This document shows, in pieces, positions 1 to 64,000 of a DNA stretch of 64,000 nt. This DNA is from Unio delphinus (taxonomy: Eukaryota; Mollusca; Bivalvia; Unionida; Unionidae), in NCBI GenBank assembly GCA_029339505.1, contig JAQISU010000210.1, positions 13,407,501 to 13,471,500 of the forward strand, given 5' to 3'. A program made the translations under genes and the position numbers. The notes below the pieces were generated by a model, which was not told the origin of the DNA, did no database searches, and was given only the letters and a program-made list of their open reading frames with translations. Position 1 is the stretch's first letter, and the number at the start of each line of letters is the position of its first letter.

Positions 1-486
1 ATCTATCTGTGACTACGTCTGGCGTACCGCATTTAGCGATTTCTACCAAATCATTGACAGGAACCACCAATCTAGAAGTAGGTCTTGGCCGTGGCAAAGG
101 CTAAAGACAGCTAAACAAACAACACCCCAAAGGTCACTTTCAGAGCCACTCAAATCTTTCTAAAACAAATACTATTTAAATTGCCTAATTCAATGGAAAC
201 TCAAAAGTTCCTTTTTATTTTTTTTAAACCTATGATGTACGTGTTCATTGAATGAATCTGTGAGTGTAGGTTCTTATTTTATAACAATCAAAGCCATGAT
301 AAACTTACGATGTTTCAGTGTGGTGTATTCTGGTATAAATGTTACAAGCCAATATCACAACATAACATAACACAATGCCACCTTTAAAAGTTCATAAGCT
401 TCTTCTGTTCACTCTTTCTGTTTTTTCAATTCTTTTACTGTCACGGGATTTTCCTTTTCTTCTTCCTGCTCATTTTTATTTCGTTT
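1..486. other. AT-rich leader stretch without a supported gene
   Basis: No coding region, RNA gene or repeat that I can support. Short open frames here have no recognisable motif. It flanks the decayed Maverick that follows. Confidence 0.5.
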
Positions 487-978
487 TCATTTCATGTCTC
501 TGTAAACGTGTCGAGCTTCTGCCGCCACGTGTTCAGAATTACTCTCCCCCTCCCCCTTATCCTCTTGTTTCTGTTGTTTCTTAGGGCAGATTGGAGACCA
601 ATGTCCTTTCTCTTTACAATGATAACAGGTATCTTGACTTTTGTATCTTCTTACACCTGTTTTGTATTTGTCACGCTCTGGACATTCTGTAGCCCAGTGT
701 TCTTTCTTCTTACAGATATACCATGTATCTTGACTTTTATCTCGAAAGGAGGGTGAGTAGTCAGTTGGCTTGTTTGAAGAAAACTTTTGTATGAAACAAC
801 GCAAAGCTCTGATCAGACGTTCAACTTGTTTAAGCTCTTCCATCTCCTGGTCAATATGAGAGTGAAATGAATACTGAAAGGTAATACATACACGGATCGG
901 ACATGAATATATATGGGTCATGGTCTTTAAAATGTAGTCATTTGACTTTTTGCAGACAAGATAAAAAGACCGCATCAT
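487..978 (-). pseudogene. Gag-like zinc-knuckle protein fragment
   Basis: An open frame of about 163 codons whose C-terminal half carries two copies of a CCHC zinc-knuckle unit spaced about 25 residues apart. The second copy (CYHCKEKGHWSPICP) keeps the C-x2-C-x4-H-x4-C pattern. The first (WYICKKKEHWATECP) has lost its first cysteine to Trp. Zinc knuckles of this kind are typical of retrotransposon Gag and of cellular nucleic-acid binding proteins. The tail is charged (KQQKQEDKGEGE). No protease or reverse transcriptase lies beside it, so I read it as a solo remnant. The N-terminal boundary is uncertain. It lies opposite in strand to the Maverick genes that follow and is probably unrelated to them. 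Confidence 0.5.
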
Positions 979-1046
979 TTTGTCGTGAAACGAGAAGACA
1001 GTAGAGACTGAAATTTGATGTATCGCCTCGCACAGCAGATGAAATC

Positions 1047-4000
1047 TTGGCTCAAATTCATGCTAGTGATTTTGAAGATGTCATGAGTGAGCGCGAATCC
1101 ATTCCCATACAGGCGACGTCCAAGCAAAGTTCACCACCCTTATTAAACCTTAAAAAGTACTATCACATTCAAGAGAAAGGAAAGCGTTCCTCTCGAAACT
1201 TTAGAACAACGGCTTACACGTACGCCGGAAGGTTTAAAGATTTCAAGTCCACTGTACCTTTGGAGAATACAGAGTGGTTCATTACCGAGGTGGGGAATCT
1301 GTGATAACTACAGTGAAACACAAATGTCAAGCTAAAGAAGACGATCGCTTGAGACTTTCTATTCCTCACGATAATTTTAATTCTCCCGTTAGGATCGAGT
1401 TTATCAGTCCATAACAATAGACACCTTCCAAAGTCATCGACACGATTCAATATGTGCAACAATCCAACAACAAGTTTCACATCACCGACGGAAAAGCCAC
1501 ACTTTTCATGACCCATGTATATCTATCCCAGGGGACAAAACCCAAACAGGTGTTATTAGTCGACAAATTTCGCAGCATTTACGAAGCCTCGTCCAAATTA
1601 AAAATTCTCAAGACCAAATGTTATTTAGCCCTCGACATCGTCGTGGGACGAACGTATGCCAACAAGAACGACATAGTATAATGGAAAAGAGCCTGGAAAA
1701 CTATTTAACAATCGTACCAAGCCAAAGAACGAAGTAAAGCAGAACTCCCGTTACAGCAAGCGGGTATATCCAAAGACACCCCTTGCGGCATTCCAGAGAT
1801 GCAAAAATTGCAAAGCGTCTTAGCGCCACGTTACACCTTGAAAGTACACCCTCAAGAAGTGCGTGGTCCACTTTTGTTTCGAGGCAACGATGTCAAAGAC
1901 GGAAAGTACATTCACGTCTATCATCACGATGTGCATTTTGATACCATTACCAGTATCACTGGATTTCTGAGATACAGTTACTACTGTGACAAATATGACT
2001 ATGGTTTTCACAAACGAGAACAACACAAACATGGTGGGTCGAAATGTGAGGGATGTTTGTCCTCTCAACCCTCTCTGGACAAAGGACAAGAATGAGTGCA
2101 ATGCCCTCCTGTTTGTTAGCGCACTTTTGTCAGTTCTACCTATTACCCACAACATTTGAAGATGCAAGTTTCACAGGACAAAAATACTTGTCAGCTTCTG
2201 CGATTGTGCCCTACTTGTGGACAAGTCAAACTTACGAATAGTGCCAAGTTTCCTGTTTATCCAGGGAATAAACGATGTCACATAAGTCACTAAATTGTGG
2301 ACTTGGAGCACGAATGTTACAATAAAAAATATCAACCCCAACAAGAAGAAGGTGTTCAGAAGAAAGGGAATGTTATTTTTTTTTATTTCGAATGCATGCA
2401 AAAGACCGATATTCACATTCCTAATAAGTGCATCCTAGAACCCATCTTTATTCATTGCCCACACTGCAGCAACATTCCTGGAGGACGTGAAAATATTTTT
2501 CGAGTGTCGAACACGTTGGCCAATTTTACGCAATGAATCCTAAACCCCATCGACGAAACGTGGAGTCCAGAAAACATCAAACTTTATGGAGATTGTCATC
2601 ACCATGCCAAGGTAATAGCTCACAATTTTTTGGGATACGATGGGCAGTTTTTGATCAGATACTATCCAAAACAAAGTACCGAACGTCATAAAGTAACTTT
2701 AAACGGAGCCAAAATCATGTATATGCAAGTAGGACAAGTACAGTTTAAAGATTAAATGATTTACTTGGCCATGCCTTTGAGTCGCATGCATAAAACGTAT
2801 TGAATGATGAAATGGCCAAATGTTATTATCCACACTTTTCAATACCGAAGCCAATAAACATGTAGTTCTTCCCCATTTGCCTGAGGCTGAAAAATTACGA
2901 CCCCGATAACATGCACACCGAGCAACAAGAAGCTTTCCAAGCTTGGTACCAGACTCACGCCTCGGATCCCTTCGACTTTCAAGAAGACATGTTAAAGTAT
3001 TGTCGATCTGGCGTGGACAATTTACGACGCTGCTGTGGAAAATTTCAATACTTATTCATGGAGCACGGAGACATCGATCCATTGAAAGAAGCTTGTACCA
3101 TCGCCAAAGCGTGTTCCTTAGTGTACGGAAAACGATTCATGCCCAAAAATACTCCAGCAGTCGTCAGTCCTCAAATGACGATCTTTGTCTAACGTCAATA
3201 CTCGGTCCAAGCAATACGTTGGCTACATTAATTGTGCGACAAAGAAGACAATTGGATCCAACACTCCCACAAAGGAGAAGTCGAAAAGACTATCGGAACA
3301 TATTCGGTGGATGATGGGACTTAGAAGACCCTCAAATAGTATATGATATTAACATCTGCTTATTTCACAGATGTCCCGTGTGCTACACTCAGCGTGACAC
3401 CAAAAATACGTTTTTACAACGGACTGTGAAAGACTTGTACCAGACAACTTGTCAGCGACGTTTGAAGTTAAAACAGCAAGGATAACAGGTGGTTGAAATG
3501 TGGGAACACGAGTACGATCAGCGTTTGAAAATTGATCCCCAATTTAAACGCATCGTAGAAAGTTACAAGTTAGTGGACCCCTTGGACACCCGGGATAGTT
3601 TGTACGGAGGACGAACGAATGCAACCTGTTTGCTGTACCATGCGGAGGAGAAGGGAGAAATAAAATACTTGGAGGTATGTTCGTTGTATCCTTACGTCTG
3701 CAAATGTTGTCACTTTCCCGTAGGACACCCATAATTGATGACAGAACACATTGACTTTTTATCAAATTCGACAGTACGAAGGATTTATCAAATGCAAAGT
3801 CTTGCCTCCCACAGACTTTTACCATTCCTTTTTACCTCACCATTGCCAAGGGAAACTGATGTTTCCTTTGTGTTGTACATATGCCGAAACGTGCAACCAA
3901 AACCAATCTTGTCAGCACAGAGAGGAACGTGGATTATTGTGGAATTATTTCAAGCTCTTGACCTGGATACCAACTGTTAGCAGTGTACGAAATTTACCAC

Positions 4001-4950
4001 TTTCCCAAAACACATCAATACCGCAATGGCGACGAGACACATACATTTAATTTTGCAGACTTCATCGATGCCGTTTTGAAACTAAAACAAGAAGGAGTGG
4101 CTATCCTTCCTGGTGACACACTCCTGGAGACTAAAATAAATTCAAACAAAATAATGGGAACAGAAAGGAATCTCTTTAGGCCACATCGAGAAAAACGAAG
4201 GAAGGCGATAGTTTGTAAAATGGCACTACGACCGTTTTTAACCAAGACGTAGTATTTTTCCGAACCCTTCCGATTCTTTCAGATGATTCACAACACAACC
4301 AAATACATGAAGCACGTGGACGTCCATTTTTGAGGACATGATCTTATTCAGTTACGAAGAAGAACTAGACTTTGTAGAAGCCGACAAATTTGGAAATGTC
4401 ATTATTGCGGCTTAGGTGACAGCCCACGCTCGCTTAATATTGTACGAAGTGTAATAACTGTTAAAAGATCGTGTGTTGTACTTTGACACCGACATTTGCA
4501 TCTACATTAAACGACCAAACCAGTGTAACCCTACCATCGCAGGAGACCGTTTAGTATCCTTGACCGATGAACATCCAGACGACAAGATTCTGTTTTGTAA
4601 GTGGCGGTCCTAAATAATACGGTCACGTATACCGAAACCTACAAGGAGAAATGCACACTGAATGTAAAGTAAAAGGATTGACTCTCAAGTATGGCACCAG
4701 TCGAGTGGTGAACTTTAACTTCCTACAAGAAGACTTACAGTCGGGTGAGGATGAAACGTTTAAAGTGACCACCCACGATCCGCTCAAGCTCGTCCGTTTA
4801 ACGACACACCGAGTCGTCAGACGGCTTGTGGAAAAAGTATATCAAATCGTGTACCAGATGAGTGTACGACTACCCAGTCACTTCACTTTACCGAACGGCC
4901 ACGTGGATAATGGACTTTATATAAAAAGGAACATTGTCCAAGACCAATAG
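1047..4950 (+). pseudogene. Maverick/Polinton protein-primed DNA polymerase B (decayed)
   Basis: This would replicate the element from a protein primer. It is now split by many stops and frameshifts over ~3.9 kb, but the order of B-family motifs survives. They are: an N-terminal Maverick-specific region (1047-2100) with a Cys/His-rich patch (2000-2300); an Exo I region at ~2375 reading FYFEC, where the catalytic Asp is Tyr; Exo II (NFLGYDGQF, ~2620); Exo III (LKYCRSGVD, ~2990); Pol motif A (YLEVCSLYPYV, ~3675, Asp replaced by Glu); a garbled motif B near 4220; and motif C (YFDTD, ~4476). The C-terminal region runs to about 4950. Catalytic losses plus stops make it non-functional. Family assignment is firm; exact start and end are not. 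It differs from the polymerase of elements A and B, so this is a separate lineage. Confidence 0.88.
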
Positions 4951-4984
4951 TTAATTTTTAACTAGAAATACCAATCGACACAAG

Positions 4985-5551
4985 ATGAATCCGATTAAAC
5001 AGACATCATTCACGTTCGGGGATTCTCTAGTGGAGTGCGATGGTATACCTTGAGATTGCAGTGATGCCAGACGCTGTGACCTTAGCGATACAGCAGGATA
5101 TCGTGGGAACTTTGCTACCACTACTACCCTTATATCTACCAGGGAAAGTGATGCCGTGTGTGTCAAGCCTGAGGGATGCGAAAGCGGTGCCACACGTTAT
5201 CGTGGCTTCTTTGGAATTTCAACAAATCTGCATCGAACTGAAGTGAGGAGAGTCAAATATTTGTTCCCTACGAGCATGCCTGAATACTGTAACTTTAAAA
5301 GTCGATTAAAAACCTTCAAAGATAAATAACCAAAATATCTGCCTAGACCAAATCATGAAGAAATAGCTAGAGCCGGAATTTTCTACTTGGGCGAAGGGGA
5401 TAAAGTCAAATGTTTAAGTTGTGGTGTGTCAATTTACGAGAGGGAAAAGAAAGGATTCGCTTACCTGGAACATAGTCGATGCTCTCCGAATTGTCAATAC
5501 CTAACCTTTAGTGGTACCTTAGTGATTGGAAGTGACAATACTGTCGTTTAA
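4985..5551 (+). pseudogene. BIR-domain (inhibitor-of-apoptosis-like) protein, decayed
   Basis: An ATG at 4985 opens a frame that runs to 5551 with two in-frame stops (TGA ~5051 and TAA ~5327). From 5276 it encodes a clear baculovirus-IAP-repeat domain: an Arg/Phe N-terminal helix (SRLKTF), then ARAGIFYLGEGDKVKCLSC, then the zinc ligands in the exact spacing C-x2-C-x16-H-x6-C (ending HSRCSPNC). In cells, BIR domains bind caspases or IAP antagonists. Large DNA viruses carry them to block apoptosis of the host cell. The conserved Trp-Pro after the first helix is now stop-Pro. No RING finger is visible downstream. It sits between the polymerase and ATPase remnants in the same orientation, so it was probably a cargo gene of this Maverick rather than a host gene. 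Confidence 0.8.
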
Positions 5552-6342
5552 CAAACCAGTTTTGCTTTGAGACAAACCTAAACCAGTATATAAACCCTCT
5601 TTTAAACATAATATTGAAGGATTTCCACAATAATTTCAAAAGAAGATCTACAAAGACATCTGGCAGGGACTTGCTAAAGAAAAATCTCAATTGGTGACTA
5701 TTGAACTTTAGTGTCGTGAAATTCACAAGAGGAAAGTGACAAAAATCAACCAACGTGTCAGATTTCTCTGGATCAATGGTGTCTGTTTTACGTACAGAAG
5801 TGGTGTGTGTAGCTTATGATTTACACCCTCATTGATTGTACGTGACTGGAAAAGTTGGGTTTTATAGGCTTAGACAAACGATTATTATGCTCAAGTGTTT
5901 TTTTTTGTAAAATCCATCGTCGAATCGAACAAGTAATTTTTAAACCTGTTTTACGGACAGTGCTGGAAGAAGGACAAGAATCAGCCACCGAGGACAAACA
6001 CTTTGTTCTTGACAGGACTGTCATGAACATTCCCCCACAAAGACCCTTCCGAGAGGATACGTATGTGACTGTACCCCATGTATAGACTATAAGAACATTA
6101 TACTCTACATCTAGGACACCTTGGTTACCTAAACGATGTTGTACAGAGACCAATTTATATTCCATTTCGATCGTTACCAAGTGTTTTGTATTCCTGTACT
6201 TATCCACTTGGCTTTTATGTATTTTTATCTTTCGTGTTGTTCCAATTTTAACATGAATTGAAATAAAAGTGTTTTGAAAAAAATATTAAAACCCTCTTGT
6301 CTTCTCTGTTTTTGTGTCAATAGTATCATAACCTGCACTACT
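5552..6342. other. Degraded spacer between IAP-like gene and ATPase
   Basis: No frame longer than ~76 codons and no motif I recognise. An AATAAA at about 6262-6267 could be the old polyadenylation signal of the upstream gene. An isolated reverse frame at 5821-6207 has no recognisable domain. Confidence 0.4.
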
Positions 6343-6968
6343 ATGGCTAACTCTTTTATTTCTACTCCTTCCTCAAAGTCATTGACAAACACTTAGATTA
6401 TTCTAGCTGGGAGGCCTTGTATCTTCGTCATCCTTTTAACATGTTAATTGCTGGACCGAGCGGTTCAGGCAAAACCGAATTTTCAGCATATTGCAAGAAA
6501 GTCAATGTGATTCCATTGTGTTTGTGGAAGGCATTCCTAGAGAAAACGATGGGATCATGTCTGACTCTAGTCAAACTCATTTGGTCATTTTTGACGACAT
6601 GTTCGGAGAAGAGGAAGAATAAATTAAACTGTGGTTTACACGTAAAGTTCATTATCGTAAATCGTAATGCCAGTGTAATTTACATTACACAAAATTTGTT
6701 TCAACAAAGTAAAGCCCATCGTACCATTAGTCTCAATGCTCATTACGTGGTCTTTTTTAAAAGTCCTCGAGATAAATCGCAAGTTTAAGTCTTATCCAAA
6801 CCTTGGCTGACTAAAGTGTATAATGATGCCACTCAAACTCCACAAGCATATTTACTCATAGATTTAGAACCTTCCTCTCCCGATTGTTTGCGATTTCGTA
6901 CCGATTTGTTTCACGTTTGGTGTCAAGACGGAAGTCCTGTCGTGTACACGTCCTCGTCGTCGACATAA
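6343..6968 (+). pseudogene. Maverick genome-packaging ATPase (FtsK/HerA-type), decayed
   Basis: Packages DNA into capsids in the Maverick/adenovirus-like group. Walker A is GPSGSGKT (~6450), preceded by the family-typical RHPFNMLI. The Walker B strand LVIFDDMFGEEEE (~6585) lies in another frame. A sensor-like stretch reads IYITQNLFQQSKAHRTISLNAHYVVFFKSPRDKSQV (split here only by description of its two halves), followed by a stop (~6786). The C-terminal part then continues to 6968 (LLIDLEP). At least one frameshift between Walker A and B and several stops inactivate it. It belongs to the same block as the polymerase and BIR remnants. It is not closely similar to the ATPase of elements A/B, which supports two independent virus-like lineages in the window. 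Confidence 0.82.
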
Positions 6969-7048
6969 TAACAACAACTAAACCAATCTATAAAACCTTG
7001 GTAACTTTGACCTTGTCTTATACATTGTCAACATGATGTCCCATCAAA

Positions 7049-7560
7049 TTGATTCGTGCCTTGTACGGTATCAATCTCGAACAAAATCCACAAATACGTG
7101 CTCACGTCTTAGAAGCTAGTCTCAAAGAAGTCTTACGATGGTTTACGGTGACAGCACGTCAAATGCTGCATGGCATCAATCACATCCACATCAAACCAAA
7201 CGCTTTTTTGACAGAAACAAAAAGTAGCTTTGACGCAACTGGCTGATCCTCGCATTTACACTAAATAATAAAACCAAATCATTTTGAAACCTGGAGGTAG
7301 CGATTCTCAAGAAGGTGTCATCATTCGTTCCCTTTTAAAATGGGATCCCAATGCTTTCAAAAATCACCCAAAGAAAAAGGACAAACAAACCTCTAAGAGA
7401 AAAAAAACAATGGTGCCAAGACCAAAACAAAGAAAAAGAAAAGTCCAAAGAAAAGAGATGTCACCCGCAAAAGAGGCATATCGACCAGAACGCTACCTTA
7501 CCTTCGTAACCAACGACCTGCAGCACCAGTGACCGCGTTTTCAGTAGCCTAAGTTTCTTC
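7049..7560 (+). pseudogene. Small basic Maverick core/minor-capsid-type proteins (remnants)
   Basis: Two broken frames. The first (~7049-7246) contains an amphipathic segment (HVLEASLKEVLRWF) that resembles the helical segment of the better preserved gene at 8305-8752. The second (~7284-7532) is very Lys/Arg-rich (KKKDKQTSKRKKTMVPRPKQ), as expected of a DNA-condensing core protein. Neither starts cleanly with ATG. Placement directly after the packaging ATPase fits a Maverick structural block. The assignment is by composition, position and resemblance, so it is tentative. Confidence 0.4.
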
Positions 7561-8304
7561 CACTTCTCCGTTGCTGGTGACGCCAACCGAATTCAATTTG
7601 ACAACCGTTCTTCCTAATTTGATGAAAACATTGTAAATCTGCGTCTCCCAAAACGTCTCCTCCACCGGTGACACCGTCTTCCCCATTAGCGGAAGTAGCA
7701 GCTGCTGACTAAGTACCTGCCTCAAAAGTCAAAGTCCAAAAAAGATCTGGAATGATAAAGAGTTTACTGGATTTGTCCTATCAATAACTGTCCCGATTTT
7801 GTCTATTGCGAACCCCTTCAAGACGTGTGTTACCTTTCATGAAGTTGATACGACGGAAAGATAATCAGTGGCGTCGCATTCCAGTATAAAAATTACTTGA
7901 GGACAACAACGTAAATTAGTATTGTTTGTGCTACTTCTGAACGCCTAATTATGTCTCCTCAAACACGTGCACACCACAACCATCGGCGTTCTGCTGTCCA
8001 AAAGGAAAAGGAAAAAGACGATCTCGTCATTCTAAACAACGTTTAGCCAAACATCGACATCATCCCCTAAAAATACACAGCCATCCAAAGAAAAGGAGAA
8101 GTCACTAAAGGGGAGGCATATTATTTTTACTTAAAGATGCAAAAAAACTAGCTAAATCAGCTCAGAACCGAACAAGTGTCTTTAGCGAAGCTTTTAATGA
8201 TTTAACAAAACACGCCGTTACCTTTTTGAAGAAGTGTTAGAAAAGAAGATAAACGAGGGTGTGTAGCAAGTCTTTGACATCAGTGTATCTCTGGAACGAA
8301 CAAG
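7561..8304 (+). pseudogene. Degraded Maverick structural region with Lys/His/Arg-rich stretch
   Basis: Most frames are closed. Around 7985-8110 one frame is strongly basic (runs such as KGKGKRRSRHSKQRLAKH), like a protamine- or pVII-like core protein. A short stretch after 8130 (KLAKSAQNRTSVFSEAF) is open for ~40 codons. No intact gene and no enzyme motif can be supported. Confidence 0.35.
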
Positions 8305-8752
8305 CAATGGTGTCACCTCGCACAAAACATTCTTATTCACACCACAAAGGAAAGAAAAGAAAAAGACTACATCCTCGTTTTGCCAAACACAAAGAAATGT
8401 TGTCCGTCCTGCCCAAAGCATCTCCAACCATGCAAAAACAAATCATTAAAACGGCCTCCAAAGATGTCATCGATACCGTTTGCGAATGTTGTTTGAATGT
8501 CTTGAAGACACTATACCCTTGTCTCCACACCAGAAACAATGCTTAGCCAAACATCGACACGTTCGTCGTCAAATGGTTCAAAAGAAAATTGCCGTCCGTC
8601 AAAAGAAAACGATGTTGGCGCAATGCGGAGGATTTTTTTCCTTTCTTGTTCCTTTCTTGACAGGCTTAATACCAGGTTTGATACAAGGGGTGACACAAGG
8701 GATGACCCAAGGGATGTCCCAAGGGATACATCAAGGAATGGGTAGAATATAA
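8305..8752 (+). pseudogene. Maverick membrane-active minor capsid-like protein
   Basis: A basic N-terminus (HHKGKKRKRLHPRFAKHKE) is followed by a helical segment with the Cys pair ECCLNVL. After a frameshift near 8500 comes an L-x-x-x-Q basic helix (SPHQKQCLAKHRHVRRQ). Then comes a Gly-Gly-hydrophobic segment (CGGFFSFLVPFLTGLIPGLI, 20 residues) and a short Gln-Gly tandem repeat (TQGM/SQGI x4, 8680-8740). This order, basic helix then GG then hydrophobic tail, is the layout of small Maverick virion proteins thought to act on membranes, like adenovirus pVI/pX. One frameshift splits it. Its role is inferred from layout only. Confidence 0.55.
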
Positions 8753-8762
8753 AAAAGGTCTA

Positions 8763-9400
8763 TGGAGCACCATGATCTCTGACATAACCTTTGACAGCCC
8801 ATATAAGGACGAAACTGACTTTGGTCCCTTACAAGCGATGGATAAAACACTATCGTTGGCAAGAACAACAAACCTTCATTTACCACCCAATCCTCGTTTG
8901 ACCGAGATGTCCCAATTACAACACAAACTGCAATCCTTGATGCATGTCTGAATCCGAAAAATCACAAAAGTACAGTTATCTCTTAAAGGGACTGCAACTC
9001 ATTCATCGAAAAGCTGCAGACCAAACAGCACTACCCACTCGGGCCGATTTTAAAGCTCTAATGAATAGTCCGTCGCCATCACTTTCTACAGTGGACAATA
9101 CAGACGTCATCCCACCTTTACCCAAGGAAGACGAACCCCATGATATCTTTCAAACACCCACAGCCACTCCCAATGGGGGTAAGATTGTAGCTTCCTAGTT
9201 GACTCCTTTCCCCACTCCCCGACAAGAAGAACTCAAAACATGGGTTAAACATATGATGGCCACTCCTCCTTCAACAAATGGGAAAAAGAAAAAAAGGAAA
9301 CCAGAAGTGAGAAAAGAATACCAAAGCCATCCCATTAGCTCCTCCACCACCACCACCACCACCACCACCACCATTAGTATTCTCCACGATTACTACTAGA
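8763..9400 (+). pseudogene. Maverick-associated protein of unknown function (decayed)
   Basis: Consecutive frames in this region look like one former gene: a segment ending LTEMSQLQHKLQSLM (~8920), a helical MSESEKSQKYSYLLKGLQLI (8944), then a Pro/Thr/Ser linker, and a second conserved-looking block TPRQEELKTWVKHM (~9205). It ends in a (ACC)n run at ~9343-9372. A similar two-block protein follows the minor-capsid gene in other Mavericks, as far as I recall without alignment. Stops at ~9196 and a frameshift near 8945 break it. Function unknown. Confidence 0.4.
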
Positions 9401-9908
9401 CAATTAGAGACTATGGAAAAATGTGTCCCTCATTGAATAGTGGAGCATCAATGGAAATGGAATGGAAGGTTACAAAGAAAGCAGACCCCTAAGACCAAAC
9501 AGTAGAAGTAGTGATAATGCTTTCCAGATGGCAATAACAGGAACACCTTTTAATCATCTGTGTTTTCCAAACACTTAGAGAATACAATGAGGGACATGAT
9601 CGGAAAAAGATTGTTATGGATGTAAAACCGATCATCCCAGTCAAATGCAACACGATAAATGTCTGATGATGAGTCAAGAAGAATAATTGGACGATTATCT
9701 GAACGAAGCTTGGAGTCTCATTTCAGATGAAGCGGTGTTATATCAGTGGTAACTTGCTTGATCATTCCTCTCCGCCAATGTTTGCTCGAGAGATTGATCA
9801 CATCAAAGCTGTCTTGGCACAGAGTAAGGAGACGAAGCAAACAAACAGTTACCTGACAGACCTTTTCGAGCAAAAAGTTTCGTTCGAATTAATGACGCAT
9901 CATCACCT
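9401..9908. other. Degraded spacer before protease remnant
   Basis: Short open frames only (for example 9727-9969 plus). A Ser/acidic stretch near 9690-9750 may belong to the protease N-terminus, but no motif supports this. Confidence 0.3.
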
Positions 9909-10496
9909 GTGCAGAAAAAAAAAACAAGGCCACAAAACCATGGATATATGGGAACTTTATTATGTTTGAACCGTAGTTCATACACTGATTCTTGGAATCC
10001 TGTAGTGTGTGCTAAAGATGAACTACCTCATCGCAAACCTCAAGAGAATCTAGCTTATGTCATTAATACAGATGACAGTCATCTTCCAGGAACTCATTGG
10101 GTAGTTGTCTACTTGTCTCAAGAGGGTTGTGTGGAATATACTAATTCGTATGGATTACCTCCTTTTGGATGACGATGTCATCGACGTTATGAGAAGAAAT
10201 GTCCAGACGACAAGATCCAATAATGTGAAATTACAAAGCACACATATAATGGTGTGCGGACAATATTGTGTCTAATTTTGTATCATCGCAGTCTTGGATA
10301 TTCTTTAGAACATTTAGTGACTTATTTTGATCGTCAATTGTCTCAAAACGATGACAAAGTAGATCGATGGTTTTGTGATCATTACGGCTATCTGTTCTTT
10401 TTAGCTTGGAAACGTAGTGTAAATCAATGGCCCAATGACTTCCAGCAGTGGAAATCTCAATTTCATTCACAACGTTGTCGACCTAGTCAAAGATAA
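9909..10496 (+). pseudogene. Adenain-like cysteine protease of the left Maverick (decayed)
   Basis: Adenovirus-type (C5/C48-like) maturation protease that would process virion proteins. The catalytic His is in LPGTHWVVVYL (~10090). The acidic position is changed: the usual D/E-S-Y-G is TNSYG (~10142). The Gln/Cys half is in another frame (IMVCGQYC, ~10250), with a recognisable C-terminal helix LEHLVTYF (~10310). At least two frameshifts or stops lie between 10170 and 10270. It lies last in the row of plus-strand Maverick genes, ending ~110 bp before element A begins. Confidence 0.75.
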
Positions 10497-10603
10497 TGTA
10501 TTGGTGTTATTGAAAACAATGTTTGTCATTTGAATAAAAAACTGTAAGTTTAAAAAAATTCAAATGTTTGTTAGTTGAAGAAAAAACTGTGTTTTGTTAG
10601 TTG

Positions 10604-10609
10604 TTTGTT
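10604..10609. repeat. Probable 6-bp target-site duplication, left side of element A
   Basis: TTTGTT precedes the left end of A and recurs at 25679-25684 directly after the right end. Polintons make 5-6 bp duplications. The flank is T-rich, so chance identity is possible. Confidence 0.5.
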
Positions 10610-10920
10610 AGCAGCAGAAGGGGCGAATCAGACAACATTTTTAGACAAGTTTTCACTGAAATCACGCTTAAAAACAATGAAACCAATGACATCAGACCCC
10701 CAATGTGTGTGTGAATCTGATATCGTTTCATGGATTAGGTCCAAAAAAAAATATGAAAAAATCAATGAAATTAATGAAATCCTCCATCGATTTTTTGGGA
10801 AAAAGGGACTACAACGTCGTTGTCACTCACCCTCTCCGCTGCTAGAACTTTAAGTTGGGGTTAACCGAATATTTGATCCAGTCCGATACGATATCGTGTT
10901 CGAGGGTCATGTAAATTTAT
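10610..10920. repeat. Left terminal inverted repeat of element A
   Basis: Matches the reverse complement of 25368-25678 with small differences over ~310 bp. The C-terminal codons of the ATPase (10861-10920) lie inside it, so the right repeat carries a copy of that coding end. Confidence 0.9.
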
Positions 10921-11532
10921 TGTTACAAATCCGTGTGGGGCAGACTGAGCATGACTGAAGAAATTTCTAAATTGATTGAAGTCCATATCGGAGCACCATG
11001 TCTGCCAAATATTTCGTAGCGTATGTGTATCAACGCCGTTGAATACAGCAAGCATATTACAGTTATCTCTAATCACTTTTGGAATCTGAGTGTAGCGTTG
11101 AGTGACATAGATCACATCAGTGTTTTTATGCCTGCCTCTGGAAAATATTCTAGCAGGATTTTTTTGATTATCTAACATGACATCGTCGTATACAACTAAA
11201 TTGTTGATACTTCAATCGAGGTCATTCACGGATGGCGCCTCGTCAATATCGGTTATAAATTCAATAACATCCTCGGCGGCAATCTCTGAAGCGTTTTCAT
11301 TAAAATCTTTTAGCACTTCATAGCATCGTTGATCATCTACGCTAGGGGCAATTAAATACAACTTATCCCACTTCATCCATCTCATTATTAAATTGAGCAA
11401 CAATTGCGTTTTACCGGATCCAGATGGTCCGATTATAATTGCGCGGATAGAGTTTGGTAGCGCTGCATGATGCTTCACTGGTTCTCTTGTTTTAGTCGCT
11501 GAAAAATCAATTATATTCATATCTCTATACAT
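10861..11532 (-). pseudogene. Packaging ATPase of element A (one internal stop)
   Basis: FtsK/HerA-superfamily ATPase that pumps DNA into capsids. About 223 codons: start MYRDMNIIDF at 11532; Walker A GPSGSGKTQ near residue 36-43; Walker B strand LVVYDDVM near residue 115; a Gln sensor in IYVTQRYTQIP; and the C-terminus RIGLDQIFG, which lies within the terminal repeat. A single TGA at 11212-11214 falls just before Walker B. Element B has GGA (Gly) at this codon, so one substitution separates A from an open frame. Its start codon is only 5 bp from the divergent start at 11538, an arrangement kept in B. Confidence 0.88.
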
Positions 11533-11537
11533 AAATT

Positions 11538-12067
11538 ATGGATCTATATTGCGTGAAGTGTAAGGCGCGTACTGGCACAGATGACTTGACGACGATTACA
11601 ACTAAAAATAACCGATCAGCGCTTTCTGGTAAATGCGTACAGTGTAGTACAAAGAAATTTAGATTTGTTTCTAAACCCAAGGAACCCAAGGAACCTTTAA
11701 AAAAAAACGAGGAGGTGATATCGCTGCCAAATTAGCAAAACTCCCTGGAACCCCATGGGCAAAATACCCCGGAGAAAAACACCTTCCAGGGTATAGTTAT
11801 TGTGGACCGGGAACAAGACTTGATATCAGACTCAATGATCAAAATCAGCCCCGACCCGGTGAGGAACCAATAAACGCTATTGATAAGGCCTGTCACCTTC
11901 ATGATGTTGCTTATAAAAGCAGCAATTTGCAACACAGGCATCTAGCAGATGTGAAATTAATTCATGCGTTGAATTCTATCACTGATAAATCCTTCAAAGA
12001 AAAATTGGCTTCATTTTTGATAAAATCGGCTATGAAAAGTAAATTGATGTTAGGTGCTGGTAATTAA
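11538..12067 (+). CDS. Zinc-ribbon / parvovirus-type phospholipase A2 protein, expressed by likely -1 frameshift
   Basis: The first frame (11538-11735) starts MDLYCVKC and has a second CxxC (CVQCSTKK), making a four-Cys zinc ribbon. At 11702-11708 lies A AAA AAC within a run of nine A. After it the -1 frame stays open to TAA at 12065-12067 with no ATG of its own. This second part has the PLA2 calcium loop YCGPGT, and the catalytic His-Asp of CHLHDVAY, as in the VP1 unique region of parvoviruses. There it breaches the endosome during entry. About 176 residues in all if joined. Element B keeps the identical slip site and frame relation. It overlaps no other gene and is followed by integrase. 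A role in virion entry is inferred; it could also be a shared indel. Confidence 0.75.
11702..11708 (+). promoter_or_regulatory. Putative -1 ribosomal frameshift site (A AAA AAC)
   Basis: In the zero frame the heptamer reads A-AAA-AAC, the classic X XXY YYZ slip pattern. Slipping -1 enters the PLA2 frame. It is conserved at 35948-35954 in element B. A nine-A run (11699-11707) also allows polymerase slippage. Confidence 0.6.
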
Positions 12068-12074
12068 TAGCAAC

Positions 12075-13019
12075 ATGGAATCTATTTATTATTCCCCAAG
12101 AGGATACTGGAAGGGTAACGCTGCAATCAGTAAACTCGCTAGCGCCGCAAAAGTGAAAAAAACCACTGCGGCTCATTGGTTATCCAAACAGGCACTATGG
12201 CAAATTTATCTACCACCGCCTAAACAAATTCAATTCTCACATTTTGATGTAACCGGACCCAATGAAGTTCATCAGGCTGATCTATTATCTCTGCCACATG
12301 ATCGTGGTTACAAATATGCGTTAACCGTAGTTGATATTGCAAGTCGATACAAAGAAGCAGAACCGTTAAAAACAAAATCAGCCACTGAAGTCGCTTCTGC
12401 ATTTGAAAGGATTTATCGACGAGGTCCTCTGCACTGGCCAAATCTGTTACAAGTTGACCCGGGCAAGGAATTTCAGGGTGCAGTGTTATCTACAATGAAA
12501 TATCACAATGTCGCTATCAGACGAGGGCAAACTGCACTGCATCGTGATCAGGCCATTGTAGAACGATTTAATCGGATTCTTGCTGAACGGTTATTTGGAT
12601 ATCAATACGCAAAAGAATTCATCCAAGAAAAAAGATCCCGTGAATGGGTTAAGAGATTACCAGGTGTAGTTACCGCACTGAATAACGAGATTACTAGAAC
12701 CATCAACATGAAACCTATCAACGCGATTAAAAAGAAGTCGATACCTGAAAAACCACAAAAGGATTTCAAAGAACCAATTCTTGGTAGTAATGTCATTTTG
12801 AGGTATTTATATGAACCAGGAGAGCTTGAGGGTGGTACAAAAAGGGCTACTGATCCTATTTGGAGTGTCAAAACGCATAAGATATCTAGTATAACACGAT
12901 CTACGGGTAGACCTCCAATCTATAAACTAAATTCAACTGCCCCTCAACGGGGTTTTACTAGACAACAATTACAAGTGATACCGGAGGATACTCAATTACC
13001 ACCGCATGGTCTTAACTAG
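12075..13019 (+). CDS. Polinton-type rve (retrovirus-like) integrase of element A
   Basis: A DDE-family integrase that would cut and join the element ends. I choose the ATG at 12075 (MESIYYSPRGYW), which lies 8 bp after the PLA2 stop; the open frame upstream has no ATG. Catalytic acidic residues: D69 (EVHQAD), D128 (LQVDPGKEF) and E163 (QAIVERFN), with 34 residues between the last two. An N-terminal HTH/zinc-type region (AKVKKTTAAHWLSKQ) precedes the core. A C-terminal Lys/Arg-rich chromo- or SH3-like region (HKISSITRSTGRPPIYKL) follows. Length ~314 aa is normal for Polinton integrases. The frame is intact. It overlaps the next small ORF by 14 bp. Confidence 0.92.
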   Translation: MESIYYSPRGYWKGNAAISKLASAAKVKKTTAAHWLSKQALWQIYLPPPKQIQFSHFDVTGPNEVHQADLLSLPHDRGYKYALTVVDIASRYKEAEPLKTKSATEVASAFERIYRRGPLHWPNLLQVDPGKEFQGAVLSTMKYHNVAIRRGQTALHRDQAIVERFNRILAERLFGYQYAKEFIQEKRSREWVKRLPGVVTALNNEITRTINMKPINAIKKKSIPEKPQKDFKEPILGSNVILRYLYEPGELEGGTKRATDPIWSVKTHKISSITRSTGRPPIYKLNSTAPQRGFTRQQLQVIPEDTQLPPHGLN

Positions 13020-13200
13020 CACCCTTGCGTCTATTGCACTCAAGACAAGTCAACATCACATTATTTCTGACATGACCGAGATTGTTATTTTTTCTGTCTA
13101 CGGTGAATTGGCGAGGATCCTTATGCGAATACTGCCAACGCATTATACAATTGCAACTTGCGCAGTGATTATTCTGTTGTTTCTTCAAAGTGATTATTAA
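13006..13200 (+). CDS. Small conserved membrane protein (64 aa)
   Basis: Starts with ATG inside the integrase end and finishes convergently on the polymerase-helicase stop (13197). The C-terminal third is a single hydrophobic span (YTIATCAVIILLFLQSDY), preceded by an amphipathic segment with ARILMRILP. A second start, MTEIVIFSVYGEL, would give ~42 aa. Element B holds the same ORF at 37550-37744 with the same length, start and stop and mostly conservative changes, although its neighbours are broken. I do not recognise the family. Single-pass membrane protein is what the sequence shows; any role in budding or entry is a guess. Confidence 0.6.
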   Translation: MVLTSTLASIALKTSQHHIISDMTEIVIFSVYGELARILMRILPTHYTIATCAVIILLFLQSDY

Positions 13201-16200
13201 TTCAGCATCAATATCAAATTCTCGTTGTTTTTTTTGTCCTGTTGTTTGTAACCGGAGAGTTTTTTATCAATAATATCATTTATTGTGGTGTCATTATCAT
13301 CGCCACAAATGATTTCATCATCGCCAATGATTTCATCATCGAAGACAATTCTTCGAAGTTGATTTATTTTTCGTACTCTGGATACTGAAAGATAGACTAA
13401 ATTTGACCATTCTATGCGATTATCTACCATCCAAAGAGTTGTATCCGATATAGTCAATCCCTGTGAAGAATGTATCGTCGCTGCATAACCTAGCGTCCAC
13501 GGGGATTTATTAGCACGCAATGCATCTTCAACAACATTGATATCAACCAGCACAATATCATTTAATACGAGAATCTGTCTTTGAAATCCTTCGGATTTTG
13601 GTCCTGGAATATCAACTTCGATGTTCTGTTTTCGCGTATCCGATGGCCTATAACAAAGAGGCACTGGAAGTGTTGCAAATTTTTGTTTATGCAATTCAAA
13701 TAACTTCATCTGAAGTGTGTCCCTGACTATTTTTCTACTTGCAATGATTAAATCGTTTGGTCTCCACATTTCCCAGAACTCATTCATGGGAGTTTCCGAA
13801 ATTATTTCACGGGCTATTTCACATTGGATTCTATCCGGTTGTAATCTAATTAGTTTCTTCAATTCTTTTAATTCATTATCAAGTGATCTATGATCGGTAT
13901 CAATTTCTTCATAATAGTCTACAAAACCCTTTAGCCATTCATGGGGAGATGCACCGACAAATGGTGGTGGTTGCCCGTGATCACCGCACATGACGATTTT
14001 TGTATTCTTCAATAACAACCACTCAAGAAATATTTTTAAGACATCTTCGGACACTGTGTCTATTTCATCCCACATGATGAATTTAGGAATAAATTTCTCT
14101 CCCATGCGCTCAGGAGTCCATTTATCTCCCTTCCATCGGAAAAAGCTGTGATAAGTGCAAGCATTTACCCCTCTCTGTATCATTTCTCTTGCAAGTCTAT
14201 GAGTTGGTGTTAGCACAATCATTTTTGTGAAATCCGTAGGATTTTTCCCACGAAATAACTCAATTACCCGGGTTGTTTTTCCTGACCCACCACAACCGTT
14301 TAAATAAACTGTTTTATATCTACAGATTGGATCAGAAATCGGTGGTGCACTAGAAAATTCTGAACACTGATTGCTTTCTAAGTAATTATTTTCAATGGTA
14401 ACATATGCTGTTGGAATATAATCATGAATCATTTCTTTCTTAATTCTCCATGATCCCCATTTCTCGTTGCCAGTAGCCTTAAAATCAGCCATTTTGCTAT
14501 TTATGTAAAATGAGTCAGTAGCAACTCTAACTGCGGTGGTAGGAAATCTATTGATCATTGAAAATAAATTAATAGAAGCATAACCAAGCATAGAAGCTCT
14601 CAAATGTGTGTACTGCGGATGGTATCCATCATTGTAGGTAACAATTGTACCCAATTTGGTTCCATCGGACATAAATGCGTCCTTACGATTGACATATAGG
14701 CCCTTATTCGTTAAATCCGCCATTACAAAATCGTATTCAGCGTTGTCTATAATCAATCGTGAAGAATATTTCGTATTATCATCTTTGCCACCTTGGGTAA
14801 ATTTACCGATTATTCTTCGTCCAAGATTTTTTGCTTCATTGTTTCTGATTTCAAATAACTGTTGGGACCAATCCATGATTTGTTGTTCATTTAAATCAGG
14901 AAACAGTTTTCGCTCTTCGCTAATTATTTTTTCTAGATCAGGTTGTGGTAACCAGACTGATTTCTGTGCTCGATAGGATATAATTGCTTCACTGACAATT
15001 AATGATTTTAACATCTTACAATCAAGCATATACCGTAATAACACTATTGGCATCCAGTGTTTTTCAGACATGTGTTTACCAATCCAAAGATAACTACACG
15101 GATGAAGCCCTTCAGCCATTTCAAATGATACCACACAAGCGAATCCGGTTAAATCAAAATCAGGCAGTGGTCCATTAATCGCAACACGGGTCATTTCGTG
15201 TGTAGGGTGTCCAAATCGTTTGAAATATTTCTCGCATTCTCCATACCCAAGAAAACTCCCTGGATAACACGCAATCATATCAACTGAAATAACGGTATCA
15301 GCGGTGTATTTTGTGTTCCATAATCCGCCGTGGCTGTATTCAAGACAGGACAATTTGACCTCTGATAAGAACTCACTTCGGGTTGGTTTCCACGCGTTTT
15401 TCTTTCTAGCAAAATGTGCTGCAATGGATGGTACTGTGAAACAGTTTGCTAATAATTGATCGTTGTCTTCTCCGTCCTCAGAAAACTCACTAGCTAGTTG
15501 TTTCATTTGATTCTGCAGTTCTTCAGTACGGTATAATTCTCCGTTAGGCCTTACAAACTGATCAAATCTGCATTCCTCGTCTGAATTACTATGAAATAGC
15601 CACGCTGACACAGGATCGTTTTTACTCAAATGGTAAATAGCATCAAATAATTTCTGCTCTGAAAAAAACTCTTCGGTTTGGGATAGATATTTTACGGTTC
15701 TTTCCCGTGGGAATATTGTTACTGCAGATGACCACGCGTGCGCGTTATGATCAATAATTTCAATGGGGGCTCCCTGTGATTTATATTTCGATTCGTATAA
15801 TACTTCTCCGGTGATTGTCCTTACCGATATTGGAAATCTTAATGATTTTTCTAATTTAGTTATATCCTGAATTGTTGCTCCATGCTCTTTTACCGTGAAC
15901 TCCCACTCTGTTATTTTTTTTCGTCTTAGATCAGTGAGTTTATTTCCCCGGGACGCATTTGCGAAGTGTTCTATTATTCGTTCTGCTACACAATTGAGGC
16001 CTGTTGAATATTTCATGAATGCTAGTTTTGAAATATCAGGTTTTTCATTGAGCGGATAGATCCCGTAAACAACTGCTGTGACAGGATAAGATCTTTCGTA
16101 GTAGGGTTTATCAATTCCAGTCGAAATTCCCGGTTTGGAATCCTGGTTCACGGTGACAGTTTTTTTGCCCTTGAGAATGGGTTCAAATTTATCCTTAATA

Positions 16201-16886
16201 ATCCATTTGCCATTCTCACGGATAATGAATTTGATTCGGAAAAAATGACTTTTTTCCCCAACACGGGAAATGATCACTGCTGTCTTTTCATCATTCATGG
16301 TAGCGTCAACAACACCATCAATTCGAAATGTTGACCAACAATGAGCTGCTCCATCACGCTTGAATTCATTAAAACAGTCTCTGATGGGTTTATCAAGAAT
16401 TTTATTCTTGGGTGTATTAGAAACTATATCAAGATTGAATTGAGCATCCTTCCATGGTGATCTCATGTTTCCGTCTCTTGGACGTTTGTTACGTTTTTTG
16501 GGTCTATCGATATTAAATCTAGGATTGATTTTCAATAATCTCTTAAACTCCTTCATGTTTCCGTCTCTTGGACGTTTGTTACGTTTTTTGGGTCTATCGA
16601 TATTAAATTTAGGGTTAATTTTCAATAATCTCTTAAACTCCTTCATGTTTCCGTCTCTTGGACGTTTGTTACGTTTGTTTCCGTCTATTGGACGTTTTTT
16701 GGGTCTATCGCGATTAAATCTAGGATTGATTTTTAATAATCTCTTAAACTCTTTCATGTTTCCGTCTATTGGACGTTTTTTGGGTCTATCGCGATTAAAT
16801 CTAGGATTGATTTTCAATAATCTCTTGAACTCTCTATCGGTATTGATTTTAGCATTTTTCGAAGTCAATCTCTTGAACTCCTTCAT
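13197..16886 (-). CDS. Fused B-family-like DNA polymerase / SF1 helicase (1229 aa)
   Basis: Replication protein of element A. Residues 1-~145: four to five tandem repeats (MKEFKRLLKINPRFN...RPRDGN). Residues ~146-830 hold polymerase-like motifs: motif A-like DMIACYPGSF with D536, motif B-like GRRIIGKFTQGG with K695 and motif C-like ATDSFYI with D791. Residues ~855-1190 form a superfamily-1 helicase: Walker A GCGGSGKTT (K870), Ia LTPTHRLA, II IMWDEID, III CGDHGQPPP, V TIHSSQG and VI YLSVSRV. No terminal-protein or exonuclease domain is obvious. I recall similar fusions among predicted proteins of fungi and invertebrates, unverified here. The frame is fully open. Each N-terminal repeat has a Met, so the true start may be internal. 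Divergent start at 16911 is 24 bp away. Confidence 0.85.
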   Translation of the reverse strand: MKEFKRLTSKNAKINTDREFKRLLKINPRFNRDRPKKRPIDGNMKEFKRLLKINPRFNRDRPKKRPIDGNKRNKRPRDGNMKEFKRLLKINPKFNIDRPKKRNKRPRDGNMKEFKRLLKINPRFNIDRPKKRNKRPRDGNMRSPWKDAQFNLDIVSNTPKNKILDKPIRDCFNEFKRDGAAHCWSTFRIDGVVDATMNDEKTAVIISRVGEKSHFFRIKFIIRENGKWIIKDKFEPILKGKKTVTVNQDSKPGISTGIDKPYYERSYPVTAVVYGIYPLNEKPDISKLAFMKYSTGLNCVAERIIEHFANASRGNKLTDLRRKKITEWEFTVKEHGATIQDITKLEKSLRFPISVRTITGEVLYESKYKSQGAPIEIIDHNAHAWSSAVTIFPRERTVKYLSQTEEFFSEQKLFDAIYHLSKNDPVSAWLFHSNSDEECRFDQFVRPNGELYRTEELQNQMKQLASEFSEDGEDNDQLLANCFTVPSIAAHFARKKNAWKPTRSEFLSEVKLSCLEYSHGGLWNTKYTADTVISVDMIACYPGSFLGYGECEKYFKRFGHPTHEMTRVAINGPLPDFDLTGFACVVSFEMAEGLHPCSYLWIGKHMSEKHWMPIVLLRYMLDCKMLKSLIVSEAIISYRAQKSVWLPQPDLEKIISEERKLFPDLNEQQIMDWSQQLFEIRNNEAKNLGRRIIGKFTQGGKDDNTKYSSRLIIDNAEYDFVMADLTNKGLYVNRKDAFMSDGTKLGTIVTYNDGYHPQYTHLRASMLGYASINLFSMINRFPTTAVRVATDSFYINSKMADFKATGNEKWGSWRIKKEMIHDYIPTAYVTIENNYLESNQCSEFSSAPPISDPICRYKTVYLNGCGGSGKTTRVIELFRGKNPTDFTKMIVLTPTHRLAREMIQRGVNACTYHSFFRWKGDKWTPERMGEKFIPKFIMWDEIDTVSEDVLKIFLEWLLLKNTKIVMCGDHGQPPPFVGASPHEWLKGFVDYYEEIDTDHRSLDNELKELKKLIRLQPDRIQCEIAREIISETPMNEFWEMWRPNDLIIASRKIVRDTLQMKLFELHKQKFATLPVPLCYRPSDTRKQNIEVDIPGPKSEGFQRQILVLNDIVLVDINVVEDALRANKSPWTLGYAATIHSSQGLTISDTTLWMVDNRIEWSNLVYLSVSRVRKINQLRRIVFDDEIIGDDEIICGDDNDTTINDIIDKKLSGYKQQDKKNNENLILMLN
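14230..14244. repeat. Palindromic element AAATCC-GTA-GGATTT inside helicase codons
   Basis: A 15-bp hairpin just C-terminal to Walker A in coding DNA. At the matching place element B has a different palindrome, AAACGCTAGCGTTT (38750-38763). Confidence 0.75.
16466..16886. repeat. In-frame tandem repeats in the polymerase-helicase N-terminus
   Basis: Four main units of ~81-111 bp, each encoding MKEFKRLLKINP(R/K)FN plus a basic tail ending DGN. Units differ by insertion of KRNKRPRDGN. The two distal units are almost identical at DNA level, suggesting recent slippage. Confidence 0.9.
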
Positions 16887-16910
16887 GCTATATATAAAAC
16901 AAGCATTTAA
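16887..16910. promoter_or_regulatory. Bidirectional TATA-containing gap
   Basis: The 24 bp between the divergent starts at 16886 and 16911 contain TATATATAAAAC. It is too short for two normal promoters, so the polymerase may start at an inner Met or transcripts may overlap. Confidence 0.45.
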
Positions 16911-17306
16911 ATGAAAGATTTATGTATAATGAATCACTGCAAATGGCTCATGATGGGAAATGTAACCCCGTGTAACAAATCATGCAGAAAAAATGAATAC
17001 TGTAGGTATCATATGCAAAGTTTTCGACGTGGAAGTCTTGGTCCGTTACCCTGTATTCGATGTGGGGTTGGGGTCAAGGGAAGATCACAATTGTGTATTG
17101 ATTGTGGTGGTAAGCGATACAGGGAATTGAAGCGTTATTATGATAAAAGAATAAAAAATGGACAATCCATCAGAAATTATGACCCTGAAAAAGTCTTTGT
17201 CCCTGACAACATCAAGGATAAAATCATAAGAACTCCGCAAGACTACATCGAAAGATTTTCCAGTGATGTAATTATTGAACCAAACACTGAATTAGACAAA
17301 CAATAG
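16911..17306 (+). CDS. Cys-rich putative zinc-binding protein (131 aa)
   Basis: Ten or more Cys/His residues in two clusters: an N-terminal CNKSCRKNEYCRYH and a CxxC/CxxC ribbon (PCIRCGVGVKGRSQLCIDCG), followed by a basic helix RYRELKRYYDKR. The layout suggests a nucleic-acid-binding zinc protein. It heads the rightward gene group in A and is missing from B, whose deletion spans it. I do not recognise the family. Frame intact; start supported by the upstream TATA-like sequence and ATG. Confidence 0.6.
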   Translation: MKDLCIMNHCKWLMMGNVTPCNKSCRKNEYCRYHMQSFRRGSLGPLPCIRCGVGVKGRSQLCIDCGGKRYRELKRYYDKRIKNGQSIRNYDPEKVFVPDNIKDKIIRTPQDYIERFSSDVIIEPNTELDKQ

Positions 17307-17316
17307 AATAGTATAT

Positions 17317-17808
17317 ATGAACCAAGAATTCAGACAGCATCCAGTGATTACAAATTATGAGGCATCTAGTGATGGTACTGTCAGAAACCGTAGACTAAAG
17401 AAACCGGTCGGTGTTGTGAATAATCATGGATATTTGGTGTTTGGCGCTAGGGAGGGAAAAGAAACGAAAACTTATCTCAATCATCGTTTCGCATTTGAGT
17501 GTTTTTATGGATTGATCGAGGATGATTCTGTCATTGATCACAAGGATTCTAATCCAAAGAATAATTCTTTATCAAATCTGCAAGCAATCACACAGAGTGA
17601 GAATTCCAAACGAGGAAGGACTGGAAAGTGCTCAAAAAAAGCGAGACCAGTAAAATCTTTGAACGAAGAAAAAATATTTTAATCATTATATGAAGCCGGT
17701 AAATTTTTCGATATTTGTTCATCTTCTGTACGAAAACTTGCAGAGGGGATAACCAAAACGGCTATTTCAAAAAAGACGGGGCAAAAAGTTCAATTTAGTT
17801 ATGTCTAA
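17317..17808 (+). pseudogene. HNH endonuclease with NUMOD domains (one internal stop)
   Basis: Resembles free-standing homing-type HNH nucleases. Residues 1-45 match the NUMOD4 pattern (HPVITNYEASSDGTVRN). Then comes an HNH core with HRFAFECFYGL, the VIDHKDSNPKNNSLSNLQ motif holding the metal-binding D/H and N residues, and a QSENSKRG tail. After a TAA at 17680-17682 the same frame continues to 17808 with a NUMOD1-like DNA-binding helix (SLYEAGKFFDICSSSVRKL). The stop therefore removes only the DNA-recognition tail. It could still make a core nuclease. No inteins or introns flank it. Absent from B. Such genes usually spread themselves; a role in the element is not shown. Confidence 0.8.
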
Positions 17809-17849
17809 TGCGTCATAATTTCCAATTAGAGATATGTCATTCTTATAGA

Positions 17850-18209
17850 ATAATGAATTCTGAAAACATGAATAGCATCATAGTTGAAATAGCAAAATTG
17901 AAAAATCAGGATATCAAACTATCAGATGGGTTAAATCCTGATCAAATTGTGTCTGATTTTCAGGATATAGAATACGGGGTTAACACTAACAAATATATGC
18001 TACCCAAGAAGTATGCACTCATCAAAAAAATTCAGAATTCTATTAAGGACTCTCTTTCATTTTCCAGTGACATCAGTGTGTTCGTCCCGTTGTATACTAT
18101 CGTAGAGGGGATACGAAAAGAATTAGGTAACGAATACGAATTGAAAAAAGAAGTCAACTCTAAAATTAGAAACCTACGAGCATTAATTCAAGAAAATGAA
18201 CAATTTTGA
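17850..18209 (+). CDS. Unknown helical protein (~119-133 aa)
   Basis: Frame open from 17808 to 18209. The ATG at 17850 (MNSENMNSIIVEIAKL) looks the better start, because the upstream part follows directly on the HNH stop. Predicted mostly alpha-helical and charged, with no Cys pattern or membrane span. The last ~50 codons are retained in element B (38820-38979) at the edge of its internal deletion. Family not recognised. Confidence 0.5.
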   Translation: MMNSENMNSIIVEIAKLKNQDIKLSDGLNPDQIVSDFQDIEYGVNTNKYMLPKKYALIKKIQNSIKDSLSFSSDISVFVPLYTIVEGIRKELGNEYELKKEVNSKIRNLRALIQENEQF

Positions 18210-18303
18210 TTGCCCGACCATTGATTGCCAGACCATTTATCATTCCGACCCTCAAGAGATTTTCATTTTTTTTAGCCGACCCTCAAAGGATATGTCAAAA
18301 AAG

Positions 18304-18355
18304 TGGAGAAACTGTGGTATTAATTATTTTATATACAATTTCCACACTTTCTCCA
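18304..18355 (+). promoter_or_regulatory. TATA-bearing inverted repeat, copy 1
   Basis: Left arm TGGAGAAACTGTGG (18304-18317), right arm CCACACTTTCTCCA (18342-18355), 13 of 14 complementary. The 24-nt loop contains TTATTTTATATACAA. Probably a promoter with operator-like arms. Confidence 0.7.
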
Positions 18356-18440
18356 TCAATGATAGAAGGTGTCTCACGATGAAATAACACTTCCATGACC
18401 GTGTTAAAAATCATCAGACATGTCATTGATGTCAAAAAAG

Positions 18441-18493
18441 TGGAGAAACTATCAGTATTATTTTATTTATATACAATTTTGATACTTTCTCCA
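18441..18493 (+). promoter_or_regulatory. TATA-bearing inverted repeat, copy 2
   Basis: Left arm TGGAGAAACTATCA, right arm TGATACTTTCTCCA, again 13 of 14 with the mismatch at the same place. The inner five bases differ from copy 1 on both arms and still pair. Confidence 0.7.
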
Positions 18494-18602
18494 TCACTGA
18501 TAGAAGGTGTCTCACGATGAAATAACACTTCCATGACCGTGTTAAAAATCATCAGACATGTCAAGTGTTTTACAATTGAAAAATGGTTTGCGATTTCAAA
18601 TA

Positions 18603-19685
18603 ATGGTCAATGAAGCATTAACAACCCGACTGGCTCGTGAGCGACTAGATGCAATTAAGAAATTTATACCAATTCGTGACTCTGTAAGAAATAAACTGCA
18701 ACAACGACAGAGTCTTCAGACTGATTTTGCTCTGGGGTCTGAAGAGCTGTTTAAACCAGTAACCACAGCAACGAAAGGGGTAGAGCGTGCTATACTGGGA
18801 GATGATCCTGACGGTAAGAGAAAGGAAGAGGGTCTTATTTCTGTACTTGAAAAACTAGCAGCGAAAACTGAACAAACTGAACAAACTGATCCGAAAAAAA
18901 CGACTGTTTCTCTGTTGAATAAATTTACTGATCATGCTAAAATATTAATAAAAAAACCTAGTTTATTGAAATCAAAGGATTATCAAGCCTTTGGTAATTT
19001 TGCTGCTCAAAGTTATAATTCAAAAAAAGATTTTTTAAAGGACGAGTATAAAAATGATAGAATATCAAGTAATGATTGGTTCGATTATTTGTATAAACTA
19101 AATAAAGGGATTGGTCGTTTGAATAAGGATGAGATTGGATACAAGGAATTTAAAAAGGGAATTAGTAATTATAAAAGAGAACAAATAGAAGAGCGACAAC
19201 GAGAAATAGAAGAACGGCAAGAACTAAAACGTCAAACACCAACACGTAGACAAACAAGAAGACAAAAAAAACAACAACTACCACCTGATGATGATGATGA
19301 TTTAGAAGAACGACGTCAAACACCAACACGGAGACAAAAAAAACAAGAAGAACCTAAAAAACAACAACTACCACCTGATGATGATGATGATGATACTCTT
19401 GATTATTTACAAACCACGGATACAGACAAACTAGATGAAGCAGCTGGCTATAGCGGAAGTGGATTAGGAAATCCAAGGATTGGAAACATTTGTCCTGATA
19501 GTGTTATCAATGATATATCACGATTAGATGTTCTCATCGGAGGAAAAAGAGCTGGAAATAACTCTCCAGAAATAATTAATGAAGCAGCTGATATCTGTAG
19601 ACGGTTATTTGCCGGCGGTATCATGGATATCAAAACCTATCGAGATTTCATTGACGAGTTAGCAAATGGGTATCATAGCGATTAA
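18603..19685 (+). CDS. Scaffold/core-like structural protein with acidic repeats
   Basis: First gene of the late operon. The frame opens at 18558, but I prefer ATG 18603 (MVNEALTTRLARERL), because the leader before it (ATTTCAAATAATG) recurs before the next gene in B (40430). N-terminal basic helical region; middle coiled and charged; then two copies of a basic-acidic unit (RQTPTRRQ..KKQQLPPDDDDD), an internal duplication at ~19225-19395. The conserved-looking C-terminus has ISRLDVLIGGKRAGNNSP. Function not known. Position before capsid genes and the alternating charge suggest a scaffold or genome-associated protein. B has a frameshifted version (39403-40393). Confidence 0.6.
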   Translation: MVNEALTTRLARERLDAIKKFIPIRDSVRNKLQQRQSLQTDFALGSEELFKPVTTATKGVERAILGDDPDGKRKEEGLISVLEKLAAKTEQTEQTDPKKTTVSLLNKFTDHAKILIKKPSLLKSKDYQAFGNFAAQSYNSKKDFLKDEYKNDRISSNDWFDYLYKLNKGIGRLNKDEIGYKEFKKGISNYKREQIEERQREIEERQELKRQTPTRRQTRRQKKQQLPPDDDDDLEERRQTPTRRQKKQEEPKKQQLPPDDDDDDTLDYLQTTDTDKLDEAAGYSGSGLGNPRIGNICPDSVINDISRLDVLIGGKRAGNNSPEIINEAADICRRLFAGGIMDIKTYRDFIDELANGYHSD

Positions 19686-19718
19686 ATAACAATTGAAAAC
19701 ACTATTGTTTTTATAATA

Positions 19719-20150
19719 ATGATCGTACACTACAATCATGATAAACCAACCCTCGTCTATGTAGTTAATTCACGGTTTCCAGTTTATAGAGCATACTACG
19801 GAGATGGCCTCGGCAGGACCATTTTAGGATTCTTTTCAAGAATGGCCCCAAAAGTGATGCCGTTAGCTAAACAGTTATCAATGAAAGCCATTGATGTTAT
19901 TCGTGATAAGGGTATTAGTACTGTTGGAGATCTTGCCGGGAAAGCGTTTTCAACTGCGAAGGATAAAATAACATCATTAGTGAGTCGAAAAAAGAAACCG
20001 TTACCGTCTACAGAAGAAATGCCTGCAAGTGTTAGTAAAATTATAAATAACGCAGTAGATGAAAAATTAGCGTCGATGGTAAATCAAGGGGACCAAAGCA
20101 ATATTGCAAACATGATAGCGGGAAGTGGTCTTAAAAAACTACGTCGATGA
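19719..20150 (+). CDS. Minor virion protein candidate (143 aa)
   Basis: Begins MIVHYNHDKPTLVYVVNSRF, then a Gly-rich amphipathic segment GDGLGRTILGFFSRMAPKVM followed by a long helix and a basic stretch SRKKKPLP. The GDGxGxxxxxxF pattern before a helix is seen in adenovirus-like minor virion proteins cleaved by adenain. Here GDGLG could be such a site, but I cannot test it. Frame intact, and also intact in B (40436-40903), which adds a palindrome at its 3' end. Late operon member. Confidence 0.55.
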   Translation: MIVHYNHDKPTLVYVVNSRFPVYRAYYGDGLGRTILGFFSRMAPKVMPLAKQLSMKAIDVIRDKGISTVGDLAGKAFSTAKDKITSLVSRKKKPLPSTEEMPASVSKIINNAVDEKLASMVNQGDQSNIANMIAGSGLKKLRR

Positions 20151-20157
20151 AAATGGA

Positions 20158-20173
20158 AAAATCGTTTACGATT
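20158..20173. repeat. Intergenic palindrome AAATCG-TTTA-CGATTT
   Basis: Sixteen-bp hairpin just before the capsid gene. B has the same hairpin at 40918-40933 plus two further palindromes beside it. Confidence 0.7.
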
Positions 20174-20204
20174 TCACTATTTAGACTCTGATAAATAGAA
20201 TAAA

Positions 20205-21629
20205 ATGTTCAAAAAGTCACATGATCCAGCGTTTGATATAGACGCCCCAGTTGGCAAGGATGATTCTGTACGCGATTATCAATATTACGCCTATCATGCC
20301 ATAGACTCAAATAGTCGAGCAAGAATTGATCTTCAAGTCCATGATACCAGTAAATACTTTTTGCCCTGTGAAGCATTTATTGAAGTAGAAGGAGAAATTG
20401 TAACAGCTGCTGATACTACTGCTGTACCAGCACCGTATCCAGCTGGTACTCAAGTCGGTTTTGTCAATAATGGTATTATGGCGCTATTTGAGAGTGCTAG
20501 ATATCTCATTGATGGAAAAGAAATTGAGTCCATAGATCGTGATGTTGATGTGGCTACAACAATCATAGGGTTAGCGAGATATTCTGATGATTATACAAGA
20601 TCAGCAGGACCCTCTATGATGTTTGCAAAAGATGGTAAGAATACCGCTGGAGGAAATCCATTTGTTGTAAGACGACCAAAGAATAATGCTGGTGCTGCTA
20701 ATGCTGATGTCGAGGATATGATTATAAACAACGATCCTAATTTCAATCTAGGAGCTGCAACACGAAACTCAATGTTGCAAGAAGCGCGTAGATCATTTTC
20801 ATGTGCGATTCCACTGCATCACATATTTGGATTCTGTAGAAACGTCAGAAAAGTTATTTATGGAGCGAAGCATACAGTATCGCTTGTACGAAAGAGTGAT
20901 GATAACGACGCAATTTGGAGGATTCCAGCAGACAATGCAAATCCCAATGCTGATGCCGGTAAAGTCAATTTAACAAAAATATCATTGTGGATGCCAGTGT
21001 TGACTCCAGCAATCACCGCAGAAGGACGATTACTATCATTTATGGACCAAGGAGGAAAGTCGTTGTTGAGTTGGCTAACCGTGAGTACAGATGTGAAACA
21101 ATCAAATATCAACGGGTTATTCACTTGGAACCTAGCATCAAAACAAGGCGTTTCTGCGCCACGTCATATATTTATTGCGTTACAGGATAACACACGAGTT
21201 GGCAATCAACAACGAAGTCATATGATATTTGATCAATTAGGTGTGAAAGACGTCTCACTGAGAATAAACGGCCAGCAGGAACCATCTGAGGATATACAAC
21301 TTAATTACACAGAAAATCATATTGAACGAGTTTATCATCGTCTGTTGTCATTTATGGCACGCGATCAAAATGTCGATACTGGTTTGCAAATATCACAATA
21401 TGATTTTAAAACTCTGTATCCAATCTATTACTTCTCACTGGAACATCTCGATTTGACAAGACAGTCAGTTGTTGATGTACACTTTAGAGCTAATGTGACT
21501 CGTCCTGTTGGTGCTGCTGCTATTGCTGATTATAGAGCGGTTGCTGTCATTCTCAGTGATAAATCAATGCTACTTGAAGGTGTTGGTGGAAGAATGAGAG
21601 TGGTAGATGCCCCAGTAGAAAACCTTTGA
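20205..21629 (+). CDS. Major capsid protein candidate (474 aa)
   Basis: The longest structural ORF, in the late operon between minor virion proteins and the protease. N-terminal part has DYQYYAYHAIDSNSRARIDL, beta-rich, then FVNNGIMALFESARYLIDGK, a segment typical of the first jelly roll in Polinton-like capsid proteins. The second half has further strand-rich blocks with LRINGQQEPSEDIQL and ends VILSDKSMLLEGVGG. Length is near that of Polinton/adintovirus capsids (about 450-650). Double-jelly-roll fold is inferred from family resemblance and context; structure prediction would settle it. Frame intact. The start is set by AATAAAATG. B carries a copy with two nonsense changes. Confidence 0.75.
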   Translation: MFKKSHDPAFDIDAPVGKDDSVRDYQYYAYHAIDSNSRARIDLQVHDTSKYFLPCEAFIEVEGEIVTAADTTAVPAPYPAGTQVGFVNNGIMALFESARYLIDGKEIESIDRDVDVATTIIGLARYSDDYTRSAGPSMMFAKDGKNTAGGNPFVVRRPKNNAGAANADVEDMIINNDPNFNLGAATRNSMLQEARRSFSCAIPLHHIFGFCRNVRKVIYGAKHTVSLVRKSDDNDAIWRIPADNANPNADAGKVNLTKISLWMPVLTPAITAEGRLLSFMDQGGKSLLSWLTVSTDVKQSNINGLFTWNLASKQGVSAPRHIFIALQDNTRVGNQQRSHMIFDQLGVKDVSLRINGQQEPSEDIQLNYTENHIERVYHRLLSFMARDQNVDTGLQISQYDFKTLYPIYYFSLEHLDLTRQSVVDVHFRANVTRPVGAAAIADYRAVAVILSDKSMLLEGVGGRMRVVDAPVENL

Positions 21630-21678
21630 ACGATTTTTCTCGATTTTTCATTGAATTAGAATCAATCTATTATGTATA

Positions 21679-22202
21679 ATGTCATATAGTGTTATTAGTG
21701 TTGCGTTAACTCCTGGTCAAATCAAAAAATTGCAATCAGAATCGGCTAAAAAATGTGGAACCACAATCACGTTGAAACCCAACCAAATGACGGGTGTTGA
21801 AAATAAATTATCGCTGACAACTCGTCAGGTGAAACATTTCAATGATGCTTTCAAGGATAAAAAGGGGGTTCAGATTACTGTCTCTGCGGCTGCTATCAAA
21901 AATATGATGAAAACAGGCGGTATATTTCCATTGTTAGCTGCAATACCAGCATTCATTGCAGCAGCAGCCCCAGCGGTGGCTAAAGCAGCAGCGTTAGGAG
22001 CCGTTGGTACTGCAGCAGGAATGGCACTAAAAAAGGCAACTGGACAAGGATATAAAAAAAGGGAAAGAGTCTAAGACTACCAGGAACCCCGTATTCTTGG
22101 TACAGCGGAAAAGGTCTAAAGCTACCAGGAACCCCGTATTCATGGTACAGCGGGAGATCCGTGAACGGATCAGGCCTGAGACTACCAGGAACGATTTATT
22201 AA
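21679..22202 (+). CDS. Membrane-active minor capsid-like protein with LPGTPYSWYSG repeats (frameshifted in A)
   Basis: Starts MSYSVISVALTPGQIKKLQ, a basic helix with a Cys, then an LTTRQVKHFNDA helix, then GGIFPLLAAIPAFIAAAAPA, a Gly-Gly-hydrophobic segment like the membrane-active minor proteins of Polintons. In A the frame stops at 22074 (RERV). One frame back, the sequence goes on to 22202 with two LPGTPYSWYSG repeats. In B the same repeats are in frame within a 162-aa protein (42455-42943). So A has a one-base shift at a seven-A run near 22053. LPGTP also begins the PLA2-domain region of the 11538 gene. Overlaps the protease gene start. Confidence 0.6.
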
Positions 22203-22225
22203 TTCAGAAATCTTCGATGGTCCCC

Positions 22226-22663
22226 ATGTCCAATTTTGATTTAATGGATGCTGCTAAAAAACTAGTGATTAAAAATGTCAGAGGTGTTTTTATGAAAGAT
22301 CAATTACCACATCAACCAAACAAAACTGAAACAGGTATTATTAATCTCGATAACAGCACCGGACCTGGAACTCACTGGGTTGCATACGCTATTGATCCAC
22401 GTGGGATTGTCTATTTTGATTCATATGGATTAGCCCCACCAAAAGAGTTTATGCGTTACATAAAACAATTTCCAATGAAGACTTGGTATTCTACGCTACC
22501 AACACAACAAATGAATGACCCACCAATATGCGGCAGTGAAGTATTAAATGTCCTTGACGCTATTTCTAACTCCTTGGGTAACCCAAGGGGAAAACCACCT
22601 CATATTGTTGTAAATGACTACACCAGCAATCGCTTTTTAGAGAGAGAAAGAGTTTTACAATAA
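22226..22663 (+). CDS. Adenain-like virion maturation protease of element A
   Basis: Cysteine protease of the adenovirus type, expected to cleave minor virion proteins. Catalytic His in GPGTHWVAYAI, acidic residue in VYFDSYGL, Gln in LPTQQMNDPP and Cys in PICGSEVLN. The order H-D-Q-C and spacing fit adenain-like proteases of Polintons. The frame is open from 22097, but the first ATG in the conserved part is 22226 (MSNFDLMDAAKKL); ATG 22217 is an alternative. The stop overlaps the fibre gene by one base. Frame intact. Confidence 0.88.
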   Translation: MSNFDLMDAAKKLVIKNVRGVFMKDQLPHQPNKTETGIINLDNSTGPGTHWVAYAIDPRGIVYFDSYGLAPPKEFMRYIKQFPMKTWYSTLPTQQMNDPPICGSEVLNVLDAISNSLGNPRGKPPHIVVNDYTSNRFLERERVLQ

Positions 22664-22664
22664 C

Positions 22665-23498
22665 ATGATTGATATTTGGGGGAGATCTTTGAAACCCAAA
22701 CCCGATGACACTGCAACCGGTGATATAACAAAAAAAATTAAAGATGAAATCGCTGAGACGTTGAACTTAACAAGTGTTGACCCGAATGAAATAGTTGTAT
22801 TTCAAGACAAACAGGGTAAATTGAAATCCAGTAATATTTCTCTGGATGATATTTTGGTTAAACAACAAAAGGCAATCGAGGATACTATCGCGTTATTTTC
22901 CGATCAGGGTAAACTCAAACCGGGTGTACTTTTTTCGACGATTACAGATCGATTTAAAACTCTCAACGATTCTGCGTTAGATCTAGCAACACTTCAATCT
23001 AAAAGCGAAGAACACATAAAACAGTTTAACGCATTTCGTAGAAATATCATTGATAAATTTATTGGAACTACATTCGATAAAATTGAACTAAAACTCCCTG
23101 ATATTAAAAAATCCATCGATGAGACGAAAACTTCCATCGAAGACATCAAAGGTGATCTTTCGAGGATGATAACAGCCATTGAAAAAACAAAAATTCCTCA
23201 TGAGAAAACCAACAACGTAGTATACACGATCCAACACGGATCATTTGAGTGGACACCTACAAACAACAAATTAGATATCACTGCAACCGTTAAGGGTATT
23301 TATCGATTAACACTAGTAACACCATTGTCTCAATTTAATATTTCATCGTCCAGTTCATCCGGGGTCAATAATACGATTTCAACGATCATCGACAAGAATA
23401 CAACTGAAAAGTTTACAATCATATCTACTGATAAAAATTTGGTTAGGGTCTCAACAACGTGGTATGTGGAATTCGTAGCGAATATAAGTAAATCGTAA
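22665..23498 (+). CDS. Fibre-like protein (277 aa)
   Basis: N-terminus MIDIWGRSLKPKP, then a long heptad-rich helical region (~residues 60-185) with repeated IKKSIDETKTSIEDIK-type segments, then a Ser/Thr-rich beta-type C-terminal domain (from WTPTNNKLDITATV; ends STTWYVEFVANISK). Coiled stalk plus beta head is the layout of trimeric attachment fibres. The conserved end in B (43447-44248) supports a real gene there too. Receptor binding is inferred only. Frame intact; the ATG lies immediately after the protease stop. Confidence 0.55.
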   Translation: MIDIWGRSLKPKPDDTATGDITKKIKDEIAETLNLTSVDPNEIVVFQDKQGKLKSSNISLDDILVKQQKAIEDTIALFSDQGKLKPGVLFSTITDRFKTLNDSALDLATLQSKSEEHIKQFNAFRRNIIDKFIGTTFDKIELKLPDIKKSIDETKTSIEDIKGDLSRMITAIEKTKIPHEKTNNVVYTIQHGSFEWTPTNNKLDITATVKGIYRLTLVTPLSQFNISSSSSSGVNNTISTIIDKNTTEKFTIISTDKNLVRVSTTWYVEFVANISKS

Positions 23499-23502
23499 TT
23501 GA

Positions 23503-23516
23503 AAACGCTAGCGTAT
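23503..23516. repeat. Palindrome with CGCTAGCG core before the membrane-protein gene
   Basis: AAACGCTAGCGTATT region, 12-37 bp upstream of ATG 23528. B has the related AAAACGCTAGTGTTTT at the same place. Confidence 0.6.
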
Positions 23517-23527
23517 TTAAAATAAAA

Positions 23528-24175
23528 ATGATTTCATCATCTCAATATCGCTATGATCAGGTCAGAGAATATCAAACTAGACTCAAAACCCTGTCTGAGG
23601 AGTATGCAATGAAAATTAAAAAATATCGCAAGAGAATTACCGCAATTGATGTTACTGTGTATTCAGTGAGTGGTGTAATCACCGGAGCCGGTATTATACT
23701 GTCTTCAGTGACAATGATGGCTCCGATAGCTGTTCCAATTTGCATTTCTGCGGCAACAACAATCGCTGAAATTATTTCAATAATCACAAAAAAAATATCC
23801 TCATGCAGCCAACGGAAACTACAAGACTACATACTTCAATTTCATGTTGTGTCCACTGCATACTCGCAATTATCCTCATTGATATCGTCATCGCTCGATG
23901 ATACAATTATATCAGAGAGTGAGTTTTCAGCGATGGTAGATATATATGATTCTGCGATGTCAAAATTAGAAGTACAAAAACATGAGTATAATAACAATGA
24001 CAACACAGATGGAATTACTTCAACAAATAGTGGAGAACACAAACCCAGTACAAACAAGCATGATCTCAATAACCTCAACGAATCCAGAATTCAGTGTGAA
24101 TTTCCCCTCTCCGGTCCCAGTGAAGGAGATAGCGCTAGCAAAACTACGAGTATACCACAGTTGGCCAAATATTAG
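23528..24175 (+). CDS. Membrane protein of the late operon (215 aa)
   Basis: Basic N-terminal helix with YRYDQVREYQTRLKTL, then two adjoining hydrophobic stretches (residues ~45-90) with GVITGAGIILSSVTMM and APIAVPICISAATTIA, then helical residues to ~155, and a low-complexity Asn/Thr/Ser C-terminus. The last ~65 codons overlap the next gene (ATG 23982) in another frame, and their low complexity suggests they are shaped by that overlap. Similar two-hydrophobic-block proteins occur in invertebrate virus-like loci, as far as I recall. Function unknown. B has one nonsense change at 44567. Confidence 0.55.
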   Translation: MISSSQYRYDQVREYQTRLKTLSEEYAMKIKKYRKRITAIDVTVYSVSGVITGAGIILSSVTMMAPIAVPICISAATTIAEIISIITKKISSCSQRKLQDYILQFHVVSTAYSQLSSLISSSLDDTIISESEFSAMVDIYDSAMSKLEVQKHEYNNNDNTDGITSTNSGEHKPSTNKHDLNNLNESRIQCEFPLSGPSEGDSASKTTSIPQLAKY

Positions 24176-25353
24176 GTCAAAATCATTTGGTGGTCAACAA
24201 CCGAATAATTCCCTTGCATTTGCAAATAAGAATAAACCCGACGGTACCCCAGACTGGAATGTTGTTTCCATACCAACCGGATCATATCAAATTGAACAAA
24301 TCAATGATGAATTCGCACGTTGAATAAAATCGATTACTGGAAAAGAATCAAAAATAGCTATAACAGTTCATGTGCCGACACTATCATCTGCCATTGAAAT
24401 AAGTACAGAAGGATACGTCGTAGATATCTATCAGAGTTCTATTAGAACCGTACTGGGATGGCCTGAAATCCCACCCCGGGAAAAACCCGTTGATTTACCA
24501 GAACCACAAAAAACTGATTATGTCACCGACGTGATAGCACCTGATAATCCAATAAAGAGTTATGAAGATCACGAGATTACTATAGATTTTTTTGGTATCA
24601 AGAAGCCAGGGGAGGGAATAGGGGGACATAATTTTGTTGACGAACCTGAAATCATTAAAAATTTCACAGCAATGAATAATGATTTTTCGCTGTTGTTAAT
24701 ATCTCTTAAATCCGGCTCTCTCACCCGAGATGAATTTATCAGCGGCGTAGAAACATGCAACAAAATTATCGACGATATGGAAACATTTCATTTGCGAATC
24801 ATTCAAGTGGTATTAGGTGACAGTAATCCTATAACGAGAACAGAATTTGCAAAACAATATAAAATTTCCGTGAAGGATATCCCCACATTCAAACTACCAG
24901 GATATAACGTACCAGAACTAAAAAAACTTCTCAGTGATGCCATCGATGTTGGTTTTAAAATAATTCATGATGCATGGAAAAAAACATCATCACCGGAAAT
25001 AAAAATCCTCAAACACAATAATGACCCAGACGGTGGTGGCAGGCATATTGCTCCGTTCAATGTGAATATTTCAACGGTGATTGCGCTCAATTTAGTGTGT
25101 GATGTGATCGAAGGAAGCTATCAAATAAATTTAGAACGATCAAATCAAGCTCAGCAGGGATATATTTTTGTATTCATTTGCACCAACAGCTCCTCCAGGG
25201 TTTTTTATAATTGAGTCCCCGGTGAATCCAGTCTATATGCGATGTCATAATAATTCATTAACCAGAATTAATTTCAAACTCACTGACCAATCTAATAATC
25301 TGATTGATTTACAAGAGGAGGTTTTACAAATTAGTCTGTTTGTGAAATCCTGA
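23982..25353 (+). pseudogene. Penton- or minor-capsid-like protein, last gene of element A (two lesions)
   Basis: Starts MSIITMTTQMELLQQIV. A strand-rich domain (KEIALAKLRVYHSWPNI; VSIPTGSYQIEQIN) is followed by a central helical insert and a strand-rich C-terminus (LVCDVIEGSYQINLERS; then a segment ending LQISLFVKS at 25353). A TGA at 24321-24323 interrupts it where B has a sense codon. One extra T near 25165 (ATATATTTTTG against ATATATTTTG in B) shifts the frame. Late position and beta-rich two-domain layout suggest a vertex or minor capsid protein; this is inferred. The frame ends ~15 bp before the right terminal repeat. Confidence 0.6.
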
Positions 25354-25361
25354 AAGGATTT
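25345..25361. repeat. Palindrome AAATCC-TGAAA-GGATTT at the end of the last gene
   Basis: Member of the AAATCC/GGATTT hairpin family. It may serve as a terminator. B has AAATCCTAAAAGGATTT at 46187-46203. Confidence 0.6.
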
Positions 25362-25367
25362 TCGTCG

Positions 25368-25678
25368 TAGTGATTTACATGTCCCCCAGACAAAGTCTGG
25401 AACACGATATCGTATCGAACTGGATCAAATATTCGGTTAACCCATAGCAGCAGAAGGGGTGAGTGACAACGACGTTGTAGTCCCTTTTTCCCAAAAAATC
25501 GATGGAGGATTTCATTAATTTCATTGATTTTTTCATATTTTTTTTGGGACCTAAACCATGAAACGATATCAGATTCACACACACATTGGGGGTCTGATGT
25601 CATTGGTTTCATTGTTTTTAAGCGTGATTTCAGTGAAAACTTGTCTAAAAATGTTGTCTGATTCGCCCCTTCTGCTGA
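25368..25678. repeat. Right terminal inverted repeat of element A
   Basis: Reverse complement of 10610-10920, ending CCTTCTGCTG. The outermost CT expected from the left end seems altered to A. Confidence 0.88.
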
Positions 25679-25819
25679 TTTGTTTTTTGAATAAAAAATG
25701 TTGTCTTTTGTAACAAATGCGTCTGTCGTTTGTTTTACATTTTTATTAATATATATGCTCTTTCACTTCTTTCTCTCCATCACATGATACTGTTTTAACG
25801 TTTACAATCTTAAATCGTA

Positions 25820-25850
25820 GAGGGGTGTTTTCTATTGCGTCCATATAAAA
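25820..25850 (+). promoter_or_regulatory. Promoter P1 of the stem-loop gene family
   Basis: AGGGGTGTTTTCTATTGCGTCC followed by ATATAAAA (25843-25850). The same upstream box recurs at 26572 and 29048. An ACTCTGACC initiator-like motif follows. Confidence 0.55.
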
Positions 25851-25903
25851 CAGGGGTAGTCTCCACTCTGACCATCCATTGTTTGACTCAAACTTCTACG
25901 AAG

Positions 25904-26340
25904 ATGTGCTCAAGACTAGCCAAGCTGAACGAAACTTACGTCAATCTGCATCGTGTCAGACAACGTCTGATGCCAAATCCTGAAGAGATAGAGAATGTTA
26001 GAATGCTGCAAGTGACGGAAGTCCTCATAGAAGAACTCTTCAGGGAGGAAATTGAAAAAGAAGAAGAAGAATGGATTGAGAAAAATAGACTTCAGATGCA
26101 ACAGAGAGAGCAGAGAAAATAGCAGCAACAACAGAAACAACAGCAGCAGGAAAAAGGACAGATGTTTTGTCGACTGCCATGTGGACACGAAACAGTTATT
26201 CTTCTCTTTCCGAAGAATGAGGGCCTATCATATTGCCAGACGAGGTCGCAATCTTAGACGACAAAAGATTGCCATCACTCCTCCTGCACACACAAAAAAT
26301 CAGCCCTTTTCAGGGCTACCCAATATCCTCCAAAAGAATT
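25904..26340 (+). CDS. Unknown charged helical protein with histone-type mRNA 3' end (gene 1)
   Basis: ATG 25904 opens 72 codons (MCSRLAKLNETYVNLHRVRQ) ending at TAG 26120-26122. It is highly helical and acidic near the end (REEIEKEEEEWIEKNRLQ). The frame continues past the TAG with a poly-Gln stretch and a Cys/His patch (FCRLPCGHE) to 26240, so the stop may be a lesion. It lies under promoter P1 and is followed by a textbook histone stem-loop at 26302. Not a core histone by any motif I can see. Family not recognised. Gene 2 (28181) has the same charged-helix plus Gln-rich layout. Confidence 0.45.
26302..26317 (+). terminator. Histone-type mRNA 3' stem-loop, gene 1
   Basis: AGCCCT-TTTC-AGGGCT: six-base stem, TTTC loop, followed directly by ACCCA (26318-26322). 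A purine-rich CAAAAGAA at ~26331 sits where the U7 target normally lies. This matches the metazoan replication-dependent histone 3' end closely. Confidence 0.8.
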
Positions 26341-26571
26341 AACAATTCAATTGGCTAATGGTATCTGAGGGAGTTAGGAATAAAATAGAAGTGAGTCTAT
26401 TATCACTGTCTCTTTTACTTTTGTTTGAATTCCGTCTATAAGCACAACGTTTTTTTTCCAATAACTTGTTAAATTTATAACACATGTTTGTAAAGTAAAA
26501 AAGTGAGCGAGTGTGTTCTTTTAAGTCCGAGTGTTTTGGTGAGGATAGTTATAATCTACGTTTTTGATCAT
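26341..26571. other. Spacer between gene 1 and promoter P2
   Basis: No coding region or repeat that I can support. A second purine/T-rich stretch at 26450 has no clear meaning. Confidence 0.4.
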
Positions 26572-26613
26572 AGGGGTGTTTTCCTTCAGGTCCGTGCTTG
26601 TCCCATTTATAGA
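26572..26613 (+). promoter_or_regulatory. Promoter P2 of the stem-loop gene family
   Basis: AGGGGTGTTTTCCTTCAGG, then TCCGTGCTT, then TTTATAGA at 26606-26613, then the initiator-like CACTCGTCAGTCC. Retroposon copy 1 is inserted ~20 bp after it, separating it from gene 2. Confidence 0.6.
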
Positions 26614-26697
26614 GAAGCACTCGTCAGTCCGGCTACCTCATTTATTCGTTCATTCATCATCACATTTCGACAGCGAGGAGAGCAGTAATCACGTACA

Positions 26698-27240
26698 ATG
26701 ACGCTAGCGATGAAAGACATTTTACCCACCCAAGCTATGAATGCACTGAAGGGTCTTGGCCTTTCAGTTGCTACAGGCTGGAGTTTACGAGCACAGGAAA
26801 AGAGATGCACATTACTCTTAATCTGGGAAGATAAAATAGAAGATAGAACAAGAAATTGGCCTAGGAGCATTGGTAGGATAAATAGGAAGCCAGGTCCTCG
26901 TGTTCAAACTCAAAATAACTATTCTAGGAGGGTTCAGTCGAGAGAACAACCAGCAGTTGTAGAAGCCTCAACCAACAATAAAACTACAACTCGCACCGGG
27001 GCCATGCCAATAACAACCACGACTTCACCCCCACCCCTACAACAGCAGCAACATGAACAACCGGCATCCAATGAGTCGTTTGCCAGCGTTGTTGCTAGAT
27101 TGTCACCAATACCAACATATCCTGTTATAACACAAGGAAAATCGAGGATTAATGGCTCCCTGGAAAAAAACCCAGACGCACCAGCATCAACAACAACAGG
27201 AGGCTCTAGAAACAGTGGATACAACCAACAAAGCCACTGA
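26698..27240 (+). CDS. Retroposon ORF a (180 aa)
   Basis: Intact in copy 1, from MTLAMKDILPTQAMNALKGL. A basic middle region (SIGRINRKPGPR) is followed by Pro/Gln/Ser/Thr-rich low complexity. LINE ORF1 proteins often have basic, low-complexity N-terminal regions, but no zinc knuckle or RRM is visible. Its end overlaps ORF b by ~89 bp in another frame. In copy 2 a stop and a one-base change interrupt it. No family recognised. Confidence 0.45.
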   Translation: MTLAMKDILPTQAMNALKGLGLSVATGWSLRAQEKRCTLLLIWEDKIEDRTRNWPRSIGRINRKPGPRVQTQNNYSRRVQSREQPAVVEASTNNKTTTRTGAMPITTTTSPPPLQQQQHEQPASNESFASVVARLSPIPTYPVITQGKSRINGSLEKNPDAPASTTTGGSRNSGYNQQSH

Positions 27241-27904
27241 AGTCACCACTAAATCACCAGTTAAACTACTGTAAGGCTCACAGTCATCACCACCATTAAT
27301 AAATACAACCAGTATCACTCAATCTAGAACTACAAGGCATCCGAACAAGAAGAGTCCCACAAAAGCCAAAACAACAACAACAACAACAGCTGACAAGAAC
27401 TTAAATAAACCGAAGGAGGACCATTTAACTTCGGGCTCTAAGGATCTTATACCAACAGTAAATCAAACCGAAAATGTTGAGTCTGGGGGAAAAACATTCA
27501 CAATGGAAGAATGGACAGCATTCCACCAACATTTATGCGACAGAGCCCAGGAATTAGGTTTAAGTAAATTATACCAAGACAAACAGTCCGCCATCCAGTA
27601 CATAGCATATCTCAAAGCTCTGGGAGATCTCCAAAAACCTAAAAACAAAACAGAAAGAACAAGATGGACCAGGGCAGTCAATAATATGAAGGCGGTGGGC
27701 AGCCTACACCTGGAGTGTTCGATGGAACTCATCTGGCTGATAGCGCGTGCTCTCCAACACTACCATCAACTGGAGATCACCGAATTTATTAATGACACTA
27801 TGGGAAAACAAGCACTAATGCAAGTTATGAAAGAAGAATATAACAGAGACAGTCCCAAGTTTATTTGGACTTTTCCACCTCACCTCCAAAAGTTTGCCGG
27901 ATAG
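27152..27904 (+). pseudogene. Retroposon ORF b, copy 1 (one stop)
   Basis: Same as the intact 250-aa ORF at 29602-30354 except for a TAA at 27272-27274 (CAA in copy 2). Thr/Lys-rich low complexity is followed by a compact C-terminal helical domain that starts MEEWTAFHQHLCD and ends PPHLQKFAG. Confidence 0.55.
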
Positions 27905-28085
27905 ATGATACCAGATCGAATAATTGAAGCGCACTCGATAGTGCATTAATGCGTACGGGATGAGGCACGATTTCTTCCCCTCGAAACAATTAATTAGCCC
28001 CAAATGGGGTCTTAACCAGTCGTACATGCCCAGTGGGCGAAAACGACTCAAATAAAATTCAGTCAGTCAGTCAGTCTGGCTACCT

Positions 28086-28680
28086 ATCGTTGGCCCATCA
28101 ACCTAAAGAAGTTGAGCAGACTCAACAAGCTTAGTTAGCTTCAGATGCGCAAACAGCATGATTGACGTCTACTGGACGGTATGGCTATGAAGGCCTTAGC
28201 AGAACAGACCAGAATTGAAGAAGAAGAGATGGAGAGAAAAAGGAAAGAAGTGGAGGACAAGAGAAAACCAATCTTGTCTCACCTCAATGATGTTTGTAGT
28301 CTGTCAGGTGAAACCTGAGGTTAGGTCTCCTCCACAACCAGAATCAGTTCGCCAGCCACATTCACAGTCACAGTCGCAACAACCACAACCACAACTTCAT
28401 CCACGGTTGCATTATATATGAAGTCTTGAACAGGCTTTCACCATACCTCAAACGGAAGATTGGGAAGCTGAAGCCACTCAAGCTTTCTCTGCACTCCCAG
28501 TCACAGCAGTCATTTGGGAGAATGACTGGAGCCGACGTTGTGTGTGCGGGGCTATAACTGGGAGATGTCAGCATTAGTGTATTTTGGAGTCCAGGTGTAT
28601 TTTGGAGTTTTAAAAAGCAGCCCTTCATAGGGTTAACAAAATTTATAGAAAAAAGACTGTTCAAATTGCCAATTGTTATG
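28086..28680 (+). pseudogene. Charged helical protein with histone-type 3' end (gene 2)
   Basis: After retroposon copy 1 the former leader resumes. ATG 28181 opens a short frame (MAMKALAEQTRIEEEEMERK) to TGA 28316-28318. A shifted frame then gives a Pro/Gln-rich tail (QPHSQSQSQQPQPQ) to ~28421. The charged helix plus Gln-rich layout resembles gene 1. A weaker histone-type stem-loop follows at 28619. Separation from promoter P2 by the retroposon, and the frameshift, make it a likely pseudogene. Confidence 0.4.
28619..28634 (+). terminator. Degenerate histone-type stem-loop, gene 2
   Basis: AGCCCT-TCAT-AGGGTT, six-base stem with one G-T wobble and a four-base loop, followed by AACAAA instead of ACCCA. 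Confidence 0.45.
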
Positions 28681-28717
28681 AGAGGTGAGTAGTGTGACTA
28701 TAAACACTCTTTTTCTG

Positions 28718-29010
28718 GGATGGTAGATGGTGTGTTATTGGATAGCAAATTATTTTTTTTTTTTTGCATTTTCTGGCTGCTTACCCGTGTAAGTGGATTT
28801 TAGATGGTGTGATACTGAATAGTAAATTATGTGGTTTGTTTTCGCTACTTCCCCGTTTGTGTGTGGATGGTAGATGGTGTGATTTTGGATAGAAAGTTAT
28901 GTGGTTTGTTTTGTCTGCTTCCCCGTGTGTATCGATGGTAGATGGTGTGATATTGAATAGTAACTTATGTGGTTTGTTTCGGTTGAATCTTCGTGTGTTG
29001 ATGATAGATT
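28718..29010. repeat. Minisatellite, four to five units of ~70-85 bp
   Basis: Units begin GATGGTAGATGGTGTG and contain TATGTGGTTTGTTT and TTCCCCGTGTGT with small changes. It lies between gene 2 and promoter P3. Confidence 0.75.
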
Positions 29011-29047
29011 TTGTTTTGTAAATAGCATATAATATGAAACGTGAGTG

Positions 29048-29088
29048 TAAGTGAGTTTTCCTTCACGTCCGTGCTTAAGATATATATA
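29048..29088 (+). promoter_or_regulatory. Promoter P3 of the stem-loop gene family
   Basis: GTGAGTTTTCCTTCACGTCC then GTGCTT and TATATATA (29081-29088), then ACTCAAGTGTCAGCC. The leader is cut by retroposon copy 2 and resumes at 30526. Confidence 0.6.
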
Positions 29089-29114
29089 CTCAAGTGTCAG
29101 CCATAAGAACCATT

Positions 29115-30525
29115 TATTCGACAGCGAGGAGAGCAGTAATCACGTACAATGACGCTAGCGATGGAAGACATTTTACCCACCCAAGCTATGAATGCACTGA
29201 AGGGTCTTGGATTTCAGTCGCTACAGGCTGGAGTTTACGAGCAGAGGAAAAGAGATGCACATTGCTCTTAATCTGGGAAGATAAAATAGAAGATAGAACA
29301 AGAAATTGGCCTAGGAGCATTGGTAGGATAAATAGGAAGCCAGGTCCTCGTGCTCCAACTCAAAATAACTATTCTAGGAGGGTTCAGTAGAGAGAACAAC
29401 CAGCAGTTGTAGAAGTCTCAACCAACAATAAAACTACAACTCGCACCGGGGCCATGCCAATAACAATCACGACTTCACCCCCACCCCTACAACAGCAGCA
29501 ACATGAACAACCGGCATCCAATGAGTCGTTTGACAGCGTTGTTGCTAGATTGTCACCAATACCAACATATCCCGTTATAACACAAGGAAAATCCAGGATT
29601 AATGGCTCCCTGGAAAAAAACCCAGACGCACCAGCATCAACAACAACAGGAGGCTCTAGAAACAGTGGATACAACCAACAAAACCACTGAAGTCACCACT
29701 AAATCACCAGTTAAACTACTGCAAGGCTCACAGTCATCACCACCATTAATAAATACAACCAGTATCACTCAATCTAGAACTACAAGGCATCAAAACAATA
29801 AGAGTCCTACAAAAGCCATAAAAACAACAACAACAACAGCTGACAAGAACTTAAATAAACCGAAGGAGGACCATTTAACTTCGGGCTCTAAGGATCCTAC
29901 ACCAACAGTAAATCAAACCGAAAATGTTGAGTCTGGGGGAAAAACATTCACAATGGAAGAATGGACAGCATTCCACCAACATTTATGCGACAGTGCCCAG
30001 GAATTAGGTTTAAATAAATTATACCAAGACAAACAGTCCGCCATCCAGTACATAGCAGATCTCAAAGCTCTGGGAGATCTCCAAAAACCTAAAAACAAAA
30101 CAGAAAGAACAAGATGGACCAGGGCAGTCAATAATATGAAGGCGGTTGGCAGCCTACACCTGGAGTGTTCGATGGAACTCATCTGGCTGATAGCGCGTGA
30201 TCTCCAACACTACCATCAACTGGAGATCACCGAATTTATTAATGACACTATGGAAAAACAAGCACTAATGCAAGTTATGAAAGAAGAATATAACAGAGAC
30301 AGTCCCAAGTTTATATGGACTTTTCCACCTCACCTCCAAAAGTTTGCCGGATAGATTATACCAGATCGAATAATTGAAGAGCACTCGATAGTGCATTAAT
30401 GCGTACGGGATGAGGCACGATTCCTTCCCCTCGAAACAATTAATTAGCCCCAGATGGGGTCTTAACCAGTCGTACATGCCCAGTGGGCGAAAACGACTTA
30501 AATAAAAATCAGTCAGTCAGTCAGT
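29115..30525 (+). mobile_element. ORF-bearing retroposon copy 2 with (AGTC)n tail
   Basis: Flanked by an exact 13-bp duplication CATAAGAACCATT (29102-29114 and 30526-30538). Ends AATAAAAATCAGTCAGTCAGTC. Starts with TATTCGACAGCGAGGAG, about 26 bp shorter at the 5' side than copy 1. Inserted in the leader of gene 3. Confidence 0.85.
29602..30354 (+). CDS. Retroposon ORF b (250 aa, intact)
   Basis: ATG 29602 to 30354, uninterrupted. Residues 1-~110 are Gln/Thr/Lys-rich and probably disordered. Residues ~118-250 look like one helical domain (MEEWTAFHQHLCDSAQEL; VNNMKAVGSLHLECSMELIW; LEITEFINDTMEKQALMQV). No nuclease, RT, zinc or RRM signature is visible. It overlaps ORF a in another frame. The two copies differ mainly by substitutions in this domain. 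Function unknown; RNA binding would fit a LINE ORF1 but is not shown. Confidence 0.55.
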   Translation: MAPWKKTQTHQHQQQQEALETVDTTNKTTEVTTKSPVKLLQGSQSSPPLINTTSITQSRTTRHQNNKSPTKAIKTTTTTADKNLNKPKEDHLTSGSKDPTPTVNQTENVESGGKTFTMEEWTAFHQHLCDSAQELGLNKLYQDKQSAIQYIADLKALGDLQKPKNKTERTRWTRAVNNMKAVGSLHLECSMELIWLIARDLQHYHQLEITEFINDTMEKQALMQVMKEEYNRDSPKFIWTFPPHLQKFAG

Positions 30526-30556
30526 CATAAGAACCATTCCACGGAATAATCATAGA

Positions 30557-30748
30557 ATGAGCGTCATTTTGGTGTTTGGCAACTTAATGTTGACGGCTAT
30601 GTCAACAATAACAACGCCAGTATATAAAGCAGGATATGAATTGATACGAAGTATCCCTTTCATTAAGATCTTTCTTCTTTACATGAGCATAGCAGATGGG
30701 TCCTTCAGAGAATCTGCATGTATGGTGAATTGCACCTTTGTTTCATAA
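30557..30748 (+). CDS. Small hydrophobic protein (gene 3, 63 aa)
   Basis: ATG after the leader CCACGGAATAATCATAGA, which matches the leader of gene 4 at the window's right end. Two hydrophobic segments (MSVILVFGNLMLTAMSTI and SIPFIKIFLLYMSI) suggest a signal peptide or membrane protein. It may be a truncated gene, since related leader gene 4 encodes ~190 aa of unrelated sequence. No stem-loop seen after it. Confidence 0.35.
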   Translation: MSVILVFGNLMLTAMSTITTPVYKAGYELIRSIPFIKIFLLYMSIADGSFRESACMVNCTFVS

Positions 30749-30835
30749 AGTGTTTACGAAGAACAGGATTTGTATCAAACTTTATTGCCTGAGTTTGTTC
30801 CTGTCATTACGTTTATTTTATAAAATATACTTCAT

Positions 30836-30990
30836 ACAATAGCAGCATGGCATATAAATGTATTTCTAGCAAATTTAAGTTAAAGAAAGGAGATAATTTA
30901 GATATTTTATGAATAATAAATTATTACCTGAGACAATTAGTTCATGGATAAAGTTATTTTGTCAGTGACAACCACATTCTTCAACTATCA
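30836..30990. repeat. Segment duplicated at 62560-62700
   Basis: Includes CAATTAGTTCATGGATAAAG here against CAATTAGTTCACGGATAAAG there, and reaches the end of the BMP exon. The distant copy is diverged and non-coding. Confidence 0.6.
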
Positions 30991-31176
30991 TATTGTTCCA
31001 AATTGTAATGAGGAGAGTGTTATTGGAACACAGCATGGTTTGGGGATATTAGGATTACGTAAGTTGATAAGGCTCTGAATATGTGCATGTTTTGTAGAAT
31101 TAGAATACTTTTCCAGCAACGAACATTCTCCAGCACAATAGTATGCATTGTATCCATGTGGGGCAATCAACATTTC
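30962..31176 (-). pseudogene. BMP/TGF-beta ligand, last exon (with an internal deletion)
   Basis: Encodes the cystine-knot mature domain: IAPHGYNAYYCAGECS, then TKHAHIQSLINLRNP and IPKPCCVP, with the end MIVEECGCH and a stop at 30962-30964. A splice acceptor (ATATATTTCAG) precedes codon GAA at 31176. IPKPCC and a CGCH end fit the BMP5-8 (60A) subgroup best. Between SSLQ and NNMIVEE about a dozen residues are missing and the frame shifts, so the usual LYxD strand is lost. It is either a pseudogene copy or an assembly error. It reads in phase with the exon at 31677. Confidence 0.8.
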
Positions 31177-31676
31177 CTGAAATATATAAATTGACGTGCA
31201 TTAACATCTGTCACCATTTTTGTACATTCGGACACATATAGATGAAGTATGCATTTCAATATTGTAACAACGAGTACACGGCTAATGTAGGTATCAATAA
31301 ATTGCGTTTAAGCACGTGAAACATCGTACTGTAAGATGTGTCACTCGCACGTGCATGTGCGTGAGCAAATAGTAGGTACTGGGTACGATATTTGGGTACA
31401 TCAAAGGAAAGATTTGATCGTTTTACTCTAATTTTATGACATACATATGTTGAAACATGTCGATTTGAAACAGCACCACATCATTATTTACAAACACTTC
31501 GATTCCCATGACATTTCTCTATTAAGCCGTTAAGCATTTCCTATTGATATGTGTCATTAACAATGCATCTAAGGGTAAGATTTAAAATAAGATATTAAGA
31601 AAATAAATGATCAATATATAAATCGCTAGCAATTAAAATTATTAATCAATCAATCGGTATAAATGCAAATACTTAC
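31177..31676 (-). other. Intron of the BMP-like gene
   Basis: GTAAGT...TTTCAG on the minus strand. AT-rich, no feature seen inside. Confidence 0.65.
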
Positions 31677-31762
31677 ACCCCATCCTATGGTATTAAAATT
31701 TACATCCATCTTGTGTCTTTGACATTTAGAACCTGATTGCTGCCAGTCAGCCGATTGTCTAC
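31677..31762 (-). CDS. BMP/TGF-beta ligand, penultimate coding exon
   Basis: An 86-bp exon with acceptor TTACATTTACAG and donor GTAAGT. Encodes RQSADWQQSGSKCQRHKMDV and FNTIGWG: the first knot cysteine and the FxxIGW motif. It ends in phase 0 and joins in phase to the exon at 31176. Five hundred bases of intron separate them. Confidence 0.8.
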
Positions 31763-34700
31763 CTGTAAATGTAAAATGTATTGAAACGTGCGATTCGTCA
31801 AAAGAGAAAGAGAAACACGAAACAAAAAGATACACAAATCATTTTATATCATATACATGACTCTCGTCTTAGTATGTGAAGACACGGACATTTGAATTTC
31901 CGAAATTGTTATTACATAGTCTGAATATGAGATCATACACTGTGAGTATTTATTGGGTTAATAGTGCATATGATGATATTGTAAATTTGGTATTTATTGT
32001 CTTTGTTGGGTTTAGATAAATTCCAATAAAGATGAGATGAAGAAAGTCGTTTTATACGACAGGTAATCTGTATATTTTGTCATTTATATTCGTATGATTG
32101 AACACATACCGCTAATAATACTTTGTTATTTTGACTTGTATTTATTATTATAATACTTTCTATAGTATTTATTGGTTGTACTGTGCAGTAATGGATATTC
32201 AGTGATAGGCATAGAGACGGCCAAAACTACAGATAATTCTAAATATATTTAATAATACCTGCCACAGTAGTAAAGGAAAGACATCTCGTAATATTGTGTT
32301 ACTGTATTTAATTTTTAATGTATTTATGTATTTATGATTTATGATTTATGATAAACCTGCAAATGTTTATATGATATTAGTTCATGTAAAACGATCATGA
32401 TATAAAAGAGAAATATATAATTGTAGCGAATATATTGTAATTGACATTGAAAAGGCAAACATTTTTTAATGTAGATAATATTAGGTAATAGGCAATGAAA
32501 GGTCACATATTAACATTCATGGACAGTGATCCTAATAGGATGAACAAATAGTTAAATGAATTTAGTGTATATTAGAAATCGGCATTGAAAGGCAAATATT
32601 TATATCAAAGAAGTGTTTATGATGACCTGAAAAACACGGCAAATATGTATATAAATATAATACATATACAGTGATCTGACGGGAAAGGCAAATGCTTATA
32701 TGAAAGTAGAACGTGCACGGTGCTTGTCATAACAAATGAAGTGAAGACTGCATCCTATTTGTTCTAATTTGTAGCCTTCAATATTTACCAACATTGAGGC
32801 GTAACTCGGTTCTTGATTGTTTTAAAGGAATCCAAAGTTTTTTTTGTATCATTCTTAAAGACGTTGTATAGCTTTTGTGCATCGTTCTATCTTGGTACAT
32901 GGGTCATACTCACATTAGCAGACATAAGTTTAAAAAGATGAACAGTGACATAACAGGAAATGCAAAGGTAAAGAAAATAAAATGAATTTTCAGATTAAAG
33001 TGAATGGTGATATGTATAACAGAACAGCAAAACTGATACAATTCTTCTTAACAACGGATTGGTATATGTTTGGCACATACAGATTTTAAATTATTTGAAT
33101 GTGACCGGACATTCTTTGGTTATGGTTACTCTAGTGGGAAAATGTAAATTAAAAAAAGAAGTGCATTCTGTCATGTGTTTGCTGTTTCGTATAGTATTGA
33201 GAGGGTAACGGTTTTTGAAAGATCGTAAGATTCTTAATTTTTAAACTGACAAGTAATTTGCAATAACTTAGCACTTCCATAAACTTAAAAATGATTAGTT
33301 GGATTACATTTCATCATTCTCTAAATTCCGCTCACAAATTTAATTTATGACTTTTCATAATTAAATCGCTTGTTAAGTTATACAAGACGTTCTGTTGTAA
33401 ATTTATTTTGTTCTGAATATTTTGTCATTCTTTCATTTTGTAATTTGATACAATGAAAAAGGGTGAATTTACTAGAAAACAAATACAAGCAGACATACAT
33501 TTATTGTTAACTGCGATTCGTATCTTCATGTTGATATGGAAGTACCTTTAATTGTTCTCATCTGCTTTTAATCGTTCGTATTATAATTATACCTTGGATC
33601 AGTATTCAGTAACTACGGGGGGATCTCCTTTGGCAAGGTGCCTTGGCCGTAACGCTTAGGTACACATATGAAAAGAGCTTAGTCAAAACGGAATTGGTGA
33701 GTAACTTTATCTTAAAATTGCCAAACTATGAAAGTAATCATTCTTATATAGAAAACTTTCAAATTGTATTCGAGTTGATGGTAATCTTCAGGAAATAGAA
33801 TAGAACCTCAATTGGAGTCTGTTTTGCACCTAAAAGTTTAATATATATGGCTACATAGCAACACACCACATAATAGTGGAATGCCATAATGCGTATCATA
33901 CAAATCAATGTGTAGGGATACTTTGCATCGTCAGATTGAACTAAGTATTATTTTATGAGTAGATTAAAATACCGACGAAACAATTTATACACTTTAACCA
34001 TGTGGAATTCTACCTACATAAGCCATTCATGTCAAACAAAAAAATCGAGTATAATTGTAAGTTCGGAAATTCCGGTCTTTTAATGAAACTTTTGTCTATG
34101 TCCTCGTGAAAAGGTGGGAATGATATGACCAATCTCAGTATGCCAGACCATCTTGGATGAAATTGGAATGACTAGAACCAGAACATCTTAGGTCGCATGA
34201 ACTATACTTTAAAAAAGGAGGTATTGCCGTTAGTCCATGTTACCTTTAGCACACATACATAATAAATGGAAATTACATATTACATACAATATATAATCTC
34301 CTAATTAGGAAGATAATATATATATGTGTGTGTGTATGTGCGTGTGTGTGTTTATATGTTATAATTTTAAAAGTTTAAAAGTTAAAACTAAGTTACGAAA
34401 GCATTCCACTAATACTATTAGTTGCAGACATGCAAAACAAAAGTGTCTCTCTCCAACTGGTGCCTATCGCCATTAAATTGTTTACACCCGACGAATTCAG
34501 TGGGTATCAACATCTTCATACTTATAACTAACGGGCAAGCCATTAGATGATAGTGACTGAACAAATGTTTAGGCCTGTTGACAGTACTAGGGATACATTA
34601 TTTGCTAATAGTCTGAGGGATCCAGGTTTTAGAAGAGATGACGGCCCATGCTGTAGGTCATTGTAGCATAGTGACTTATCCATGGATTGATTAACCAAGC

Positions 34701-34785
34701 CGTAAGTCAGCAGAGGACACCGATACCCGATGTTTGACTTTATTAATCGTTTGACTTTAATGCAGATGAGATGTGTTAATGATTT
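31763..34785. other. AT-rich host spacer or intron
   Basis: No coding region supported. A (GT)n run at ~34323-34352. The last ~360 bp (34430-34785) match the reverse complement of ~54.95-55.17 kb with divergence. Confidence 0.5.
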
Positions 34786-34790
34786 AGACG
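34786..34790. repeat. Target-site duplication, left side of element B
   Basis: AGACG, repeated at 46503-46507. Exact and directly adjoining perfect AGCAGCAG/CTGCTGCT ends. Confidence 0.85.
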
Positions 34791-35158
34791 AGCAGCAGAG
34801 GAGGTGAATCAGACAAAGTTTTCAAGCAAAATTAAGGCTTCCTTGGCTGAGTACTCTTAGGTGGGAAGGGTATATACCAGCCATAAAGACGTATTATGTG
34901 TTATGGAGAGTGATCAATACATAAACAATCGAGAGAAAAAATTTTAAAAAAATAAAAAAAATAAAGTCTCCATTTGCCAAATGGGGACTTAGTGATTTTG
35001 TCCTTGCAAGGGTCTCCGCTGGGTTAAAAAACTCACCCGTTGATTATCAGTCCGGTTCGAGGGTCTTTACGATGAAAGTCATTAGGACGAAAATCCTTTA
35101 AGGATTTCAACCGAATATTTGATCAAGTCCGATACGATATCAAGTTCGAGGGTCTGCT
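34791..35158. repeat. Left terminal inverted repeat of element B
   Basis: Pairs with 46133-46502. The distal part differs from A except for the ends and the inner block with CCGATACGATATC, which is also the ATPase C-terminus. Confidence 0.85.
35091..35107. repeat. Palindrome AAATCCTTTAAGGATTT in the left repeat of B
   Basis: Perfect hairpin of the AAATCC/GGATTT family, at the ATPase stop codon. Confidence 0.7.
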
Positions 35159-35781
35159 AAATTTATTGTGACAAATCTGTGTTGGTTTGATTGAGCAACA
35201 CTAAAGAAATTTCTAAATCGATTATGATCCATATCACCGCAGCACCAAGTTTGCCAAATATTTCTAAGAGTATGAGTATCAACTCCGTTAAATACACACA
35301 ATAAATTGCAGTTATCTCTGATCACTTTTGGAATCTGTGTGTATCGTTGAGTGACATATATCACGTCCTTGCTTTTATGCCTGCCTCGGGAAAATATTCT
35401 AGCAGGATTTTTTTGTTTATCCAACATCAAATCATCGTATACAACTAAATTGTTGATGCTTCCATCGAGGTCTTCTACTGATGGTGCCTCGTCAATATCT
35501 TTAATAAATTCAATAATATTCTCACCGGCAATCTCTGATGCATTCTCGTTAAAATCCTTTAGCACTTCATAGCATCGTTGATCATCTACGCTAGGGGCAA
35601 TTCAATACAACTTATCCCCCTTCATCCATCTCATTATTAAATTAAGTAACAATTACGTCCTGCCGGATCCAGATGGTCCGATTATAATCGCGCGGATAGA
35701 GTTTGGTAGCGCTGCATGATGCTTATGTGGTTCTCTTGTTTTAGTCGCTGAAAAATCAATTATATTCATATCTCTATACAT
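35107..35781 (-). pseudogene. Packaging ATPase of element B (decayed)
   Basis: Counterpart of 10861-11532. The Walker A lysine is now Arg (GPSGSGRT), directly followed by a stop, and another stop lies ~15 codons later (LY-stop-IAPS). The rest, including Walker B LVVYDDLM and IYVTQRYTQIP, is open. A further stop falls at DPRT-stop-YRIG. B keeps Gly where A has its premature stop, so the two copies decayed separately. Confidence 0.85.
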
Positions 35782-35786
35782 AAATT

Positions 35787-36313
35787 ATGGATCTATATTG
35801 TGTGAAGTGTTAAACGCGTACTGGCACAAATGATGTGACGACGATTACAACTAAAAATAACCGATCAGCGCTTTCTGGTAAATGCGTACAATGTGGTACA
35901 AAGAAATTAAGATTTGTTTCCCTTGGTAAACCCAAGGAACCTTTAAAAAAAAACGAGGAGGTGATATCGCAGCCAAGTTAGCAAAACTCCCTGGAACACC
36001 GTGGGCAAAGTACCCCGGAGAAAAGCACCTTCCAGGATATAGCTACTGTGGCCCCGGAACACGATTAGATATCAGACTTGATGATCAAAACTAACCTCGA
36101 CGTGGTGAAGAATTAATAAACGCTATTGATAGGGCGTGTCACGCACATGGTGTTGCTTATAAAAGCAGCAATTTGCAACACAGGCATCTCGCAGATGTGA
36201 AATTAATTCATGCATTAAATGCTATTCCTGATAAATCCTTCAAAGAAAAATTGGCTTCATGGTTAATAAAATCGGCTATGAAAAGCAAATTGATGTTAGG
36301 TGCTGGTAATTAA
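35787..36313 (+). pseudogene. Zinc-ribbon/PLA2 gene of element B
   Basis: Same two-frame layout as in A with the identical A AAA AAC site at 35948-35954. A TAA after YCVKC breaks the ribbon. In the PLA2 part a stop follows DDQN, and the catalytic Asp is lost (CHAHGVAY for CHLHDVAY). The calcium loop YCGPGT is kept. Confidence 0.75.
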
Positions 36314-36320
36314 TAACAAC

Positions 36321-37229
36321 ATGGAATCTATTTACTATTCTCCGGAAGGATACTGGCGGGGTAGCGCTGCAATCAATAAACACGCTAGCGCTGCAAAAGT
36401 GAAAAAGACCACTGCGGCTAATTGGTTATCCAAACAGGCACTATGGCAAATTTATCTAACAGCGTCTAAACGAATTAACTACTCGCATTTTGATGTGACC
36501 AGACCCAATGAAGTTCATCAGGCTGATATATTATTTTTGCCACATGACCACGGTTACAAATACGCTCTAACCATAATTGATATTGCAAGTCGATACAAAG
36601 AAGCAAAACCGTTAAAAACAAAATCGGCCACTGAAGTGGCTTCAACATTTGAAAGGATTTATCGAAAGGGTCCTCTGCGTTGGCCAAATCTATTACAAGT
36701 TGATCCTGGCAAGGAATTTCAGGGTGCAGTGTTATCTACAATGAAATATCACAATGTCGCTATCAGACGAGGACACACTGCGCTACATCGTGATCAGGCA
36801 ATTGTAGAACGGTTTAATAAAACCCTTGCTGAGCGGTTATTTGGATATCAATACGCAAAAGAATTCATCCAAGAAAAAAGATCCCGTGAAAGGGTTAAAA
36901 GATTACCAGCTGTGATTACTGCACTGAATAACGAGATTACTAGAACAAATAATTTGAAACCTATCAACGCGATTAAAAAGAAGTCTATACCTGAAAAACC
37001 ACAAAAAGATTTCAAAGAACCAATTCTTGGTAGCAATATCACTCTGAGGTACTTATACGAACCAGGAGAGCTTGAAGGGGGCAGAAAAAGGGCTACTGAT
37101 CCTATTTGGAGTGTTACTGCACACAAGATATCCGGCATAACACGATCTAAGGGTAGACCTCCAATCTATAAATTGGATTCAACTGCCCCTAAACGGGGAT
37201 TTACTAGCTGTGATTACTGCACTGAATAA
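36321..37229 (+). pseudogene. Integrase of element B, C-terminally truncated
   Basis: Starts MESIYYSPEGYW and keeps the three acidic residues (EVHQAD, LQVDPGKEF, AIVERFN). A 298-bp tandem duplication begins at 36908/37206. Because 298 is not a multiple of three, the frame leaves the normal C-terminus and ends at 37229. The original end lies at ~37561. About 10-20 C-terminal residues are replaced, so catalysis may survive. DNA binding may not. Confidence 0.85.
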
Positions 37230-37503
37230 CGAGATTACTAGAACAATTAATTTGAAACCTATCAACGCGATTAAAAAGAAGTCTATACCTGAAAAACCAC
37301 AAAAAGATTTCAAAGAACCAATTCTTGGTAGTAATATCACTGTGAGGTACTAATACGAACCAGGAGAGCTTGAGGGGGGCAGAAAAAGGGCTACTGATCA
37401 TATTTGGAGTGTTACTGCACACAAGATATCCGGCATAACACGATCTACGGGTAGACCTCCAATCTATAAATTGGATTCAACTGCCCCTCAACGGGGATTT
37501 ACT
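36908..37503. repeat. 298-bp tandem duplication inside integrase of B
   Basis: Units 36908-37205 and 37206-37503, both starting AGCTGTGATTACTGC and ending GGGGATTTACT. Few differences, so the event is young. Absent in A. Confidence 0.85.
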
Positions 37504-37549
37504 AGACAACAATTACAAGTAATACCCGAGGATATTCAATTACCACCAC

Positions 37550-37744
37550 ATGGTCTCAACTAGCGCCGTTGCGTCTATTGCACTCAAGACAAGTCAACAT
37601 CACATTGTTTCTGACATGACCGAGACTGTTATTTTTTCTGTCTACCGTAAATTGGCGAGGATCTTTATCCGAATACTGCCAACGCATTATACAATTGCAA
37701 CTTGCGCAGTGATTATTATGTTGTTTCTTCAAAGTGATTATTAA
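37550..37744 (+). CDS. Small conserved membrane protein of element B (64 aa)
   Basis: Counterpart of 13006-13200, same length and no stop. Hydrophobic end YTIATCAVIIMLFLQSDY. Its survival beside decayed genes is noteworthy. Confidence 0.55.
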   Translation: MVSTSAVASIALKTSQHHIVSDMTETVIFSVYRKLARIFIRILPTHYTIATCAVIIMLFLQSDY

Positions 37745-38816
37745 TCCAGCATCAATGTAAAATTCTCGTTGTTTTTTTTGTCCTGTTGTTTGTAACCGGA
37801 GAGTTTTTTATCAATAATTTTAACATCAATATCATCCATTGTTGTGTCATTATCATTGCCGGACTCTGTCAGGACAATTATTCGAAGTTGATTAATTTTT
37901 CGTACTCTGGATACTGCAAGATAGACTAAATTTGACCATTCGATGCGATTATCTACCATCCAAACAATTGTATCCGATATAGTTAATCCCTGTGAAGAAT
38001 GTTTTGTTGCTGCGTATCCTAGCGTCCACGGGGATTTATTAGCACGCAGTGCATCTTCAACGACGCTGATATCAACCAGCACAATATCATTTAATACGAG
38101 AATTTGTTTTTCACGCTGCCCTGGAATATCAACTTCTATATTCTGCTTTCGTGTATCCGATGGCCTATACCATAACGGTACTGGAAGTGTTGCAAATTTT
38201 TGTTTATGCAATTCAAATAATTTCATCTGAAGTGTGTCTCTGACTATTTTTCTACTTGCAATTATCAAATCATTTGGTCTCCACATTTCCCAGAAATCTT
38301 TAATGGAGTTTCCAAAATTATTTTACGCGCTATTTCACATTGGATTCTATCCGGTTGTAATCTAATTAGCGCTTTTAATTTTCGTAATTTTTCATCAAGT
38401 GATCTATAATCAGTGGTAATTTCTTCATAATAGTCTACAAAACCCTTTAGCCATTCATGTGGAGATGCACCGACAAATGGTGGTGGTTGGCCGTGATCAC
38501 CGCACATGACGATTTTTGTATTTTTCAATAACAACCACTCAAGAAATATTTTTAATACATCTTCTGACACTGTGTCTATTTCAGCCCAAATGATAATTTC
38601 AGGAATAAATTTCTCTCCCATACGCTCAGGAGTCCATTTATCTTCCTTCCATCGAAAGAAACTGTGATAAGTACAGGCATTTACCCCTCGTTGTATCATT
38701 TCTCTTGCAAGTCTGTGTGTTGGTGTTAGTACAATCATATTTGGATTGGAAACGCTAGCGTTTCTACGGAATAACTCAATTGCCCGAGTTGTTTTTCCTG
38801 ACCCACCAAAACCGTG
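37741..38816 (-). pseudogene. Helicase remnant of the polymerase-helicase in element B
   Basis: Only the SF1 helicase part is left. It begins at Walker A (FGGSGKTTRAIELF; the first Gly/Cys of the motif lies at the deletion edge), with LTPTHRLA, IIWAEID (Asp of DExx now Ala), CGDHGQPPP, KHSSQGLT and YLAVSRV. A one-base deletion near 38304 splits it. The upstream ~850 codons are gone: the DNA joins directly to sequence matching A from ~18048. Confidence 0.8.
38750..38763. repeat. Palindrome AAACGCTAGCGTTT inside helicase remnant
   Basis: Perfect (GAAACGCTAGCGTTTC at 38749-38764). Occupies the site where A has AAATCCGTAGGATTT. Confidence 0.75.
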
Positions 38817-38819
38817 AGT

Positions 38820-38979
38820 CTCTCTTTCATTTTCCAGTGAAATCAGTGTGTTTGTTCCGTTATATACTATCGTAGAGGGAATACGAAAAGAATTAGGTAG
38901 CGAATACAAAAAGAAAAGAGAGGTTAATTCTAAAATTAGAAACCTACGAGCGTTAACTCAAGAAAATGAACGATTTTAA
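38820..38979 (+). pseudogene. C-terminal remnant of the unknown helical protein (A 17850-18209)
   Basis: Starts at the internal deletion edge and ends at TAA 38977-38979. Contains KIRNLRALTQENE-like codons as in A. Confidence 0.6.
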
Positions 38980-39402
38980 TTGTGACCGACCCTCGTCGTT
39001 TTTTGATTGTGACCCCACTCTCAGAGAGATTTTGTAGTTTTTTGATTGTGACCGACTCTCAGAGAGATTTTCATTTTTTTAGCATTTTTTGATTGAAAAT
39101 GTCAAAATCAGTAAATAAAAAATGTTTCACACACACTGAATACAAAATCGATAGGCCGTTAATGGATGTTTTCCCGATACGTTGGTTCAGATTGATCAGC
39201 GTAGAAATGTTGAAAGTCACAGAATTAATTATTTTATATACAAATATGTGACTTTCAACATCACTGATAACGCCGTTAAAACAACAAAATAAGACTTCTA
39301 CGGTGACTTTGTCACTGGTGTTAAAAATCATCCGACGTGTCGAAGTGTTTTCGTCTGTTAGGTCAGGTTTTGCAATTGAAAAATTGTTTACGATTTCAAA
39401 TA
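38980..39402. other. Promoter region of the late operon in element B
   Basis: T-rich repeats with TTTTTTGATTGTGACC and CTCAGAGAGATTTT twice, then one copy of the inverted-repeat promoter module, then GGTGACTTTGTCACTGG (another dyad) and TTAAAAATCATCCGACGTGTC as in A. Confidence 0.6.
39208..39260 (+). promoter_or_regulatory. TATA-bearing inverted repeat of element B
   Basis: Arms TGTTGAAAGTCACA (39208-39221) and TGTGACTTTCAACA (39247-39260) pair perfectly, 14 of 14, around a 25-nt loop with TTATTTTATATACAA. The arm sequence is unlike A. Confidence 0.75.
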
Positions 39403-40393
39403 ATGGTCAATGAAGCATTAACGACCCGATTGGCTCGTGAACGACTAAATGCAATCAAGAGATTTATACCAATTCGAGATTCTGTAAGGAATAAACTGCA
39501 ACAACGACAGAGTTTACAAACGGATTTTGCTTTGGGGTCTGAAGAGTTGTTTAAACCAGTAACAACAGCAACGAAAGGGGTAGAGCGTGCTATACTGGGA
39601 GATGTTCCCGAGACGGGGAAATTTGTTATTGGTGAACTTGAAATAATAGCAGCGAAAACTGAACAAACAAAACAGGCTGTACAAAAAACAGAATCAAAAA
39701 GAACAGTAGATGATATACGCGTGAGACTTAACGAGGAAGGTTTAGCAGCAATCGATAAGACTGATCCAACAGAAATTCCTGCGCTTGTTGTTACGACTTA
39801 TTAAAACAGAAAAAAAAATGTTGAAACCAGAACATTATAAGTTTGTTAAGAATTTAACTCATTGGGCTGATATATTTTATAAAATCAAAACTAAAACAAG
39901 TCAAATTAAGAGAGATAGTGCATCCTATATTGAATATATCAAGATGGTGGGTATAGTGTATAATCAATACGAAGAGTTAAAACAACAACAAAAAACGCCA
40001 AAATCGCAAAAGCGACAGCAACTTGCAAAGAAAATATCTTTTTCACCTAAAAAGCAACAACTACCACCTGATGATGATGATGATGTTCCTGATTATTTAC
40101 AAGAAACGGATTTAGAAAAACTGGATGAAGCAACTGGCTATAGCGGGAAGGGATTGCAAGATTCCAGTAAAAATCCAAGGATTTCATGTCCTGGTAGTGT
40201 TCTCAGTGATATATCACGATTAGAAGTTCTTGTAGGAGGGTTCCGAACTGGAAATAACTCACCGGAAATAATTAATGAAGCAGCTGATATCTGCAGGCGG
40301 TTATTTCAAGGCGGTATCATGGATATCAGCACATATCGAGATTTCATTGGCGAGTTAGTGAAGGATTATCATAGTGACTGGTTTCACAATTGA
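39403..40393 (+). pseudogene. Scaffold/core-like protein of element B
   Basis: Counterpart of 18603-19685. Starts MVNEALTTRLARERLNAIKR. A frameshift near 39800 splits it; the rest is open to 40393 with one KKQQLPPDDDDD unit where A has two. The middle differs much from A. The C-terminal block with AGNN-like GNNSPEIINEAADIC is well kept. Confidence 0.6.
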
Positions 40394-40435
40394 CAAATTG
40401 TTTTACAATTGAAAAATGGTTTCTGATTTCAAATA

Positions 40436-40903
40436 ATGATCATACACTACAATCATGATAAACCAACCCCCGTCTATGTAGTTAATTCACGGTTTCCAGT
40501 TTATAGAGCATACTATGGTGATGGTTTAGGTAATACCATTGCTGGGTTATTTGCAAGAATGGCTCCAAAAGTGATGCCGTTAGCTAAACAATTATCGATG
40601 AAAGCTATTGATTTTATTCGTGATAAGGGTATCAGTGCTGTTGGAGATGTTGCCGGGAAAGCGTTTTCAGCCGCGAAGAATAAAATAACATCATTAGTGA
40701 AATCACGAAGTGATTTTCGGAGAAAGAAACCGTTACCGTCTACAGCGGAAATGTCTGCAAGTGTTAGCAAAATTATAAATAACGCAGTAGATGAAAAACT
40801 AGCATCGTTGATAACTCCTGACCAAAGCAATATTGCAAATATGATAGCAGGAAGCAGCTTTAAAAAAACTACGTCGTTGAAATCCTTCGGATTTTCACGC
40901 TAG
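40436..40903 (+). CDS. Minor virion protein candidate of element B (155 aa)
   Basis: Counterpart of 19719-20150, intact. Has GDGLGNTIAGLFARMAPKVM. Its last codons (SLKSFGFSR) are read from an AAATCCTTCGGATTT palindrome, so palindrome insertion has changed the C-terminus. Confidence 0.55.
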   Translation: MIIHYNHDKPTPVYVVNSRFPVYRAYYGDGLGNTIAGLFARMAPKVMPLAKQLSMKAIDFIRDKGISAVGDVAGKAFSAAKNKITSLVKSRSDFRRKKPLPSTAEMSASVSKIINNAVDEKLASLITPDQSNIANMIAGSSFKKTTSLKSFGFSR

Positions 40904-40933
40904 CGTTTTTCACGATGAAAATCGTTTACGATT
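40880..40933. repeat. Cluster of three palindromes before the capsid gene of B
   Basis: AAATCCTTCGGATTT (40880-40894), ACGCTAGCGT (40897-40906) and AAATCGTTTACGATTT (40918-40933). A has only the last. Confidence 0.8.
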
Positions 40934-40964
40934 TCACGATTTAGACTCTGATAAATATAATAAA

Positions 40965-42380
40965 ATGTTCAAAAAGTCACATGATCCAGCGTTTGATATA
41001 GACGCCCCAGTTGGCAAGGATGATTCTGTACGCGATTATCAATATTACGCCTATCATGCAATAGACTCAAATAGTCGATCGCGAATTGAACTTCAAGTCC
41101 ATGATACCAGTAAGTACTTTCTACCCGCTGAAGCGTTTATTGAAATCGAAGGAGAACTTGTAACAGCTGCTGATACTCCTGCTGTACAAACACCGTGTCC
41201 AGATGGTACCCGAGTCGGGTTTGTCAATAATGGTATCATGGCGCTATTTGAGAGTGCAAGATATCTCATCGATGGAAAAGAAATCGAATCGATAGATCGC
41301 GATGTTGATGTGGCTCCAACAATAATCGGGTTAGCGAGATATTCTGATGATTATACAAGATCGGCGGGACCTTCTATGATGTTTGCAAAAGATGTTAAAA
41401 ATACCGCTGAAGGAAATCCATTTATTGTAAGACGACCAAAGAATAATGCTGACACTGCTAATATTGATGCCGAGGATATGATTATAAACAACAATGTTAA
41501 TTTCAATCTAGGTGCTGCAACACGCATGTTAATGTTGGAAGGGCGGCGTAAATCATTTTCATGCGCGATTCCACTGCATCATATATTTGGATTCTGTAGA
41601 AACGTCCGAAAAGTTATCTCCGGGGCGAAGCATACAGTAGCGCTTGTACGAAAGGGTGATGATAATGACGAAATTTGAAGGATTCCAGCAGACAATGCAA
41701 ATCCCAATGCTGATACTGGTAAAGTTATTTTAACAAAAATATCATTGTGGATGCCAGTGTTGACTCCAGCAATTACCGCAGAAGAATGATTACTATCATT
41801 TATGGACCAAGGAGGAAAGTCGTTGATGCGTTGGTTATCAGTGACCAAGGATGTTAAACAATCAAGTCTGAACGGATTATTCACGTGGAATCTAGCATCA
41901 AAACAAGGTGTTGCTGCGCCACGTCATATATTTATTGCGTTACAGGATAACACACAAGTTGGCAATCAACTCTCCAGCCATATGATATTTGATACATTAG
42001 GTGTTAAAGACGTCTCACTGAGAATAAACGGCCAGCAGGAACCATCTGAAGATGTACAACTTGATTACGGTCAAAATCATATTGCACGCGTGTATCATAG
42101 GTTGTTGTCGTTTATGGCACGTGATCAAAATGTTGATACTGGTCTGCAAATATCACAATTGGATTTTAAGAGTTTATACCCGATCTATTACTTTTCGCTG
42201 AAACATCTTGATTTAACAAGACAGACCGTCGTTGATATACACTTTAGAGCTAATGTAACCCGTCTTGGTGCTATTGCTAATTATAGAGCAGTTGCTGTCA
42301 TTCTCAGCGACACATCAATGCTACTTGAAGGTGTTGGAGGAAGAATGAATGTGGTAGATGCGCCTGTTGAAAATCCATGA
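40965..42380 (+). pseudogene. Major capsid protein candidate of element B (two stops)
   Basis: Same start and plan as 20205-21629. TGG to TGA at 41676-41678 and a TGA at ~41787 interrupt it. Both flanks are otherwise open and well conserved. A short deletion near the end (RLGAIANY for the longer Gly-Ala run in A) keeps frame. Confidence 0.75.
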
Positions 42381-42383
42381 TTG

Positions 42384-42400
42384 AAAATCCTTCGGATTTT
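42384..42400. repeat. Palindrome AAAATCCTTCGGATTTT after the capsid gene of B
   Basis: Four bases after the capsid stop; absent at the matching place in A. Confidence 0.75.
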
Positions 42401-42454
42401 TCCAAAAACATGTAATCGAAACTTTATAGCAATTAGATCAATCAATTATGTATA

Positions 42455-42943
42455 ATGTCGTATAGTCATATCAATGTGTCTTTGACACCTGGTCAATTAA
42501 AAAAATTGCAATCCAAATCAGCTAAGCATTGTGGAACCACAATAACACTGAAACCCAATCAAATGAATGGTGGGGCAAATAAATTATCACTGACAACTCG
42601 TCAAGTAAAACATTTCAATGATGCACTTGTAGCAAAAAAAGGTGTCCAGATTACTATTTTTGCGGCTGCTATCAAAATCATGATTAAATCAGGCGGTATA
42701 TTCCCGTTGTTAGCTGCGATTCCATCGATGATAGCCGCAGCAGCCCCAGCAGTGGCTAAAGCGGCAGCGTTAGGAACCGTTAGTGCCGCGGCAGGGAAGT
42801 TGTTTAATAAAGCAACCGGACTACCAGGAACCCCGTATTCGTGGTACAGCGGAAAAGGCCTGAGACTACCAGGAACTCCGTATTCGTGGTACAGCGGGAG
42901 ATCCGTTCACGGATCAGGTCTAAGACTAAGACCGGTTTATTAA
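42455..42943 (+). CDS. Membrane-active minor capsid-like protein of element B (162 aa)
   Basis: Intact counterpart of 21679-22202. Contains LTPGQLKKLQ, LTTRQVKHFNDA, GGIFPLLAAIPSMIAAAAPA and two in-frame LPGTPYSWYSG repeats near the C-terminus. It shows what the A copy lost by frameshift. It overlaps the open frame of the protease by ~100 bp. Confidence 0.65.
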   Translation: MSYSHINVSLTPGQLKKLQSKSAKHCGTTITLKPNQMNGGANKLSLTTRQVKHFNDALVAKKGVQITIFAAAIKIMIKSGGIFPLLAAIPSMIAAAAPAVAKAAALGTVSAAAGKLFNKATGLPGTPYSWYSGKGLRLPGTPYSWYSGRSVHGSGLRLRPVY

Positions 42944-42993
42944 CTCAAAAATCTTCTATTTCCAAACCTATGGTTGTGGAATCTTCGATTCCT

Positions 42994-43404
42994 ATGTCCA
43001 ATTTTGATTTAATTAATGCTGCTAAAAATCTCGCGATTAAAAACTTCAGAGGTGTCTTTATGAAAGATCAATTACCATCACAACCCAACAGTGTTGAAAC
43101 CGGTATCATTAATCTCGATAACAGCACCGGACCTGGTACTCACTGGGTTGCATACGCTATTGATCCACGTGGGATTGTCTATTTTGAATCATATGGATTA
43201 GTCCCGCCGAAGGAATTCATGCGTTATATAAAAACTTTTCCAATGAAGACTTGGTATTCAACGCTACCAACACAACAAATGAATGATCCACCAATATGCG
43301 GCAGCGAAGTATTAAATATCCTTGACGCTATTTCTAACTCTTTGGGTAACCCAAGGGGAAAACCACCACATGTTGTCGTAAATGAATACACCAGCAATCG
43401 CTAG
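42994..43404 (+). CDS. Adenain-like protease of element B
   Basis: H (GPGTHWVAYAI), acidic residue E in place of D (VYFESYGL), Q (TQQMNDPP) and C (PICGSEVLN) all kept. The C-terminus ends at TSNR because a ~15-bp palindrome-like insertion (GAAATTGAAACG) brings a stop, ~10 residues earlier than in A. Probably still a full core. Confidence 0.8.
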   Translation: MSNFDLINAAKNLAIKNFRGVFMKDQLPSQPNSVETGIINLDNSTGPGTHWVAYAIDPRGIVYFESYGLVPPKEFMRYIKTFPMKTWYSTLPTQQMNDPPICGSEVLNILDAISNSLGNPRGKPPHVVVNEYTSNR

Positions 43405-43446
43405 AAATTGAAACGATTTTAGAGAGAGAGAGAGTTTTACAATAAC

Positions 43447-44248
43447 ATGATTGATATTTGGGGAAGACCTCTGAAACCCAAATCCGATGACACTGCAACG
43501 GTTGATATAAAAAAAAATTAAAGATGAAATAGCTGAGACTTTGAACCTAACAAGTGTTGATCCCAATGAAATAGTTGTATTTCAAGATAGTCAGGGTAAA
43601 TGGAAAACTAGTAATGTGTCGTTGGATGATATTTTGGTTAAACACCGAAACGCAATCGAGAATACCATCGCGTTATTTTCCGATCAGGGTAAACTCAAAC
43701 CAGGTGTACTCTTCTCGACTATTACAGATAGATTCACTGAATACGATAAGGAATTTGACGATCATTTGAAAAATTATAATCAATTTCGTAGAAATGTCGT
43801 TCATAAGTTCTTTGGGTCTCCAATGGTAGTTACACCATCTATCGCTGAAATTAAAACGTTTATTGATGAGACGAAAAACTTCATCGAAGACATCAAAACT
43901 GATTTTCCGAGGATGATAACAATCATTGAAAAAACAAAAATTCCTCATGAGAAAACTAATAACGTAGTATACACGATCCAACACGGATCATTTGCGTGGA
44001 CACCTACAAACAACAAATTAGATATCACTGCAACCGTCAAGGGTATTTATCAATTAACACTAGTGACAACGACTCAATTTAATATTTCATCGTCGAGTTC
44101 ATCCGGGGTCAACAATACGATTTCAACGATCATTGACAAGGATACAACTGAAACGTTCACGATAACATCTACTGATAAAAATTTGGTTAGGGTTTCAACA
44201 ACGTGGTATTTGGAATTCGTAGTGGATTTAAGTAAACAGCTAAATTGA
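43447..44248 (+). pseudogene. Fibre-like protein of element B (frameshifted)
   Basis: Starts MIDIWGRPLKPKSDD. One base is missing in an A-run near 43510, after which the frame is open to 44248. The stalk is shorter than in A (TEYDKEFDDHLKNYNQF region) and the beta-type C-terminal domain is well kept. Confidence 0.6.
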
Positions 44249-44253
44249 AAGGA

Positions 44254-44268
44254 AAATCCTTCGGATTT
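44254..44268. repeat. Palindrome AAATCCTTCGGATTT between fibre and membrane-protein genes of B
   Basis: Followed at 44276 by GAAAACGCTAGTGTTTTT. A has only the second palindrome here. Confidence 0.75.
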
Positions 44269-44302
44269 CACAATTGAAAACGCTAGTGTTTTTAAAATAA
44301 AA

Positions 44303-44941
44303 ATGATTTCATCATCGCAATATCGCTATGATCAGGTCAGAGAATTTCAAACTAGACTCAAAACCCTCGCCGAGGAGAATCAAATAAAAATAAAAAAATA
44401 CCGACGAACAATCACCGCAATTGATGTTACTATGTACTTGGTGTCAGGCGTTCTCGCTGGCGCCGGAATAATACTTGCATCGGTTACAATGATTGTCCCG
44501 GTCGTAGTTCCAATTTGCATTTCTGCGGCGGCTACAATCGCGGGTATATCAACCGGGATCACAAAATAAATATCATCATGCAGCCAGAGTAAACTGCAAG
44601 ATTACTTAATTCAATTTCATGTTGTATCCACTGCATACTCGCAATTATCCTCAATGATATCATCATTATTCGATGATACAATTATATCAGATAGTGAGTT
44701 CTCAGCGATGGTCAGTATTTATGATTCCGCGATATCAAACTTAGAAATACATCATGAGTATAATAACAATGACAACACCGATGGAATTACTTCAACAAAT
44801 AGTGGAGAACACAAAACCAGTACAAACAAGCATGATCTCAATAACCTCAACGATTTCAGAATTCAGTGTGAATTTCCCTATCCCAGTCCCCGTGAAGGAG
44901 ATAGCGCTAGCAAAACTACGAGTGTATCACAGTTGGCCTAA
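44303..44941 (+). pseudogene. Membrane protein of element B (one stop)
   Basis: Counterpart of 23528-24175. Hydrophobic GVLAGAGIILASVTMIVPVV kept. AAA to TAA at ~44567 ends it at 88 codons. The rest is open to 44941 and overlaps the next gene. Confidence 0.6.
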
Positions 44942-46122
44942 TATCAGATCAAAATCATTTGGTGGTCAACAACCGAATAATTCCTTGGTATTTGCAAATA
45001 AGAATAAAGACGACGGTACCCCAGACGGGAACGTTGTTTCCATACCAACAGGGTCATACCAATTGAACAAATCAATAACGAATTTCAACGTAGGATAAAA
45101 TCGATTGCTGGAAAAGAATCGAAAATCGCTATAACGGTTTATGAGCCAACGCTATCGTCTGCCAATGAAATAAGCACATAAGGATACGTCGTAGATATCT
45201 ATCAGAGTTCTATTAGAACCGTACTAGGATGGCCTGAATTACCACCTAGACGAGGAACCGTTAATTTACCACCTGAACCACAACAAAATGATTATATCAC
45301 CGACAGGATAAAATCTGATAATCCAATAAAGAGTTAAAGCGATTACACCAAAATGAAATTTTTTCTTGAAACGATAGAAATTCCCACTGGTAGAAAATAC
45401 AACTCACTTATACAGAGTATAACTACTGAAAATTTCACAGCGATGGAATCTGATTTTTACTGTTGTTAATATCCCTTAAATCCGGCTCTCTCACCCGAGA
45501 TGAATTTATCAGCGTCGTAGAAATATGCAATAAAATTATCGACGATATGGAAATATTTCATTCACAAATTATTCAGGATATATTAGATGACGATAATCCC
45601 CTATCGAGAACACATTTTGCATCAAACTTTAATATTTTCGTCAAGGATATTCCAACAGTCAAACTACGAGGATATAACGGCCCAGAACTAAAAAGACTTC
45701 TCAGTGATGCCATCGATGTTGGTTTCAAAAAAATTCATGATGCATGGAAGAAAACAGCACCACCGGAAATAAAAATCCTCAAACATAATAATGACCCAGA
45801 CGGTGGCGGCAGACATATCGCTCCGTTCAACGTGAATATATCCTCGGTGATAGCGCTCAATTTAGTATGCGATGTTATCGAAGGAAGCTATCAAATTAAT
45901 CTCGAACGATCAAACCAAGCTCAGCAAGGATATATTTTGTATTCATTTGCACCAATAGCCCCTCCAGGATTTTTAATAATTGAGTCTCCGGTGAATCCAG
46001 TCTATATGCGATTTCATAATGATTCACTAACGAGAATTAATTTCAAACTCACTGACCAATCTAATAATCTGATTGATTTACAAGAAGAGGTTTTACAAAT
46101 TAGTCTGTTTGTGAAATCATGA
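44754..46122 (+). pseudogene. Penton-like protein of element B (decayed)
   Basis: Counterpart of 23982-25353. A one-base deletion near 45060, stops near 45178 and 45335 and a shift near 45460 break the first half. From 45463 it is open to 46122, including the C-terminal block that is frameshifted in A (ends LQISLFVKS). Confidence 0.65.
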
Positions 46123-46132
46123 AGGGACTTTC

Positions 46133-46502
46133 GTCCTAAGACCCTCGAACACGATATCGTATCGGACTTGATCAAATATTCGGTTGAAATCCTAAAAGGA
46201 TTTTCGTCCTAAGGACTTTCATCGTAAAGACCCTCGAACCGGACTGATAATCAACGGGTGAGTTTTTTAACCCAAAGGAGACCCTTGCAAGGACAAAATC
46301 ACTAAGTCCCCATTTGACAAATGGAGACTTTTTTTCAATATTTTTTTAAAATTTTTTCTCTCGATTTTTTATGTCCTGATCACTCTCCATAACACATAAT
46401 ACGTCTTTATGACTGGTATATACCCTTCCCACCTAAGGGTACTCAGCCAAGGAAGCCTTAATTTTGCTTGAAAACTTTGTCTGATTCACCTCCTCTGCTG
46501 CT
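46133..46502. repeat. Right terminal inverted repeat of element B
   Basis: Reverse complement of 34791-35158, ending CCTCTGCTGCT, then AGACG. Contains AAATCCTAAAAGGATTT at 46187-46203 and GGACTTTCGTCC-type dyads. Confidence 0.88.
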
Positions 46503-46507
46503 AGACG

Positions 46508-47400
46508 TAATATCTCAAATGGTGTACCTAACGACACGCATGGAAAGCTATGCTGATATCATAAAGTAATTCCCTTTGCAATGTAAATTTGGTTAAATAT
46601 ATATTCAGTGTGTGGCTATGAACTTATTATTAGTAATGATGCAGGATCCAAGAAGCAGTTTGACACCCTGAGAAGTTTATTGAATTCGTAATTTACTTCA
46701 ATAGCTCTTTAAGCCGAGAAACTTGCAAGCCGGTAAATGTTGTGCCAATAAACAACACTACTAATCGTACAATGCGACTGCGACGCTACTAAATGCTTAT
46801 TGGTCATTATAATGTTGTTCTTTTCATAAAATAATGGGTTGGTACAAATCTTATACTCACCAGGAAAGAACACCTTGTAGAATGATCCTTGACTAAGTCT
46901 TTGCTCCGAATCCTCTCTTGTTTTAGTGTCAATTATATGAACTATCGATTCACACGAAAACTCTTTGTACAAGTTTGACATGCACGTCAAACTAAAGAGA
47001 ATTCTCCACGTCTGAGTTTCGACGGTATACATCGTATCCTATTTAGTAGTAACTGAATGGTATTAAGATAAACTATTAAAAATTAACAAATAGTTTCAAC
47101 TGCTTTAGGTTTCGTTAATACTGCCCAGGGTTCTGAAGAAACTTCAGCATGGATTGCTCTTTTAAAGGACATCACAATTGTTGACTGACCAGTAAATGAT
47201 GTAATAGTTTTTTTTGGCAGGTACTATACTGGGTATGGCGAGGTCATGATTTGATATATGTCAAAATAAAGAAGTTCGGAAATAGCGTTTGAGAACCATA
47301 CGTTACAAATATACTTGGAAACATTGTGTCACAAGAACTTACCTTTGAGAATTATAAAGGTACATAGGATTATTCAACTTGAAACACAAATACTACTCCC
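46508..47400. repeat. Host segment, inverted paralogue of ~53.89-54.8 kb
   Basis: Read on the minus strand, it shares with 53.9-54.8 kb the motifs CCTTACACCAC, TTTATTTTGACATATATCAA-like text, GGATTCGGAGCAA, and CATTCCTGG/CTTTCCTGG(C/T)GAGTATAA. A minus-strand frame at 46709-47032 ends in a splice-donor-like CCTGGTGAGTATAAG after GSFYKVFFPG. It might be an upstream exon of the BMP-like gene, but no motif proves it. Confidence 0.55.
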
Positions 47401-49621
<2,221 letters not shown>

Positions 49622-49665
<44 letters not shown>

Positions 49666-49695
49666 CCTACGACTGAGAGAGAGAGAGAGTGAGAG
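49622..49695. repeat. (AT)n and (GA)n microsatellites
   Basis: AT units to 49662, GA units 49674-49695. Confidence 0.9.
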
Positions 49696-50019
49696 AGGAC
49701 GAGGTGGAGGAAAAAGTGACAGCGATTTGTATATGTCGTCTAATAGCATGTCGCATACGTTGGAGCGGATGGAATTCATTTCGAATTATGGGCCTACTCG
49801 ACATTCGAATAACATCACTCACTTGATTAATAATGTTTTTGTACTTATTTGCTAATCGAGAAATATAATTAACTTATCTTGTTGATTTTTTTTAAGTGTG
49901 ATCATTCATTCTCTGATATTTTACATACAGGTGAATGGTGGAATTTAATTCCATATCTCTGTTGTGATTTTTATTTTAATGCCAATCATTTTTGTTTCAT
50001 TTATTTGTTTCATTTCCGT

Positions 50020-51042
50020 TTGATAGCGATAACCACCTTATATGTCAATGTCATCAGGTCCCTGTACGAGAAATTTGAGTGCAGAGTAATCCACAACAAC
50101 CAACTCACTAAACCTCTCAAGGTGGAAACCGGAGTGAAAAATAATGCATTCTCTCTCCGATCCTCTTCTCACCGGCCATTGACAGGATCATGCGCCGCAC
50201 CACGGAGTGCAAGAGACATGGAATACAGTGGACGTTGACCTCAATGCTGGATGACATAGCCTATGCCGACGTCACCGGGTTGCTGGCAAGCAGGCACCAA
50301 TATATTCAACAGAAGACACAACAGTTGGTACAGACAGGAAACACCATAGGTCTTCGAGTCAACATAGGGAAGACAAAAGTCTTGAGAAAGAATACTAGAG
50401 TGGGCAACCCAATCACCATCAACGACCAGCCTCTGCAAGAACTAGATGATTTCAATTACCTGGGCAGTAAGGTTGCCAGGATGGAGATTACACAAGAGAA
50501 GTCGTCACAAGACTCAGCAAGGTCAACCAAACCATCGCAATGCTGAAGCCCATATGGAGGACAAGAAACCTCAGCGTCAACACGAAGATCCGTATCTTCA
50601 AGAGCAACGTGTTGAGCGTCGTTTTGTACGGTTCAGAGTGTTGGAAGTCCCCTGCGAACATAAGACGCAAGCTTGAAGTGATTCAAACCAAATACCTGCG
50701 ACGAATCATGAGGATCTTCTGGCCAAACATGATCTCAAACAAGGAACTTCGGCACAGCGGATATAAGCACTATCTCTCTGATCGTTATCGTTGCAACTCG
50801 GAGATGGAGATAGCTCGGCCAGGTCTGCAGAATATAACCTGACTCACTACCAAGGGTGACACTGAGATGGACTCCACAGGGGAAAAGGAACCGTGGCAGA
50901 CCCAAAAAGACCTGATGACGATCCGTGGAGAGAAACCTTAAGACCAAAGGCCTCACCCTTCAGACTGAGCCAGCAATAGCTGCCGACAGACCGAAATGGT
51001 GCTCCCTTGCTGTTGCCTCAAGCACCAGACGGCGCAGAGAGG

Positions 51043-51045
<3 letters not shown>
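50020..51045 (+). pseudogene. RTE-type LINE reverse transcriptase, 3' fragment (decayed)
   Basis: Reverse transcriptase C-terminal half. YVNVIRSLYEKFECRVIHNN and VETGV lead into the palm. The catalytic box is damaged (IAYADV for YADD, ~50270). Then IGLRVNIGKTKVL, the YLGSKV motif, VLYGSECWKSP and LRRIMRIFWPN, the usual RTE thumb/C-terminal order. The C-terminal GKRNRGRPKKT-type region is recognisable at ~50880. Frames change at least three times. It ends in REED-like codons next to an (AT)n tail at 51046, as expected of a 5'-truncated LINE with a simple-repeat tail. Confidence 0.82.

Positions 51046-51087
<42 letters not shown>
51046..51087. repeat. (AT)n tail of the LINE fragment
   Basis: Pure TA repeat directly after the LINE 3' end. 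Confidence 0.9.
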
Positions 51088-51090
<3 letters not shown>

Positions 51091-52150
51091 GCACGGATGG
51101 ACTAACTAGACAGGCACTTTTTTATAATTAATGAGTCACTTCCAAAACCATAGTATAGAACTTAGTCCAGACAATCAAAATAAAGAGAAATAGCAGTTTC
51201 TACAGGAATTAACTTTTTAATGTAAAGGCCTGATTTCAGGGGACTCAAATTGTAATTGTTCAGAAACATTGTAATTATCAATCTGTGTAGACTACTCACT
51301 AATTTTGGTTTGATGCATAATAATTCTGAAGGACACATGTCAACAATTATATCCCGCGTACTAACGTTTTCTTAACTTATCGGTGGGTGCTGTCTGATAA
51401 TTAATGTATAATGTTCAATCATACCATAATTAGTCTTATACATATGTCAAGGACTCACAGTGAAACATAAAGGTATTTTCCACTGAAGCGTACATTTCTG
51501 TGTCAACAACTCATTCAGAAATTGTGTGCCTTTGTAGCAAGGCATCTAATGCTAAATTAAAAGACAAGAAACCAGACAGAATATATTATCAATATATCAA
51601 CCTTGACATTATATCCCTGTTAGATGTTACTATTTATTTCAGGAAATATGAAAGTGTCGATTTCACACCAAGTATAATAAGGACAGATGCATAAAAGTAC
51701 ATAATCTCTTAATGTTTTGTTGACACGCTAAATTACGCTTGAATGGAAACTACCTTTATGATTCACTGGTTTATGGAAACTTAAGCATCTGTGTTACACT
51801 AACGATGGTATTAATGAACATTATATCTGAATTATATGACAGCGGACACCGAAATATTAAAACAAACGTTACAATTTTATGAATTCGAGAATAAGTCGAA
51901 TGACATTTGATATATCTAGTTCGCAGGATATACTTGTTGTCTGGGTACTTTGCAATTTCTGGAGGTCATGTCTTTACTTTTAAAAGGTTAATTTCTCTAG
52001 AAACAGAACAACTATTTGGGTTTCGATGGATTGTCTGGACTAAGTTTTATATTTTGTTTTAAAATAGACCCATTAATAGACGAATGCGCTGGTCTAGTTA
52101 GATACTACTTTTGTACTGTTTGTTGTCCGTTTATTTGCATTTGTGTATGC

Positions 52151-52151
<1 letters not shown>
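51088..52151. other. AT-rich host spacer
   Basis: No gene supported; open frames are short and motif-free. Confidence 0.45.

Positions 52152-52230
<79 letters not shown>
52152..52230. repeat. (AT)n microsatellite
   Basis: About 39 AT units. Confidence 0.95.
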
Positions 52231-52234
<4 letters not shown>

Positions 52235-53890
52235 GCATAGAGTTATAAATACATTGATAGATACATATATACATAGATAGAGACATAAACATTCACACCT
52301 ACACAGAGAGGGGGGGAACAGAACGCGACTGTTTATTTCCTACCTAGGGGGAAATAGTGAAATGCTGAAAATTCAATTTTATCTAGAGTTATGACCATTT
52401 AGACCTTACTTTGCACGACGCACACCCCTTTCACACCGTGATTGTCATTGGTACCTGGAGTTAGGGAACGAACTTGGTCAGGACCAGTAATGAACTTTAG
52501 ATGGAAATTAAATGGACATACTCTTAGTAACAGGTTGGGATCAATGCCTGCTCTATGGTTCAGCGGGCCGCTGCCTCAACCCATACCTGGTGTTATTATG
52601 TTCATGTTTAACCAGCATCCCATCACAACATACAAAACTATGGTGCACTTCGGAAATACAAAATATCAAAATTAATGGATAGCATACAAATATAATATAT
52701 CAGAGCAGGGCTATGCATTCAAACAACACCAGTTCCATATAAGTAAAAAATCGTAGCATAAGACATCACACTGGACGAACAACTCCCCAAGACACTTTAC
52801 TTATAATTCTCTATTAGTAATAGTTTCCAAAACAGTAATAATCCAGTGAACGATGTAAGCCAAGTTTTGAGTCTGCCCTAATATTTGGATGAATATAATT
52901 ACTCCAGCTTGCAAGAATAGGTATGCGACACACACTCTCTCTCTCTCTCTCGCTCTCTTTCTCTCTCCTTGTTACCTGTACTTTAGTTAAACGCTCTCTA
53001 GTCTGTCCTTTTATGTGAGAGACGCATTAGGCTTGAGTACTACACTATTTCATGTAAACATTATGAGTGACGTGATTTTGTGTGTACAAGTCTCTATACA
53101 AGAATCACATTTTGTATATCATTATATTAATCAATTTATTAGATCTGTTTTATGCAAGCGTTTGACTTAGTTCTATGAGACTTCTTACAAAATATTCTGA
53201 TATCGTTTAAAGTTGAAGAATCTCTTCTTCCATCATTCATATGTTCCTTAGCAGGTCAAAATACAACGAACTTCTCTATATTGCGCTAGAAAAAGACGAT
53301 AAATAAATAACAAAACATTATTAATCAATTGAGTGGCTGCACTCAAATGCCTAATATGCAAACAAAATTTTAGTAATATCCATCTACATCAAATTGAATG
53401 TTTCTGACAGGTTTTGGTAGTCAATGCAATTTTACCTCCGTCCCTCCCTCCGTCCTTCTCTGTCTCTGTCTCTCTGTGTCTCTCTCTCTATATAGTCATA
53501 TATTTGAAATGCAAAAATACATATCGTATGTAAGAGACAAATATTTTTGTACACAATGTCAAGAAACCAAATGGATGTACAACTTTAAAATGTACCTTTT
53601 TCTCTCAGTTTCTAAAATATTTTCCAAATTAATTAATAAAAGCTTTCATATTATATATAAATTTAATCATATCGTTTTGTCTATTGTTAACGAAAATGTA
53701 AAAGTAGTTTTGTTTATAAAATGTGTAAAAGGGAAGGGCTGATTTCACTCAAATGACATTTGGTGTGCCGGTCTGATGATGGGTTTTTCAAAGTTTGTTT
53801 TATCCCTCACTCTCCCATTAATATTATCTGACATAGTCACTGACAAAAGAACATAAGTGAATATGTGCTGAGACTCAAGTGTTACCAGAC
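52231..53890. other. Host spacer
   Basis: (CT)n runs at ~52933-52968 and ~53455-53490. No coding region supported; the plus frame at 52442-52675 lacks any motif. Confidence 0.45.
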
Positions 53891-55180
53891 AAGTACATAC
53901 TTCGATTAAAATTGGCCTTACACCACAAGACTTGGTGAAGCCGTATGAATGTCTATAGACAACGGAGTATAATTAGTGAAGCCGTATGAATGTCTATAGA
54001 CAACGGAGTATAATAAGTGTTTCATATTGAATAATCCCTTGCAAATTTGTAATTTTCAAAGAGATGTTGCTGTGTCATGATGATTCAAACTCTAAGAGTA
54101 AGGTTTGGTTCTCAAAGCTACATACACACTTCTTTATTTGGACATATATCAAATCATGTCCTAACCATACCGAATATAGTACCTAGCAAACATAACCTGT
54201 GGTCAATGGTCTGATTCGAACGGAAAGTTAATCTCCGACACAACTCACTATTTACTGGTCATTCGTCTGCGATACCCTTTAAAACAGCAATGAAAGCTGA
54301 GGTTTCCTCATAATCGGACAGTTAGAAACATGGGCAGTATTAAAGATATCTGACGCAGATGAAAATATTAATTCATGTTTAGCAGTTTATCTTAATACCA
54401 TTTAGGTGTTAGTAAATAGGTTACGATGCATAATGTAAAATCTCTATCGTGGATAATTGTCACACTAGTACAAAGAGTTTTAGCGTGAAAAGTTTTAACA
54501 AAAACATGGAAATAACAGATATTCGATGCAAAGCAACTGTCAGATATGAGAAAAGAAGATTCGGAGCAACAAAATATTGATACGTCTAGGGCTAGGCCAA
54601 GGACTATTTCCCAAAATGTGCATTCCTGGCGAGTATAAATATTTGTACACCAAACCATTCTTCCAGGCCTTTGGACACAATTATAATAACCAGTATGCAT
54701 TTAGTAGTAGCGTGGTTGCATTGCTCAATTTGTAGAGTAATGTATTTGCACAACCAATATCTACATGCACATTTCCCGGCTTAAACAGCTATTCAAGTAA
54801 TGCATGGATTCAAATATTGTTCTTAGCGTGTAAAATTCCTAACACCTTTTCTGCATGGAGAGATTAAACAATTATTTCAGCTAGTCAGACAATAGGTATC
54901 GTTATTTTCTGATGATGTTCTTCTTTGTTATTCAACTAGTCGAAACACTAAGGATCAATTACTATGCTATAATGACTTACCGCATATAAATTAATCTAAT
55001 CCAAAACCTGGATCCCTCACTATCCTTTAACGATGTCTCCCTAGGACAGTCGACTGGCCTAAATATTGGTTAAAACAGGATCGTCTAATGCCTTGCCCCT
55101 TAGTTATAACAAGGAAACTGTTGATACCCATCTAATTCGTCTGGTGTAAACAATTGCCTGGCGATGGAAAATGGCTGAGA
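53890..55180. repeat. Inverted paralogue of both flanks of element B (unoccupied site)
   Basis: Plus-strand text here follows the reverse complement of 47400-46508 and then, without a virus-like insert, that of 34785-34430: CGGCTTAAACAGCTATT / CGGCTTAAAGAGCTATT, then ACTATGCTATAATGACTTAC / ACTATGCTACAATGACCTAC, then AAAACCTGGATCCCTCA, then TTGATACCCA and GGTGTAAACAATT. Divergence is considerable, so the duplication is old. Confidence 0.7.
53935..54016. repeat. 41-bp tandem duplication
   Basis: Two near-identical units starting GTGAAGCCGTATGAATGTC at 53935 and 53976. Confidence 0.9.
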
Positions 55181-58100
55181 AAAGTTTGTTTCGCACAATT
55201 GCAACTATTAGTATATGTTGAAGCCTGACTTAACATTGTATTAACCTTTACAGTTATAATTTCATCTTTCATGCCTTGCAAATACGTGTCATATTATAAT
55301 TTATTTTGGTGAGAAAATATATTTCTATTTGTTGTTTATTAGAAACGGTGGTGCTTGAAAAGTAATCAAAACGTAGATGCTACATATTAAATATATTTTG
55401 GTCTTTTGTATATTACAATTTACCCGAACAAACCGGGCTTATAGTGTTACCCTAAAAATCTATATAAGAATAAAGAAAAGTGAAATCCTCTCTTAAATTA
55501 CAGTTATACTCAAGATTGCCGCATACTATTTTACTTTCCATTGATATGTTAGTCCTTCCTCGTCCAAGGATAGATTCCCTTGATGCGTGAGTTGTATCCT
55601 ATGTTAAAGTCTAGGTACAACCCAAAATTTATATTTTAACCTACTAATTTAGAATTAGTACAATATTTGGGAAGTTTGTGTATCTAAGCTACCTTGATAT
55701 AAAATTCTTAGTGAAAGGATCCAGTGCAATATTAAGGATAATATAATATGTTTTCATCTTCATCAATGTTTAACGGAAGTAATCATTTTACAATTGTCCT
55801 CTATTTACACATTCTCTTCCTTTTGCATGTTTGCAAAGCGCTTAGTCTCTTGTACGGCAATAAGCTTGAATGATAAATTAAATTATTCACTTGTATCGGA
55901 TGTTTCACCAAATTCATGGGTCAATAGGTTAATCCAGGCAAATCCGAACATGCGGTAGATGAAGGTCCTGAAGGTAAACAACAATCCATGAGGGCCTTGT
56001 TTCAGATGTCAAGATAAAAGTTCATAACGAATGCAGCTTCAAAACAAAAACGTTAAATTTGTTTTTCTTTTCTAACGCATTCTTCCTTTCTTTGTTATCA
56101 TATATTTATAATTGTGATTGCTTCGGCTCAAAATAATTCCATAACTGTTTCTTCCGGTTGGATTCATTCTTATTTCTCATTGTAATATACTCACGAGGTT
56201 TTGCCTATTAAGCTGTATCACCATTTTACTTGACAGTAACGTAGCATAACTTCCGTGTTTAATAAACAAATTGATATTTCAGTGTAAGAAGTATTTGAAA
56301 AAATTAGAGAATTACCGAAAATAATAATAGCCGGTTTAAAATGATCAATCTTCTATACTTTTTGGTGTATTACAAAATTTCATCAATGCCTCCTTAAGGC
56401 AACTTTAGAGCCATAAACATTGCATTAATCCTACACTATCAGAAGCAAGGCGTTTTATGTCAAGTTTGTTGCCTTATCAACACCTGTGTAAGCAAATTAA
56501 TAGTTTTTCTGGTCAACATGATTCGAACGTGCTATCTTGCCATAGCTGTAGTAAAGGGAGAGGCAGTATATTATTTTCAAAAGCATCATGTTTTGTATCT
56601 TAAATTTGAAATTGCCACCAACAATTGAATACCCTGAAAGGTCTCAATTAATTGCCCTCCCAACTAAGTATGATGTTCAAGTAACATAACATAGAGGAAT
56701 TTAAATTAAACAGTATTTTACTGACTGAACAACAATCGTTCCCAAAAACTTCATTACATTAGACTTGAGAAACGCTTGTGTCAGATACTATTTTAAAGGG
56801 GATTAGTTTGGTCGAATCACGAAAAAAGTACATATATATCTCGTCGACATAATCGGTTCAAAAATAAGTAACATTCCAAATGTTAAGGAAGATTGATTCT
56901 TTGTTTGAACGGTTCTGACAATATAAAAAAATTTGCAATTACATCGCTTTATTTCTTTCATTTTCAGATACATTTAGGTTTTGTTTTAATATATGTTTTC
57001 TAGCTATTTCTTCTTACAGTAATTGCATTAGCATTTTAAGCACATGTTTCTTAGCATCATGTAATTCTCTTTTTTAAATTTAATTTCCATAACTTGTATG
57101 GGAGATTCAGAGTCTTATTTATTTATCATAAGCAACACATTTTTATCTATAACGTTCTTTATGCGAAATATGTAATCATTGTATATTTGCTTTGATTCTG
57201 ATAGATCACATTAACTGACACATTGGATTTAATCATCCATTTTCAAGGCCCGTGACCTCCTCAATACTAACTCGGAATAGCAAGCACGAGTCATAATGCT
57301 CGCCCTTTTTTTAAGATACATTTTCCCATTAGCGTAAGCCAGACCAACTAATTTCCGGTCACCGTCAAATGATCTAAAATGTGTAAGACTAAAACATAAC
57401 TCATTCCGTTATTAAACAGAATTGTACAAGTTAAGATTAATATATACCTCGCATAATAACATGAAAATGTTAATGTATAGTAACGCTGAAACTAGAAATA
57501 CGAATCCAATCAATGTTTACTAAAATGTACTAGGGATTATCTCAACTGCTCAATTAACAACAAATCTCTCCACAACTCCGTCCGTCGTAAATTATATAAC
57601 GTAAATGCATACGTAACCATTTCTAAGATGAAAATATATATTTAGTTTATATATTAACGGTTGCCAAACTAACTACATTTTCCACATGTTTTCAAACAAC
57701 AAAAATTAGTATGTGCTGTTGCATATATCACCATTCACTTTCATCTGATATTTCAATGTATTGATTTTTATTTTTTCCTTTTCTCTTTTGACCTTTTTTT
57801 CCATCTATCTTCTTAATCGGATGATTGCTCAGAATGCTAATATAACCCATGTCCCAACAATACTGTACATATGTTATACAAATTATAGCCTCAACAGTAC
57901 TGCATATTTCCATATTGTATCAAACCTATACGAAACTGAATTATTTGCAATATAATGCTAACTTTATTATATCGACTTATTTATATTTATTTTATTCATT
58001 TATAATAATGTTTCAATCATTTGGTACCGGTGATTCTCCATATTACAGATATTTCAACATATTGTGAAACAGCTTATGTCCTCAAACATTTGATGCAAAA

Positions 58101-59700
58101 TTTAACATGTCAATGTAACATATCTCAAATCAACCATTTGACCCCTCAAATCGGATGATAATTCAAGTGAATGGAAAAGGAGAACTGCGTTCAAGGCTTG
58201 GTTTCTTTTTTTTTTCTCACCAGGATACAGGCACTCAATAAATATATTTGACAGCAGTACATCTCCAAACGAAAAATAGCAACCGCAAAGGATTCTAATT
58301 CTTGCATTCTACAAAAGATAAAATAGTTACTGGAGAAAATAAGAAATGTGAAATACTGCATATCTTTTATAGCGCATGCAGACATTCCAGGTTACACCTT
58401 TTGGTGTTCAAGATTATACCATATATATATATATATACAGGAATATATGTATGCTACATAGCAAATTAAAAATAAATGATTAGTCTTTCTTGCATTCATA
58501 TTGTCGTTTCAGAAGGAAAGGCGATTTCTTGGGAACATTTTATCAATTTATCTTGTCTAGCGGGGTTCTACGCTTATCAATATCTACACAAACCGTACTT
58601 GCTAGGCAACGATCTTACTATTTGAGCGATTTCAGCGGGCTGCAAGATTATAATTATTTATTCGATATCGAGATTACGACATTCGAGAAACAGCTAGATT
58701 GTACGGAAGCATGTAGATAAAGCAGTATTGAAATAATAATTACCATTATACAAGTACAATTATATATGACGTGACAGCTTTCTTACTTTATTTGCCATAG
58801 AGCATGTTGTTATTTTGTTGTATGTTAAACACATACATGTTTGTGATCGAATGTCAGTTGTTGATTTATTGAAACTATTTACTGGAATAAATGAACGTAA
58901 TGTTTTGGATGAAGTATGTAATAGGATTGATTGTGTTAAATGACAGGCTTGAGCCGAAATTTGGTTTATTTGTATTTATGTCGCTTTATAGGAAATCATT
59001 AATGTACACGGGGTGTTGCATATGGCAGATAATTGTATTGAGGCAGGACACAATGGACAAATTTCAAATGTAATAAATATAGCTGAATTCAATTCTTTCT
59101 TCATTTTAGTCATCCTTTGTTGAATAATCTCAGACACAATGGATCCAGTGCCTCCTCGAACCTAGTGAGACACAATTGTCAATAAAGTGTATTGTGTTCC
59201 TAGTGATGCAATGACGCGGTTGTCGTTAGCTTGAAATCAAAGATTACATTTAAAAGTCCGCTCTGCTCTTGAAAACAAACTCTTTAATCTGAAAATTTAT
59301 ATATGCATTATATGTAACGTCGCTCTCGTGATCTTCAGCATATGGAGATGGTCTAGAGCTAATTTTTGAACATACATGATTTTTGTTGCCTGAATATATC
59401 CTTTAAATATTGGTTTCACGTTTTCCCTCGATTCATCAATGATATTCGTAATTTTTAACTACATGAATACTGGCACTGCAGAAAAATTTCACAATCCTTG
59501 TTTTCATCTGTTTATAGTTTTGTACCCAAACATTCACAGAAGGACACATAGAAGCGGCATTCAAGTGGATCATTTCTAGTGATTAAAACAAATATTTTGC
59601 GACAGTATGCACGGATGATTAACGTTATTTTTTTAGACACTCCTTACAAGTGTTGCCTATAAGGAAACTTGACAATTTGTTGATAATAAGCAAACTTAAA
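55181..59700. other. AT-rich host spacer
   Basis: No gene supported. 57240-57420 resembles 62880-63045 (CAGACCAACTAATTTCCGGTC against CCAGTCCAAACAATTCCAGT), one more diverged direct duplication. The frame at 58490-58720 has no recognisable motif. Confidence 0.45.
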
Positions 59701-61020
59701 ACTATTAAACATGAATAACACCGGACAAACATTGAAAAGGCCTTGGCCATGCATGAATTACAATTAATTTATAGAGGTGGGATTAAAGTTCGATATAATA
59801 CTGTCCCGTCTAGCAACTAGGAAATATTTCGTTTTATACTCATCCCAAAATCTTTAATCTAAACACATCCCTAGGGGTACATCGATTATCTGAAGTCTTT
59901 CAATAATCTCGTATTCATCTCTGAAATATATATAATCAGCATTTCAATTAATTCATCCTGAACTTCGTTTAAAAGCTTACACGCCCACACACCCTATTCA
60001 GTTGCATCCAGCTCAGTCATCGTATTGAGTGCCGCATGCGTGATAGGAAACCACATGTGTGATCTCTCTCACGTATGCAAACATTACCTTTCCTAATCCT
60101 TCTGTGTTAACAGTTTAGATCGTTTTCCAGCTTGTATGCATTTATTTTTCTGTTAGAAATCTTACACACTTACAATTGTCTCGACTTTTGATTATCTTAC
60201 TTGAAAAGGACACATAATTGTACGGAGGCATAGTATGTCGCTTCCAGTTACATTTGTCGAATTGAACTGGTACAAAAAATGTTACCTATTTATGTTTATA
60301 TCGCATTTTCAAAATACTGTAACGTCATGAGTAACACTCTAGCCTCTGTAAACTCCAAGGACAAGCAGGTACGATCTTGAACGTGCAATTAACATTTTGA
60401 AATGAATGTTTGAATCAGTGTGACAAGATGTTTTGTTGTGCTCTTTAATTGGAATGCCATATTACAAGTTGTATATGTGCTGTTCATAAATTTTGGCTTT
60501 ACATATAATGATTCGAATTCCAAAATAAATTGTATATTTATGCTACGTTTTAAATTGGATTAGAGTTATTGTCATCGACAAGGCAAAACATTCTATCTGT
60601 AGATAAATCTAGCTTCATGTTATATTTCACATTATGACATAATACTATCATAAAGATCAATTCTCACATCAATGGCTTGCTAGTGTAACATACATGCCAC
60701 AGGTATTGGTCCATTAAATAAAATTAATTATAAAGTTGGACTTAATTTTCTAAGTAATATTGCCCTGTCTTTCAACAAGGTAAATTTGAGGTTTATTCCC
60801 ATAGCCACCTCATTGACCGAAACGCAAGTCTAGGGCTGCATCCACTATATGAAACGAATGTAACATGGTAATATCACTTAGTCATTATCAGCATTTCTAA
60901 CTATTCAGCCTGATATTAGCTTAACTACTAATAGGCCCACCTACCCTATTCAGCTGCATCCTTATCAATCATAGCTATTGAGTGCTACATTCATGATGGA
61001 AAATATTATGTGATCTCTCC
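59700..61020. repeat. Direct duplication, ~59.74-60.09 and ~60.72-61.02 kb
   Basis: Both copies contain CACCCTATTCAGTTGCATCC / CTACCCTATTCAGCTGCATCC and TTGAGTGC(C/T)(G/A)CAT(G/T)CGTGAT-like text about 1 kb apart, with substitutions and indels. Confidence 0.6.
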
Positions 61021-61031
61021 ATCCTCCTCTC

Positions 61032-61034
<3 letters not shown>

Positions 61035-61066
<32 letters not shown>

Positions 61067-61130
61067 CTGTATCTCTCTGTCTCTCTCTACAACTCTCGCT
61101 CTCTTTTTCTCTCTTTCTCTTTATCTCTTC
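61035..61130. repeat. (CT)n-rich microsatellite
   Basis: Pure CT at 61035-61063, then imperfect CT to ~61130. The minus frame across it is an artefact except for the duplicated 61130-61225 part. Confidence 0.85.
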
Positions 61131-62300
61131 GTAGAGACACATATAATCTACATAGCCGTTTGAAGTAAATACGGTAGGCAAGGGCGGCTGCCTCCATATG
61201 AACCCTTTCTTTACTGTACAAATAAATAATAAAACCCATTTCAAATGATCATACTATCGTTATCGTCCTTCCTGACTTTTCCTGATGAATAAAGACCATT
61301 TTCTACTTTATAACATTCAGACATTTATTATGTAATAGAACGTGCTAAATAGACAGTAAAATATCAGTTCCTCCGCAATTTGAGTTCCTATTTCAGCGAA
61401 TGTTTTTGTCTCGTCATGTGTCTATAAAAACATAGCTTTCTGATAATACGATCTCAAATTTTATTAGATGATTATGTTACGGCTAGGTATGAATCAAGTC
61501 ATTACATCGGGCTAACTGTATCAAATATGTTTAGGATAGATTAGTGACGAAAGTAATATTCAACTAATGTGATTCTCTAAACCTGTCTTTATGTATGTAC
61601 GTACGTCTGCATATGTGGTGGAATCACAACTATAGACGTAGCTAACACAGGGATTTATATGCTGTCTGTACGTGTATACGTATCACTGTACAAGTGGTAG
61701 ATCCATGACGGGTGCGAGCGACCGATACAAATTTGGGCCGATTTGAGGGACGTGGTAAAACTTTGCCGTTTATCGTTGTTTGAATCGTACGACTGCACAT
61801 GGTCCAAGAAGCATATATTTGTTCTAATTGTTGTTTCAATTTGTATATTTGAAATTACATGAGATTATTTTGAATCTTAGTTGACATCACGATTTGTGAA
61901 TCTTACTGACAGTGCAGAACATTTGAAACGTATTTGAAAACTTGAGATTATAAGAATCTCAATCCTAGCCTATACTTGAAAATTTTGTGGATATCTTACG
62001 GTGTGAACTATTATCTGACACTGAGGTTTATTGAATCTGTATAGCAGATAGATATATTAGTTTTGGTTTATTTTTATTATTTTAGAGACATAGGATCAAT
62101 AGTATGTTGAGAGCGTGTGAGAATCATTGTATTTATACCTCATACATTAGTCTTTACTAATTAAGTTAATACATTTTTCATCTTTCAAACATTGTTTTTG
62201 AGTTATTCCTTTAATCCAAAGCCACTCGGTTTCAATTCTGAGACAGTAAGTATGTATGTAACTATTTACCTAACTACCACATAAGTAAATAAGTAAGAAT
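61131..62300. other. AT-rich host spacer
   Basis: 61131-61225 is the inverted copy of 48290-48385. No gene supported elsewhere. Confidence 0.45.
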
Positions 62301-62463
62301 GTATGTATGTATGTATGTATGTATGTATGTATGTATGTATGTATGTATGTATGTATGTATGTATGTATGTATGTATGTATGTATGTATGTATGTATGTAT
62401 GTATGTCTGTCTGTCTGTCTGTCTGTATGTATGTATGTATGTATGTATGTATGTATGTATGTA

Positions 62464-62520
<57 letters not shown>
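62301..62520. repeat. Compound microsatellite (GTAT)n-(CTGT)n-(GTAT)n-(GT)n
   Basis: GTAT to 62405, CTGT 62406-62425, ATGT to ~62468, GT to 62520. Long open frames in it are repeat artefacts. Confidence 0.95.
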
Positions 62521-62521
<1 letters not shown>

Positions 62522-62717
62522 CGTTTTTTTAAAAAATAAAATAAAATAAACTACCCACAGTAGCAAATTTTAAAAAAAATGTATTTCTAACAAGTTCAAG
62601 TTAAATTACGAAGATACTTTGTATGTTTTCAAAATAATGAATTGTTACCCAATACAATTAGTTCACGGATAAAGTTATTTTCTCTGATACAATCACAAGT
62701 TGAATTAACAAGATAGG

Positions 62718-62866
<149 letters not shown>

Positions 62867-63069
62867 ATGACGAGAGAACCGTGACGTCTTCAAAAATATC
62901 TCGTAATAGCTAACACATGACATAATGAGATCCTTATTTTATGCAAAATTGTCCGGTTAGCATTCCCCAGTCCAAACAATTCCAGTCACCTTCAAATAGT
63001 CTCAAATATATAAGACAAAACGTAAATCATACCATTATTATATATATAAGTAGTATATGGGGCCCATTG

Positions 63070-63290
63070 AGCGTCAAAGGAAAATCCAGTCAAAAAGGGC
63101 TTGGGCAACTCTAGCGTCAAGGGGAATTTAACATTGTGGGTCTATCTAGCGTCAAGGGGAATTTTAACATGGGAACTATTTGGGCCTATCTAGCGTCAAG
63201 AGGAATTGAACATGGTGGGCCTATCTAGCGTCAAGAGGAATGGAACATGGTGGGACTATCTAGCGTCAAGGGGAATGGAACATGGGAAAT
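63070..63290. repeat. Minisatellite with TCTAGCGTCAAG core
   Basis: Five to six units of ~37-50 bp, each with TCTAGCGTCAAGRGGAAT and AACATGG. Lies just downstream of gene 4's stem-loop. Confidence 0.85.
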
Positions 63291-63346
63291 AGGATTGGTA
63301 AAAATGGCGGTAATGAAAGCTAATATCTTTTCGAGATTTAATGAGT

Positions 63347-63362
63347 GGCCCTGAAAAGGACC
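63347..63362 (-). terminator. Histone-type mRNA 3' stem-loop, gene 4
   Basis: On the minus strand: CCAAA, then GGTCCT-TTTC-AGGGCC (one wobble pair), then ACTCA. A purine-rich GAAAAGATA follows at ~63332-63324 like a U7 target. Confidence 0.78.
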
Positions 63363-63376
63363 TTTGGATACTTCTT

Positions 63377-63948
63377 TTATTTTCTGCCTTTGTTCCACCA
63401 CCTTTTGATTTTACCAATGATTCCCGTTTTATTCTTTTCGTCGGAAATCCAGTCAGGATGTCCCATTGCTCTAAACTTCACTTGTATCTTTATCCAATTA
63501 TTATTTAATCTTTCAAAGTCCTCTTTCTTTTTTGGTTTTCATTATCCTTTCTCTCCTTACTCCAGTTATCTTTTATCTTCTTCACTTCTTCTAATAACTC
63601 CTTTCTCATCAGTTCGTCAGCTTTCTTGAGTGGGTCCAAACCATTTTGGACATAGGGGTACTCTGTCAAGATATTATCCAAAAAACACTTGACGTTGTCG
63701 ACAATATCTATCACTTGCTTCAATGTCCCCACTCTAACATAGGGTGGGTTAATGCATCCTCGTAACCTTTTGGCTTCTTCTTCTAGCATTTCTTCTAAGA
63801 GCTCCCTGGCTATATTCAGTCTTTTTGCAATGTCCAGGCTGTTCGAAAATGTCCATTTATGATGTAGTTTTTCCATTTCATATTCCCCGTCTAATATCCA
63901 GAAATAGCTATGCCTTAAATTGTTGAATAAATTTGATGCTTTCGCCAT
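63377..63948 (-). CDS. Unknown helical protein with histone-type 3' end (gene 4)
   Basis: ATG at 63948 (MAKASNLFNNLRHSYFWILD) opens 147 codons to 63505. One frame back, from an A-run near 63536, an open frame continues (ERLNNNWIKIQVKFRAMGHP) to TAA at 63377, 15 bases before the stem-loop. So one base is probably lost or gained, or a shift is used. Helical and charged (REDLLEEM-like LEEMLEEEAKRL, then KQVIDIVDNVKCFLDNIL). No histone fold motif that I can see; family not recognised. Leader and TATA match gene 3. Confidence 0.55.
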
Positions 63949-64000
63949 CTTCTATGGTTATTCCGTGGAATGGTTCTAATGTCAGTCCCTTGAGTATATA
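63949..64000 (-). promoter_or_regulatory. Promoter P4 and leader of gene 4
   Basis: Minus strand: TATATACTCAAGG, then GACTGACATTAGAACCATTC and CACGGAATAACCATAGAAG before the ATG. Almost the same as the P3/gene 3 leader (TATATACTCAAGTGTCAGCC; AGAACCATTCCACGGAATAA). The upstream box would lie outside the window. Confidence 0.65.

What the first reader, a model, noticed from the sequence alone, without database searches (positions are those of the whole stretch)
10610..25678. Polinton-like element with parvovirus-type PLA2 and a polymerase-helicase fusion instead of canonical PolB
Element A (and B) joins capsid-forming Polinton genes (integrase, ATPase, capsid, adenain-like protease) with a zinc-ribbon/PLA2 protein and a 1229-aa B-family-like polymerase fused to an SF1 helicase. 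The neighbouring decayed Maverick has the usual protein-primed PolB, so the two replication systems are directly contrasted in one window. This gene set looks like a distinct lineage of integrating animal DNA viruses. Families are established knowledge; novelty of the combination is my inference.
Basis: partly seen in the sequence, partly recalled or inferred. Interest (0 to 1): 0.9.

Follow-up and report, generated by a model that had tools for sequence, protein, structure and literature searches.

The report
Animal virus-transposon with helicase-fused polymerase
This is a decaying integrated DNA virus, probably in an invertebrate genome, that joins ordinary virus-shell genes to a DNA-copying enzyme fused to a helicase; each part is of a published type, but I did not find the whole set described in an animal lineage.

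Summary
Element A (10610-25679) has 98% terminal inverted repeats, a 5-bp flank duplication, DDE integrase, packaging ATPase, double-jelly-roll capsid protein, adenain-like protease, zinc ribbon plus parvovirus-type PLA2, and a 1229-aa polymerase-helicase. Element B (34791-46502) is a second, decayed insertion with the same gene order. A decayed Maverick beside A carries ordinary PolB.

The polymerase is not a new kind: it fits the published "Tlr1-like helicase" (pPolB-S1H), with a likely vOTU Cys/His, phi29-like palm, motif C lacking its first Asp, Pif1/RecD2-type helicase and a C-terminal HNH (in another frame in A). Integrase + capsid + pPolB-S1H is the Tlr1 set; PLA2 in Polintons is published. 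I did not find this set described in a probable invertebrate lineage; its capsid groups with freshwater-mussel sequences, its replicase has relatives in a sea slug and mycorrhizal fungi.

A is not intact: ATPase and a candidate penton gene carry in-frame stops. A/B dN/dS (0.10-0.54) indicates past selection. In both copies PLA2 is in the -1 frame to the zinc ribbon at a nine-A run; programmed frameshifting is possible, unproven. Verdict: new variant of a known kind.

The parts
10605..10609 (.). Left 5-bp flank duplication TTGTT (candidate target-site duplication of A)
10610..10844 (+). Left terminal inverted repeat of element A, begins AGCAGCAG
   Evidence: 98% complementary to 25445-25677 over 233 nt; end set at 10610
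10861..11178 (-). C-terminal piece of the packaging ATPase
   Evidence: Zot 0.0014, Pox_A32 0.0063, both under cut-off; same frame as the N-terminal piece, an in-frame stop lies between them
11212..11532 (-). N-terminal piece of the packaging ATPase with P-loop GPSGSGKT
   Evidence: Pox_A32 3.6e-4, under cut-off; A/B dN/dS 0.15
11538..11735 (+). Zinc ribbon (DUF5679)
   Evidence: PF18930 1.3e-13
11675..12064 (+). Parvovirus-type PLA2 frame (YCGPG...HDVAY), -1 relative to the zinc ribbon, no ATG before its catalytic part
   Evidence: PF08398 2e-12; profile of 25 relatives finds parvovirus VP1 at 0.0054; A/B dN/dS 0.10; frames
12075..13019 (+). RVE/DDE integrase, 314 aa
   Evidence: PF00665 1.7e-7, just under cut-off; 86.8% identical to B over its first 295 aa
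13197..16886 (-). pPolB-S1H replicase, 1229 aa: N-terminal region, likely vOTU (C299, H383), phi29-like palm (about 393-829), SF1 helicase (about 850-1190)
   Evidence: 72 homologues
13010..13180 (-). C-terminal HNH-like domain of the replicase, in another frame in this copy (approximate extent)
   Evidence: frame translations against the C-termini of P0001 and others
16911..17306 (+). 131-aa protein with cysteine pairs, unknown
   Evidence: no Pfam match above cut-off
17317..17682 (+). HNH endonuclease, 121 aa (homing-type)
   Evidence: PF13392 1.2e-12
17808..18209 (+). 133-aa protein, unknown
   Evidence: residues 82-133 conserved in B
18558..19685 (+). 375-aa protein, unknown, least constrained (dN/dS 0.54)
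19719..20150 (+). 143-aa protein, next to the capsid gene, unknown
   Evidence: conserved in B, dN/dS 0.29
20205..21629 (+). [quoted passage not shown]
21679..22074 (+). 131-aa protein with Ala/Gly-rich C-terminus, unknown
   Evidence: conserved in B, dN/dS 0.17
22142..22663 (+). Adenain/Ulp1-type cysteine protease, 173 aa
   Evidence: ASFV S273R protease 4.6e-6; PF00770 0.0026, under cut-off
22665..23498 (+). 277-aa protein, unknown (candidate fibre/spike by eye only)
   Evidence: no Pfam match; conserved in B
23528..24175 (+). 215-aa protein, unknown; overlaps the next gene in another frame
   Evidence: conserved in B, dN/dS 0.26
23982..24671 (+). Candidate minor capsid (penton) gene, interrupted by an in-frame stop
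   Evidence: frame translation; both halves conserved in B; no family match; identity by eye only
24672..25214 (+). 180-aa protein, unknown
   Evidence: conserved in B
25445..25679 (-). Right terminal inverted repeat of element A
25680..25684 (.). Right 5-bp flank duplication TTGTT
34786..34790 (.). Left 5-bp duplication AGACG of element B
34791..46502 (+). Element B: second, decayed and internally deleted insertion of the same family
   Evidence: main aligned stretches 77-90% identical, same gene order, TIRs
46503..46507 (.). Right 5-bp duplication AGACG of element B

Best explanation
Element A is a decaying provirus of a Polinton-like virus (phylum Preplasmiviricota) that uses the Tlr1-type replicase instead of an exonuclease-bearing Polinton PolB. 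Proposed mechanism. (1) The DDE integrase joins AG-ended terminal repeats to a 5-bp staggered target (shown: integrase family, terminal repeats and 5-bp duplications at two insertions; inferred: reaction). (2) The large - strand protein copies the linear genome: an N-terminal domain gives a protein primer, a vOTU cysteine protease cuts it off, the phi29-like palm polymerises and the fused Pif1/RecD2-type helicase unwinds, in place of an exonuclease (shown: palm and helicase folds and motifs, conserved Cys/His; inferred: activities and priming, from PMC11071308). (3) ATPase, jelly-roll capsid proteins and adenain-type protease build and mature a virion (shown: families, the ATPase only weakly; inferred: virions). 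(4) PLA2, attached to or made beside a zinc ribbon, opens the endosomal membrane at entry as in parvoviruses (inferred from the family, and proposed for Polintons in PMC4642659). Probable host: an invertebrate, perhaps a mollusc (inferred from named relatives).
Against: vOTU and terminal-protein domains were not folded or searched alone. No Tlr1, PLV or transpoviron replicase sequence could be aligned (the IMG/VR scan gave one 25% helicase match; none in phages; the BFVD search for this model never ran). The replicase model's pTM is only 0.69. The ATPase, integrase and protease are under their Pfam cut-offs, and the penton is unrecognised by Pfam. Host identity is inferred. A is not intact. 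Some of the 17 dN/dS values are disturbed by overlapping frames (PLA2 with zinc ribbon for about 60 bases; 23528-24175 with the candidate penton).
Confidence: 0.85

Rival explanations
1. The element is a Tlr1-type PLV proper that moved into an animal host, not a separate animal lineage: every gene would fall inside a described PLV clade once enough references are used.
For: Same replicase architecture and same RVE integrase + capsid set as Tlr1. Replicase relatives are also in Glomeromycotina (10-row clade, support 100).
Against: Tlr elements lack the adenovirus-like protease (PMC4028283 passage), which is present here. The capsid groups with mussel sequences and finds Hydra proteins at 26-36%. 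In the 50 BFVD rows shown, Adintovirus sp. and MELD virus sp. proteins match by fold at 13% and 11% identity. No Tlr1 sequence was available.
Confidence: 0.25
2. A chimera in the host genome: an unrelated pPolB-S1H element inserted into an ordinary Polinton, so the gene set is not that of one virus.
For: The replicase is on the opposite strand to the integrase and capsid, and a homing-type HNH endonuclease gene lies near it at 17317.
Against: Element B, a separate insertion with its own flank duplication, has the helicase half at the same place and in the same order. No nested TIRs around the replicase appear among the 25 longest of 229 inverted repeats. No second polymerase was recognised in A.
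Confidence: 0.06
3. The replicase palm is dead (first Asp of motif C lost) and the element depends on a helper such as the neighbouring Maverick's PolB.
For: Motif C lacks the first Asp in nearly all homologues; an earlier paper called this palm inactivated (title only, in reference lists). A Maverick with canonical PolB lies in the same window.
Against: Motif A Asp, motif B Lys/Gly and the second motif C Asp are conserved in 26-27 of 27 rows, as selection for catalysis predicts. Other PolBs without that Asp are active, according to PMC11071308.
Confidence: 0.12
4. The zinc ribbon and PLA2 are joined by programmed -1 ribosomal frameshifting at the in-register A AAA AAC site.
For: A and B share the same run of nine A followed by C, in the same register, and the same -1 relation. 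PLA2 is the most constrained of 17 pieces (dN/dS 0.10). 7 of 78 relatives start with what I read by eye as the -1 reading of the ribbon's second CxxC.
Against: 17 of 78 relatives carry both domains in one protein. Downstream RNA folding is not significant (z -0.76, -1.54, -0.57). B's PLA2 piece also has one stop, so it is decaying. An indel in an A-run is a common decay event, and my count cannot see +1 cases.
Confidence: 0.3

Closest known systems
Tlr1 element of Tetrahymena and its pPolB-S1H ('Tlr1-like helicase')
   Same: RVE integrase, packaging ATPase, DJR capsid and a palm-SF1 helicase fusion with missing first motif C Asp; C-terminal nuclease (PMC11071308 section 10; PMC4028283 passages).
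   Different: Here an adenain-type protease and zinc ribbon-PLA2 are present, the C-terminal nuclease is HNH rather than GIY-YIG, and named relatives are in molluscs, Hydra (capsid) and fungi (replicase).
Animal Polintons / Mavericks / adintoviruses
   Same: RVE integrase, TIRs, ATPase, DJR capsid, adenain; PLA2 reported in some Polintons (PMC4642659 passage).
   Different: Replicase has a helicase and no recognisable exonuclease motif; capsid matches Adintovirus sp. and MELD virus sp. entries by fold only, 13% and 11% identity; 5-bp rather than 6-bp duplications (6 bp is recalled).
OmPLV of Oxyrrhis marina
   Same: Polymerase-SF1 helicase fusion in an integrated Polinton-like virus (PMC12721341 passages).
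   Different: Opposite order (helicase first), full exonuclease, tyrosine recombinase and GIY-YIG, no RVE integrase detected there.
Transpovirons and PLVs with Tlr1-like helicase
   Same: Same fusion type by published description.
   Different: Transpovirons are described as plasmid-like, non-viral elements; PLVs other than Tlr1 are described with, occasionally, tyrosine integrases rather than RVE (PMC11071308 passages).

Membership tests
Tlr1-like pPolB-S1H replicase | Palm domain of the protein-primed PolB type | tested here: met
Tlr1-like pPolB-S1H replicase | C-terminal SF1 helicase on the same polypeptide | tested here: met
Tlr1-like pPolB-S1H replicase | Motif C lacks the first Asp | tested here: met
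   ATDS in the window; Ala in 25 of 27 rows; pattern [YHF][GA]DTDS in 0 of 72
Tlr1-like pPolB-S1H replicase | Exonuclease domain absent | tested here: inconclusive
   No conserved acidic DxE pair in residues 384-531; but the phi29 alignment begins at phi29 residue 52, so a remnant fold cannot be excluded
Tlr1-like pPolB-S1H replicase | vOTU with catalytic Cys and His before the palm | tested here: inconclusive
   Cys in 26 and His in 25 of 27 rows; fold not tested alone
Tlr1-like pPolB-S1H replicase | C-terminal HNH or GIY-YIG nuclease | tested here: met
   HNH-like pattern in 49 of 72 homologues; present in another frame in A
Tlr1-like pPolB-S1H replicase | Groups with Tlr1/PLV/transpoviron proteins in a tree | not testable with these tools
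   No such sequence obtained
Polintoviruses in the wide sense | TIRs, DDE integrase, DJR capsid, adenain-type protease | tested here: met
   integrase and protease Pfam scores lie under their cut-offs
Polintoviruses in the wide sense | FtsK/A32-type packaging ATPase | tested here: inconclusive
   P-loop and Pox_A32 3.6e-4 in the N-terminal piece, under cut-off
Polintoviruses in the wide sense | Single-jelly-roll minor capsid (penton) | tested here: inconclusive
   Candidate at 23982-24671 by eye; no Pfam match for its pieces; not modelled
Canonical Polinton / adintovirus | Protein-primed PolB with exonuclease and no helicase | tested here: not met
   Helicase is fused; no exonuclease motif found
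Canonical Polinton / adintovirus | 6-bp target-site duplication (recalled) | tested here: not met
   5-bp, not 6-bp, matches at both A and B; random 5-mer match rate in this window 0.00135
Canonical Polinton / adintovirus | Capsid recognisable by sequence as adintovirus hexon | tested here: inconclusive
   Adintovirus/MELD rows of BFVD at 11-13% identity in the 50 rows shown; direct BLAST against reference hexons not done
Parvovirus-type PLA2 | YxGPG calcium loop and HDxxY catalytic dyad | tested here: met
   sequence, PF08398 2e-12, profile to VP1 0.0054; the single sequence alone reached only 0.68

The most novel reading that the evidence does not exclude
A family-level, undescribed lineage of animal (probably mollusc) integrating dsDNA viruses that replaced exonuclease PolB by a Tlr1-type polymerase-helicase, integrates with 5-bp duplications, shares its replicase lineage with arbuscular mycorrhizal fungi, and makes its virion PLA2 through a programmed -1 frameshift from a zinc-ribbon gene.
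Probability: 0.2. Interest if true: 0.7.

Novelty: new variant of a known kind. Interest (0 to 1): 0.52.

Why it matters
It would extend the Tlr1-type replicase into a capsid-bearing lineage of a probable animal host, with replicase relatives in fungi, and put both replicases of the Polinton world in the same host genome, so that replacement of an exonuclease by a helicase can be studied between close neighbours. It also shows a parvovirus-type entry enzyme linked to a zinc ribbon in a double-stranded DNA virus family.

Tried and rejected
Rejected: (a) PLA2 as a chance motif: profile E 2e-12, low dN/dS. (b) Replicase as a host Pif1 or a nested element: same place in B. (c) Replicase as a wholly new polymerase family: matches the published architecture. 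(d) RNA stimulator for the -1 site: folds not significantly better than shuffles.

Led nowhere: IMG/VR scans with replicase, capsid and integrase (one weak helicase match in all); GTDB scan with the replicase (one 3.2-kb MAG contig, 40%); phage tblastn with the replicase; PHROGs with 10 proteins (weak matches, best a transposase at 4.6e-4 for the integrase); NCBIfam with 8 proteins (IS481 1e-12 and RecD2 1.2e-6, far under their cut-offs); Rfam (0 matches); inverted repeats of the decayed Maverick (one short pair); PDB sequence search with the integrase (0). In one search I first used wrong limits for element B and saw no duplication; one search found its ends by their sequence and gave AGACG on both sides. 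Co-occurrence of replicase and capsid on one contig elsewhere could not be tested: hits are proteins without context. An earlier count said 13 fused zinc ribbon-PLA2 relatives and '62+' motif C; the counts are 17 of 78 and 65 of 72.

Papers: PMC11071308 passages and section 10; PMC11071296 passages and sections 13 and 16; PMC12721341, PMC7805220, PMC3671162, PMC4642659, PMC10120064, PMC4028283, PMC10328495, PMC4046053 passages only. PMC5499653 and PMC8502044 are not held, so the founding papers on the S1H fusion and on adintoviruses were not read; the first is known here by title. 'Not found described' rests on searches. Searches found no paper; in some only the top of a longer list was shown (30 of 218, 25 of 28, 20 of 41, 12 of 15, 10 of 11).
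Full report
What is there. Element A runs from 10610 to 25679. Its arms 10612-10844 and 25445-25677 are 98% complementary; the ends read AGCAGCAG on the left and, on the other strand, ATCAGCAG on the right, and TTGTT lies directly outside both. Element B (34791-46502) has AGCAGCAG at both ends and AGACG directly outside both. Random 5-mer pairs of this window match at a rate of 0.00135, so two 5-bp matches at the predicted places are unlikely to be chance; neither extends to 6 bp. Canonical Polintons duplicate 6 bp (recalled, not from a call).

Genes of A. From left to right: packaging ATPase on the - strand in two pieces of the same frame with an in-frame stop between them; zinc ribbon PF18930 1.3e-13 and PLA2 PF08398 2e-12; RVE integrase; the 1229-aa replicase on the - strand; an HNH endonuclease PF13392 1.2e-12; unknown proteins; the capsid protein PF21738 5.1e-16; an adenain-type protease; more unknown proteins; and a candidate penton gene with an in-frame stop. 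The candidate penton is named by eye and position only: Pfam recognised neither piece. The ATPase, integrase and protease are under their Pfam cut-offs; the integrase misses by 0.8 bit and shows D128-x34-E163 by eye.

What this corresponds to. Krupovic and colleagues describe 'Tlr1-like helicases' as variable N-terminus, primer-type domain, vOTU with conserved Cys and His, protein-primed palm lacking the first motif C Asp, SF1 helicase and a C-terminal GIY-YIG or HNH nuclease, and propose the name pPolB-S1H (PMC11071308, section 10; passages). The window protein fits, except that the vOTU and primer domains were not modelled alone and no sequence of that family could be aligned. Tlr elements combine it with RVE integrase, ATPase and both capsid proteins, and lack the adenovirus-like protease (PMC4028283 passages). 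PLA2 of the parvovirus kind is reported in some Polintons and proposed to be packaged for entry (PMC4642659 passage). OmPLV has a fusion in the opposite order with an exonuclease (PMC12721341 passages). So each part is known; the combination in a probable invertebrate lineage was not found in ten full-text searches of an open-licence library that lacks the founding 2016 and 2021 papers and of which, for five searches, only the top of the list was seen.

The second copy. B aligns to A over ATPase, zinc ribbon, PLA2, integrase, the helicase half, capsid, protease and the 3' genes, at 77-90% nucleotide identity in the main stretches, with a deletion that removes the replicase N-terminal part and the HNH gene. 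All 17 pieces compared have dN/dS below 0.6 (0.10 for PLA2, 0.14-0.15 ATPase, 0.19 integrase, 0.23 capsid, 0.24 helicase, 0.54 for 18558-19685). B has 0-2 stops per piece, one of them in PLA2. Overlapping frames disturb some comparisons (PLA2/zinc ribbon and 23528-24175/candidate penton). I infer that the gene set evolved together under selection before both copies decayed; it is not a chance neighbourhood.

Zinc ribbon and PLA2. In A and B the PLA2 frame is -1 to the zinc ribbon, overlaps it, and shows no ATG before its catalytic part; both copies have nine A followed by C in the overlap, which reads A AAA AAC in the register required for -1 frameshifting. Seven of 78 relatives begin with residues that I read by eye as the -1 reading of the ribbon's second CxxC, whereas 17 of 78 carry both domains in one protein. 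RNA folding downstream is unremarkable. Buck et al. suggest -1 sites in adintovirus pentons (PMC11071296 section 16), so the idea is not foreign to these viruses, but an A-run indel is the simpler reading of any one copy. I leave it open.

The neighbour. At about 1-10.5 kb lies a decayed Maverick: a PolB piece with motif A (PF03175 6.4e-7 at 3486-3731), an ATPase-like piece at 6351-6785 (by eye; its only Pfam match, Zeta_toxin 0.0058, is under cut-off), an adenain piece at 10005-10205 that is 43% identical to A's protease, and a BIR domain (PF00653 9.5e-12 at 5330-5548).

Limits. The genome tool did not complete, so the host, the copy number and other flank duplications are unknown. Homologues came without context. 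The statement that the host is an invertebrate is inferred from named relatives. Interest 0.52: a specialist would want this lineage documented, but the replicase and gene set have close published precedents.

Noticed in passing
window 5330-5548 (+): A BIR (inhibitor-of-apoptosis) domain, PF00653 9.5e-12, sits inside the decayed Maverick between its PolB and ATPase-like pieces.
   Followed up: no
window 11675-11735 and 35930-35978: Zinc ribbon and PLA2 frames overlap in a -1 relation in both copies at an identical nine-A run; possible programmed frameshift or a shared indel.
   Followed up: partly
window 16463-16834: Four roughly 90-bp tandem repeats encode a repeated K/R-rich motif at the N-terminus of A's replicase; absent from P0001 in the alignment.
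   Followed up: no
window 36903-37500: The 3' end of B's integrase gene is duplicated in tandem.
   Followed up: no
window 26762-27061 and 29212-29511: Two 97% identical 300-bp stretches in long ORFs between A and B, possibly a tandem-duplicated gag-like gene (gag-like by eye).
   Followed up: no
window 50145-50839: Reverse-transcriptase-like pieces of a LINE-type element (by eye; one RVT_1 match among 81 ORFs scanned).
   Followed up: no
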